NCBI RefSeq assembly: GCF_041260155.1
Contig: NC_091929.1
Coordinates: 31,217,962-31,281,961 of the forward strand
Origin: Ptychodera flava
Lineage: Eukaryota; Hemichordata; Enteropneusta; Ptychoderidae
Reading direction: 5' to 3'
Length of the DNA stretch: 64,000 bases
The position numbers were made by a program, and so were the translations under genes. Position 1 is the first letter of the stretch. Each line of letters opens with the position of its first letter. Below the pieces are notes generated by a model. That model searched no databases, was not told the origin of the DNA, and was given only the letters and a program-made list of their open reading frames with translations. Of this stretch, positions 1-64,000 are shown in pieces.

Positions 1-1415
1 AGGTTTGTTTGAATGCGTAGACTGTAGGCCTAAAGTGAGGCACGATGACGCCGTACATCACACCATTTTAATGCTACAACTGTCTAAATGAATGTCAAAA
101 ATAATCCGAATATAACCAAAATTACGTCAGATTATCCCTTCCATTTACAGTCAACAAAGCATTTCATGCCGACTACACGGGTCAGCATGCATGCTATGAT
201 ATCAATATCACATTCGAATAAGGCTGTCCAAACTTTCCCCTCTCCTCGCTCATTCATTTCCATGTATCCTTTGTTCAGTCATTGCCAAGCGCCTGCATTT
301 TGATATTGTTACCTGACGTACATATCTAACATCCCAAATTTATCTTGTGTTACTAAAAAGTCTGTTGAACGAGTAACGTCTTTGACAAACATTGGTTGAA
401 CTGGGTGGCGCCAAATGCAAATAAAACACAGTGACAGCACTGTATAATCCCCGCCTCATTTTTCAGTACAGGGAGTAAATAATTCCTGTTAAACAGATGT
501 GTTGACTGTATCTTTACTTAAGCAGTTATTCATAAGTTACTTATAAGTATTGAGGCTACCATTAATTGACTCAGCCGTGACACGCATGTTTGTTGGAATC
601 AATGCTCGTATTTGCATACTGACTTGCTCGTACATGTATTTGCTCAGTGATTTGACCTCGTTCATGGGTCACCGATATCGCTGTAACTTAGTCTATAGCC
701 ATAATCTTGTTTGTTCTCGGTAATCGGAGAAATCGGATGTTTTGACTAGCTGCCTGACTTTTCTAAGTTTTCTAAGCAGCATGCAGCATTTCAGGATTTA
801 ATACTTCCTATCGTGGATGTTCATGGTTCGGGATTAATTCAAAGCAAGCTTACTCTTGCTGTATGGTAGCATTCTTATTTCAGCGTAGGGAACATGTATA
901 CATACAAATGTTTAATTGTTAACGGCAAAAATACTCCTCTACTTACATGTATGCCCGTCGTTCTTATCTTCTATCACATTATCAGAGAAATACAAATAGA
1001 ACTGAGAATTAGCTAGTGAAAATTTACTGTATTATTAAAAATCTAATTGAGTAGCAATCAAACAAAAAAAAAATGGGACTCGCATAAAAATGCAATATAA
1101 GGCTTCGAAATAACATCTCTGCGTGTTGCTATCACTTAAAATATACCGTTCGAGGTCATATCTAAAAGCATAAAACCATATGTGTAAAGTTAGAGTTGAA
1201 AAGTGGGTCTAGGACGATTAGGACAGGTGAGTGCAACAAAGACAACAACGCTGACTTATTTCAAACGGTCAGATCTACGCGTGAGAAGCATGAATATACT
1301 GTTCAAACGACACATATTTGACACAACGTTATTGCGTTGACCTGACCTGTGTTCGCATAAATGAAGAAATGGTTGATCACGTCACAACGTTTGATACAAT
1401 ATTCTTTAAAATTCT

Positions 1416-1484
1416 TAGGCTGTAAAGATGTGAATGAAAGAATAGATATAATATCTATTCTATCGTGCACACCTTTACAGCCTA
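1416..1484. repeat. Short palindrome (hairpin)
   Basis: Outer arms TAGGCTGTAAAG and CTTTACAGCCTA are perfect inverted copies. An inner palindrome AGAATAGATA/TATCTATTCT meets almost without a loop. A small foldback MITE remnant is most likely. A hairpin RNA is possible but the near-zero loop argues against it. Confidence 0.6.
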
Positions 1485-3130
1485 TAGCTTTCCCCAAATA
1501 AGAAAATATTGTTCAGGCAATCAAACCCAACTCGATGTGTTTAAATGCTAAAGCCACAGAAACCCATTGGACCAGGAATGTTGATGATAGAAGTTATGGT
1601 TTCAAGATTAGAGGAACTCTGGTTTAACATCGTGGACGATTCACGTCAATCCATGATTTGAACCAAGGAATTCAACTGATAAAACCACAGCTAATATTCA
1701 CGAGACAGGAATCGGCAATGCCAAAGTGACCGTGGCCCATACAATATGTAGCTGAAGACAGTTTTGTCAATTCAGTATGCTGTAATGTACCATAATTTAC
1801 TGCTGCATGGCTTTGCAAAGTCCCTCTCTGAGAACCTTTTCACCGCATTGTGTACAGGTCATGTCTCGACAGTCCAAGTCCAAAAAGTGTAAGGAACTCA
1901 ATGTGTACAGTTATCTCTTTCATGTCTCCGCTGCGGTAAAATTTTGTCGATGTAATGTTAATGCACCCTTTGGTATTTTCCGGATTTTCGCCAATTATTA
2001 AGCAAAAGTATGTTCGGCAGAGTTTGTGTTGTTGTTGTCGTGTGGCGCTGAGCGGAATTGGCGTGCTGGCGAAAACGGGAAAGTTTTTAGCTTCGGGAAA
2101 GTGAGTTTTACTATTTACAAATTCCTCTCACATTTTATGAATATATAATGAGTGTGTTTGAACCAAATTTGAAAGTCTTTTATCGATACTGTCTGGTTTT
2201 ACTCAATGGTTTACGGTCAGTCATATCGTCTTTTACAAGTTGGTCATGGAAGGACGTGTTTATGAAATGCTGGCGCGTTATGTTTTGATTTGTGTGAAGC
2301 AGTGTTTCTGCTCTGAAAGCTCACAAAGTAAGTATGGTTGCTATGCGATTGGCAGCACGATGCCATCTCGTCGTACTTTTCGCATAATCTCGTGCAATTA
2401 TCAACCACGAATAAAGTCTCCGAAAAGTTTAACACCTGTGAAGCTCATTTTAATATGAAAAGGCCATAGTCTAACGAGACGACCATGGAACAAAAGGCAT
2501 GCCGCGTTACTAGTCTGTCTTTCTATTTATCTGTGGCTGTATATACTCTATAGTAATAGTCGGTAATGTTCATTTGTTTTTCATGTTTCAGATAATATTA
2601 TGCAACGGTGTAATTTTGCTCAGTTACGATATTCCTCTATTGAGGACACGGCTCATGCAGTAGTAGTAATACTGCCTTGACAAACAAGTCTGGATGTGGG
2701 CCGGAAGACCCTTGAAAATTTCTCTGATATTATTTTAAAGAAAACTCCAAAACAACCTGAAAAAACAATTCCGACTTATAATACTTTGAAGTCCCCGCAG
2801 TGACGGGTGGGTTTTTTACACTCTGTTTGTGCAATTTCTTGATAAAAATAGCCTCATTGATCTAAAGAAGAATGGAAATAGTTACTTCCCTCTCACCTTT
2901 AAAAAATACCCTACATGATCATGATGAATATACGCAAAAACTATATTAATTACCGTGTGTGATAGAACGGTTCTATAAAATCTATATAAGGGTCAATGAG
3001 CGCCAATGGACGGTCAGATTTCTGGTTTATGAATTGCAAGGAGAGAAGAGAATGTTTGAACATTTCACGCATTTCATAGCAATTTCATGCATAAACAATT
3101 AACTTTGTTTGCATGTGATGACAAATGTAA

Positions 3131-3267
3131 GCATAGAGATACAGAGAGTGAAGTTAAATTGCATATCAGACCTAAGCCATAGAGATTCAGGCAGTAATGT
3201 TGAACTGAATATCAGACCTAAGCCATAGAGATACAGGCAGTAATGTTAAACTGAATATCAGACCTAT
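3131..3267. repeat. Minisatellite, 46-bp unit x 3
   Basis: The phrase CATAGAGAT(A/T)CAG recurs at 3132, 3178 and 3224, a 46-bp period. Each unit also contains ATATCAGACCTA. Two units are nearly identical and the first is more diverged. Confidence 0.8.
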
Positions 3268-5127
3268 TTCCAAATGGATCATCCTAAAGCCTTCTCTCAA
3301 GCCATTGGCTGGGCAATAATATTTAATTAAGGGGATAAACCTGCCGATCTACTCGGCAATGACGTCAGTCGTCTCAAGTGTTACTGTCTGTCACAGACGA
3401 TAATTACAAAGAGTTTGTAAATAACTGACTGTTTAACCAAACATCATGGCGTATAATTACTGACCATAATGAAGGCGAAATAATAGCGCATGCTCTGTAA
3501 GGCTATTATCAGGAAGAGTTTAATCGCTACTTTCTGATATCGCTCACGTTGGACTCCATCTTGCAGAGATTCGTCTTTATAAGTATTCATGTCGTAAGAA
3601 CACTTTGTTGTTTTCACATAGCCGTACATTGCTTAACAAAACGGGTCAACATATCCTGGTGAGTGTACTAGCCTTAGGTTATATGCGTTCTTCAAGATTG
3701 TCCGTTGGTGGAGTAGCACTGAAGAAGTTGCCACCTTAAGAGAAAAAACTTCATTTACGGGTTATATGGTAATACTACGCATGATGGATCTTTAAATTCC
3801 TGAAGCAATAATCGATTAAGTACTTTATGTGGTTCATCATATTTCACCATGTCTCGAATCACCAAAACGTGATCGATGCATTCGGAATTTTATTGAAAAG
3901 ATCAACAAAGACGTAATCCTAAGTTGGCATTTAAATACCTTCGGCGAGTGAATTTTAGACTGACTTATTAAGCATCTTTTCAACATCAAAAGCAAACGAT
4001 GAATGCCTTTACATCCACTCAAATAAGAATCGGTATTTGTTGACTTAAAGGCAATACACACCTTGATATTAACAAACTTGAACTTTCGTTCTAACTTTCC
4101 GCGAAGACACTTTTAATCACTCCCTTTGAAATCAAAAACAGAAAGCAAGAATCGCTGTACAAAATTTTGAAATAGACACCCATTGAAATCCACAATGGTC
4201 GTCAAAAGTAAATTTTCGATTTTCACAAAAATGATATTGTGAAAACTTTAGTTACTTAATGAGAGTAAAATTGAGCCTGAAAAATTGAAGACAAAAATAA
4301 TAGTAAAAGTTTGAGAGTCCGGATATTTGTGTCCGACCTTGACAGACTGGAGTGTCACAGTGCAACAGCGCCGACAAGCAACGTGTTGTGCATTTTGACT
4401 CCTGATCTTAACAACTACCATCTCATGACTCCCCTTAACCATGGCCCTTTGATAATCAATGACATCAAGGGTTAGTGATTTATAGCACAACTGGGCCACT
4501 GTAAACTTGACCTTAAGGTATACTCAATGATATAAAGTCACCACACCTTCACACCTACACATTAATCACATGGTGTCAATATGGCACAAGCCGGTATTAC
4601 TACACCAATTACCACGTGTCCTGGGAAGACGTGCATGGACCTGTGTATGTCTTGACTGGCCAACGGGGTTTCTTCCACAATTAAGATTTCACGACAAAAA
4701 GTTCGATGCAGCTGTGTCTATGCTTATTTTAGTCTTCTTTTTGTGGGTTGAAAATACGCTTTTTCGGGTATCGGGATATTTGAGTGCATCACTAACGTTA
4801 AGTTGAATTTACAACGCTAAATAAATGATGTTTATATGCGGCACATTATGCTTTTTATTGGCTGAACATTATATTTGAAGACGAGCTACACATAGACACG
4901 TCCTTCCACCGGATATCGACATTGACACGTGTCACCGTGCATTTGAACATTTAATACTATTTCGGTTATTGGGTAAAAAGTTAATGATTTATTCACAATT
5001 TACCGAGCGTCAGTCACGGACAGGATTAAGCAACGCCATGTTTATTTCCACAAAGTGGCTCCATTGCGAGTAAGTGCATATGACTGGTTAAGTTTGCTTG
5101 CTCCAGGGAGATGTCAGTGTCGTGAAC

Positions 5128-5157
5128 ATGGCTTCAGGGAAGCACAAGAATCCAGAC
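5128..5157 (+). CDS. SLC28-like exon 1 (start codon)
   Basis: The exon reads ATGGCTTCAGGG and ends CCAGAC before the donor gtaagc: ten residues, [10 protein letters not shown], phase 0. It lies 5.4 kb from exon 2. The KNP tripeptide recurs in exon 2, and no in-frame alternative start gives a better donor, but the exon is short enough that only a transcript would make it certain. Confidence 0.65.
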
Positions 5158-8100
5158 GTAAGCTGATACTAAAATTGTTTCTCATTGTTAAGGTCTGAGT
5201 CGACAAAGTGTCACACGACAAATGTGTTTTTTTCCTTCAAGCATAAGGCAAAGTACATGCCTCGGTATCTGTTGTATTGGCAAGCGTGGAGTATTGAAAA
5301 ATAAGTTTATTACATTTTGACCCGGACCTAACCGCGCAGTCATTTTAGAGGGAGTATACAAGGGACGTCATGACCACTACCGCAGGAGTTGAACACGAGA
5401 GCATTTCAGAGCAGTTTTTACATTAATGGAGTTTGCTTGAACTAATTGTCATTTTAACTTGCATTTGGTTGGAGTGTATGTAGTAAATAGAGTAGATGAG
5501 AAGGCGTTATGTCCTTATAATTACACTGTCAGTGATCCCTTCTTCAGAGGACAGAAAACATTTGAAGAACCCGCCAGTTATGCAGCGTTACGTGCAGGTG
5601 TCAAGCAAACTAGACAAGGACATGGTTCTAGTTATTAATGAGTACAATTTATTCAGCTGAATAGATGTGCTTTCATAAAGTATTCATATTACATGTTTCA
5701 AAAGTCATATTACCACACGTTATCCCAATTTCTAGGCCTTTGCAATGATTTCAGTACCTGCTAATTTTGTCTTATTGTTGTACTTCTCCTTGGCTCAAGC
5801 AAATTCAAAGCAGACTACAAGTTCAACTAACTAAAACGATAGGCTAGCTCGGAACGGAGGGGAGACAGGCATAATGCCATGAGTCTCTGCTGAAGCAGGA
5901 AGGCACCTCGGCGAATGACCCGTGTCAAGGCAGATTAGACACCTCTCGACAGACCTCCTTTATGTAATAATGTAGTACGCTGCATTAGAAACTATAGACG
6001 CCATCTTTGATATCGAGAATGATTGGCAGGATCGCAATGTACAATGCAGACTATCAATTCACCTAAGATTCAGCATCACTGAAATTCAAACACTGCATCA
6101 AAACACAATGATACAGATAAATTCACGTGAATGAGTTGCCTATATTATAGAATAATACACGTGAATCCATATGAATCCACATGAATACAGGCTTGCTGAA
6201 TACAAGCAATGGATTCTTGACTGTATTCATCTGTATATGCACTCCTTAGCTAAAATACAGGCAATAATACATGCTGATACAGTAAGTATAATCGGGTTTT
6301 CATGCAGTGAAATGTTCGCTACCCCCCCCCCCCGTCCCTCCCCACCAATTTCAACGGTAGGGTGAATCAAATTTTCGACTTTGATAAATACAAAGACGGT
6401 GACAACTTCTTAATTCTCCAAAAATATCAAATACAGCCTACAAAAACAGCCAACACATTGCATCAAAATGTTTAAATTAATTCAGTGCCCTAATTATGCG
6501 GGCAACGAGCATTTTAAGGTTATATGCTCTTCGAAAGTGAAGACTTAAGCTGTCGTCTAACTTTTATCAATTAAACTTTCGGCCATTCTCTTACTAAAGC
6601 AAGAATAAAAATCAGGAGTAACCATGCAAACTTTGGTACTAGAGAGACAAACTACCTAAGATTCCTGATATTTGAAATTCAAAATGGCCGCCATCCATGT
6701 GTTAACTCAACGAAGAAAAATAAAATTTTCGATTTTCGGAAAACTAAGACGTTGAAAACTTGTCTTTTATGTCAAGACCTTAAAATGAGAGCCACAAGAG
6801 GTGGATCAGAGGAGAATTGATAAAATTTGAAAGCCCGAATTTCTGTCCCAGAGCCGCGTTCTACCTCAAAACCAATGCTATACCAATGCTTGTAATGCTG
6901 GTATATAACGCCGTTTCAAAGGTCAAATATCTGTCTTACTGAGTTCGCCCTTGGGTCACGCGATATCACAGCTTTGATGACAGATGCATTCAAATACGTA
7001 CACCTTTAGCGTTTCACGAAGTTAGGTAGTAACAACCAGCAGACATGTCATCAGCGCTTGGAATTTTCTAGGTCAGAAGTCCAATACAGGCGTGCCGAAA
7101 TAACAACTTTTATTCAAGCCTTGGTGCAAACTTGAACCGGGCAGGTACGTTACAGTTTAAAATGTTGAGCATTGAAACGGAAAGTGCGTTGTAGACTGCT
7201 GATGAATGTTGGTGACACTAAGTGGACTTTGTTCCATGTCTGAATCATCATTGCCCGAAAATATCTGCTTTTGGTAGAATTTGCTGATTCATAGTTGTTA
7301 ACTGCGTACAAAGGTCTTATCAGAAACAGATAATATGAATTTTATTTGGCTTTCCTGGTATATCAGCTAACTTAGCATATTTTCACTGCTTTCATTTGTA
7401 AGTCAACATTTATATTACTAGATGTTGCAGACATTAATGACTTGGAATGTTTCATAGGTCTAAAAGTGCTCTTTGCCTTCTTCGCGTCTCTACACTGCTT
7501 GGACATAGCAAATTGCAATAATGCAAAAAATGGATGAGAAGTTGTCCGATGCGATATGCTTTTCAACGGAAATGACAGTAGTAAACAAACACAAATTTTG
7601 AAAATCGAAAATGGCGGCGGTCACGCATGACAGCAAAACTGCATTTCGGAGAGTGGACATTGGTGCCATTTTACCAAATCAAGTGCAATGGTAAATTGGC
7701 AACGTTCAGATGACTTTGGAACTCTATGATGTCATATAATTGGCATCAAAACAACAACAACATTTTAGAGTAGACGATAAAAACGGAAAACTCATACAAC
7801 TTGACTATGTATGACGAGCTTTTTGACCTACAAACAAGGTCACCTAAAATCGTATGCTGTTACTAATCTTGTGATATTTTTGCATCTATCTTTGAATCTA
7901 CAGTCAATTACACCCACAAAATGCACCCGTCATGAAAAATCTTTAGAACATTGTGAAATCTATTTTTTGCAATTTATAATTGTACTTCGAATCATTATGA
8001 TAAGGTGACTTAAGGAACGTACCCATATTCAGGCACTGGCAATTTAGAAATTCTTTCAACATATTATATTCTCTCAGTTGTATGGCTATTCAAGTGAAAC

Positions 8101-11100
8101 ATTTCCCATGCTAGGTCTTATATTTACGCTGTCGATAGGTTGCTTACGAGAATAGCGGTGGATTTGTCAACTGTGAGTATAACAACAGCTGAATCGACTG
8201 ACCAATATGTGACATATACCTAAGATAGCGTGAAATGTATTGCCTAAACCCTTGATTTCTAATTTTTAAATATTAATATAACCTTTACAACCTCTCTGAC
8301 ATTGATAACCTCTTTGTACATTGCATTACTCTAAGCAAAGCCTTCGGTCCACGTTGCTAGGTAGTCACAAATGCTAGCAATTAATTTAACATATGAAAAA
8401 GCTCTGCTTTATTGGAAAGATGAATTTTTTTAGTTGTAAACTAACGATATATCCACATAAGGAACTATATCTACATCTTATTTTATGCAGACTGGAGTCT
8501 AAGGTAGACAATGTTGTTTCACAATATATATTTGATACAGTGACTTATTTTAGAGATAGAAAAATGACAAGATATCTTTCCTGCTCATTGATGCAATTAT
8601 TTTCCTTTGTTTCACAGGTTTTCTGTAGAAAGATGCTTTTTTATGAACAAAATAACAGTCAAAAAGGCATTAAAAAGGCAGTTTTTGTCATTATTAGCTG
8701 TGCTTTTATGGTTTCAATGTTACAAGAAAAGGTCCTCTCAGACACTGTACACATCAGATTTGGTTAAAAAAGCTCTCTATGGCTCCTCAGGAGATTTAAT
8801 TGGATGGTTGGCAAGTCTTAGCACCCATCAAAGTTTTTGATTCACTGCTTTTTCCTCTTTGATATTAATGATTGACATCCATTTCTGTACAACAGTTCAG
8901 GTTAAGCAGAGAAAGTGGGAAACACATTCACAGCTCATTCAAAATACAGCTCATTCAAAATGTACTGTATTCAAACTTTAAGATTCACACTTTGAAATTC
9001 CTATCTTACAACTGACATGTCAACAATTTCATTAAAACATAAAATGACTATTTAAAATATAAATATATGTAAAATGTAAAATATAATATATATATATATA
9101 TATAATTTATGTCCACCTTTTGTTTTACCTATGTCGCGCCCCGGGGGGTCACCCTGTTTTCGAAATTAGGAATAGGGGGGTCACCCTGTTTTCAAAATTT
9201 GGAATAGGGGGGGGTCAGCCACTTTTTGACGTCGGCAAACAATAATCCACCGCCCCCCAGGCCGAAGAAACTGACCAGTCCCTTATCAATTTGGGATAAC
9301 AAGGTGGGTCTCTATCGCTCTGTAGCATGTATTTTGGTAGTTGCTGTCGATTTCTCGAAGCGCTTCAAATTCATTTTCTGCACGTTTTCATTTGTTGAAG
9401 AATGTGAAATATCTTCAGAAGTTTAATGGCCTCGAGAAATTAATCTCTTTTGATGTTGATGTTGGCGACTTTGTACTGTAGAAATCTTGCTCAAAACTCA
9501 AAAGTGACTCTTATCATAATAACTGAAAGATCAAAGGATGCCATCATAATATGCAAGTTGTATTTTGTTATTCATGAGTAAAACTACTTGAATAATTTGA
9601 TTATTGACAACATAATAGTTAAAAATGATGAGACACCTATGATATGCATTGATGTTAAAATTAGTTCTTACATAATATATTGAAGAACTTGCTCTTATGT
9701 GTATGGCCAAGATATCTGTGTGTTTTAAAAAGTAACATAGACCATGCCAATTGCATGTTTCCTACCAGGGTAGATTTCAACCTTAGCAAATAGAATTTAT
9801 CAAGCTTGTATATTTTGATGGCATGTCAGACAATCGGCTAGACTTACTATCCACTATCAGCGAAACGTGAAAGAATGTGAGGAACTCTCGAATCGAGGCT
9901 GTTTGTGGTAATTGGTCGAATCAAACAATCCAACGATTGAATAATTTATATGTATTGCCAATGACACCTTTTTGAACGTTTAACATGATGTCGTTGGTGA
10001 GAAAAATGTTGCTAAAATGTCCAAAGTGATTAAGTGGTCCTGACAAGTCGCATATGCTCAAGTGGTCAAATAAAATATTGCTATATTTCTGTAAGAAATC
10101 ATGTCTTTCATTTACTCAACTTCATTTATCAGTAATGTGCCTAAAGGTCCAGATGTCTTCCTTTATTTGGTTTTTGCAGTATTTTTCCTGTATGTTTGCT
10201 CGTTTCTTGTTCAAAATACAAACACTTGGCTGTGACCCATATTGGAGACTTAGGTTCTGAGTTACAGCTTCAACGTTGTTTTGTTAAAGGTATACAGTCA
10301 CCTGTAATCTAAATATGCCCATATATGGTCAAAGGGGCGTTCCTTGGTATTCAAAATTCCCATGTGAGGGCGCTGTTTTTAAAAGGCGGCCACCCGCTTA
10401 AAATCTATGATTGGTTAGATTTTCTCTTTCCATGGTAACTGTGGCAAAATTGGAATAGGTGACAGTATACCTTTAATAGCATGTGTAAAACCGTCATTAC
10501 ATCACAATCGATGATCGTCTTCATGTTCTTTGCTACCTTTAGGAAAGTGAATACACAGAGATAGGAGCGATAGAGAAGGTCAACGACATGGAAAGCGATG
10601 ACAAGATGGATCAGGCTGTTACAGGACAATACAAAAATCCTGAAGTTGATGACAATATGAAATCTGGACTCTCAAAGGTATTGATTGTAATGACTCCTTC
10701 AGTCAAAATCAGATTGTTGATAAAGTACTGTTGATAAAGTAGCTCAGCAAATGAAATCATTCATCGTATATGTCCTATTATAATATGATTGGACAACTCA
10801 GAAAAATATATAGATAAATAACGGTTATCTACCATAAGATTGACTTCTAGAGCACCACTGACTTCGTCGGGCGTTGTAATAAAACAGGCACTGTTAAATC
10901 GATAGCATATACAGAATTATTCTGCATAATATTTTTTTCTTATACTGTATGTTAAAACGTTTTATACTTCACCACCCGCAGTTTGTAATTTCTAATATTA
11001 TACACTGTGTGAAAACCATAGATATGCCATGTCACTTATGAATTTTTAAAATTATGCAGAATGTTAGATCATTAAATGGATTCTTCTCTATGAGTAGCTA

Positions 11101-11647
11101 CACATTCCAAAATATTGTAGTGTCGTTCATCAAATTTTCGCCCATGAAAAAAACATATTTGATAAACTTTACATCTTTATAATTGCAGAAACTGGCAGAT
11201 GGGATAAATGGATTTTACAGGTGGTGCAATGGATACTCAAAGGAGTTCAAGATATGTGTATATGGATTACTTGTTGCGTGTTTTTGTGCATACTTCATTT
11301 ATGCTTGTTGGTATAATTTCTACAATGCCCTAGCCTTATTCATATTCACTGGACTTACGTTATTGTACCTAATTTATGCCCTGATAAGGGATAGATGTGG
11401 CGATGTTCTATGGGAAAAGTGTTTATCTCCATGCTGTGGAGTGCTAGGCAAGTACTGGTACATTCTCAAATGGTGAGTATGAGATATTCACTTTCGTCTT
11501 GCTTACAATATTAATGTGCGTGTTATTTGTATTTGAATTATCGAACTCCCATTTCGTGTATGGATATTTGTAACATATTTTTTATCAAGACTCATTGAAT
11601 GTGTTGTTATTAACTGACTTGAACAAATATACATTAAAACATATAAC

Positions 11648-11717
<70 letters not shown>

Positions 11718-12478
11718 TTGTCTGTCTGTCTTGTCTCTCTGTCTGTCTTTCTCAGGCCAGTCTTTATTATCCTAATCCTTGGATTAATTGTATATCTTAT
11801 CTATGAAGCAAGAGATTATCCACCTCAACTGATGTCCTCTGTTGGCGCCTGCGTATTTGTTCTCTTTGGCTTTATCTGTTCAAAGTATCCTGCTTCGGTA
11901 CGAAAATATTTAGAAACGAAAGTTAATGATTTTTCACACCCTACATAACACATGTGATTGTCGAACAAGGGTTAAAATAATTTATCGTGTGATAAAATGT
12001 AGCTGCAGAATGTGGTAAAATAGAACTCGAACATCACGCCGTCCCTAATACACTGAAATCAAAAGTACATAAAAGAAATATCGACCACCGCTATGCATCG
12101 GAATTGCTGTCGCAGTTACTTTTTTTGCAATGTATCAAATAAACATCTAAATAAGGCCACTTTATGTTATCAATAATCAACTTGGAAGGAAATTATTCAT
12201 ACTGGTATAAAGTCACAAAGTAATAAGGTCACTTGATAATTGCCTAATGAGATAATAATGGGAATGATGTTTTTTAAAAGAGCGTAAATAACCATCCGTT
12301 AATTTACAAAAAAGCTACACAAACGATAATACAGGAGCTAACACGTACACAGCATGCCGTAGTCTTAAATTTACTACCATGATGTTCTAACTGGGGAGAA
12401 TCATGTTTATTATAAAACATGACAATGTCACAGGGACTACTAAATCACTAGCATGTCAAGAATTATTTTGCATATAAA

Positions 12479-12544
<66 letters not shown>

Positions 12545-15500
12545 TAAGAAATATAAATTGGCAAAATGTTTTTCCAACTTAGACCCCTTCATGTTTTGAC
12601 CGGGGGTCGGCGGAAATCAGGGGTTAATCTTACAACATGGACCAAGGAGGGGTCAGACATTGAAAAGGACAGTTTTTGGAGACGTATTTTACATGAGATG
12701 TTTGTGGAAATGGAGCAATTAAAACAAAATTGAACAAAGCGTATAGTTTGAAAGGATAGAATGTCAGTACAACCTAAGCAGTTTACAATCCATCCATAGA
12801 CACAACTGCCTTAGATTTCTCTTACTGCAGGAACTTTCTATTTTATCACAACTGCGGCAGTTGACGACATTTCTAGGGATAAAACTACAGTTTTGGTACA
12901 AACTAGAACAATAAACGATATATACACTTTTGCATGGCTGACTGCAGTTTTTGCACATTTTAGACAATTGTAATTACCAGTACATTTGCATTTTGCGTTT
13001 TTCAGATTAGATGGCGATCTGTGTTTTGGGGTCTCGGCCTGCAGTTCTTGTTTGCACTATTCATTCTCAGAACCTATTTCGGATACAAATTGTTCGAATG
13101 GATCGGTGACTTCATGCAAGTGTTTCTTTCGTTTGCTGATCATGGCGCTGAATTTGTCTTCGGAGAAGATTTTAGAGACCATTATTTTGCTTTTGTGGTA
13201 CGTAAATATCTATAATTGTGCTATAGAGTCGATGTCTAATTTCTTTACACCTGAATGGATTTGTATTCACTCTACATCCTAAAACCAATTAATTTTTATG
13301 TTGCAATTTACCTTTCCAAACTATGACGTTATATACTGCATCAATTATTGGAAACTTTTACTTTGATTCAAAGATTCCTATATCCGTAAGATACAGCATG
13401 TCCCTCTGGACCATCCAGTATCTCATAACACTTACAATGTATATTTTCATAATCAATGACATTTTAGACTGTAATACCTGATGACTACATATAATAACAC
13501 AAGGCAAAATGTGTAATGTACATATTGTTGTATACTCACTGATGACAACCTGCTGGGCTTTCTGTGTTATATTAAATGTACAGCTATTGCCTTGTGTCAC
13601 GACATCCAATCGTTTTGCTTTGACTTTGATCAGTATTAATATCAAGATCTTTATTCCACACTTGAATAGAAGCAATTTATTTCAACAGTATATCACCACC
13701 GCCCTATTTGTAGGAAATAAGATTAGTTTGTGAAAGTCAGCTTGTTAGTATAACAACAGCGTTACTATGAGTAGTATTTTGTTGTTCATATTTTTCCAGA
13801 TTTTACCAGTAGTCATATATTTTGCAAGTTTCATGTCCATTGCATACTACTCCGGAGCAATGCAATGGGTAATTCTAAAGATTGCATGGCTGTTTGAAGT
13901 GACTATGGCAACAACAGCCTCCGAATCAGTAAATGCCTCCGGTAATATTCTAGTGGGACAGGTAAGGCTTCCGATCTAAATTTGATAAAGCTTTTTTCTG
14001 CCATAAAACGTATTTCTGAAATCTCTTTCATAATCTTGAAGAATAATGGAAATTATCGGTTGCTTCAAAGAATATCTTTAAAAGGTACATGATCTAAACT
14101 ATTCATGCGTCAATTAATGCACGCTGTAATTTTCACAGAACATGTGCAAAATATCCTTGAAATACTGTCATTTCAACAAACGGAAGAAAATTTCAAAAGT
14201 GGTGTCACCATCCTTAACTTGGAGATAATAAAAGCAAAGTCGTTTCTTTTTCTACAAAACTCCTTCATGTTCATACCAAATGCACACGAAAAAAATGCTG
14301 GCAGTTGTTTTTCTAATTGCTTTTCGATATTTCATCGTGCATCTTCTCTGCTTGGTTAGTAACTCATTTTTGTCTCCAAACATTTAAAAGCCATTCTTTG
14401 GAAATCTGTGTTGAAAGAAAATAATAATACTTCAGTAATAACTTGGTACCAACTTTTGGAAGACTGGAACTTGTTAAAAAACAAAGGTCGGAGCGTAAAA
14501 CCAAAGGTTATAATGTAAATTCGTACAATATATCTCAAACATTAAGACAGGAATAATTATTTTTCACGCCCTATTTCTTGGCTTCTCACTACTGCCTACA
14601 AAGTATACGATTATAAAGGAAATGACAACATTTTATTTTTTTGGCAGCCACACTCGCGATCTTTGACTTTGTTTGAAATATTTTTAACTCTATGATGTGT
14701 CGAACAAACAACATTGTCTACCTTAGACTCCACTCTGCTTAAAATAAGATGTAGATATAGTTCCGTATATGGATATATCGTTAGTTTACACCTAATATCA
14801 ACTTTAAGAGATTGTCTTAGACTCTTGGTCACTCGTTGCAGCCCCTTTAACGTGACACATATCTGGCATTTGATTTTATCTACAGAATGAAGCTCCCTTA
14901 CTAATCAGACCTTTCCTGGTTCACATGACTCGTTCCGAACTGCATGCCGTGATGGTCGGCGGCTTCGCTACAATTGCCGGGAGTGTGCTGGCGGCGTACA
15001 TCGCCTTCGGCGTCAGCGCATCTCACCTGATTTCCGCTTCAGTCATATCAGCGCCCGCAGCGTTGGGGATATCAAAACTCTTCTATCCAGAGACAAGCCG
15101 TAACAAAGCGATCAACCGGGAAGACATTGCCCGGTTAATAGAAAACCCGTAAGCAAGCTGTCAATTACTTCTCTGATTTAAAAATCAAAAACACTCCGTA
15201 AGGTTGTAAGATAGGGTACCTAAAGATCGAAAATACACTTTTGATTAAGGCAGTTAGCATATTAACATTGACATAACTTTTGCCCTAACTTTCCTTAACG
15301 AAATTTCAAGCGAGAATAAAAACCTTGAAGTGAGAGTGATAAAATTTGGTATATGATCTCACCCAATATTTCACAACACTTGAAATTCAAAATGGCCGCC
15401 ATCCCTGAGTTAATTCCCGGCAAAATTATACTTTATATTTTTCCTGAAAGTAGTCTGTGAAAATTTATTTACTCAAGATGTGTCCCCATACGTTGTTGAC

Positions 15501-17955
15501 CAAACTGTAGAAATTTAAGAGCTCGAGGCGCATTTTACCTAATCTCAACCTTGTTTCATTTTAGTGCATATGTCATCTTGCACTTAACAAGACATTTATT
15601 GAAAGATCTGTATACAATCTTGAAAGTTAACTGCAGTTTTCGAGGTATTCCATTAAGGGATTATTTTCTGGGCATATCAACTCCAATGAATTCTGGAAGA
15701 TGGGTAACTCAACTCACAGTCCTAGCAGAACAGTTCGTTATAATGTATGCTTGCCTAAACAGTAGCAATTGATCTTATCATGATATTTCAAATTTCAAGT
15801 TGGTTATGTTCTTTTTTCAGACCGGAAAGAAATATCGTCGAGGCAGCAGCAAATGGTGCCTGCCAAGCTGTTATTGTAGTTGCTTACATCGCTGCCAATC
15901 TCATCGCGTTTGTGTCGCTAATTGCTTTACTTAATGCGATCCTAGGATGGATAGGGTGGATGGTTGGCATACCAAATCTTAGCTTTGAGGTACGTTTGCA
16001 TTAACACCTTCCCCAGAAGTCACAAGAATCGTTGAATGTATAGATTGAGTCATTATAAACAAAGCAATAACATCAAAATGAACTGAAACTATACAAAGTT
16101 TCCGTTTCGATCGTTAAATATTTAACGAAAAAAAGTGTTTATGTATAGATTACAAAATCGTATGCCTTAAAATGAGATGTATTTTCTAGTCCTGGCATAA
16201 AAGAACGGACAACACGATAACTGTCCACAATAAACAATTTTACCATTAAAATGATGCTGCTGATGTGTAGCGTGCTCGAAAGGTTATATCTGATTTGTCG
16301 ATTGTCGCTATTCACAGCAACTTAGGGAGTCTATTTGTACGATCAATTATAACGGCCAGGTTCAGCCAATCAATTGGATAACAGCTTCTGACATGCTGCA
16401 CATTAAACCAAAAGATGAAGCCAATTTCGAAAAGTCAGTTATTAGTTTATCAGATAGAAAACAAATATTGGAGAGTTCGGCTATGGACGACCTGTCAGCT
16501 TAGTTCAGCACAACGGCTGCATATTTTTAATCCTACAACACATACAAACAAACAATGCTCTGTCGTTCGGGTATTTTGCTTTAAAATATTAGCTTTTAAA
16601 CAATTACAGAATTTCAATATTAAAAGTAGTCTAACAGGCGTAACACCTGTTGTCTTAATGTATTCAAACCATATTTCGAGATATATCCTCAAGTTACAGA
16701 TATAATTCAACTTGTACGTAATTATTGTTGACTTGCCTTCTTTCAGTTGATCTGTTCCTACATTTTCATGCCTATCGCATTCCTAATCGGAGTTGAATGG
16801 GATGATTGCAGATTGGTTGCTGGTTTGATTGGTACAAAACTGTTCATCAACGAATTCGTTGCCTATGAAAAATTATCTGAATTGATTGCAAACAGAGAAG
16901 CTGGAATTGAACCATACATGTCGGTGAGTATCTCCCCCTTCAAAACTCAAGTTTCGAAACTTTTTGATTTAATTTGATATTGGAATGCTATCAAGCATGG
17001 TGAGTATCATTCTACTCCATACGATGAGGACTCATTTTATTTATTTCGTTTCTCTGAAGGTCCGATCTGAAGTCATTTCTACCTATATTCTGTGTGGCTT
17101 TGACAACTTGTCAAGCGTTGGGATGCAGCTTGGAACGCTGTCAGCATTGGCGCCTTCTAGGTCACAAGACTTGGCTTCCATAGCTACTCGAGCGCTCGTC
17201 GCCGGAACAACTACTTGCTTCATGACGGGATGTATTGCAGGTGCAGTTCAGAATTCAAATATTAAATCCCACTTTAAAATTACACATTCTTTTAATTGAG
17301 TTCTCAGTATAACCGTTCACTATTTATGGAACATAGCTTCGATCTTCCCACGCAATTATTTTGTCTTACGTGACCGAAATTGCAATTAAGCGCTACATTA
17401 ACATCACAGTTATAAGTAGGAGTTGAAAGTACACTTTATCAGTCAGCGACCGGAGTAAAGAATGGACGAACCAAGAAATTACAACCTGACAAATACGTGA
17501 CTGAAGGCTTATGCTTCCATACTGACGTGTCAGTCTTACTTGATCTGGTTCAAAGTATCAACGAATGGCGATCTACAAATCTCTAAAATGCAAACAACTG
17601 TTTCTAAAACAGTATATATAGTTCACAATAGGGATACCAGTCCTTGCGATCATACTGTTCATACTTTTCCATCAACTTGAACAGTATCTGGCTAATTGTT
17701 CGTCCTGGTTATGCCCAACTATTTTATGTTCCTTCTTTTGGCATTGTGTTTTATTAGTCCACTATTTTCACCATCTGCTCATATTGTTGTCATTTATACT
17801 CCCTCTTCAGTATCAATTACAAATTTTATGTATGTACTCATACAGGCATGTTGTACACGGACTGGGACATCTCTGACCAATCAGAAGACGCTGTTAATGC
17901 CACTGCCGCCATCTTTGACAGTGGCTGGTCCTTAGCAACGAAGCTTGGTTTCTAA
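5128..17955 (+). CDS. Concentrative nucleoside transporter, SLC28 family (11 coding exons)
   Basis: Exons 5128-5157, 10543-10677, 11189-11472, 11756-11897, 13006-13197, 13800-13961, 14886-15148, 15821-15989, 16747-16923, 17060-17240 and 17846-17955 join without a frame break into 1845 nt (614 residues; human members are about 650-690). The family couples inward Na+ (sometimes H+) flow to nucleoside uptake at the plasma membrane. Seen in the sequence: three extra N-terminal membrane segments typical of animal members (residues about 75-195), the [14 protein letters not shown] segment opening the conserved core (198 on), the first re-entrant loop [12 protein letters not shown] (314-325), and the family signature G-x-K-x3-NEFVAYE ending at residue 500. 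The two glutamates known to matter for transport correspond to E317 and E495. The GQTE motif reads GQNE. The N-terminus (1-55) is acidic and cytosolic. I chose the first ATG because exon 1 splices in phase 0 to exon 2; a further 5' non-coding exon cannot be excluded. Orthology to a particular human paralogue is not assigned. Confidence 0.95.
6091..6309. mobile_element. MITE, CACTGCAT family, copy 1 (SLC28 intron 1)
   Basis: About 219 bp with terminal inverted repeats beginning CACTGCATCAAAAC and ending GGGTTTTCATGCAGTG. The interior holds several ATACAGGC and GAATACAGG repeats. It is about 85-90% alike by eye to 21846-22061, whose flanks define the ends. It has no coding capacity. The 64-codon reading frame inside is fortuitous. 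Confidence 0.8.
6570..6860. repeat. Dispersed repeat with AAATTCAAAATGGCCGCC core
   Basis: The order of blocks (CCATTCTCTTACTAAA, then TTTGGTACTAGAGA, CAAACTACCTA, the AAAATGGCCGCCAT core, TTTTCGATTTTCG, and an AATGAG(A/T)CC block) is shared with 54385-54660 and 32280-32560 and partly with 15265-15500. Partial relatives are at 4140, 7600, 32025 and 53885. Neither ends nor coding capacity can be defined from this window. Confidence 0.65.
8435..8519 (+). repeat. 85-bp dispersed repeat, copy 1 (SLC28 intron 1)
   Basis: Begins TGTAAACTAACGATATATCC and ends GGTAGACAATGTTGTTT. The reverse complement, with a handful of changes, lies at 14705-14790 in intron 7 of the same gene. Because the copies are inverted, any transcript spanning both could fold back. 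Confidence 0.8.
9075..9300. repeat. AT microsatellite and G-rich repeat segment
   Basis: An (AT)n run near 9087-9106 is followed by a duplicated GGGGGGTCACCCTGTTTTC block (9146 and 9175), then CCGAAGAAACTGACCAGTCC. The reverse complement of that last block occurs at 59266-59290, again beside GGGGGGTCACCCTGTTTT. This is a dispersed element whose ends I cannot set. Confidence 0.6.
10288..10472 (-). mobile_element. TTAA MITE (AGGTATAC family), copy 1 (SLC28 intron 1)
   Basis: 185 bp, bounded on both sides by TTAA (10284-10287 and 10473-10476), with inverted ends AGGTATACAGTCACCTGT / AGGTATACTGTCACCTAT. Opposite in orientation to the copies at 40181 and 56203. TTAA target duplication is typical of piggyBac-like transposases. 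The element is non-coding, so it must be mobilised in trans. It ends about 70 bp before exon 2. Confidence 0.9.
10543..10677 (+). CDS. SLC28-like exon 2 (acidic N-terminal tail)
   Basis: Acceptor cctttag and donor ggta bound 45 codons, phase 0 at both ends, encoding a hydrophilic acidic stretch beginning [12 protein letters not shown] (residues 11-55). This matches the cytosolic tail that precedes the first membrane segment in animal CNTs. Membership is supported by frame continuity more than by similarity. Confidence 0.75.
11189..11472 (+). CDS. SLC28-like exon 3 (first two membrane helices)
   Basis: Acceptor aattgcag, donor gtgagt, phase 2 end. Residues 56-150 contain two hydrophobic segments, around [20 protein letters not shown] and [20 protein letters not shown], then a cysteine-rich loop (LSPCCGVLG). 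These correspond to the N-terminal helices that animal members have in addition to the bacterial core. Confidence 0.92.
11649..11755. repeat. (TATC)n(TGTC)n microsatellite at a splice acceptor
   Basis: About 17 TATC units followed by TGTC/TCTC variants run straight into the CAG of SLC28 exon 4. The pyrimidine-rich strand is the sense strand, so the microsatellite supplies the acceptor's pyrimidine tract. Confidence 0.95.
11756..11897 (+). CDS. SLC28-like exon 4
   Basis: Starts at ttctcag|G, completing the split Trp codon of exon 3, and ends TCG|gtacga, phase 0. Encodes a membrane segment [18 protein letters not shown] and a second one [18 protein letters not shown]. Its acceptor is preceded directly by a TATC/TGTC microsatellite that acts as the pyrimidine tract. 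Confidence 0.92.
12482..12541. repeat. (GA)n microsatellite, SLC28 intron 4
   Basis: An uninterrupted run of about 30 GA dinucleotides, followed by a GA/GGGG-rich segment to about 12660. Confidence 0.95.
13006..13197 (+). CDS. SLC28-like exon 5
   Basis: Acceptor tttttcag, donor gtacgt, 64 codons, phase 0. Begins [20 protein letters not shown] and ends in the highly conserved [15 protein letters not shown] stretch, which is diagnostic of the CNT core. Confidence 0.97.
13800..13961 (+). CDS. SLC28-like exon 6 (start of re-entrant loop 1)
   Basis: Acceptor tttttccag, donor gtaagg, 54 codons. Encodes [19 protein letters not shown], the MQWVI helix and ASGNILVGQ. It therefore ends in the middle of the substrate-binding GQ-(T/N)-E motif. 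The stretch [10 protein letters not shown] takes the place of the helix segment whose small residues set purine or pyrimidine preference in mammals. Confidence 0.97.
14705..14790 (-). repeat. 85-bp dispersed repeat, copy 2 (SLC28 intron 7)
   Basis: Inverted partner of 8435-8519, matching over almost its whole length. The translated similarity of small reading frames at the two places ([19 protein letters not shown]) follows from this DNA repeat and is not a gene. Confidence 0.8.
14886..15148 (+). CDS. SLC28-like exon 7
   Basis: Acceptor tctacag, donor gtaagc, phase 2 end. Begins [11 protein letters not shown] and continues [20 protein letters not shown] and [17 protein letters not shown], all close to the family consensus. 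The loop after the PET motif is a charged linker ending in LIENP. The exon is noticeably more GC-rich than its surroundings. Confidence 0.97.
15265..15500. repeat. Dispersed repeat, AAATTCAAAATGGCCGCC family (SLC28 intron 7)
   Basis: Contains ACTTGAAATTCAAAATGGCC at about 15380 followed by a block like that in the copies at 6671 and 32025. More diverged than the 6570 copy. Confidence 0.55.
15821..15989 (+). CDS. SLC28-like exon 8
   Basis: Acceptor cttttttcag, donor gtacgt; one nucleotide completes a proline codon from exon 7. Encodes [12 protein letters not shown], the conserved [14 protein letters not shown] helix and PNLSFE. Confidence 0.96.
16747..16923 (+). CDS. SLC28-like exon 9 (signature motif)
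   Basis: Acceptor tctttcag, donor gtgagt, 59 codons. Encodes [18 protein letters not shown] and then [13 protein letters not shown], a perfect match to the family signature G-x-K-x3-NEFVA(Y/M/F)E. Confidence 0.98.
17060..17240 (+). CDS. SLC28-like exon 10
   Basis: Acceptor tctgaag, donor gtgcag (weak), phase 1 end. Encodes [39 protein letters not shown] and [13 protein letters not shown] replaces the usual CGFAN/CGFSN; the Phe, Asn and Ser that line the nucleoside site remain. Confidence 0.97.
17846..17955 (+). CDS. SLC28-like exon 11 (C-terminus and stop)
   Basis: Acceptor catacag completes the split Gly codon. Encodes [20 protein letters not shown] through KLGF and a TAA stop. The tail is short and includes one N-glycosylation sequon (NAT), consistent with an extracellular C-terminus as in other CNTs. 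Confidence 0.9.
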
Positions 17956-17990
17956 TAATCGGTGGCTCTATTACCAGTCCAACAAGCTGC

Positions 17991-17996
17991 AATAAA
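17991..17996 (+). promoter_or_regulatory. Poly(A) signal of the SLC28-like gene
   Basis: Canonical AATAAA 36 bases after the stop codon. A GT-rich stretch follows (TGTCTGGCTTTTGTTTG), which gives a complete cleavage signal. Confidence 0.75.
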
Positions 17997-20902
17997 GCTG
18001 TCTGGCTTTTGTTTGCCAAAATGTTGCAAGGACATCGTCTTGGTCGTGAATCTAATTATTCAAAATGAACCACAACTTTGTTGATATGACATCCGTTCGT
18101 TCTGTAACAGTATTTTTCGAATCGTTGAATTGTCTGATTTCAGCTGTAAACATTTAGCTTTCAATAGCTTTTAAAACATTGTGGCGATAATGTGATATGT
18201 ATGTTTATTTCCATGAAGTTTGATAGAGTAAATGCATTTTCTACACTTCTAGATGCTCGTTTATCAAGTGTGTGGCATCATTTGACTGTATACCAAAATA
18301 TGTAGGGTTTTAACATTACACTAAGCTGTATCATAACTAACACGATTGGAACGAATTTGGGATTCTTGGATTTTCATATTTTTCAAATTTCTCAAAAATG
18401 CTAGGTGCCCTGTAGCTGAATGTTGCGATATAACATATTACTCATCAAAACAAGCGTGTTACTTAAACAGAAAAGCAGACGAGCTTACATTTGAAGATCA
18501 AATAGACATTACTTCACCATCCAATTATCCCAAATTAGTAGTAATCGTATTATCTTTGTTTTCGAATAATGTGCCCCTCAGTTGCGCAGCGTAAATATCC
18601 TAAAATATTTGTAATTTTGCAATAATCAGCTAAAGAAAACCTAACATTTTTGACAAATTTTAAAAATATGAAAATCCAATTATCCCAAATTAGTTCAGAT
18701 CGTGTTCTGTATTTACAGGCAGAAAATGTTTCAATAAACAAAATAGTTCATTTTGAATTGAATATCCCATTTATATCATTTGTTAATATGTTTTTTCTGA
18801 ATTTGGAGTCGGCCTTTATTTTAGTTGTTTTCAAACAACTTTTCCCAAACTCCTTTCCTGTATAAGTGATTTAAACTTTACTTATTTCGAGTACAATTAT
18901 TATGACATCGACGAAGCTTGGTGTTATTACCCTTTAATCAGATATGCATTATTCGGGAGTGGCTGTTTCCTTTAGTGGCATTCCGATAATCAGCGGGGAA
19001 ATAGATAGTGGTCCACCTTGCTTTCTTCTTAATACAACCATACACTTTTAGTTGCAAAAGGTACAGTGTCACTTATCGGCACCTTCCGGTTTTTCAAAGA
19101 TATTTCAATCCTTAACTACAGTTACGTAATCCGCACAACCCTAGGTCAAACTCGTCATTGAAATTTACTATACCCCCTCCAGCTCGATGCTTTTCAACGT
19201 GACAGTGATCGAGCTGTTTCGCAGTGTGGAAATTTGCCACGCATCCAAGAATGAAACGTGGACATTGCGCTCAGTTATTATGTTTATCTCCAAGAATAAT
19301 AGTGTTCATCATACACTCTTTTGCAACAATATTGTTAGAAAAGTCTTTATCAGATGGTGAAGGACTAAATAGAGAACACGTAAAGTTTTGAGTACATTTT
19401 TCTTGCTTGAAGTCGAAATTTATTAACGATGTACGTTTTGTGTGATACAACTAAAATATGTAAAAATGTATTCACAGTGTAGCTCAACATTTTCGTTGCT
19501 GGTTTGCCGATCTATCTAATGATTTAAGGCAAATTTCTTGAGCTCCTAATATCTTATATTCCGTTACGTAAGAGTGAAATTTCAGAGTTTCTTTGGCCAT
19601 TTGGAAACTATCTAATAGTATGAAACATGTAGTATATTTTCTGTTGAATTAATTGTAGGTTTTGGTAGTTGATAGATAGTTGTGCTAAATGTTATTGCAC
19701 TGGTGTTTAGCTGCATGTTTCGACAAGTGGCTTAGTGTTAGTAACAAAGCGTGTTTTACGACTTTACTTGGATCTCCAATTTATGTGAAAATTGTAGCTC
19801 GTATGGATCCTTTTGAGCTGTATTAATGTCAGTATTACATAAAATACGTTTACCTTTAATATAGATTGCATTAATGAGAACTATTGATCAAGGTACAGTA
19901 GGAAAGAATGGATGGTAATTGGCAATCGAATTTCATGGTAGTTATTTGTCCAAGCTGACATAAACATGATATGATGTATTTGGTAACTACTTCACCGTGC
20001 CGAAACGTCAACCAACTGAAGTCCTTAAATGAAATAGAAATAATCTAAAGAAAACTATATATGTTCTAAGCTCTCCGTAATAAAAGTCCTAAATATTCCA
20101 AACAATTTAAGCGACTTGTATTAGACCTCTCAGAAGAAAACGAAGGACTGACACCATGTTATGGCGACGTGATTTGATGTGAATGCTACCTTTGGTATTT
20201 ACAGAAACTTAGTTTAACCATAGATGGTACTAAATCCCATCCTTGATTCATGGCATGGATAGCTCCCATCAATCAACTGACGCAGTTAATTAAAAAAAAC
20301 CGCAATCGCACATAGTGGTATACTGCAACAGTATCTTAGCCATTGAAAGGTCAAGGTTCAAACCACACGTTCTGTCACCTGCTCATTTACCAGGTAGCAG
20401 GTTAAATGACATTGTTTAGGAGAGTAACTTTGCCATCAAGGTTATTTTATACTATTTTGAATGATGAAAACCGATTTTAGTCTAAAATTAAATAGTAAGA
20501 AACCCGTCTTAAGGGTGAACAATCAATAGAATCAAAGACTTGTCAGGGTGGCTTGCCACGCGCCGTATTGGTCGCAATATAGACCAAGCTTCTACAGATA
20601 TGTCCACGCTTTTGAGAACAGCACCTAAAGATATTGTAAAGTAAATGGAGAACTTACAGATCTAGAAAATGCTGATAATCTTCTTTCCAGAAAATCTGAG
20701 ATCTGCAAGAATATTTTGAAGTTATCTAAAACCAAACAAAATATTGTGCAGACCACTCATTGCATCTCACATGTATAGTTTCACAAATGCAGTTTGAGAC
20801 GTTTTTAGTACGTACTCCTTTGAAAACTGACTAGAGCGCCCCCAATACATCAGGGAACCTGTTCTGAAGTTCGTTTTAAATCGAATTAAACCATAATCTA
20901 TT
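17997..20902. other. Intergenic region between the SLC28-like gene and the duplicated block
   Basis: No supportable gene. It contains one small foldback element (18339-18706). Near 20310-20375 a stretch includes AAGGTTCAAACC, which is B-box-like, but I cannot match an A box to it. The rest is AT-rich unique-looking sequence. Confidence 0.6.
18339..18706. mobile_element. Small foldback element
   Basis: About 80-bp inverted arms: 18339-18421 (AACACGATTGGAACGAATTT) and 18630-18706 (reverse complement AACACGATCTGAACTAATTT). They share TTGGATTTTCATATTTTT. A third, direct partial copy of the right arm (CCAATTATCCCAAATTAGTA) sits at about 18520. Similar peptides read from the two arms (WIFIF, FLKN/FVKN) reflect the DNA repeat. 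Confidence 0.7.
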
Positions 20903-21045
20903 TGTCTTCATTTAATTTATTAGACCAGAGATTTCTCTGACATAGCCTTTCAATGATATTCGAACGACATCTGGGTTGTTGTAATTTATCAACTCCTGTT
21001 GTTATGATTTGTTCCGACAGGATACTCAGTTTACTTATCCTTACT

Positions 21046-22694
21046 AAGAAAAATGTAACAACTTAGCCGGATATTGAACCACTCTTTTTGAGAGTGGGGA
21101 TTTAGCCGTGCGGTTCTCTCTGTGGCCTCTCCGCTAGGCGATTGATGCCGTATGTTGTGGGTTCGAAACCGATTGAAAACTAGCCGTATTTTCTACCCTG
21201 GGTTGGTAACTCTGCTGGTGGACAGAATTGTCCCAAAGGTTATCGTTCGCCCAGTTAAAGTGATGAAATTCGTTTCTTCGCTTCACTAAAGTGTGTATGT
21301 GCGATGTATGATAGTGAGCATGCGTGAATAGTGACTTCACGAACTCTACAACGTGTGGAGCGGTCTCAGTCAGAAAAATGTAACAACTTAGCCGGCTACT
21401 GAACCACTCTTTTTGAGAATGGAGATTTAGCCGAGCGGTTCTGTCTGTGGCCTCTCCGCTAGGCGACTGATGCCGTAGTTGTGGGTTCAACCCGATTGAA
21501 AACTAGCCATATTTCTACCCTGGGTTGGTAACTCTGCTGGTGGACAGAATTGTCCCCGAGGTTATCGTTCGCCCAGTTAAAGCGTGAAATTGTTTCTTTC
21601 GCTTCGCTAAAGTTTGTATGTGCGATGTGTGGTAGTGAGCATGTGTGAGTGAGTACTTCACGAACTCTACAACGTGTGGAGCGGTCTCAGTCAGAAAAAT
21701 GTAACAACTTAGCCGGCTATTGAACCACTCTTTTTGAGAGTGGGGATTTAGCCGTGCGGTTCTCTCTGTGGCCTCTCCGCAAGGCGACTGATGCCGTATG
21801 TTGTGGGTTCGAACCCGATTGAAAACTTGCCATATTTTCTATCCACACTGCATGAAACCCAATAATTCAGATGAATTCACATTTATGAGTTGCCTGTATT
21901 ATAGTATAATACACATGAATCACATGAATCCACATGAATACAGGCTTGCTGAATACAAAAAATGGATTCTTGACTGTATTCATCTGTATATGCACTCTTA
22001 GCTAAAATACAGGCAATAATCCATGTTAATACAGTAAGTATCAAAGGGTTTTTATGCAGTGCCAGGGTTGGTAACTCTGCTGGGGACAGAATTGTCCCCG
22101 AGGTTATCATTCGCCCAGTTACAGCGATATAATTGTTTCTTCGCTTCATAAAGTTTGTATGTGCGATGTATGATAGTGAGCATGCGTGCGTGAGTGCTTC
22201 AAGAACACTACAACGTGTGGAGCGGTCTCAGTCAGAAAAATGTAACAACTTAGCCGGCTATTGAACCACTCTTTTTGAGAGTGGGGATTTAGCCGTGCGG
22301 TTCTCTCTGTGGCCTCTCCGCTAGGCGACTGATGCCGTATGTTGTGGGTTCGAACCCGATTGAAAACTAGCCGTATTTTCTACCCTGGGTTGGTAACTCT
22401 GCTGGTGGACAGAATTGTCCCCGAGGTTATCGTTCGCCCAGTTAAAGCGATGAATTCGTTTCTTTGCTTCGATAAAGTTTGTATGTGCGATGTGTGATAG
22501 TGAGCATGCGTGAGTGAGTGCTTCACGAACTCTACAACGTGTGGAGCGGTCTCAGTCAGAAAAATGTAACAGCTTAGCCGGCTATTGAACCACTCTTTTT
22601 GAGAGTGGGGATTTAGCCGTGCGGTTCTCTCTGTGGCCTCTCCGCTAGGCGACTGATGCCGTATGTTGTGGGTTCGAACCCGATTGAAAACTAG
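21046..22694 (+). mobile_element. Tandem array of a tRNA-derived SINE, about 4.4 units of 324 bp
   Basis: Units start with AGAAAAATGTAACAACTTAG at about 21046, 21372, 21693, 22234 and 22559. Spacings are 326, 321, 541 (324 plus a 216-bp MITE) and 325. Each unit has a tRNA-like head with an A box (TTAGCCGAGCGGT, best in unit 2) and a perfect B box (GGGTTCGAACCC), about 50 bp apart as in class II (Leu/Ser) tRNAs. A tail of about 190 bp ends CGGTCTCAGTCAG. The last unit stops just after the tRNA-like head. Copy B is empty at the same place (around 47455). Confidence 0.85.
21846..22061. mobile_element. MITE, CACTGCAT family, copy 2 (inside SINE unit 3)
   Basis: 216 bp with inverted ends CACTGCATGAAACCC / CACTGCATAAAAACCC. 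It interrupts the unit between TTTTCTATCCA and CCAGGGTTGG, where other units read TTTTCTACCCTGGGTTGG. It therefore arrived after the array had formed, or in one unit that was not amplified further. Confidence 0.85.
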
Positions 22695-23332
22695 GTTTAT
22701 TATCCCCTATCACAATTTTACCCTCTGAACTATTTTATATTAACAGACAAATACATCATCTGTATATTGCTTGCTCAATTTATATCTTCTGTTCAGTGCA
22801 TATGTACAAACATGTTGAAACTCGCCACATTAAGTTCAGGGGTCAACTTTGTAAGCCATATCTGATTGAAAAGTATGTGTATTGATTTAGTGATGAAACA
22901 ATGATGTACTCCAAAAGGAACATTTTTGTGAGATCAACTCTACAGCGTGAGAGAAAGATCAGTCTTTGGCAAAATACAGATGTACACATTTTTTATGAAA
23001 CTATCCAAGCATTTGACACGAACTAAGTATTAACGCACAAACATACAACCAAATGGTAATAGAACCGTAACATAGTCTAGAGCAGATAAATTAGTGTGAC
23101 ATTTAACCACAGATTTGATAAAATCAATAAGATTGCGAAGATCAATAGGCGTTTTGAAGATATAGTGTTTTCCTCTGAGCGCGTATGTGTACACAGTGTA
23201 TTGACAGTGATTTATTGAAAAGTACTACAGCCAGCTTAAACATGTATTTACTGTCTTTAAAGCACACAATGCGTGCAAAGTGCTTCACTTCGTTATAGAG
23301 CTCTGAGCGAGAAGTATAAAAGAATGAGAAAA

Positions 23333-23906
23333 ATGCGTCTTACGAATTTAGAAATCTTATTGCTTATGTGCATCTGTTGGTTGACTATCAAGGCAGAACT
23401 TGACGGAGGCGATGTCTGCAGTGAGGATTTTTGCGCTCGTCCTGACCTTTGCGCATATGTGTTCACTTTTGGTAAAGGTGAAAATGGTATTTGTCCAGCC
23501 GTTAGCAATGCCATTCAGTCTGTCAACGACCTCGAAGACGACATCGACTTGCTTTACGAAAGGTTTCGAGAGTCGAACAGAGCGATAGATCTGGTGAAGC
23601 AGGGACAAGATAACATCCTAGGTTTGATCTACCAACAGAATGAAGTTATCGGTGAATTAGAGAGTAGAATGGAAAGGAACGATAGCATCGCCGAACGATA
23701 TTTTGATTTGCTGATGAATCAAATGGAAACGATAAAGGCAAATTTGACGAACCTGAATGCTCGAAGTGTTAATCTTAAGCAGATTATAAGGGAAGATCAA
23801 GTAGCCCACAGTACTCAACTCCAAATCCTAGACAGGAAGATCTCACAACTAGAAGCTAAAAATACTTTCTTTGAGGGGGAATTGACGAGACTTGGCTCAC
23901 TAATAG
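23333..23906 (+). CDS. Gene A exon 1 (signal peptide, Cys segment, coiled coil)
   Basis: 574 nt, ending CTAATAG|gtttgt in phase 1. The in-frame codons GGT TTG TAA beyond the donor would end the protein if it were unspliced. The start is set at 23333 because gene B starts at the equivalent codon and the two exons then have identical length; an ATG at 23324 adds only MRK. Past residue 45 the sequence is free of Cys and Pro-poor with regular hydrophobic spacing (LEDDIDLLYERF, IYQQNEVIGELESR, QLQILDRKISQLEAK), as in a coiled-coil stalk. Confidence 0.85.
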
Positions 23907-26900
23907 GTTTGTAAATTAATTTTTTATTGTATTTCCGCTATTCACGTAACTAAGCACAAACAATACATTTCTTTATGTTGCTTAAATGCCCTGTGCTTCC
24001 AAATGTACATAATTAATCTTTGGGTAAACGTTCTGCAACTTTTGTCAAACAGCAATTGTATGATTAAGGCACAGTTCTGATTATTAAAGCGAACGCACGA
24101 TGGCGCTGTCGTCTTGAAAAAAACACAGAAAATGAAACTACCTGTAATTGTGAAATGCCATATCTCCTGCTGCCACAGGTCAGGGGAATAAGAAATGGAG
24201 AGATGATCTCCGATGTGGACTGAAATTCCCACTTGCTGATGGTACTCCAGCCGAGTGTAATCCTGACAGTGACAAGCCATGTTGTTCGTCTATTGCTTGG
24301 TGTGGAAAGACCTGGGATCACTGTTCATGTGAAAACTGCATAGATTACCGCAGTAAGTGTTTATTTATTTATTTTTATTTATTTATTTATTTATTTTGCA
24401 CAAAATGATATATAAACACCACAAAATGAACAAAATTGTGAATGGATTACACAGAAAAGTCTAAAGACCTATTTCCACTGTGGTCCATATAGACAAAAGA
24501 CTAACAAAACAATGAAAAACAATACAAAGTAAGAAATCCGACAACAGGGAGTAAAACAAGCACTTCAAAAATATTAAATAATACTGACTGTAACCCTCTG
24601 AAAATCACATCAAAGATTAAATGAAATCTCTCCTGATACGAAAGACATAAGAATCTTGAAAATGTCATTTTAACTTTCTTTTAAAATTGTAACTGGAATC
24701 AATATTCCTTATACTACATGGAAGGCAATTCCATAACTGCGAAGCTGAGTACTGAAAACTTGTTTGAAATAATTTAGCTCCTCCTGGGATAAAAACTGAA
24801 TTATTGCCAGAACGTGTATTATAATTGTGTACATTTTGTCCGGTAATGAAATTTGATGCTTGGTAGGATGGAGCTTGACCCCTTATTATTTTATGCATGA
24901 GATTCAGTTTCAGATACGACACTCATTGCTCTACACGAAGCCACCCAAGTTTTTCAAAGTGAGGTGGCCCGATATTTTCCCTGGGGTGCATATCTAGAAC
25001 AAACCTAATTATTTTATTTTGTGTTGTTTGTAGTCTATTTTTACTGACAACTTTCAAACCTTGATACCAGTAGGCACAGGCATAATCAAAAAGACAATTA
25101 ATTACAGACTATTTCAAGCTTAGACTGTTCTTTTAAGAAATGATTCGAATTGAAAGAATTGACTCCGTTTTACCAAGATGTAAAGTAATTTGTTATCCAC
25201 TAACCATTCATTCAAACTTTGCAAATGTAAGCTTAGTTTGTTTTGTATTTTACCAATATCCTCGTCAGAGACCATCAGTGCTGAGTCGTCAGCATACAAA
25301 AGAAGTTTACAATTTACAGCAGAACACATGTCATTAACATATATTGAAAACAGAATCGGACCCAGTATCGATCCTTGAGGTACCCCACAATTAATGTGAT
25401 TAAATGATGACATATGATTATTTACGTTGACCACTTGCTGTCTGCCAGTCAGATAAGAACTGAACCAACAAACAGCTTCGTGATTCAGGCCCAACGCTTT
25501 AAGGTGAAGTACTACGAATTACGTCAAAATTAGGTTGAGGTGTCATTTTCTTGAAACTTTGCACGAATATTCTTGGAAGTTGTGCAAGTGCAAAAATGAA
25601 ATTAAAAATGGGGGTCACCACGCTCGTTTCCATGGAAACGGACGTTAAAATGGCGTCGTTAGAAATAAATAAAAATGATATAATTCACTTAAACTAAAGA
25701 AAGCAATTATAAAACGCTCAGCAAATGAGTGAATTTTAATAAATACCAAGAATTAAGATCCATATCTATCGAATGTATGGTTTTCATGATGTTTGTAAAG
25801 AAATTTGAACATAAGTATCGATTACAAAAAGACGATAACGAAATTATATCACTACATAATTTTCGGACTTTCTTCCTGTCGCTTTGAATGGTGTCATTTT
25901 GACCAAACTTGGCAAATAAAATCCTTACATAATACCATTTAGTTTACACTTTTAATAAAAGGGTGTCACCACGCTACTTTTTACAATATCTCCAGGTGAA
26001 TGGGTAATATGCGCCATGTCAATGGGAGAGAAATGTTAGTTTTGCGCTCATATTGAATAAAAACCAGCTTTCTAGGGGGTCAAAATATGACAAAGTTAAA
26101 GGTCACATGTATTTCTAAGAGACTGGGTCAAAAAATTAGGTAAAAGTTCAATTTCAACAATGACAGATGATGTTAAATACATGCGCTACAAAATAACCCA
26201 TTTGCGGCAGGCTGGAGTTAAATCTGCGCAGAAATGTTCTAAAGCGTGTGCGCGTCCGAATTCGTCGCCCTTTACCTTAAGCTTATCTAATAAAATCCCA
26301 TGATCCACGGTATCAAATGCCTTCTGAAGGTCGATAAGCACCACCCCTGTTCGTTTACCCTGGTCAATTTGGTGTTTGATATGATCAGTGATGTAAATCA
26401 AGCATGTATCAGTAGAGTATCCTGGTCTAAATCCTGATTGAAATTCATACAGTAAGTTGTTTTTCAATAGGCACTCTTCTAGCTGGTCATAAATTATTCT
26501 CTCCAGAACTTTAGAAACAATGCTTGTAATCGATACTGGCCGATAATTACCTTCAAAAGTTTTGTCATTCTTTTCGTAAACTGGGACAACTTTGGCATTT
26601 TTTAAATCATTCGGAAAAACTTGTTGATGAATTGATAAATTAATAACATGAGTTAGAGGAGCAGCAATTTGCTCAGCGCCATCTTTAATAATTTTGGCCT
26701 GAATATTGTCTAAACCTGTCGATTTAGTGCTTTCAAGAGAGGAAAGATGATTATAGACAACAGAATCACTGACAACGGACAGTTTGAAACCGTTTTCTAC
26801 AACTCCTTTGTCAGAGTAAAAATGTTTGACATGGTCTATGCCAAACTTACCTGACATAGGAGGTAGTTTGTCGACAAGTGAAGATGCTATTGTGCTGAAG

Positions 26901-29900
26901 AAGTGATTAAATCTTTGTGCAACTTTTGTTTTGTCAAAACAAACCTCATTGCCTATAAGCAAGCCAATATTTGTGAAAGTAGAACCAACTTTTTTAAGGG
27001 GAGCTCCCAAGTTTTTCAAGATTTTCCAAACCTCTTTTGAGTTTTGGTGAAATAGGAAGAGCATGGTAGGACCGCAAACAATGATTTCGCCTGTATTTTT
27101 TATGCAAATTGGAATATATTTAAGGTGATTATGGGTTGATCAGTGGTACTATTATGTTGACCATTCTTTAAACTGTTTCTATTTTGGGTTATCGACGAAC
27201 GTTTGCTAAAACCACACATTTGATATATCAGATTGTACGTCTGATCAGCAATTGGCAATGTCACAACCTTTAGCAGAAAGCTCACTACGGGTCTCAGTTG
27301 GGGTCATGTGGTTCGTATAGTCTACTTACAATCATGTGCATTGTCGATTATTATAATGCATTCTTCACTGAGGGAGGAACCAAACCCGAAACCTCTGTTG
27401 ATTTAATCTCCTGGCACCAAGTGTTTTATCTGCTGTTTTTAAGTACCCTAGCCTTACCTCCTTTTTGAGGGAGGTCTATCGAATCGGATACTAAGCTCAC
27501 TAATTGGTTTGTAATTTACTTTTTTTTATGACAGCATTACTAGAAATCATTAGTTGTTGAAATTCATCGGAAAATTTACACTGTTTATTTCAACAAACGT
27601 TAGCATTACACATCATTATGTTGCTGTAATTACCTTTGCTGCCAAGTCAGTGTAAACGTTCAGTAACTTTTAATCAACAACCATGGTAGTAAGGTAAAGT
27701 TCTGATTATTTAGGCGAACGCACGATGACGCTATCGTCTCGATAAAAACACAGAAAATGGAACTACCTGTAATTTTGAAATATTATATCTCCTGCTGCCA
27801 CAGGTCAGGGGAATAAGAAATGGAGAGATGATCTCCGATGTGGACTGAAATTCCCACTTGCTGATGGTACTCCAGCCGAGTGTAATCCTGACAGTGACAA
27901 GCCATGCTGTTCGTCTATTGCTTGGTGTGGAAATACCTGGGATCACTGTTCATGTGAAAACTGTATAGATTACCGCAGTAAGTGTTTGAGTTTTAGTCAA
28001 ATAGGAAGAGCATGGTAGGACCGCAAAAATGATTTCGGTTGTAAAATTTTACACAAATTGGAATATATTTAAGGTGATTATGGGTTCATCAGTGGTAATA
28101 TTACGTTGAACATTCTTTAAACTGTTTCTATTTTGGGTTATTGACGAACGTTCGCTAAAACCACAGATTTGATATATCAGATTGTAGGTCAGATCAGCAA
28201 TTGTCAATGTCACAACTTTTGGCAGAAAGCTCACTACGGGTCTCAGTTGGGGTCATTTAGCTGGTAGTCTACTTACAATCATGTGCATTGTCGATTATTA
28301 TAATGCATTCTTCAATGACGGAAGAGCCCAACCCGAAACCTGTACTGCTAAATCAGTGTAAACGTTCTGATTATTTAGGCGAACGAACGATGGCGCTGTC
28401 GTCTCTGATGAAAACACAGAATATGTATCTACCTGTACTTGTGAATGTTATATCTCCTGCTGCCACAGGTCAGGGGAATAAGAAATGGAGAGATGATCTC
28501 CGATGTGGACTGAAATTCCCACTTGCTGATGGTACTCCAGCCGAGTGTAATCCTGACAGTGACAAGCCATGCTGTTCGTCTATTGCTTGGTGTGGAAACA
28601 CCAGGGATCACTGTTCGTGTGAAAACTGTATAGATTACCGCAGTAAGTGTTTGAGTTTTAGTCATTTAGTCAAATAGGAAGAACATGCAAGACCGAAGCA
28701 CTGATTTCGTCTGTAAACATTTTACACAAATTGGAATACATTTAAGATGATTATGGGTTGATATGTGGTATTATCATATGCCCATGCCCTATTGACGTTC
28801 TCCGTAAAATATCAGTCGTGATATTTCAAGGTAAATGTCGAGATGTACACGATGAACGTCATCAGTTTTGGAGTTTTCCGGACTACATTAGCAGTTTTTT
28901 GGTAAACAACGTAAACAAACAAAATGGCTGCTGCTCCCCGCCTGCGAAGCGATGTCGCCGACGTAAAAACTGGAAGGGCTTCGAGGAAGACTGGTATTTT
29001 TGGTTGCCAAAGACGGAAATAACAAGTTGAGTCTTGAAATGTTTTCCCATAGTATGTTTTGGTCTAGTTCTAGCAAACATTCTGCCTTTCGCACGGCGCC
29101 GGCTCTGTGCACGGTCTACCCACGAACATGTAGTGAGTGCGTGGCGTGACAGCGATGTCGCACGCGCAACGACTGTTGAGATGGCAACTGTCAGGGTAAA
29201 CAAACAAAGTGGCGTCCCCTCTCCGCGTGAGCTCCGTGCCGTACAACAATCGAAATCAGGATAGATTCAAAGCTGAGCACAGTTTTTAATCGGTTACAAT
29301 TGTAATAGCATATGGCATTTTAAAAGGTTCCTCATGTATGACGATTTTTGTATCCCGGTGTCTTTCTTCTTTGGGTCATTGAGATATGGACGACTTGCAG
29401 CGATGTCGCGCGTGATGTTGACTTCGTCGTATACTTTATGAATGAAACCTGTTCACATAAACAGTCTGATATTTATACGCAAGGCGAAATACAGTAAAGC
29501 CTCAAAATTTAAGCTTTTTCGTTCTTTTAGTAAAATTATGGGCATTGGTGTATGATAAATCGTTTATTACCCAATATCGCCTGTTCCTGTGTCGTATCAG
29601 CATGAGTATAATTTGAGCTGCGTCAGACACGAGACGAAGTCGAGTGTTTGACGCAGCACAAATGACACAGGAACAGGCGATATTGGGTATTATATCATAC
29701 CAGTATATTGATGGTGCAAATGCAGCGATCTGATTGGTCGAGACGGCAAAAGAACCGTGGTATATTGGCGATATACCACGGTTAGTATACGCGCAAGCTC
29801 TCAGCTTGAGCAAAAATCCGTTTTTGACGTTTCTCGCCAAAATTTCAATACACTGTTATGATATAATAGCAATAAATCACACCCAGAGACGGTATAACAC

Positions 29901-31500
29901 TCATTTTGACCAGTTCACTTCATATATGCACTCGCTGTCGCTCGTGTATGTATGTCGTGAACTGGTCAAAATCTCGTGGTATACCGTCGCTGGGTGTGCT
30001 TTATTACTTAAATAACCTCTAACTATTATGTTGACCAAACTTTAATCTTTTCTATTTTGGGTTATTGACAAACGTTCGCTAAATCCTTAAATTCTTTTAT
30101 CAAATGTATAAATCTTGTCACCCTTTAAATATGTCACAAACTTTGGCAGAAAGTTCACTAAGCGTCTCATTTGTGTCATGTAGTTGGTATAGTATACTGA
30201 AAATTGTGTGTAATGTTGATAATGAAAATGCATTCTTCACTGAGTGAAGAGCCCGACCCGAAACCTCTGTTGATTTAATCTCCTGGTTCTAACTGTTTTT
30301 ATGTGCTGTTTTTTTAAGTACCGTAGCTTTATCTCCTTTTTGAGGGCGGTCTTTCGATACTTAGCTATCTTATAAGTTTGTAATTTACTTTTTTATGACA
30401 GCATTTCTAGAAATCATTAGTTGAAATTCATCGGAAAATTTACACTGTTCATTTCAACAAACGTTAGCATTACACATCATTATGTTGCTGTAATTACCTG
30501 TGCTGTCAAGTCAGTGTAAACGTTCAGTAACTTTTAAACAACAACCATGGTAGTAAGGTAAAGTTCTGATTATTTAGGCGAACGCACGATGACGCTATCG
30601 TCTTGATAAAAACACAGAAAATGAAACTACCTGTAATTGTGAAATGTATATCTCCTGCTGCCACAGGTCAGGGGAATAAGAAATGGAGAGATGATCTCCG
30701 ATGTGGACTGAAATTCCCACTTGCTGATGGTACTCCAGCCGAGTGTAATCCTGACAGTGACAAGCCATGCTGTTCGTCTATTGCTTGGTGTGGAAACACC
30801 AGGGATCACTGTTCGTGTGAAAACTGTATAGATTACCGCAGTAAGTGTTTGAGTTTTAGTCAAATATGATAGGGCCGCAAACAATGATTTAGTTTGTAAT
30901 ATTTTACACAAATTGGAATATATTTAAGGTGATTAAGGGTTGATATGTGGTACTATTATGTTGACAATACTTTAAACTGTTTCTAGTTTGGGTTATTGAC
31001 GAACGTTTGCTAAAACCACAAATTTGATTTATCAGATTGTAGGTCTGATCAGAAATTGTCAATGTCACAACCTTTGGCAGAAAGCTCACTACGGGTCTCA
31101 GTTGGGGTCATTTAGTTGGTATAGTCTACTTACAATCATGTGCATTGTCGATTATTATAATGCATTCTTCGATAACGAAAAAGCCCAAACCGAAACCAGC
31201 ACTACCAAGTCAGTGTAAACGTTCTGATTATTTAGGCGAACGCACGATGGCGCTGTCGTCTCTGATAAAAACACAGAACATGGAACTACCTGTACTTGTG
31301 AAATATTATATCTCCTGCTGCCACAGGTCAGGGGAATACGAAATGGAGAGACGATCTTCGATGTGGACTGAAATTCCGACTTGCTGATGGTACTCCAGCC
31401 GAGTGTAATCCTGACAGTGACAAGCCATGCTGTTCGTCTATTGCTTGGTGTGGAAACACCAGGGATCACTGTTCATGTGAAAACTGTATAGATTATCGCA
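23333..31500 (+). CDS. Gene A: secreted coiled-coil protein with hevein-like modules
   Basis: Coding exons 23333-23906, 24179-24352, 27804-27977, 28469-28642, 30667-30840 and 31327-31500. Exon 1 gives a signal peptide (MRLTNLEILLLMCICWLTIKA), a four-Cys segment (DVCSEDFCARPDLCAYVF) and a long charged helix (residues about 45-190). Each later exon is 174 nt, phase 1-1, and encodes one 58-residue module with eight cysteines. In each, CC-x5-C-x6-C reproduces the core of type 1 chitin-binding (hevein) domains, ending CIDYR. No terminal exon is visible. If the last donor is not used, translation stops nine codons later, giving about 490 residues. Likely secreted and oligomeric. Carbohydrate binding is inferred only from the cysteine frame: the first aromatic of the hevein site is Ile here, while its Ser and second Trp are kept. 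A sixth exon is deleted (32237-32278). Confidence 0.8.
24179..24352 (+). CDS. Gene A module exon 1
   Basis: Acceptor ctgccacag, donor gtaagt, 174 nt, phase 1-1. Module W-R-D-D-L-R-C-G to C-I-D-Y-R. It differs from its siblings at CGKTWDHC (others CGNT). A LINE has inserted seven bases past its donor; gtaagtgtt is intact. Confidence 0.85.
24361..27035 (-). mobile_element. CR1-like LINE, 5'-truncated, in gene A intron 2
   Basis: Minus-strand reverse transcriptase: NYRPVSITSIVSKVLERI, FQSGFRPGYSTDTCLI, motif A VVLIDLQKAFDTVDHGIL (Asp intact), CGVPQGSILGPILFSIYVND, motif C LLLYADDSALM, then the C-terminal HNYNTRSG and FQTSFQYSASQLWNCLP typical of CR1-like elements. It has no endonuclease, so the 5' end is truncated near 27035. 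The 3' end is an (AATA)n-like tail at 24361-24400. It is interrupted by a 774-bp transposon at 25503-26276. Comparison with sister introns gives clean edges inside gtgtttgagttttggt. Confidence 0.88.
25503..26276. mobile_element. TTAA-flanked DNA transposon (774 bp) nested in the LINE
   Basis: Bounded by TTAA at 25499-25502 and 26277-26280. Imperfect inverted ends are GGTGAAGTACTACGAATT and GGTAAAGGGCGACGAATT. Taking it out with one TTAA rejoins the LINE frame exactly (…LLDKLK-ALGLNHEA…), so the ends are certain. It has no transposase reading frame. Target choice suggests piggyBac-type mobilisation. Its terminal sequence differs from the AGGTATAC MITE, so it is a second TTAA family. Confidence 0.92.
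27804..27977 (+). CDS. Gene A module exon 2
   Basis: 174 nt, phase 1-1, acceptor tgccacag, donor gtaagt. Module sequence is consensus for gene A, with NTWDHC. It forms a pair with 28469 joined by a short (491-bp) intron. Confidence 0.87.
28469..28642 (+). CDS. Gene A module exon 3
   Basis: 174 nt, phase 1-1. Identical to module exon 4 (30667) over almost its whole length, with NTRDHC. The following intron carries a 1.25-kb insertion. Confidence 0.87.
29551..29699. repeat. Palindromic MITE-like hairpin
   Basis: Arms CCAATATCGCCTGTTCCTGT and its reverse complement are perfect over about 26 bp, ending in TATGATA/TATCATA. An inner stem GCTGCGTCA/TGACGCAGC encloses GACGAAGTCGAG. The loop motif resembles that of the palindrome at 62918-63069. 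Confidence 0.85.
29753..29783. repeat. Short inverted repeat
   Basis: AACCGTGGTATA and TATACCACGGTT separated by seven bases, between two larger palindromes. Confidence 0.8.
29871..30005. repeat. Palindromic MITE-like hairpin
   Basis: Arms AATAAATCACACCCAG / CTGGGTGTGCTTTATT, then GACGGTATA / TATACCGTC, and TTTTGACCAGTTCAC / GTGAACTGGTCAAAA. The loop is CTCGCTGTCGCTCG. It is about 135 bp and non-coding. Confidence 0.85.
30667..30840 (+). CDS. Gene A module exon 4
   Basis: 174 nt, phase 1-1, acceptor tgccacag, donor gtaagt. Consensus gene A module with NTRDHC. With the next exon it repeats the two-exon pair of 27804 and 28469. Confidence 0.87.
31327..31500 (+). CDS. Gene A module exon 5 (last intact)
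   Basis: 174 nt, phase 1 start. Carries Pro to Arg in the FPLADG motif (FRLADG) and Lys to Thr before the first Trp. Read-through of the donor gives SKCLSFGQI and a TAA, a possible natural end of the protein because the next exon is deleted. Confidence 0.82.
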
Positions 31501-31989
31501 GTAAGTGTTTGAGTTTTGGTCAAATATAAATAATTAGAAAACGGTAGGACCGCAACAGCAGATTCCATCTGTACTTTTTGTACATGAATTGGAATGTGTT
31601 TAAAGTCACGAGATGCTAATATGCGGCATCACAATGTTGCCAAACTTAAAGTTTTTTTAATGATTTGGCTTAATGACATACGTTCGCCAAACACGTGAAT
31701 TTCATTTTTTGTAGTACGTCTTTTCACTCTTTGTCGATATACTAACCTTTGCCAGAAGACTCTCTAAGGATCTCAATTGGGTTGATTTAGCTGGTATAGT
31801 CTCTTTTCTATTGTCAAACACTTAACCATATCTCCTGCTAATTTCTCTTTTGTGAATTGGCCGATTGCTGCTGAAGTTACGATAGTAAATAAGTGAAGAT
31901 TCTTCAGGCGACCTTTCATGGACACTGAACTCTTTCATTTTTGTTTTCGAAATCATCGCATTTTGGAATTCATAATCAGGAGTCGCATT

Positions 31990-32560
31990 AGTAAAGAAAC
32001 GGATTATCAAACATTTACCAACACTTGAAATTCAAAATGGCTGCCATCCCTAATTTAACTGTATGGGGCGAACTAAATTTTACCTTTTTACAATAATAAC
32101 CCAGTGAAAATTTTCTTTAAATTTCTTCACTAGCATTAGGAGAAATGCCCGCAATTGGTAGAATAAAAGGTATCATGCAAGTTTGAGAGAGCAAATATCT
32201 GTCCCCGAGGTGCAAGCATTCGACCGTACTTCTTAGATAGTAACCGAAGTTGGAGGGTTGATATGTGGATCAGCCTTTTTTGAACCATTCTCTCACCAAA
32301 TCAAGGATGAAAATCAGGGAACAGTCTAAAGTGTGGTACTTGAAAAACCAATTACCTAATTTTATCGAATCTGATATAAAATTCAAAATGGCCGTCATTC
32401 CCTGTTAACTCTATCGAGAAAATTGTGATTTTCGAAAATCTGTTATATAAAATCTTTCGCACTCTAAGAATTTTAAAATGAGCCCGTAAAAGCGGTATAT
32501 CAGAAAAGAATTGTAAAACATCGCATGTTCGAATATCTCTCATGAGGCGCATTTAATCTT
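31990..32560. repeat. Two members of the AAATTCAAAATGG repeat family flanking the deleted exon
   Basis: Cores at about 32025 (AAATTCAAAATGGCTGCCAT) and 32377 (AAATTCAAAATGGCCGTCAT). The equivalent pair in copy B is at about 53885 and 54483, on either side of the intact exon 54102-54272. Confidence 0.65.
32237..32278 (+). pseudogene. Deleted sixth module exon of gene A
   Basis: Acceptor-like TTCTTAG is followed by AGTAACCGAAGTTGGAGG and GTGGATCAGCC, the beginning of gene B's last module exon (54102 on). A 5-base deletion shifts the frame. After CAGCCTTT the sequence jumps to TTGAACCATTCTC, which in copy B lies about 240 bp later (54390). All but the first quarter of the exon, with its donor, is gone. 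Confidence 0.8.
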
Positions 32561-33382
32561 AATGGCAACTTTTGTGAACGAGGAAACATTTACGACCTGT
32601 ACTCCGAAAATACATTTATCCTAACGTTCTGTTATAAGCGAACACTAATAATATATATCGTTTCTGTATAATAATAATATTATATAGGGCTCAGCCCTTG
32701 GTGTCGCGCAAGGGGTGAAGATTGGAACTGTTATTTATATTGATTCATGATAAATTGTTACTTCATAAACGTTTATATGACAACTATGCCCAGTTTCCCT
32801 CTGATGAAAGCAGTTCAAGTACGTACACGACGTCAAACCCTGCAGCAGGGCAGGTATAGATTTTCTGTAGCGTGTAAAAATTTTTGACAAAAATTGGCAA
32901 TTTTTACAATGATAACAGCCTATTGCGTTAAACAAGGGACGTATTATGCAATCATTATCATCGCAATGGTAACCGCACTGCCCACCTTCCAGTTGCAAGC
33001 TGAAACTATAGCGTTCCGTCTAAAAACTGGCAATTTTTGATCTAATTATTGACACAGGGGGCGCTCTTCTATAAATTCAATCCCAGCATTCTTTGCGTAT
33101 GCCCCCGTTCATATGCACGACAGTTTTCTCCCTTTATCTATATTAACGATATTTTGTATCAGCGACAAGGTGCATAATAACATTTACTGGCTAATAAAAG
33201 AGGTATATTTTATAAAAAGGCATGTTATATAATGGTAATTTGTTTCGTATTTGTTTATTTACGAGTACTCAAAAAAAAAAAACATGGCGGCGCCCATCAT
33301 GAGAAAGAAGGGTACACTTCCGGTTACTCGCATAGTATATTATGAATAAGCGCATGCGTAGTCAGTAAGCCGCTGGCGCGAC

Positions 33383-33430
<48 letters not shown>

Positions 33431-33432
<2 letters not shown>

Positions 33433-36400
33433 TAAGTATAATATAGAAATAATAACGCGAATAATAATAGGTTAAATTTCCGTGAAAATTTCACCATGGG
33501 TCGAAAAGACCAAATATGATATCGATTTCACTGACCCAAGTTTCCATGGTAACCATTTTACGGGTTGAAAATTTCAGTTTTTCTAATATCCCATGAAAAG
33601 TTACTTTGATTGATATGAAAATTGTCTAGTGGGGGAGTTCGGGTCAGAGAACCCCCAAACCAGACTTATTTTAATGTTTCAAGTTGTCATGGTAACTATT
33701 TTTGGCTTGAAAGTGTTACTTTTTCCCTAATTCCTATTAAAGAACTATTAACCCTTTCAGGCCTAAATCCCTATATACAGGGGTAGCTCTGGTAAGTTAC
33801 CAGAAAGTCAGGCCTGAAAGGGTTAATTGATGTAAAAAATTGATCATAAGGGTTTTTGTGGTTAGCACACCAAAAATTCACACTCATTTTAATGTGAGAT
33901 GTTTCCATGGCAACCATTCAGGAGTAAAAATTACCAGTTTTTCAAAGATTCTACCTAAAATCAAGTGATCAACAGAATGTGTTATATCAAAGCGATATTT
34001 TCTGTTACAAAGACCAAATATGCAGTGTAAAAATCGAATAAACCACAGAATATTATACCAAAGGGTTATTTTGGCTTAGAAAGACAAAATATGATATCCA
34101 CTTTTACTGCCCTGTGTTTCCATAGTAACCTATTTGCGTTTTAAAATTTCAATTTTTTTTACAAATTCCATTAAAAGTAATCCCAGTTACTATGCAAATG
34201 CTCTCCTAAGTGTATTAATCAGAGCATGAACTCCATGTTCATTTTTGTTTTTATGTTGCCGTGGTAACCATTTTGGTAACCACAGTTTTTTTATTTAAAA
34301 CATAATTCAGGTTTTTTTTTTATTTTATTGATTTCTAAGTAACAACTTTTAACATTTTTTAATGATAATAATAATTGTAATTTATTTGCCTCAGGCTAGG
34401 AAGAATAATAAAGATAATGTAAACTGGGGCCATTCTGGTCAAAATTATTTTTTCCGTTAATTTTATTGTGTTAGAATTAATTTTATATAGACCAGAAATA
34501 ATTTTTCAAGCATTTTCAATTTTGTTTCATACGGTTATCACAAATAAGTGTTATATAGTATAGTACTAACTTATTATGCATTCATTGAATTAAGTTTATG
34601 CCTTCAAATTAATTTTATGTGCCAAAATTAATTCTACTAGTATCTCAAATTAATTTTATGAACCCAATTCCCTTTATTATTTTACAAATTATTATTTTTC
34701 ACAAGCAGTAACAGTAGCGCACAGTTTTTTTTATTTAATGCATGATTCACTGGTAATTATTTATTTTATGGATTTATAATTAACGACGTACTAATAAAAT
34801 AATTTATTTCGATTTCTTTGCCTCATTCCAGGAAGAATAATGAAGACAAATTATTTCTGATAGTTTAACTAAAGTAAAATAATGACTATGTAGTAGTGCT
34901 TTATTACTTGTGTGACCTGGCGTGACCCCATAAACTCTATAATTAGCTAGATCCCTCTCCACGGTAGCAACGGCTAAATTTGAACATGGTGCCTGCATAC
35001 CTTTAAACACTTTTTTTCAAACCCAGCAGGCCAAGACAAGGGGGAAATATTACATGTTTAATGTTTCGTGTTTAATACAGACCTACTTGTAAATAAAATT
35101 AAACTAACACCAACTCTCAATGAATTTTGCCAGTGGAATAGCCAGTATTATTGTAAAAGGCGATAGTCATATCAAACTATTGATATGCGACAAAAATAAT
35201 TAATGGTGAAAAAACGCATTTATTGATTCGCCAAAGGCCTGTGGATTCGCTTATTTTTGCAAGAGTGCTACATGGACATTATCCATTATCTATTTCTCAC
35301 TTGTGCGAACGTCGTAGGAAACACTTATTGCAACAATTTACCCTAAATATAAAGAATCGGCTGTCAATTAAACTGCGGTTGCCAACCAACCGGAGGTAAA
35401 CAGTGAGACTAAATGTGCCCAGAAATACCAGCGCAATAGACTAATCGTTTTGGCGTGTGCCAACTCACTTATAGAAACCGCAAAGATTAGTCGTTTTGGC
35501 ATGTGCTGGTTAATCGGCTAACAAAAACACGAGACTGCAAAACAGCAAAAAGTGATAAAGAAATGTAAATAGCTATGGAATAGTTTCTATAAAAATCTCT
35601 ACACATGAGTATCAACCTTGGGCCTATAGCACAATGGAATAGCCAGTATTATTGTAAAAGGCGATAGTCATATCAAACTATTGACATGCGACAAAAATAA
35701 TTAATGGTGAAAAAACGCATTTATTGATTCGCCAAAAGCCTGTGGATTCGCTTATTTTTGCACGAGTTCTACATGGACATTATCCATAGGAAAAAGTTCG
35801 ACTCACCGTCTCGATTGCTGTTTCAGTGAATCGGCCATGATGAGAGTTCTCGAATCAAAAACTTTAGCCGTGATCGAATACAAATGTCTTCTCATTAAAT
35901 TACGTCATTGTTATACAAGAGTTAGCAATCCGAAGTCTGTCACCCTGTTTTTTTCAAAGTTTGGAGAAGGGCTGCGTTTCCATCTTAATGATTGAACGAC
36001 ATGAAACGCACAATTCTATCGCATATATCCAGCAATATGTACTGTAGAAATACAGTAAACGCTCCAGGTACGTATCTTATACTCCAAAAAAAGGCCACAG
36101 GCGGCGTGAACTTTCTGAAAGGATTTCCTAAACGTCCTACTTGTTACCTTACAGACTCACATATGTTGTCCTGAAAAGTATTCTCTGCAGTAATTCCAGT
36201 TTCTGTCAACGTGCACATAATTTTAAAAGCTCAACGACACGCACGAGACGAAGAAGTTCCAGACTGAACGTTCACGCGCACGGAGACTCAATTGCGCATG
36301 CTCATATTGTCAGCTGCACTGGTATAGACTCTCCACAGAGCTAGCGCTGTGACTTGTTTTGTGCGCGCCCACGGTGGGTCTGCATTCGAAGGCTACGCTG

Positions 36401-36936
36401 TGCATGTGAGCACGCGCTGCCAGACACAGCGACTGTCGGTTTTTGCAAGATATGAATATTCATAAGGGTAGTGACGTCAAAAGAAACACCTATCTACCTG
36501 GGCAGAGAGAATATATACTAGCTGGTAGACCTATAGTATACGCGGTATGTTTTTATTTTTCATTTTTAATTTTATTTGGCTATGGTACTTGTCATTTCTT
36601 TTTGATTAACGGATGTGTGCATTTCTATAAAGTACCCGGATCAGGCTGAAATCCGACCGGTCGCTTGCAAGAACGTCCAGACCCTGGGAATCGCGTTGCG
36701 ATTCGCGTCGTGTCAATACCTGCTGGTATCGCTTAAACTGCTTAGTGTCACTTTTCCGACAAGCATTACCCCTTGGCTTTATGATATCCCCCTCTCTCCG
36801 TACAATATGATGCATAATTCGGCACTGCACGTACGACAAGTCACCCCTATCGACAAAATTAAACTAAACAACACCTCTTTTTAAGAATTCTCTCAGCTTA
36901 AATGAACTGTTATTAGATTTCTATATAATACTTATA
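33431..36936. mobile_element. Inverted-repeat DNA transposon, unit 1 (3.5 kb, non-coding)
   Basis: Starts TATAAGTATAATATAGAAAT and ends ATTTCTATATAATACTTATA, a terminal inverted repeat of about 20 bp. No transposase frame is present. The first third has several degenerate repeats around GTTTCCATGGTAAC. A segment of about 150 bp (from 35145, GCCAGTATTATTGTAAAAGG) is duplicated at 35641. It shares 33431-33740, 34405-36100 and 36690-36936 with unit 2. Confidence 0.8.
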
Positions 36937-36956
36937 GCCCCTAAACTTGTAATTAA

Positions 36957-39629
36957 TATAAGTATTATATAGAAATAATAACGCGAATAATAATAGGTTC
37001 AATTTCCGTGAAAATTTCACCATAAGGGTATTTTTGGTCGAAAAGACCAAATATGATATCGATTTCACTGCCCCATGTTTCCATGGTAACCATTTTAGGG
37101 GTTGAAAATTTCAATTTTTCTAATATCCCATGAAAAGTTACTTTGATTGATATGAAAATTATCTAGTGGGGGAGTTCGGGTCAGAGAACACAAAAACCAG
37201 ACTTATTTTGATGTTTCAAGTTGCCATGGTAACTATTTTGGCATTGAAAATGTTACTTTTTCCCTAATTCCTATTAAAAATGTACTCGGACATAAATCCG
37301 GTATTTTGGTAATAATCTCATTATTATACACCTTTTTTAATCCAATTTTACCTCGAAAAAATCAAAATTAAAGCTTTTTTGGGGATGCCTGTCCCGCACT
37401 GCACTGAGCGATCGCGAGCAAACTGAGAACGCTAAGCGCACAGAACGAAATTTCAAACCCGCGCAGCGCAGTGTACGTGTTTGAAATTGTAGGTCGGCAG
37501 TATAATTTCACCCGAATTCACAGGCTTTTGATTCACCACTACTAACGTTGTGAAGTAGCGAATGTTTAGAAGTATTTCCCCGCATTGACGTAATGGTGTT
37601 TTGAGGTCAAAGGTCAAATAGCGTTCAATAACACCAAAAGTTATTGTACTCCGCGTCAAAGTTATTGGACTCTGCGTCCTCTGATACCGAAAATTTACTG
37701 TACGAAGAAAACTCCATAGATTGCAGACGCAGGTGTATAATAATAAAGATAATGTATATTTGGGCCATTGTGATCAAAATTATGTTTTCCGTTAATTTTA
37801 GTGTGTAAGAATTAATTTTATATAGACCAGAAATAATTTTTCAAGCATTTTTAATTTTGTTTCATGCAGTCATCTCAAATAAGTGTTATATAGTATATTA
37901 CTAACTTATTATGCATTCATCGAATCAAGTTTATGCCCTCAAATTAATTTTATGTGCTAAAATTAATTCTACTAGTATCTCAAATTAATTTTATGAACCC
38001 AATTCCCCTTATCACCCAATGTACCATTATTTATCACAAGCAGTAACAGTAGCGCAGTTTTTTTTAACACTTGATTCACTGGTACTTATTTATTTTATGG
38101 ATTTACAATTAATGATTTCTTTGCCTCATTCCAGGAAGAATAATGAAGAAAAATTATTTCTGATTGTTTAACTATAGTAAAATTATGACCATGTAGTGGT
38201 GCATTATTTTAGTGTGACCTGGCGTGACCCCATAAACTCTATGATTAGCTAGATCCCTTTCCATGGTAGCAACGGCTAAATTTGAACATGGTGCCTGTAT
38301 ACCTTTAAACACTTTTTTAAATCCAGCAGGCCAAGACAAGGGGGAAATATTACAAGATAAATGTTTCACGTTTAATACTGCATGCCCTACTTGACATAGT
38401 ATAGGGCCCTCACTTGTGCGAACGTCGTAGGAAACACTTATTGCAACAATTCACCCTAAATATAAAGAATCGGCTGTCAATTAAACTGCGGTTGCTAACC
38501 AACCGGAGGTAAACAGTGAGACTAAACGTGCCAAGAAATACGAACGCAATAGACTAATCGTTTTGGCGTGTGTGCCAACTCACAATTATAGAAAACCGCA
38601 AAAATTAGTCGTTTTGGCGTTGCTGACAAATCAGCTAACAAAAAACAGGAAACCGCAAAACCGCAAAAAGTGATAAAGAAATGTAAATAGCTATGGAATA
38701 GTTTCTATAAAAATTTCTACATATGTATATCAACCTGGGGAATAAGATTTTGACCTGTAGCACAATGCACAATCGAATAGCCAGTATTATTGTAAAAGGC
38801 GATAGTCATATTGTATCAAACTATTGACATGCGACAAAAATAATTAATCTTTCCACCTTTCAGCTGGTGAAAAACGCATTTATTGATTCGCCAAAGGCCT
38901 GTGGATTCGCTTATTTTTGCACAAGTGCTACATGGACGTAGGAAAATGTTCGACTCACCCTCTGGATTGTTGAGAATATAGGTAACTGACTGTTTCAGTG
39001 AATCCGCCATGATGAGAGTTCTCGAATCCAAAACTCTAGCCGTGCTCGAATACAAATGTCTTCTCATTAAATTACGTCATTGTATACAAGAGTTAGCATT
39101 CCAAAGTCTGTCACCCTGTTTTTTCGAAGTTTGGAGAAGGGCGGCATTTCTATCTGAATGATTGAACGACGTGAAACACAAAATTCCATCGCACATGTTC
39201 CGGCAATATGTACAGTAGAAATACGCTGCAGTTACGTAAGCTTATAAGCTTATACTCCACAAAATGGCCACAGGCGGCGTGAACTTTCTGAAAGGGTTTT
39301 CATAAACGTCCTACTTGGTACCTTAACACTCACATGTGATATCCTGAAAAGTATTCTCTGCAGTAATTCCAGTTTCTGTCAATATTCAACTGTTCAACGA
39401 CACGATAGCACGAGCATTACTGACACGCGCACAAAGACTCAATTGCGCATGCTCTCTGAAGGGCGTGCGCGTGAATTGCGCGTGTTCCAACAGTGAAGAA
39501 CGCAAATCGCAGGATCTCTGCCTGACTACTCTGGCAGGGCGAAACAAGGGAGATGCAAAAAATGTTTATTCTGCAATGCCAATATGACGCTTACGAGGTT
39601 CGGTGGTCGCAGTAAAGAAATTTCACTGC

Positions 39630-39684
<55 letters not shown>

Positions 39685-40019
39685 ATGTGGAAATCTTTTT
39701 CATAGTCGTGAGTTTAGATGGATGAAAACTAAAAACAAAATTAAATTGAACTGATTGAACGTGTATCCATAAAGTTCGCACAAAAGTAAAAAAGTCTAGG
39801 CCTGCTGGTATCGCTTAAACTGCTTAATGTCACTTTTCCGACAAGCATTACCCCTTAGGTTAATGATATCCCCCTCTCTCCAAACAGTATGACGCATAAT
39901 TCTGCGCTGCACGTACAACAATTGGAAGTCACCCCATTGAAAAATTAAAATAAACAACACCTCTTTTTCAGAATTCCAACACAGTTTCAATGAACTGTTA
40001 TTTCTATATAATACTTATA
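36957..40019. mobile_element. Inverted-repeat DNA transposon, unit 2 (3.1 kb, non-coding)
   Basis: Perfect 22-bp ends TATAAGTATTATATAGAAATAA / TTATTTCTATATAATACTTATA with only 20 bp between it and unit 1. Both units are followed by GCCCCTAAACTTGTAAT. It carries a private segment (37283-37735) in place of unit 1's 33750-34400 and a (GA)n tract at 39629-39681. Confidence 0.85.
39629..39681. repeat. (GA)n microsatellite
   Basis: About 26 GA units with one GG interruption, inside transposon unit 2. Confidence 0.95.
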
Positions 40020-40031
40020 GCCCCTAAACTT

Positions 40032-40069
<38 letters not shown>

Positions 40070-40180
40070 TGGCAAATAATCCACAAGGTCGAATTTATTG
40101 TTCAGCTGAAAAATGACTCGTTCATTGAGAAGTCAGGCTGATATCTATGATCTAATGAATCGATAGCCTGTGAATATTAA

Positions 40181-40367
40181 AGGTATACTGTCACCTGTTC
40201 CAATTTTGCCACAGTTACCATGGTGAGAGAAAATAAAACCAGTCACAGATTTAAAGCGGGTGGCCGCTTTTTAAAAACAGCACCCCAAACAAGGGCATTT
40301 TGAATACCAAGGAACGCCCATTTGACCATATATGCGCATATTTAAGATTACAGGTGACTGTATACCT
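40181..40367 (+). mobile_element. TTAA MITE (AGGTATAC family), copy 2
   Basis: 187 bp with TTAA on both sides (40177-40180, 40368-40371) and inverted ends AGGTATACTGTCACCTGT / AGGTATACAGTCACCTGT. The paralogous position in copy B (54923-54926) is a single TTAA with the same flanks, so it is a clean empty site. Confidence 0.95.
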
Positions 40368-41256
40368 TTAACGGCCTGGTATAATGTCACCAAAACATAC
40401 AGAAGACAATAACGATAAGGCAAAAGAAGTGGACTGGATTATTGCGTTTCGCATGCAATTTTAAGCAATGCGTCAAGGTTTTCAACTTGTTACCCTGACG
40501 CTCACGCTGTTTTTGCATATTTTTCTCTAATAGCTAAAAAATAAACATGGAGGACTCTTCGGACCAGATGTACATGTACCTTCAGCCTTCACCAAACATC
40601 ATTCTTAAGAATGCGAGGCAATGGACAAGTACAATAAACACTACCTTTTACACAAATACAATAATACAATGGACCGTACAATGGTGTGCACAAGAATTTA
40701 TCATATTCCTTTATTGAGGCAGAATGTTCCGTACATACAAATTTTCAGAATGTTAAACTTTAGAAGAGCTTAATGGGAACACCGAAGAATGCTTTACATT
40801 TTTTTTACCGAGTTTTCAATATAAAGATAGCAAATATATTATCTTTTAAGCAGAGTTAAAACAAGGAATATCACCAATTTTTGATTTCCAGTACCTATAC
40901 ATCTAAGGTAATTTTCTAATGTAATTTACATTATATGTCCAATTGTGATGTTCATTCTTGATAATGTAGAGGAAAATGGATGAAGCTTATCGCGAACGAA
41001 ACACAAGTAAACGTTTATTTTGTGTGTTTTTTACGTGACCTATTCGGCGTAATTCGCATAAAGCTCCACTACCTTCTTTTGATGTTATTTCCATTGTTAT
41101 TGTTCTAAATGAAGTTTACTGTGTCATGTTCGAAAAGCACGTGGAAATGCCAGGTTTTCAATTTGTCAATATAGTTTTTGTATTTGTCCAACCTAGTGGT
41201 ATTGTCCCTGAGGCTGTCTTCCGCCCAGTAAAACGATTCATTCATTGCTTTGATAA

Positions 41257-41324
41257 TGTATGTATGTATGTATGTATGTATGTATGTATGTATGTATGTA
41301 TGTATGTATGTATGTATGTATGTA

Positions 41325-41364
<40 letters not shown>
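41257..41364. repeat. (TATG)n(TG)n microsatellite
   Basis: About 18 TATG units followed by about 17 TG units. It is positional partner of the TATG tract at 55690-55900. Reading frames across it are repeat artefacts. Confidence 0.95.
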
Positions 41365-41365
<1 letters not shown>

Positions 41366-41454
41366 TGTATGCTCGTGTATCAAAGAGTGCGGATGTCCTC
41401 GTGACGATTACAGTGCTCGATTATAAAGCAGAGCGTTATAAAAATGTTTTACTA

Positions 41455-41515
41455 TAACCCAAACGGGATTCGAACCCCCACACGCTTCACGGCAACATCG
41501 CCTTGCTGCAAGATA
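41455..41515 (-). other. tRNA-like segment (possible SINE relic)
   Basis: On the minus strand a perfect B box GGGTTCGAATCCC lies at about 41463-41477. Upstream, GGTATCTTGCAGCAAGGCG does not fold as a clear D arm. A degraded tRNA-derived repeat is more likely than a functional tRNA gene. Confidence 0.35.
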
Positions 41516-41537
41516 CCACAAATTACTTACTCAATTC

Positions 41538-41643
41538 ATGCATCTTGCATTCTCCACACTAATTGTTCTTTCGGTCTTTACTCTCATTTATAAATGAGAG
41601 TGAAGACCTAAGGAAAAATTAGTCTGGAGAATGCGAGATGCAT
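41538..41643. repeat. Palindromic MITE-like hairpin (106 bp)
   Basis: ATGCATCTTGCATTCTCCA pairs with TGGAGAATGCGAGATGCAT. CACTCTCATTTATAAATGAGAG forms the centre. The fold is almost complete with small mismatches and virtually no loop. Confidence 0.85.
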
Positions 41644-42136
41644 TTGTTTCTCAGAAAACTTCAAATACGTTGTTATCGATTAGAACTTTAACTAAAACCC
41701 TACAACACTGTTACTCATTAAAGTCAGAGTGGGGATAATTACCCATTAGGTACATTGATATCCCAGACAAAGAATGTGAAAATTGTCAAATTTTCTTTCG
41801 TAACTTTCTCATTTTTGGCCATCGTTCATGGCTGGCCTGGGGATCTCAAATGAATACATTGCCGCGGATTAATCTCTCGCATAAATAAACCTGCGTTAAC
41901 AGATACAAGTTATGGAGATTGAAGGAGCTAAGAGTTACTTGAAAATATTTTCATGGTAGACGGGGTCTTGACAATTATTTTGATACTGTATGGCAATTGG
42001 TTTCCATCGTGGAAGAGCCCCCATGTACATTACGTAACATTTTCTGAAGTTTGTTTTAAAGTGAGTTATTATTATCATTTATTATATCTTTATTTTAGAT
42101 TATAAAAATCCATAGCAAAACAACAATACATTTTAA

Positions 42137-43390
42137 ATTCAATTCAATTCAATTCAATTCAATTCAATTCAATTACTTTATTATCCACAAATACATGTAG
42201 AAATTTGCCTTCAGGCTCATCATATACAGATTAAAATAGTACAACAAGCAAAAGATTCTATAAAAAGGGACGCTATTACACATTGAAATGCTTAAAAACA
42301 CACACAAGGTAGCGACATAGATACAAAATTGAAACATAGACGGAAACAACAAAGGACCAACTGGAGGTTTAAAACTACATCGAGTTTGAGTTTAAAATTG
42401 AAACTGCTGATGGAAGAAATGACTTTTTGAAGAGGTTTTTCTTTGCACGAGGAACCCGAAAACGTCTCCCTGACGGGAGTTTCTGGAAGTAACCATGGAG
42501 AGGGTGATGAGAATCATTGACAATATTCTGCGCTTTCCTTTTCACTGCCAGCTGGTAAAGGTTTACAAGGGAATTTTGACGACAGCCAATAATTTTTTCT
42601 GCCATCCTCACAATACGAGAAAGCTTACTTCTGTTTCTGACAGTCAAATTTCCATACCACAAAATGATATTATAGGTTAAAACACTCTCAATGAGGGATC
42701 TGTACACCATTTGTAAGATATTTTGACTCACATTGAACGATTTGAGTTTCCTGAGAAGGTATAATCTTTGTTGGGACTTTTTCGCTATATAGTCAGTATT
42801 TTCATCAAATGTGAGTTTTTCATCTAGAAATGAACCTAAGTATTTGAAACATGAAACGACTTCAACAGATTCATCGTTGATTGTGACAGGAGTAAAATCC
42901 GGGCAAACTTTACAACCAATGACAAGCTCTTTTGTTTTACTAATATTCATATCTAAATAGCTATCTATACACCAGTTCTTTAAAATTTCAACATTATGGA
43001 AATATTCAGAAAGAGAATCTTCCTTTTTGAGTCGCCCAACAAGAGCCATGTCATCAGCAAATTTGAACAAACAAGATATTGCAGTATTGCACCTCATGTG
43101 ATCTGTGTAAATAGAAAATAGAGTAGGTGATAGCACGCAACCTTGTGGTGCACCAACATTCAGTACAATTTCCTCTGACATGTAGCCATTACACATACCC
43201 GTTGTGGTCTTTCTCTAAGAAAATCACTGATCCAGAGAATTATGTTGGCATCGACATTCATATTGATAGGACGTCTAACGAGAACATATGGTTCAATGGT
43301 GTTGAAAGCGCTTGAAAAGTCTATAAAAAGAATACGAATGTATGCATTTGCGGATTCTAAATGTTGAGAAAGTAAATTAAAAATTAAATA
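42137..43390 (-). mobile_element. LINE 3' fragment (L2/CR1-like), with (TTGAA)n tail
   Basis: Minus-strand reverse transcriptase fragments: LFIDFSSAFNTI (motif A), GAPQGCVLSPTLFSIYTDHM, FKFADDMALVGRL (FADD form of motif C), CFKYLGSFLDEKLTFDENT and the C-terminal FKKSFLPSAVSILNS. One frame change lies near 43197. It ends in about seven TTGAA/AATTC pentamers (42137-42172), as L2-type LINEs end in short tandem repeats. It is truncated at the 5' side, where another LINE begins. Confidence 0.85.
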
Positions 43391-46300
43391 CGCTTACTCC
43401 AAATCCTCCACAGTCCATTCTTTGATAACTCTGATAATGATAAAACACTCTTCACAAGCGGGTTACTTGAGAGATGGAGTCTGCTCAGAAAACTAAATTA
43501 TTTTTTCCGAAGGATTTCATCAAAAGTTAAAATCGAAAGACTGACAAACATTGCACTGTTATTCTGAATAAAAGAATGTTTAAAACCAGACAACTTACAA
43601 AACACATGGGAGTAAGCTCGTCTAACTGCATTAAACGTACATAAAGAAAACGTACTCGACAAATAAGAACAATAAGGAATATCACAAAAGACAGAAAATA
43701 AGTGACATTTTACAGAAAGAGACGCGAATTTAAAATCACGAATTATAGCATTGCCACGAACATGAAATTGCCGAGCCTGAGCCTGAATGTCCTCATTATT
43801 CCTAAGGTCACAAGTGATTAAGTGACCAAGGTATTTATAAACACTAACATAATCAAGCATTTTACCATTAAGATAAATTGGAACTTGTCTAAGCTTACGA
43901 ATACTTGGTTGAATTAGCATACAAACTGTCTTTTGCTCATTGAAAAATATTGAATGATTGTTACCATAATGACCACATATATCAACAAGCATCTGCTGCC
44001 ATAGGCTCCAGTAGATATGATAACTAAGTCGTCAGCATAAATCAAATGATTCACCTTATAGTCACCAATAAGGCATCCATAGGGAATTGTGGAGAGATTC
44101 TTACTGATATCATCCAAATAGACGGTGAAAAAGAAAGGTGACGTAATGCCACCCTGCTTTACCCCATTCTTAGAATGAAAAGTTTCAAACAGTAACCCAT
44201 TCCATCTGACAACAAAGTCTTGATACCTATACATGTATGACAAAATCTTAATGAGATAAGGCTTAACATCCCTTTGCAATAGTTCAACATACAGAATATT
44301 GTGATGAACATAGTCAAATGCTTTGGATGCATTCATAAAAGTGATGAAAACAGGAGTATTACAACGTCTATAGTAATTCAAAATTTCTTTCAAAACAAAT
44401 ACTGACATATCAGAACCATGGTCTGGTTTAAATCCAAATTGGTGATCTGTGGTTGTTAAACATTCCATACAGCGATTTAACGAAACCCTTTGGAACAGTT
44501 TGGATATTGTTGTTGCAACAGCAACATGACGATAGTTAGATTTGTCACAAATGTTGCCACCTGGATTTTTTGGAATAGGAACTAAAACAGTGGTCATCAA
44601 TTCTCTAGGAACAGTTCTATGAATCAAAATGACCGAAAAACAAAGGGACAAAAGAACATTGACTCTATATGGAGCATACTTCAAATGCTCAGGTGATATA
44701 CCGTCATACCTGATGATGCACCTGTCTTGAGGTTCTTCACTAATTCACAAATTTCTTCGTGGTGCACAGTCATGTCATTACAGTCTTTAATGTTCGAAAA
44801 GACAGGTGTCGAATCGTTACCAGTTTTGGTCAAAAGAGTTTTATAATGGCATTTCCACATATTTACTACTTCAGCGTCACCAGCATGACCATCAACAGAT
44901 GATGGAGCTATTACTCTACCTGTACGTTTATTGATCTCTTTCCAGTACTCCTTGGAGTTACTCTTTCATTTTTCAGCCATGGCATTCGCACGCATTTCTT
45001 TTTCTGCCCTCTTACACTGTGCAAACTGCCTTTTAAACTGTGCCCTAGACCTTCGCATAAATTCAAAGAAAGGGCCAAATTTAGGAGAACCGTTGTCCTT
45101 CCAGATCAAAAAATCACTACGTGCTTTGTCATAGTGTTCTTTCACAACTGTATTCCAACCTGGTATTGTATGCCTATTTGACTTTGTGGCTTTTGGAAGA
45201 GTCATATCTGCGGCAGTCAACAACGCTGAAACAATTTCACTATAAAATGTATCAATCAGATGAGAATGAATACAACAGTCTGTGTCAGTACAAGCCAATG
45301 AACTTCAGATAAAAGTCTGTCACAAAACACTTCAAAGTTCACAAGTTGGCAAGATGACACTTTGTTCCAGCAAGGCGTACGTGCTTCAGTTTGTGACGAA
45401 CTACTGAGCCTAGGTAGCAAAGCGGTCTTCAAAGTGAACATTAGAGGAAAGTGATCAGAAGAAATGATATCATATTTTACCTTAACAGAATCAACGATGT
45501 TATCAGATGAAGATGAGGAAAATGATATGATCAAGCCAACTTCGAGCAAAACATGAATCACTTAGATGTGTAAAAGTCTCAGGATGCAGGCGTTCAATGT
45601 CTGAAAAGATGAAGTTATTATCTTGTACAAAATTATCTCAAAGTACAAATTCATGCTGATTTTTTTTTCGGTTCTGCATTAAAATCACCTGAGATAAGAC
45701 AATAGTAAGTACCTAATTCATTAATTGTAACTTGTAACAAGCCTAAAATCCGCTGATATTCATCACAGTCAGAATTCGCAGTTGGTAGATACACGTTCAA
45801 AATTACGACATCAGGCTTTTCTAACATTTGAATGCGAATACCGATAACACGACTTTCACCGTCAAAAACGATAGGTGAGATACCGTTGAGATTTTTACGC
45901 CAAAGAATACCAACGCCCACATAGGGTCTACCCGTGAGAACACCATGCGAGCTATCAAAGGCACTCACATCTATTGAAGTAAACTCATTATGCAACGAAC
46001 TAAGAACTGATAACTTTTCCTTGTCAAGCCAATGTTCTTGAACTAATAAAATATCACAAAAATTAAGCAAAGTGTCAAGGGAACCAAGAGAGGAATTTAG
46101 ACCTCTTACATTGTAGCTAGCAAGGTTAATGACATCCATTATCTGTTACTGATATTAACTACTTGTGGAGAACTTTTCTTCGACTTTGCAATCAGCTCAG
46201 ACTTCATCAAATAATACGGTTTCACACAAATTCCAGTAGGCCACAATTCAGGACAGAGGACCATATCAATACAGCTGTCATTTACGTCAATTCTGAACGA

Positions 46301-47200
46301 TGAATATGTGTCAAAGCGAGTTTTTAATTTGACACCATCTTGAAATGTTGAATGACCGCACTTGTCGTCAATGAAGGTCTTAACCTGATCAATACTTGTA
46401 TCTGGCGTTAGGCGGATTACAAAAACACTTCGCAATCTTGGCTGCTTCTCTGCAAAAGTAAATTGATGTGTAGCATTACCCGATCCTTGAACAATTTGCT
46501 TAGGTTTTCGGGAATGCTGAACACTAGAAATTGCCTTCTTATTCTTTTTTACTACAAATGACCATGTTTGATCAACGCTTGAACCAGGGTTGGGCACATC
46601 TTGAACAGGGTTATTACTCTCAGAAAGGCCTGTATGCACAGCGTTGGGAACCTCTCTTGATGATACAGTCGATGAATTTCGACATGTTAAAACGTACATC
46701 TGCGGAATCACACTGATTAACGACAACATCTGCATTGCTATTGGAGGGTATATCACAGGCTGAATCCATGATTACCTCTTTGGTTTCAAGCTTGGCACTG
46801 ACTGAATCCAGTTTTTCGCGCATAACACGAACCATTTTCAACAAACTGATATAGTCTACATGATCAATGTCAATCGGAGGAAGACGATGCAGCTGTTGAG
46901 CAACAAACCGTTTCTGAATATGAACGGGTAACTCCGCCACACAATCGACTACATCTCGAATTGTGAGGGTAATTTTACGACGGGATGAACCAGCTGCTGC
47001 TGTACTGGATATTCCATCAATGTCGTCAGAACTACTGCAATTCGTACTTGTTCCAAACCTTTTCTTGTTGCACTTGGGCACAGCATTAAGTCTCCCTGAC
47101 ACAAGGATACTCGATGTGATACAACGGCACAGTCTTCACAACGAAGAGACATTTCAACATCGATTACGTAACTGACCTCTGTAACAATAGTTTTCCGACT
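43391..47200 (-). mobile_element. CR1-clade-like LINE with ORF1, endonuclease and RT remnants
   Basis: Minus strand, nearly full length. ORF1 (47102-46139) is in two frames; the second holds LRSVFVIRLTPDTSIDQVK. ORF2 starts at 46138: the junction AGATAATGGAT overlaps the ORF1 stop and ORF2 start. The APE endonuclease is visible as NLASYNVRGL, LLVQEHWL and ISGDFNAEP (46139-45651). The reverse transcriptase has SNYRHVAVATTISKLFQRV, KNGVKQGGITSPFFFTVYLDD and HLIYADDLVII (44684-43914). ORF2 is split over at least five frames, and motif A reads FMNASKAFD with Asn where the catalytic Asp belongs, so it is dead. Confidence 0.88.
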
Positions 47201-48080
47201 TCAGCAATGTCGGCAGGCTAGTCTCTGACGGCAAGCACACTTGAGGTCAGAATCAACGGACTTTTCGTTGATATTCTCAATAGTAGTTTTTACACAGATA
47301 TACTATAGTAAGTGTGTCTTCATTAAATTTATTTGCCCGGGGATATCTCTGATGCTGCCTTTCAATGATATTCGACCGACATATTGGGGTTGTTATAATT
47401 TATCAACTCCTGTTGTTATGACTTGTTCTGACTGGATACTCAGTTTATTTATCCCTTATCACAATTTTAACCTCTGAACTATTTTATATTTACAGACAAA
47501 TACATCATCCGTATATTGTTTGCTCAATTTCTAGCTTCTGTTCAGTGCATATGTACATACATGTTCAAACTCGCCTCCTTAAGTTCAGGGGTCAACTTTG
47601 TCAGTCATATCTGATTGAAAAGTCTGTGTATCGAATTAGTGATAAAAACAGTGATGTAGTCCGAAGGGAACATTTTGTGGAGTCAACTCTACAGCGTTGG
47701 ACGTGCGAGAAATATCAGTCTTTGGCAAAATACAGATGTACACAATTTTATTAAATCTATGCAAGCATTTTAAACGGACGAAGTATTCACGCACGAACAT
47801 TTAACCAAATGGTACTGAAAACAGGAGCGTAGAGCCGCGAGATTATTTATGACATTGACCACAGATTTGATAAAATCAGTAAGATTGCGAAGATCAATAG
47901 ACGTTTTGAAGATACAATGTTTTTTTCTGTGCGCGTATGTGTACACAGTGTATTGACAGTGAATTATTGTACTACAGGCAACTTAGACACATATTTATGG
48001 TCTTCAAATGCACGCAATGGGTGCAAATTGCTTCATTTTGTTATAGAGTTCTCAGGAAGAAGTATCAAAGACTTTGGAGG

Positions 48081-48654
48081 ATGCGTCGTACGAAGTTAAA
48101 AATCTTATTGCTTATGTGCATCTGTTGGTTGACTATCAAGGCAGAACTTGACGGAGGCGATGTCTGCAGTGAGGATTTTTGCGCTCGTCCTGACCTTTGC
48201 GCTTATGTGTTCACTTTTGGTAAAGGTGAAAATGGTGTCTGTCCCGCCGTTAGCAATGCCATTCAGTCTGTCAACGACATCGAAGACGACATCGACTTGC
48301 TTTATGAAAGGTTTCGAGAGTCGAACAGAGCGATAGATCTAGTGAAGCAGGGACAAGATAACATCCTAAGCTTGATCTACCAACAGAATGAAGTTATCGG
48401 TGAATTAGAGAGTAGAGTTGATATGAACGATGGCGGCACCGGTGGATATTTAGATTCGCTGATGGATCAAATAGAAACGATAAAGGAGAATTTGACTGAC
48501 CTGTATGCTCGAAGTGTCAGTGTTCAGCAGATTATAAGGGAAGATCGGGAAGCCCACAATACTCAACTTCAAGTTCTAGAGAGGAAGATATCACAACTAG
48601 AAGCTAAAAATACTTTCTTTGAGGGCGAATTGACGAGACTTGCCTCTCTAATAG
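48081..48654 (+). CDS. Gene B exon 1 (signal peptide, Cys segment, coiled coil)
   Basis: 574 nt, ends CTAATAG|gtttgt. About 90% alike to gene A exon 1 by eye. Differences cluster in the middle of the stalk (VDMNDGGTGGYLDSLMDQ against MERNDSIAERYFDLLMNQ). The signal peptide, Cys segment and C-terminal heptads (KISQLEAKNTFFEGELTRL) are conserved, suggesting selection on both ends. Confidence 0.85.
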
Positions 48655-51600
48655 GTTTGTAAATTACTTTTTAGCTCACGTGTGTAAACACATGGGCTAT
48701 TTTCATAGTGATGTCTGTCTGCCTGTCTGTCTGTCCATGTGTGTGTGTGTTAGTGTGTGTGTCTGTCTGTCTGTCTGTCTGTCTGTTTACACGATAACTC
48801 AAAAACGCCTGAACAGATTCAGGTCAGATTTAGTACAAAGGTACCATGTTCTACTTGCAAGAACTACTTAGATTTTGGTTAGTGTAGCTTGCATATTAAT
48901 GAAGTTATGCAATATTGTTTTTTTCCATACAATGGTTTCCCTATGGAGACGGTAATGACAGTGTAGACATATATCAAGAAATACTGCACAAAATTTCATG
49001 AAACTTTTCAAAGATGACAATCTAAGAACATTATGATGATACTGTGAGTGTCATGTCAATTTTCTTCTCATTTGCATATTTAATGAACTTTTGGTATTAG
49101 TGAGATATCTCTGAAATTCCTGCACCAAACTTGATGATACTTGCAACAAATATTGATCTGATATATATCTAATTATACTTACAAGCATTAGGCAGTGTAA
49201 ATTTAATAAATAGCTCATTTGCATATTTTATGAAGGTTTGTAATTAGTCATATAACTCCGATATAACTTCCTCAAATGTGATGAAATCTGCTGCAGATAC
49301 TGATCCGACTGATATCTAACAGTAGTGTAAAGCATTTAGTAGTGTGAAATTAATTAAGGGTTCATTTGCATATTTAATGAACTTCATACTCAGGTATATA
49401 ACTCTGAAATTACGGCACCCAAGTCAGTGAAATTGGGTACAAATATTGCTTTGATAAATATCTAATTGTAATGAGAAGCATTTGGCAGTGTCAAGTTAAT
49501 ACATAGGTCATTTGCATATTTTATGAAGTTAAGTAATAAGTGATATAACTCCAAAATAACTGCACCAAATATGATGAAATATGCTGCAGATACTGATCCG
49601 ACAGATATCTAATTGTGGTGTAGAGCATTTAGTAGTGTGAAGTTAATTAAGGGTTCATTTGCATATTTAATGAACTTTGAAATTAGTGACATTACTCCAA
49701 AATTAAAGCATTAAATTTGATGAAGCTTGCTACATATGTTAATCTGATAAATATCCAATTGTACTGAGAAGCATTGAGCAGTGTCAAGTTAATAATTAGC
49801 TCATTTGCATATTTCATGAAGTCTTATAATTAGTCTAATAACTCCAAAATAACTGCATCAAATGTGATGAACACTGCTGCACATACTGATACGACAGATA
49901 TGTAACTGTGTTGTAAAGCATTTAGTAGTATAAAGTTAATTAAGGGTTCATTTGCATATTTAATAAACTTTGTAATTAGGTATATAACTCTGAAATTTCG
50001 GCACTAAAATTCGGTGAAACTTGCCACAGATATTGATTTGATAAATATTTAATTGTGCTATGAATCATTGAACAGTAGGGTAGTTAATGTAGGGTTTATT
50101 TGCGTATTTAATGAACTTTGTAATAAGTGACATTACTCGAAAACTACAGCATTAAATTAAATAAAGCGTGCTACAAATGTTGATCTGATGGATATTTAAT
50201 TGTCCAATAAAGCATTGAGCAGTGTCAACTTAATTGACACCTCATTTCCAGATTAAATAAAGTTTTGTAATAGTGATTAAACTCTGAGAGTACTGTGCGA
50301 AGATTAAAAAACCTCCTACATATAGTGATAACATATATCTCATTGTTCTGTGAAGCGTACTACTATTAATGAACTTGTTGTAAAACACGTGAGCATATTC
50401 AGTTCATATCTGGTTATACTATGGCCTGGTAATGATTAGTTTTTGAAATAACGTCAACAATTTACTCCATTCACTTAACAACAAAGCATAGGCATTTATA
50501 TTGCTGAAATGACCTGTGCTACCAACTATAGGTACCTGTTTAACCTCTGTCTTAACCCTCTTTAACACTTTATCATTAGCCATCGTCTGAACGCAAAGTT
50601 TAGATTATCTTAGGCAAAAACATGATGGAGTTATTGTCTTGATAAATACTCAAAAAATGGCCCTACCTGTAATTGTGAAATGTTATATCTCCTGCAGCTG
50701 CAGATCAAGAAAACGGAAAATGGAGAACTGACCTCCGATGTGGATCGAGTTTTCCCCTTGCTGATGGTACTCCAGCGGAGTGTAATCCTGACAGTGACTA
50801 CCCATGCTGTTCATCTATTGGTTGGTGTGGGAATACCAGGGATCACTGTTCGTGTGGCAACTGTATAGATTACCGCAGTAAGTGTTTGAGTTTTGGTCAA
50901 ACAGGAAGAATATGGTAGGATCACGAACACTGACTTCGTCTGTAGTATTTTACACAAATTTGAATATGTTTAAGGTCATTAATGGTTGATATGTGGTTCT
51001 ATTATGTTGACCATACATAAAACTGTTTCTATTTTGGGTTATTGACAAACGTTCGCCAAAACCTTGAATTCGATTATCAGATTATAGAACGTCTTATCAC
51101 CCTTTATCAATGTCACAACCTTTTGTTGAAAGTTCACTATGGATCTCAGTTGGAGTCATTTAGTTGGTGTGGTCTGATGTCAATCATGTTTATAGTCAAA
51201 ATTAAAGTATCGTTCTAACTGACAAAGAGCCGCAAAACCAGAAACCTCTGTTATTTTACTCTCCCGACACGGTGTGATTTTATTCGTTGTTTTCCCGGTA
51301 CCGCAGTTTTATCTCCTTCTTTGAAGGCGATCTTTCGCGACTAAGCTCTCTAATAAGTTTGCAATTTACTCTTTTATAGCAGCAGAGCGAGAAGATATTA
51401 GTTGTTGAAATACATCAGTCAATTTACGCCATTCATTTCAACAAACGTAAGAATTACACATCGTTATGATGCTGTAATTACTTGTATTGCCAACTCAGTG
51501 TTATCGTTCTGTAACTTCCATTGTATGAAGGCAAAGTTCTGATCATTTAGGCGAGAGCGTGATTGCGCTATTGTCTTGATACACACACACAAAATGAGCC

Positions 51601-54272
51601 TTCCTGTAGCTGTGGAATGTACAATCTTCTTCAGCCACAGGTCAGGAAAATAGAAAATGGAGAGATGACCTCCGATGTGGATCGAGTTTTCCACTTGCTG
51701 ATGGTACTCCAGCGGAGTGTAATCCTGATGGTGAATACCCATGCTGTTCATCTATCGGTTGGTGTGGGAATACCTGGGATCACTGTTCGTGTGGCAACTG
51801 TATAGATTACCGCAGTGAGTTTTTCAGTTTGGTCACATAGGAAGAACATGGTAGGACCACAGACGCTGATTTTGTGTGTAGTATTTTACACTAGTTGGAA
51901 TATGTTTAAGCTCATCAATTGTTAATATGTGGTTCTATTATATTGGCCATACTTAAAACTGTTTCTATTTTGGATGATTGACAAACGTTCGCCAAAACCT
52001 TGAATTCGATTATCAGATTATAGAACGTCTTATCACCCTTTATCAATGTCACAACCTTTTGTTGAAAGTTCATGATCACTACGGGTCTCAGTCGGGGTCT
52101 TTAGTTGCTTTACTCTACTCACAATCATGTCTGTTGTCGATAATTATAATGCATTCTTCAGTGACTAAAGAGCCAAACTCGAAACCTCTTGATTTAATCT
52201 TCTGGCGCCAAGTGTTTTTATCCGCTATTTTTTCGGTACCGTAGTTTTATCTCATTCTTTTAAAGCTATCTTTCGAGACTAAGCTTTCCGATAGGTTGGT
52301 AATTTACTTTTTAATGCAAACATAGCGAGAAATATTTAGTGGTTGAATTTCGTCTGATAATTTACGCTGTTCATTTCACAAACTAACGTAAGCATTTCAC
52401 GTCTTTATGTTGCTGCAATTATCTTTACTGCCAACCTTCAGTGTAAACGTTCTGTAACATTTAACCAAAAGCCACTGTATAAATGCAAAGTTCTCGCAAT
52501 TTCGGCGAAAGCATGGTGACGCTATTGTTTTGATAAATACACACAAAATGGACCTACCTGTAATTGTGAAATGTTATACCTCCTGCAGCTGCGGGACACG
52601 AAAATGGAAAATGGAGAACTGACCTCCGATGTGGATCGACCTTTCCCCTTGCTGATGGTACTCCAGCGGAGTGTAATCCTGATGGTGAATACCCATGCTG
52701 TTCTTCTATTGGTTGGTGTGGGAATACCAGGGATCACTGTTCGTGTGACAACTGTATAGATTACCGCAGTAAGTGTTTGAGGTTTGGTCAAACGGGAAGA
52801 ACATGGTAGGACCACGAACACTGACTTCGTCTGAAGTATTTCACACTAATTTGTATATGTTTAAGGTCATTAAGGGTTGATATGTGGTCCTATTATGTTT
52901 ACCTTACTAAGTTTAAAACTGTTTCTATTTTAGGTTATTGACAAACGTTTGCCAAAACCTTGAATTCGATTATCAGATTATAGAACGCCTTATCATCCTT
53001 TATCAATGTCACAACCTTTTGTAGAAAGTTCACTACGGGTCTCAGTTGGGGTCATTTGGTTTAAATAGGCTACTCACAATCATGTGTATTGTCGATAATT
53101 AAAATGCATTCACCAGTGACGGAAGAGCAAAACCCAAAACCTCTGTTGCATTATTCTTCTGGCGCCAAGTGTTTTTATCTACTGTTTTTTCGGTACCGGG
53201 GTTGTACCTCCTTCTTTGAGAGCGATCTTTTGAGACTAAGCTTCCTAATGGGTTGGCAATTTACTTTTTTATGGCAACATAGCTAGAAATCTTTAGTGGT
53301 TGAATTTCGTCGGATAATTTACGCTGTTCATTTCACAAACTAACGTAAGAATTACACGTCTTTATGTTGCTGCAATTATCTTTACTACCAACTCAGTGTA
53401 AACGTTCTGTAACATTTAACTTAAAGCCATTATGAATGCAAAGCTCTCGTGACGCTATTGTCTTGATAATACACACAAAATGCACATACCTGTAATTGTG
53501 AAATGTTATATCTCCTGCAGTTGCGGGTCAAGAAAATGGAAAATGGAGAGCTGACCTCCGATGTGGATCGAGTTTTCCCCTCGCTGATGGTACTCCAGCG
53601 GAGTGTAATCCTGGCAGTGAATACCCATGCTGTTCTTCTATTGGTTGGTGTGGAAACACCTGGGATCACTGTTCGTGTGACAACTGTAAAGATTACCGCA
53701 GTAAGTGTTTGAGGTTTGGTTAAATATGAAGAAATGGAACATGATTGGACTGCAAACTCAGATTTCTTCAAATTTGTAAAGATTCTCCAGGCGACCTTTC
53801 ATGGACTCTGAACGTTTTCCTGTTTCCTTTTGAAGTCATTACCATAGTCAGGGTCGCCGTAGTAAAGAAACAATATTTGCCAACACTTGAGATTCAATAT
53901 GGTTGCCATCGCTAAGGTAACTGCTTTGGGAGAACTAAATTTAAGCTTTTCACAATAATAACCAAGAAAAAATTTTTTCTCGGCTAGCTTTAAGCAAAAT
54001 GCCAACAAAAGGTAGAACAAAAAGGTATCGTGCAAGTTTAAGAGTCCAAATAACTCTCCCGACGTGCACACATTCTACCGTACTTCTTTTCAATTCTATA
54101 GAGAGTAACCAAAAGTGGAGAGACGATTTCCGATGTGGATCAGCCTTTCCTCTTGCCAACGGTAGTCCAGCGGAATGTGACCCTAATGGTGAATATCCGT
54201 GCTGCTCACCTTACGACTGGTGCGGCAACACCGGTGATCATTGTTCGTGTGCATCCTGTGTTGATTACCGCA
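48081..54272 (+). CDS. Gene B: secreted coiled-coil protein with hevein-like modules
   Basis: Tandem paralogue of gene A. Coding exons 48081-48654, 50704-50877, 51641-51814, 52589-52768, 53521-53700 and 54102-54272, all phase 1 junctions. Exon 1 has the same length as gene A's and the same parts: signal peptide (MRRTKLKILLLMCICWLTIKA), DVCSEDFC segment, helical stalk. Four similar modules (CGS(S/T)FPLADG … CCSSIGWCGNT … CIDYR) precede a divergent fifth with CCSPYDWCGNT. Read-through of the last donor gives SEFSI and a TAA (54286-54288), about 489 residues; AATAAA follows at 54823. Whether further exons exist beyond the repeats downstream is unknown. Likely a secreted multivalent binding protein; the ligand is not established. 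Confidence 0.8.
48673..50395. mobile_element. Element with inverted ends and internal 147-bp tandem repeat (gene B intron 1)
   Basis: Begins AGCTCACGTGTGTAAACACA and ends GTAAAACACGTGAGC, so GCTCACGTGT is inverted at the ends. It starts 17 bp past the exon 1 donor and is absent from gene A. A TGTC/TGTG-rich stretch (48715-48785) is followed by nine repeats marked by TTTGCAT at 49071, 49218, 49365, 49511, 49658, 49804, 49951, 50099 and 50245. Alternate units share the flank AAGGGTTCATTTGC or AGCTCATTTGC/GGTCATTTGC. It has no coding capacity. Confidence 0.8.
50704..50877 (+). CDS. Gene B module exon 1
   Basis: 174 nt, phase 1-1; acceptor ctgcagctgcag, donor gtaagt. Module starts QENGKWRTDLRCG and has NTRDHCSCGNC. 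The acceptor sits six bases after another CAG, which becomes important in exons 52589 and 53521. Confidence 0.85.
51641..51814 (+). CDS. Gene B module exon 2
   Basis: 174 nt, phase 1-1; acceptor cagccacag (gene A-like), donor gtgagt. Module QENRKWRDDLRCG, NPDGEYPCC, NTWDHCSCGNC. Confidence 0.87.
52589..52768 (+). CDS. Gene B module exon 3 (shifted acceptor)
   Basis: The usual acceptor AG reads GG here (ctgcgg|ga). The CAG six bases upstream (52586-52588) is in frame and would give a 180-nt exon beginning A-G-H-E-N-G-K-W-R. Module is otherwise intact: CGSTFPLADG, NPDGEYPCC, NTRDHCSCDNC. Confidence 0.8.
53521..53700 (+). CDS. Gene B module exon 4 (shifted acceptor)
   Basis: As in 52589, the normal acceptor is lost (ttgcgg|gt) and the upstream ctcctgcag is used in frame, giving 180 nt. 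Module has NPGSEYPCC, NTWDHCSCDNC and K for I in CKDYR. Confidence 0.8.
54102..54272 (+). CDS. Gene B module exon 5 (divergent, last)
   Basis: 171 nt; acceptor ttctatag, donor gtgagt. Module SNQKWRDDFRCGSAFPLANG, ECDPNGEYPCC, SPYDWCGNTGDHC, CVDYR. It alone has an aromatic (Tyr) where hevein has its first ligand-stacking Trp. Its intronic flanks differ from those of the other modules and match the deleted exon of gene A at 32237, so it is an old, distinct last exon of the family. Confidence 0.85.
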
Positions 54273-54288
54273 GTGAGTTTTCAATTTA

Positions 54289-54800
54289 AAGTGTATTCTT
54301 CAATGTGCTCCTTTACACTCTGTTAAGATTGTACGCACCGACAAAATGAACGACAAACTATTGCTCAAGCTTTCCTCGATGAAATTTTCAACCATTCTCT
54401 TACTAAATCAAGGAAGAAATTCGGTGATCACCGTCTAAAATTTGGTACTAGAGAAACAAACTACCTGAGTTTACCAATTTGAAATTCAAAATGGCCGCCA
54501 TTCCCTGTTAACTCTATAGAGAAAAATAAAAATTGTGATTTTCGAAAAATACGGGGAATGAAATCTTTCGCACTTCAAGAGTTTTAAAATGAGTCCGTAC
54601 AAGCAGTATATCAGGAAAGAATTGTGAATCTTCAAGTGTCCGAATATTTGTCGTGAGACGCATTCAATCTTAACGACAAGTTTTATGAACACGGAAATAT
54701 TAACGATAAGGAGTCAGAGAATACATCTATCCTAATGTTCTGTTAAAAGCGGATACGAATAACTTATGTGGTTTCTGTATAATAATGATAATGATGATAA
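54289..54800. repeat. Dispersed repeat, AAATTCAAAATGGCCGCC family, after gene B
   Basis: Block order as at 6570-6860: CCATTCTCTTACTAAATCAAGG (54393), TTTGGTACTAGAGAAACAAA, core at 54483, TTGTGATTTTCGAAAA. The paralogous stretch in copy A is 32280-32660. No coding sequence seen. Confidence 0.65.
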
Positions 54801-54822
54801 ACTTATTTAGCCAATAAAGCCA

Positions 54823-54828
54823 CAAGGT
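54823..54828 (+). promoter_or_regulatory. Possible poly(A) signal of gene B
   Basis: AATAAA 535 bases after the read-through TAA at 54286. The equivalent spot in copy A is CAAATAATCC, without the signal. Assignment depends on gene B ending in its last visible module exon. Confidence 0.3.
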
Positions 54829-55689
54829 CTAATTTATTGTCCAGCTGAAAATTTACTTGTTCATACAGTAGACAAACTGATATATTTGGTCTGGCACTCA
54901 CGAATAGATAGCACATAAATATTTAAGGCATGTTGTTATGTCACCAAAATATCCTGAAGACAACAACGACTGACCAAAAGATGTGAATTGGATCACTGTA
55001 CTTTGCTTGCAGTTGTAAGTAAATTGTTAAGGTTTTCCACTTGTAACCCTGAAGTTAACTCAGGTTTTTTTTCAAATTTGTCTATAACAGCTAGAAAGTA
55101 AACCTGGAGAACTCTTGGGACCAGATGTACATGTTCCTTCAACCTTAACCAAACATCATTCTCAAGAATTCAGGGAGATGGAGAAGTACAACAAACACTA
55201 CCTTTTTCACAAATACAATATTACAATGGACCATACAATGGTGTGCACAGGAATTTACATTTTTCCTCTATAGAGGAAGAATGATCCGGATATACAAATT
55301 TTCAGAATGTTAACTTTTTGAAATTAATTTCGGCCAAGGCGTCAGAGGAGCTTACTGGGAACACCGAAGAACACATTATTGTTTTCACTGACTTTTCAAT
55401 ATAAAGATTGAAAATTAATTGTCTTTTAAGCAGAGTTAAAAGAAGGAGTATGATAAATTTTCGAGTACCTATACACCTCAGGTAATTTTCTTAAGTAATT
55501 TACACAATAAATCCCATTGTGACGTTCATTCTTGATAATGTAGAAGGAAAATGGGGCAAGCTTTTTGCTAACAAAACACAACCAAATTAAGCAAACATTC
55601 ATGCTTTATGTGACATTTTGCATAAAGCTCCACTACCTTACCTTTGATGTTTTCCATCGTTTTTTAATGATATTTACTGTTTCTTGTCT

Positions 55690-55900
55690 ATTACGATAAT
55701 AGTGGATGTATGTATGATGTATGTATGTATGATAAGTATGTATGTATGTATGTATGTATGTATGTATGTATGTATGTATGTATGTATGTATGTATGTATG
55801 TATGTATGTATGTATGTATGTATGTATGTATGTACGTACGTACGTATGCATGCATGCATGTATGCATGCATGTATGTATGTATGTATGTATGTATGTATG
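55690..55900. repeat. (TATG)n microsatellite
   Basis: About 50 tetranucleotide units with ATGC/ACGT variants in the last third. Partner of 41257-41364. Reading frames (MYVC, YIHT) are repeat artefacts. Confidence 0.95.
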
Positions 55901-55924
55901 TATGTGCGAGTGTCCATGAATTTT

Positions 55925-56090
55925 GCAGCGTGTGGAACGTCGCAGTCAGAAAAATTGAAACAATATAGCTTGGTCATTGAACCTCTAGTCTCTTATTTGA
56001 GGCTGTGCCGACGCGAGCGGGGTGTTGACGTCTTCGCTAAGTGACTGAGTGCCTGTCCGTATGGGTTTAGATTCGAAGTGAAAATTTACT
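55925..56090 (+). mobile_element. Diverged copy of the tRNA-derived SINE
   Basis: GCGTGTGGAACGTCGCAGTCAGAAAAATTGAAACAATATAGC… to GGGTTTAGATTCGAAGTG parallels the unit junction CGTGTGGAGCGGTCTCAGTCAG/AAAAATGTAACAACTTAGCC and the head of the array at 21046-22694. The B box has decayed to GTTTAGATTCGA. Confidence 0.6.
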
Positions 56091-56202
56091 GAATTGACAA
56101 CTGAAATTAAATGAGTTTCAGAACTCACTTGTCAACAATAACATCGCATATCGAATGTAACACGTCGGGTTTACAGGGCTATTACCTTGTCTATCATCTT
56201 AA

Positions 56203-56384
56203 AGGTATACGTCACCTGTTCAAATTTTGCCACAGTTAAAGAGAAAGAGAAAATCTAACCAATCACGGATTTTAAGCGGGTGGCCACGTTTTAAAAAACA
56301 TCGCCTTCACATGGGCATTTTGAATGCCAAGGAACGCCCCTCTGACTATGTATGGGCATATTTAGATTACAGGTGGCTATACCT
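56203..56384 (+). mobile_element. TTAA MITE (AGGTATAC family), copy 3, degenerate
   Basis: 182 bp. Left TTAA (56199-56202) and AGGTATACGTCACCTG are intact; the right end AGGTGGCTATACCT is followed by TTCA. Interior ATTTTGCCACAGTTA and AAGCGGGTGGCCAC match the other two copies. Confidence 0.85.
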
Positions 56385-56880
56385 TTCAGGTGGCTATATT
56401 GAGCAAAGTGCTATAAATTACACACGTCTTGACTAGTTTAATTCAAAGTTGGCCCGAAGACAGTAAACTATGATTTATATGTGCATTTTTATCTTGTTTT
56501 GAAAAACGGTCCAGTAAAGGCGATTGGTGGAGCCGGTATTGTGATGACGGGCCCGATTTTAATCAAAGTTGGCATAGAGATATAGTACTATGAAATTCAG
56601 TTGCACGTCAACTTTTTTGTAATTCGTCAATATGGTACCCTGGTGTCAATTTTGTTCTTTAAATATTTGATATTCAAAAGCCATTACTCAGCCATTGCTT
56701 GCCCTTCCAAAGCCCTTATTCAGCCATTGCTCGACAAAAGGACAGTACTATACTAGCTGAACATCAACATGTCTTGCAATCAGTGTGCGAAATTAAGAGA
56801 AAATAGCTTCAGGTCATAAGGACCTGCTCCAAGCCAAAGCTTCAGGTCCTTACAGAAAACTGACGGTCCTCAGTTGTTAT

Positions 56881-58664
56881 AGGGCCATTATTTGTAACTT
56901 TTCACCATTTTTTACTTCGGAAAATTTCATGTTGGAGGCTCATATTTGTTGCAAAATGTTGTTTACAAAGAATCAACATGATTAGTGATGTTATAGCCAC
57001 ATAAAACTGCTAATTTTTGTTCAAACGTGTTGCCCTTCCGAGCTCGTTTGTTGACGTCTGGCATGCTCAGCGTGCTGGGGAGAACGCAGATATGGTGACG
57101 CCGCGATCACGCGAGATGTACAAGTTCACGTTTATTGAGGGATCAAAACAACATTGCGTCGTGGATTGCCAGACATCTGGCTACGCAACGTGCTCGTACA
57201 ATGGACTACGACGTAAGTACCGGGCATAAGTAATGAATATTTATTTTGAAATTGCTGTAAATGGCTCGCGCAGGTGCAGAAGAATGCCTACGTTGCAATC
57301 CGCGTGTCACAGAGTTTGTATTTCTGTCCGGACAAAAAATTGAAATTTTCGTTGTAAATCACATGTTTTTTAGTTGTCGGGCACGTAATGTTTCCGAATA
57401 ATATGCGATTCTCTGTTATTTGACAGGCTATTCAGCATGAGCCTGTGATCATTTCAATCAAAACTAACGGAAAAATCGCCAGAAGATACAGCTAATGGAA
57501 CTTTAACGACCTGTATTACCTTTAAGTCAACACTCTCTCCACCAATACTATGCTTTTGAATGTTGTAATCTTTAATTTTCCATGTCCTTTTATTAATAGA
57601 GTCAGCAAGTATTCACTCCAAAGGATTATTATTTACGTAGATAGCAGAATAGTGTAAGTGAATTTTCATGAATCATTCAACTACATGATCTGGAATCTGA
57701 AAAAGATCACAGCCCTTATCTTCCTCACTGTCATGCGCATGGATTTATCAATTGTACACTACTCTAAGGACATGTGATATTGTGATTCGGAAATGTTTGG
57801 CGAGCTGAAATTCTTTTCTGAAATTAGCCAACACGAGTGGTAGAAGAGTGAGTGAATAGCTTAATTAGTACCCTGAAAACAGTCATGAGTAAGGGGAGTG
57901 TATGAATAAATTTTTTATGTAAACATTGATCACTACATCCTTTTATTATAATGTAAAACAGAAGGGGAAAAAATAACTGGTTTGTATTTTGATATGACGT
58001 ATGTATTACTTAAGTTCAATATTTTCAAAAAATAAATATGCTTAAAGTCATTAGCTGTATCTTCTGGCGCTTTTTCCGTTAGTTTTGATTGAAATGATCA
58101 CTGGCTCATGTTGAAGAGTCTGTCAAATAACAGAGAATCGCATATTATTCGGAAACATTACGTGCGCTACAACTAAATAATATGTGATTTTACAACGAAA
58201 GTTTCAATTTTTGTCCGGACAGAAATACAAACTCTGTTGACACGCGGATTCCAACGTAGGCATTCTTCTACACCTGCGCGAGCCATTTACAGCAATTTCA
58301 AAATAAATATTCATACTTATGCGTACTTAGTCGTAGTCCATTGTCCGAACACGTTGCGTAGCCAGATGTCTGGCAATCCACGACGCAATGTTGTTTTGAT
58401 CCCGCAATAAAGGTGAACTTGTACATCTCGCGTGATCGCGGCGTCACCATATCTGCGTTCTCCCCAGCACGCTGAGCATGTCAGACGTCAACAAACGAGC
58501 TCGGAAGGGCAACACGTTTGGACAAAAATTAGCAGTTTTATGTGGCTATAACATCACTAATCATGTTTGTTTCCTCGTAAAAACAACATTTTGCAACAAA
58601 TATGAGCCTCCAACATGGAATTTTCCGGGGTAAAAAATGGTCAAAAGTTACAAATAATGGCCCT
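56881..58664. mobile_element. Foldback element 1 with about 625-bp inverted arms
   Basis: Left arm 56881-57506 and right arm 58042-58664 are reverse complements with scattered differences (AGGGCCATTATTTGTAACTT at both outer ends); the spacer is about 535 bp. The right end abuts TTAA. The left arm holds a 45-codon frame from the ATG at 57092 (MVTPRSREMYKFTFIEG…) running into CGAC|gtaagt. In the right arm the equivalent site reads CTAAGT, so the donor is lost. Confidence 0.9.
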
Positions 58665-58822
58665 TTAAATGTGGCCTCTGTTGCATTCATGAAGAAACAG
58701 ATAAAGTATACTTTTAATCAAAAGGACAAGTATCGTAACTTTTTGTAGATTGTTTTTCATACAAGTCTTTTCATTAAAATAGTATATTGTATACATATAA
58801 GATAAATTGACATTAAGACAAA

Positions 58823-60885
58823 AATTCGGCCAACCAATAAACCAATTTGCATTTTCAAAAAACAAAATCGAAATGGAGCTAATTTCCAATTTTCAAATGG
58901 TTTTATCATCTTGATTATTAACTTTTAGGCCTATTTCTAAATTTAAAATCTTTGGGCTGAGATTGAAATATAGGAAACAGGTGTATACTGCTGTTAGGAT
59001 GGCACTTAACGGTCATTCAAATTTCCCTCTGACAAACTCTATTTCCCACAATTCGTATTTGCGTGTTTTCTATTTCCAATATACCAAATGTCAGTTTTTC
59101 CCATTTCATTTGGGGCGTGGCCCAGTATCTTTTCATACTATGGCGGAAATAACTGTATCGAATTGGAATTAAGGTGTAACATTTATCTCAGTGTGACCAA
59201 ATGTACTGGGCGGGGCTTGGTTACGATGATTGGCACAAGATACTTTTAAAAATTAGCGGGAATTAGGGACTGGTCAGTTTCTTCGGCCTTGGAGGCCGGT
59301 GGATTCATGGGGGGTCACCCTGTTTTTCACTTTGGTGATGGGGTCACCTATTTTGAAATGCCCAATGTGGGGTCAGTGTTTTTAAATTTCGACACGGGCT
59401 CATACTTGCCTAATATGCATCGTGCTAGCCATGGCTTTCATCATTCAGTTTCATTTTTCGGCGCGCCTTTCGGGCGCGTAACTTTACTAATATGAAGTTA
59501 TTACGAAATTCCGCAAGGATTCACGAGGATTGGCGCAGCGTATCGCTCGACACGAAGCGGAGGGTGAAGCACGGCGCGATGTCATAGTGCATCCTTTGCG
59601 GTATGTTCGTGATAATCTTATTATTATACATCTTACATTCTTCACTGGGACATCAAATTGTCTAGCTGTGCAGCTATCTGTTGGCGGGGTAGGGTGCGTG
59701 GCTATGCAGGTCATCAAAAGGTCATCAAAGGTAACCCCGACTTTTGATGACCCGCATAGCGGCGCACGCTATACCCCGCCAACAAAAGCTGCTGCGTTTT
59801 CCCAGCCACAAATTGTCAGAGTAGTGACCGCTTTAGTGCAATGTCAACATTTTTTTTTCCGATTTATAGTGCAAATGTAGACCGCTATCTCAGACGGCTT
59901 TTGCAAACTCTGGAGTGTGTGTACTAGTACTACACGCGTACGTACAGAGCGCGCGAGGCTGAACAAACTGGCCAATCCCTAACATCGTCTCACATACTGA
60001 GACAAGAAAAAAAGCTGTTCTTTGGTTGGTAGAGTGCGGATGCGCGTTCAGCCGCAGGAAATCCAAGAAATGGGTGATAAAGGAAGAAGTCACCGCGAAA
60101 TAGGTGTTCATCTCCAAAATGGTTTGCCCAGGGCAAGTGGTATCTCTGAACGAACTGTTTGACGATGATGTCTCAAACATGATATCAAACGCCTTTAAGG
60201 TCAAGATTTGGATCGGGTTGGAACGGGTGCAATTTCTAAAGTGAGCCGGCATACGGATTAAAACTATGATATGAGGAGAACATCATTGCGTACAAAGAGT
60301 GGCAGCTGAATAAATTGATCAGATAATATTAAATGTGGATGCCGCGCTCTGATTGGGCTGATGACTGTCACAATTTTACACAATGTTCCAGTTTGGCGAC
60401 GTTGACGGGAAGCGCGCAAAACTTCAGCAGGTCAGGTCAAACTGATTATATCGGACTTTCCTTTCCGGCGGCCGCCAACACTATTGTTCCTTTTATGTTC
60501 GTTACTCGATCCAATGAACGAGTTACCCGCGCAAATAACTGTCACAATTTGATGCATTCCTAGGCCAAAGATAGATACTATCAGCTGCCACGCCCCAAAT
60601 GAAATGGGAAAATCGGACATTTGGTATATTGGAAATTGAAAAAAACGGAAATACGAATTGTTGAAAATAGAGTTTGTCAGAGCGAAATTTGAATGGCCGT
60701 AAAGTGCCATCCTCACAGCAGTATACACCTGTTTCCTATATTTCAATCTCAGCCCAAAGATTTTAAATTTAGAAATAGGCCTAAAAGTTAATAATCAAGA
60801 TGACAAAACCATTTGAAAATTGGAAATTAGCTCCATTTCGATTTTGTTTTTGAAAATGCAAATTGGTTTATTGGTTGGCCGAATT
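58823..60885. mobile_element. Foldback element 2 with about 310-bp inverted arms
   Basis: AATTCGGCCAACCAATAAACC at the left end and its perfect complement at the right. Arms 58823-59130 and 60573-60885, about 90% alike. The 1.4-kb centre is GC-richer and includes the GGGGGGTCACCCTGTTTT segment shared with 9146 and 9175. No transposase is recognised. Confidence 0.88.
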
Positions 60886-62917
60886 GTGCCACGGATTCTT
60901 TTAGCTCCATGGTTTTGAACTACATGTACGCCCAATATAAGGACTAGATGTTACACGACAGCGCAATTGTGCTACCTGCAGTCGACATGCAAGTTTACGT
61001 TTCGCTTCGTTTTTTTGCGGACAGCTAGAACATTTTGCTTGCTCGTTGGTCTTCAACCCAAAGTTCACAAGGCCGACTGTTGTACATTTTATAAAACAAA
61101 GCGGCCTTGTCGTAACAGTTTTGTCGAGTTGCACAATCCGTCTTGTATACTCACTCTCAGAGGCCGAGAGTAGGGCTTCAAATTGTTTCGATGTATACCG
61201 TTTTACGACTGGCGTGCAAAACTCACCGTCATCCTGGGCTGTAGCCTAAATGTCGCAAAAATTGCGTCTTTTAAGATTTTACAGAATCATTAACTGATCG
61301 TGTCGCGATGTTTTTCAGCAGTATCGAGTATCTGTCAAACTTTTCAGAGTCATTTTAATAACTTTAAGCTTTCAAAGGGCGATGAGACACCAGCAATCAC
61401 TCAGGCAAAACTTTTCGATCAGAAATTATGCATTCATTTCCGCGAGTGACGTGTGCCGTCACGTTGTCTGCAATTTCTATACGCTCGATCTCGATAGCAA
61501 AATGAGAGCGGCGTTTGTCATGTGTATTTTTCCAATGAAATCTTGCTGCAGCAGCATATTAAACTCCTCTATGAACCGTTTGTGTTTTGATCGCTTCTAT
61601 TGAAAATCAAAGTAAAGAAAACTGAGTCAGTTTGATAAAATGAAGGGCTGTATGTTTTGAACGCTTCTATTGAAAATCAAAGTAAAGAAAACTGAGTCAG
61701 TTTGATAAAATGAAGGGCTGTATTATAAATCCGAAAAGTTGAAGTGTGGAACTAGTGAAGTGATACTGGGTGTTGTCGTCATATAACACCGATATGCTAA
61801 CATTACCAGGGTTCACTCACTAGACGAGTATTATTATAATATTATATAGCATTTTTTCATCAATCAATCCATTCCATCCATTGCTAGAATCTGCATGCAT
61901 GGACGTAATTCATACTGATCTGAATATAATTAGCTGCACTGTGCTTTGCGCGCCGATCGCAGGGATTAGACTATCAGTAAATGTAAAATGTCGCAAAATA
62001 AAAAAATTATTATCACATGCACAAGCCAAGTTTGTCGTCTCCGAACAAAAAATACGGGATTTATTCTCTGGTCGTTCTACGTCACGACAACCCGCGTCTA
62101 TGTCATCAATTTTGGTGCGTCGGACCTTTTTTTTGTCGATCTTCGGTGTGCTCGTAAATATGTAAACAAACAACATGGTGGCCGATGTTTCTCCCACGAT
62201 CAAAAGTCATGTAATGAAATCGATATTTTCACAGACTACGACATTACTAATCCGAACAATGTAAACACAAGAGAGTACCGCCTGTATATTCCGAAGGAAT
62301 TACGTGAATAATTTGCGGAACAACGAACTCGAAGCTGGTCGCGTATACCGTGGGTTTCCGTACGCATTGCAAACAGGGTCAGGCGCGACGTTTAGTAGTA
62401 AAGAATGAGCTACAAAACCACTATCAGTTTGAAGTTGAAGGTAGAATAAGTCTGTGCCTTGGTATAAAATACTATAAAATTCGTAGAAAGTGAAGAACCA
62501 GCTGAAAGTTAGTCGAGGGGACCTTGACCGCATATCATTTGCATCTCATTGTCGGCTACATGGACTGTGTGCCGACGTTTACAGTGTTCGCGCCGTCGAG
62601 ATTCAGTCGATATTTGTTCCGAAAAATAGCGTATCTTCGTCTGTGATAAATTCTAGGACTATGCTATCTTTGAAATAGAGTTATAACTTTTGCGGAAGGT
62701 AGCCTACATGTAGACCGAGAGCTGTCATTTGCTCCACACACGAACGAACGTGAGCGCAAATGCACACGACGGACGACTGGAAATGATTGACAACTTGTGC
62801 ACGGCGTACTGATATTTATTCCTAAAGTAGTTCAAAAGTTTAAATGCGGAATCGTCATGGAAAACTTATTATATTTTGCAAAAAATAACGAATTCTTGGC
62901 TTGTGCATGTGATAAGT
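60886..62917. other. Non-coding region right of the foldback elements
   Basis: No gene supported. It holds the 70-bp tandem duplication at 61584-61723. The stretch at 62175 (ACATGGTGGCCGATGTTTCTCC) opens a 30-codon frame with no donor or similarity, so it is not annotated. Confidence 0.55.
61584..61723. repeat. Tandem duplication, 70-bp unit x 2
   Basis: GTTTTGATCGCTTCTATTG… ATGAAGGGCTGTAT is followed at once by an almost identical second unit starting at 61654. Confidence 0.95.
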
Positions 62918-63069
62918 ATATTATTCCCTAATATTTTTCTTCGTTCAGCTCGGAAAATACTCGTGACGTAATGACCGTGTCACCACTCGTCTTCGACTCG
63001 TGGTGACACGGTCATTACGTCACTCGTATTTTCCTTCGCTGAACGAAGAAAAATATTAGGGAATAATAT
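62918..63069. repeat. Palindromic MITE (152 bp)
   Basis: Near-perfect palindrome from ATATTATTCCCTAATATTTT to its complement. The inner stem is GTGACGTAATGACCGTGTCACCA and the loop is CTCGTCTTCGACTCG. It contains two TGACGTAA/TTACGTCA (CRE-like) sites, one in each arm. Confidence 0.9.
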
Positions 63070-64000
63070 CTAACTATGTTGCGACATTGTCGACCCCCCC
63101 TCCCTGTCTGGCGTACCGTAGCAAATTCCCTACTACCAGGACACGAAGTGCGATCAACCCTGTTGCCCCGCACTCCCTTGGTGGAAAACATAAATAGGTG
63201 CATGGCATTCAAGTCTGAATTACATGATTCAAAGTCAGTCATCATCTGCATCTGTTACAGGTCTTGACGGAGAAATTTTAATTATTTATTTCAAATTCCA
63301 GTCGCTCATAAGGACCGACATGTTGCTGAAAATTTCGGCTCGAAGAGAAATCTGCGGTCTCGGACCGTCGGACCGACGTTAACTTCGCACAGTGCTTGCA
63401 ATTCACACTAATAAGATCACAATCAGAAACAAACCAAAACGACACGCATCTGTATGTCTTGGCAAAAGGCTAGATTGAGAATCACGACGTACAACACCAG
63501 TAATAAAAATCAGATGTAGTACTTACATCCGACAACTCATGAGTCAGTTTCAGTTACTGAAAGCAAAATTGATATGCCCCAAAGGTACAAGTGTAATGAA
63601 TGTCTAAAGTCTGATCAGGCATGTCCGGGCACTGACTCGAGAACTGACTCGAGAACGATGAAAATGACGGACAAGTGCCACCAGGCATATCGCTTTCTAG
63701 AGGTCATTTTGTTTTAACGTATGTCTGTTCATACCTATTACTCAGGACTGAAGTCAATAAAACTTGGCTCAAGGGCGTCGTACCACGAAGTACAGATAAA
63801 CGTTAATTAGTTTTGTGATATGGTCTAATAATGCAGCATTTTGGTCAGGGTAAAGTTATAACTAGGCCTTGAAGACACTAATTTCTTTTACATTTGACAC
63901 GATAACAAGGTGCTATGACGTATAGCTATAGCCATGTATACCTATGCCAAAGAGTCACACGTTATAAAAGGTACATTGACTTCAATGCACTTACATGTAA
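63070..64000. other. Right end of window, nothing supported
   Basis: No exon with splice signals or recognisable similarity. GACTCGAGAACTGACTCGAGAACGA at about 63636 is a small local duplication. Confidence 0.5.

Follow-up and report, generated by a model that had tools for sequence, protein, structure and literature searches.

A tandem pair of genes predicted to encode a secreted coiled-coil protein with five hevein-type modules per chain

Among the matches listed in the open-licence literature, hevein-type domains of animals are described, as far as the available parts of the reports go, for amphioxus (PMC4610682) and nematodes (PMC5297725) alone. In amphioxus, the domain of BbtPGRP3 has a hevein-like fold with disulphides 27-50, 41-56, 49-63 and 65-68, it binds chitin beads, and its presence gives about five-fold more activity on Lys-type peptidoglycan (PMC4610682). 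The accessible sections of the same report attribute this domain to a transfer from plants, on the ground that it is not known from any other chordate. They also mention more than 250 hypothetical chitin-binding domains in amphioxus, mostly without an assigned function, so that many unpublished architectures of a similar kind could exist. In the available part of a further paper, tachycitin of the horseshoe crab is likened to hevein (PMC2866484).

The locus reported here lies in a window of 64 kb (the whole stretch of DNA that was analysed), in which two paralogous genes follow each other head to tail on the + strand, with coding parts at 23324-31500 (gene 1) and 48081-54272 (gene 2). Each gene has one exon for the N-terminal region and the stalk, followed by five phase 1 exons that contain a single eight-cysteine module each. 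An earlier note on this DNA had proposed such a tandem pair, and its anatomy was borne out by a motif scan and by the exon phases. The start at position 20903 that had been given for the pair turned out to be the onset of duplicated flanking DNA; coding begins at 23324.

In gene 1, exon 1 (23324..23906) codes for a signal-peptide-like start, a four-cysteine segment (C-x4-C-x5-C-x13-C) and a two-helix coiled-coil stalk. Modules 1 to 5 of this gene are found at 24179..24352, 27804..27977, 28469..28642, 30667..30840 and 31327..31500; the coding part of the fourth is identical to that of the third, and the fifth is the final intact module. A reverse-transcriptase piece on the - strand is located inside the intron preceding module 2. 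In gene 2, exon 1 (48081..48654) again codes for a signal-peptide-like start, a four-cysteine segment and a stalk; in both genes the hydrophobic start was assigned by eye. The modules of gene 2 occupy 50704..50877, 51641..51814, 52589..52768, 53521..53700 and 54102..54272, the last one being a divergent terminal module. The window also holds a split transporter gene and LINEs, which, together with the nearest relative of the modules, make an animal source probable. Its 64 kb yielded neither a tRNA nor an Rfam match at gathering score.

Upon six-frame translation of the window, the motif CC-x(4-6)-C-x(4-8)-C was observed ten times, five times in each gene (24.2-31.5 kb and 50.7-54.3 kb, respectively); all occurrences are on the + strand and belong to a single type of module. 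The cysteine spacing, C-x13-C-x7-CC-x5-C-x6-C-x-C-x2-C, is the same in the ten modules, all of which have an open reading frame.

Gene 2 module 3 was compared with all PDB chains, and the best matches were those of the amphioxus BbtPGRP3 domain (4zxm and 4z8i, with E values of 2.2e-14 and 6e-14), whereas plant hevein-type lectins scored far weaker (lectin-C, E 0.0025). A profile built from nine modules matched the BbtPGRP3 domain with an E value of 3.3e-15, and gene 2 module 5, the terminal one, did so with 3.8e-13. These alignments span the whole module without a gap and keep the eight cysteines in register. By homology to the BbtPGRP3 pairs, four disulphides linking cysteines 1-4, 2-5, 3-6 and 7-8 are predicted. 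As the AlphaFold model of the module was unusable (mean pLDDT 45, pTM 0.24) and was discarded, the fold is assigned from this homology. The hevein-type identity that had been suggested for the modules was thus upheld, their nearest solved relative being a hevein-like domain with experimentally observed chitin binding; an unrelated fold, named beforehand as the result that would speak against it, was not found in the comparison with the PDB chains.

When three of the ten modules were scanned with Pfam, Chitin_bind_1 (PF00187) was the sole family listed, with 19.4, 21.7 and 20.5 bits, all below the curated cut-off of 27.8 bits; judged by that cut-off, the modules are relatives of the family and not members. 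For the same three modules, NCBIfam returned no match. Relatives elsewhere were looked for with two peptide patterns per collection, which gave 25 pattern matches in viral contigs and nine in prokaryote genomes, none of which was confirmed.

For the stalk, the gene 2 sequence was modelled with AlphaFold from an alignment of 2 sequences. The mean pLDDT was 71.6 (55-64 for the other models), and two helices were predicted, at residues 55-115 and 121-190, separated by a helix break at 116-120. Block means of pLDDT ranged from 75 to 93 for residues 61-180 and fell to 60 for residues 181-190, while residues 1-13 and 15-53 were below 50. Segments picked after inspection of this model were then examined for a hydrophobic a/d pattern by a shuffle test. 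For residues 55-115 the pattern was matched by none of 5000 shuffles in each gene, and for residues 121-156 by 12 and 5 of 5000 in the two genes. For residues 157-191 the shuffles reaching the pattern were 24 and 11 per 5000, and for the segment 121-191 they were 19 and 4. When ten 56-residue stretches of the gene 2 stalk were scanned for periodicity, a period of 3.5 was preferred in seven, and a period of 3.6 in the three stretches starting at residues 81-101. The coiled-coil reading of the stalk, already put forward from the letters, is thus supported by a heptad pattern beyond composition, with a weaker signal for the stretches starting at 81-101. The helix break in the model would also allow an antiparallel hairpin as well as a parallel oligomer.

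Eight and 14 Pfam families were listed for the two stalks, none of them at cut-off (best, CENP-F_leu_zip, 4.9e-05), and these were taken as coiled-coil likeness and rejected as family assignments. The NCBIfam matches of both stalks were likewise set aside as far under the cut-off (best, EzrA, 5.3e-05, 21.8 bits against 556), and a PDB sequence search with the gene 2 stalk yielded eight matches with a best E value of 0.13.

Comparison of exon 1 between the two genes gave an overall dN/dS of 0.51 with a dS of 0.15, and this value covers unequal parts. Codons 23-112 had a dN of 0.014 and a dS of 0.115, and codons 168-191 a dN of 0.018 and a dS of 0.201. The cysteine segment, the first helix and the end of the stalk are constrained; from the helix break onward constraint is loose, which affects a large part of the stalk. 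Positive selection at codons 113-167 was considered and rejected, because a dN of 0.221 against a dS of 0.239 indicates loose constraint only.

In our view the two genes encode, with a probability of roughly 0.55, an oligomeric and multivalent secreted lectin-like protein for GlcNAc polymers, of which the secretion, the oligomerisation, the glycan binding and the role in defence or matrix are all predicted properties. The order of signal peptide, cysteine segment, coiled coil and module string corresponds to that of a multivalent binder that forms oligomers. The signal peptide would lead to export from the cell, and the four-cysteine segment together with the coiled coil would join several chains. 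The five hevein-like modules of each chain would then bind polymers of N-acetylglucosamine (chitin or the glycan strands of peptidoglycan), each of them weakly and all of them jointly in a firm manner. In the available part of one study, tandem modules of the same kind are argued to increase the overall affinity (PMC3569864). The terminal module of gene 2 would be the best binder, and the repeat modules would contribute avidity or have a different preference. In favour of this reading are the homology of the whole module to the BbtPGRP3 domain, the retained Ser, second Trp and His, the coding constraint and the heptads of residues 55-115; against it stand the Ile at the Trp53 place, the unusable module model, the Pfam scores of the three modules scanned, the loosely constrained portion of the stalk, the 3.6 period of some stretches and the helix break that would permit a hairpin. 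This reading and its rivals partly overlap and are not fully exclusive.

Among these rivals, a structural matrix protein is a possible, if less probable, candidate. Here, the coiled coils would form fibres or nodes and the modules would attach them to chitin made by the animal itself, in cuticle, tube, the organic layer of a shell or gut lining. The anatomy suits such a protein equally well, and the near-identity of modules within a gene suits a scaffold. The discussion of chitin and chitin-binding proteins in the Lingula shell matrix, in the accessible part of that work, was also counted in its favour (PMC4595640). Two weak points have to be set against it. The nearest solved relative of the modules is an immune amidase; in addition, inspection of the exons by eye revealed no low-complexity, strongly acidic or collagen-like stretch such as occurs in matrix proteins.

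The residues of the presumed binding face bear on the lectin-like reading itself. The equivalents of Ser51, Trp55 and His62 of BbtPGRP3 are present in the ten modules. At the place of Trp53, an Ile is found in nine of them and a Tyr solely in the terminal module of gene 2, so that the face reads Ser-Ile-Trp-His in the repeat modules and Ser-Tyr-Trp-His in the terminal one. The same place is occupied by Trp or Tyr in the four plant domains aligned (three of lectin-C and one of morintide). According to the available text on BbtPGRP3, the W53A/W55A double mutant does not bind chitin (PMC4610682); this mutant changed both Trp jointly, and Ile at the first of the two places may mean weaker binding. 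Thus, of the suggestion that the product binds chitin or microbial sugars, the hevein-type relation stands, and chitin binding is less sure, nine of the ten modules being devoid of the first Trp.

It is conceivable, though doubtful, that the repeat modules are no longer chitin binders but spacers, or binders of a protein or of another glycan, and that the terminal module of gene 2 is the sole binder, a view that partly overlaps with that of a lectin-like protein. The replacement of the first aromatic residue by Ile in all modules but the terminal one agrees with this, as does the fact that gene 1 has no terminal module, yet keeps its five repeat modules open. However, Ser, the second Trp and His are retained throughout, which argues against this view.

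The history of the arrays was followed by comparing the modules within and between genes. In the 20 between-gene pairs of repeat modules, differences at codon positions 1, 2 and 3 amounted to 85, 139 and 311, respectively, and across the nine repeat modules the variable columns were 6, 10 and 24. A dN/dS of 0.16-0.36 was obtained for every one of the 20 pairs; the modules are under coding constraint. The dS values were 0-0.16 among gene 1 modules and 0.12-0.28 among the repeat modules of gene 2, against 0.35-0.69 between genes. A tree of nine 300-nt units was split by gene with 100% bootstrap, the branching within genes being poorly supported (35-76), and an exon-only tree of the ten modules gave the same split at 99 and grouped the terminal module with gene 2 (support 43). 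The lower dS within than between genes and the split by gene indicate that each array underwent its own expansion or homogenisation. Between the genes, exon 1 has diverged less (dS 0.15) than the repeat modules have, which may point to gene conversion in the 5' part.

The terminal module of gene 2 shows a dS above 1.4, or saturated, with respect to the other nine modules. The alignment of the two genes enters this module, breaks off at 32278 in gene 1 and 54148 in gene 2, and resumes at 54385. About 236 nt, including the rest of the terminal module and its donor, are therefore missing in gene 1, where the first part alone remains as a relic on the + strand at 32235..32277. To judge from this alignment with gene 2, gene 1 formerly had a terminal module that has since been lost, with a stub kept. 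One might picture an animal equivalent of the multi-module hevein lectins of plants, with phase 1 modules shuffled as exons onto a coiled coil, many weak modules per oligomer and one strong terminal module; the product of the gene without it would enter mixed oligomers as a partner of lower affinity or with a regulatory role. We consider this scheme rather improbable.

An in-frame stop is the sixth codon past the last gene 2 donor, so that intron retention at this place would likewise terminate the protein. Five candidate terminal exons were selected by acceptor, phase and pyrimidine tract. Furthermore, ten ORFs (nine on the + strand, one on the - strand) were chosen from the 94 listed downstream of gene 2, and none gave a Pfam match above cut-off, the weak matches being TF_Otx (E 0.2) and DUF7875 (E 0.049). 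No amidase domain was seen in these ten ORFs or in the LINE-like ORFs downstream of gene 1, the window ending at 64000. Part of the likeness between the 3' flanks of gene 1 and gene 2 is due to a dispersed repeat, the segment 54370-54549 also matching 6561-6743 (78%), and this likeness was not taken as proof of an exon.

The assembly of the chain depends on the exon boundaries. Exon 1 ends in both genes at an identical phase 1 donor (AG/GTTTGT), and a phase 1 GT donor follows each of the ten modules (GTAAGT in eight, GTGAGT in two). When the common acceptor place is taken, the module exon codes for 56-57 residues; this place is an AG in eight modules, and in gene 2 modules 3 and 4, where it is GG, an AG of the same phase lies 6 nt upstream and was used for their coordinates. 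Further in-phase AGs occur near some gene 2 modules (alternative acceptors at 50698 and 50710 for module 1, 51635 for module 2 and 53533 for module 4), and the starts of a few module exons may shift by some codons. Since the phase 1 donors are shared, exon 1 and every module are mutually compatible in frame, and from phase and splice signals we infer splicing of stalk to module and of module to module. A stop two codons past the stalk donor in both genes (GGT TTG TAA) would suit a stalk exon that is a separate gene, with the modules on another transcript; as a stalk is followed by a module array with matching phase 1 in both copies, this is very unlikely. Still less credible is a polyprotein precursor cleaved into single hevein-like antimicrobial peptides. 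It is favoured by a dibasic pair ahead of the conserved Trp, Lys-Lys in four of the five modules of gene 1 and Arg-Lys in one of the five of gene 2; against it, half of the modules (one of gene 1, four of gene 2) have no dibasic pair there, and the heptad-patterned stalk would have no evident role.

Turning back to the lectin-like protein and its novelty, no description of the order of stalk and module array was found in the open-licence literature, among the matches listed, which is weak evidence that the order is new. Of the candidate undescribed system of the earlier note, the domain order can be retained within that scope, but the kind of module cannot, the BbtPGRP3 type being known. Ten single-exon phase 1 modules in a separately expanded gene pair suggest a module that travels in animals as one exon, and the locus offers a second architecture for testing glycan recognition. 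If the source species is not an amphioxus, the case for a transfer into the lineage of amphioxus becomes weaker.

The plant hevein-type lectins (hevein, UDA, WGA and pokeweed lectin-C; PF00187 / CBM18) have the CC-x5-C-x6-C core in common with the modules described here. Several modules per chain are also found in plants, three of them in lectin-C and several in WGA. With respect to the cysteine spacing of hevein, the modules of this locus differ by a longer first loop and a C-x-C-x2-C end, and they differ from the plant proteins by the coiled-coil stalk and, in the three modules scanned, by Pfam scores that fall short of the cut-off. For C. elegans, the available part of the nematode report describes proteins with two or three hevein-like domains, a likeness in the multi-module character; unlike here, and going by description, those domains are tied to GH18 chitinase domains (PMC5297725). 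Mollusc fibrinogen-related and C1q-domain proteins are presented, in the accessible part of their description, with a signal peptide, an N-terminal coiled coil thought to permit oligomerisation and a C-terminal binding domain (PMC8878817); as their binding domains are different, the resemblance is one of layout alone.

The closest likeness is to the domain of BbtPGRP1-3 (PDB 4Z8I, 4ZXM; available text of PMC4610682), with a W-R-x-D start, eight cysteines aligned without gaps, a C-x-D-Y end and, at the binding face, Ser, the second Trp and His. In the amphioxus proteins, as that text presents them, one module stands ahead of an amidase domain, whereas in the present genes a coiled coil is followed by five modules, and the scanned ORFs showed no amidase. 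The first Trp of the BbtPGRP3 site is the residue replaced here. What is new with respect to these systems is the Ile at this place in nine modules, the Tyr in the terminal module of gene 2 and the loss of the terminal module in gene 1; its presence in one gene and loss from the other constitute a natural contrast for the study of binding.

Comparison of gene 1 with gene 2, the two head-to-tail paralogues, showed that dN was about equal to dS over stalk codons 113-167 of exon 1 (48081-48653 in gene 2), with constrained flanks on both sides of this stretch. The predicted break of the stalk helix falls within it; at the break, gene 2 encodes NDGGTGG and gene 1 encodes NDSIAER.

In the hevein-like modules, the residue directly N-terminal of Asp-His-Cys is Trp in modules 1 and 2 of gene 1 and in modules 2 and 4 of gene 2, Arg in modules 3, 4 and 5 of gene 1 and modules 1 and 3 of gene 2, and Gly in the divergent terminal module of gene 2. 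The pattern looks as if two variants had been retained in gene 1 and gene 2 alike.

Tandem arrays with units of 321 nt and 324 nt lie a short way upstream of gene 1 (21047-22694), and the segment separating them (21845-22061) matches 6090-6309 at 89%. In gene 2, intron 1 holds a tandem array of 147/293 nt units (49067-50284); its counterpart in gene 1 measures only 272 nt. A dispersed repeat of about 190 nt is present in three copies, of which the one at 10283-10478 is 91% alike to that at 40175-40372 and 89% to that at 56199-56386.

By Pfam scan of ORFs, LINE-type reverse transcriptase pieces were detected on the minus strand between the two genes (42378-46145) and within the intron preceding module 2 of gene 1 (26189-27139). 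One ORF of these pieces additionally matched ALKBH8_N, and another matched an endonuclease family.

Upstream of gene 1, on the plus strand, five ORFs at 12964-16974 matched Nucleos_tra2_N, Gate and Nucleos_tra2_C in the Pfam scan, marking the exons of a sodium-dependent nucleoside transporter of the SLC28/CNT type.
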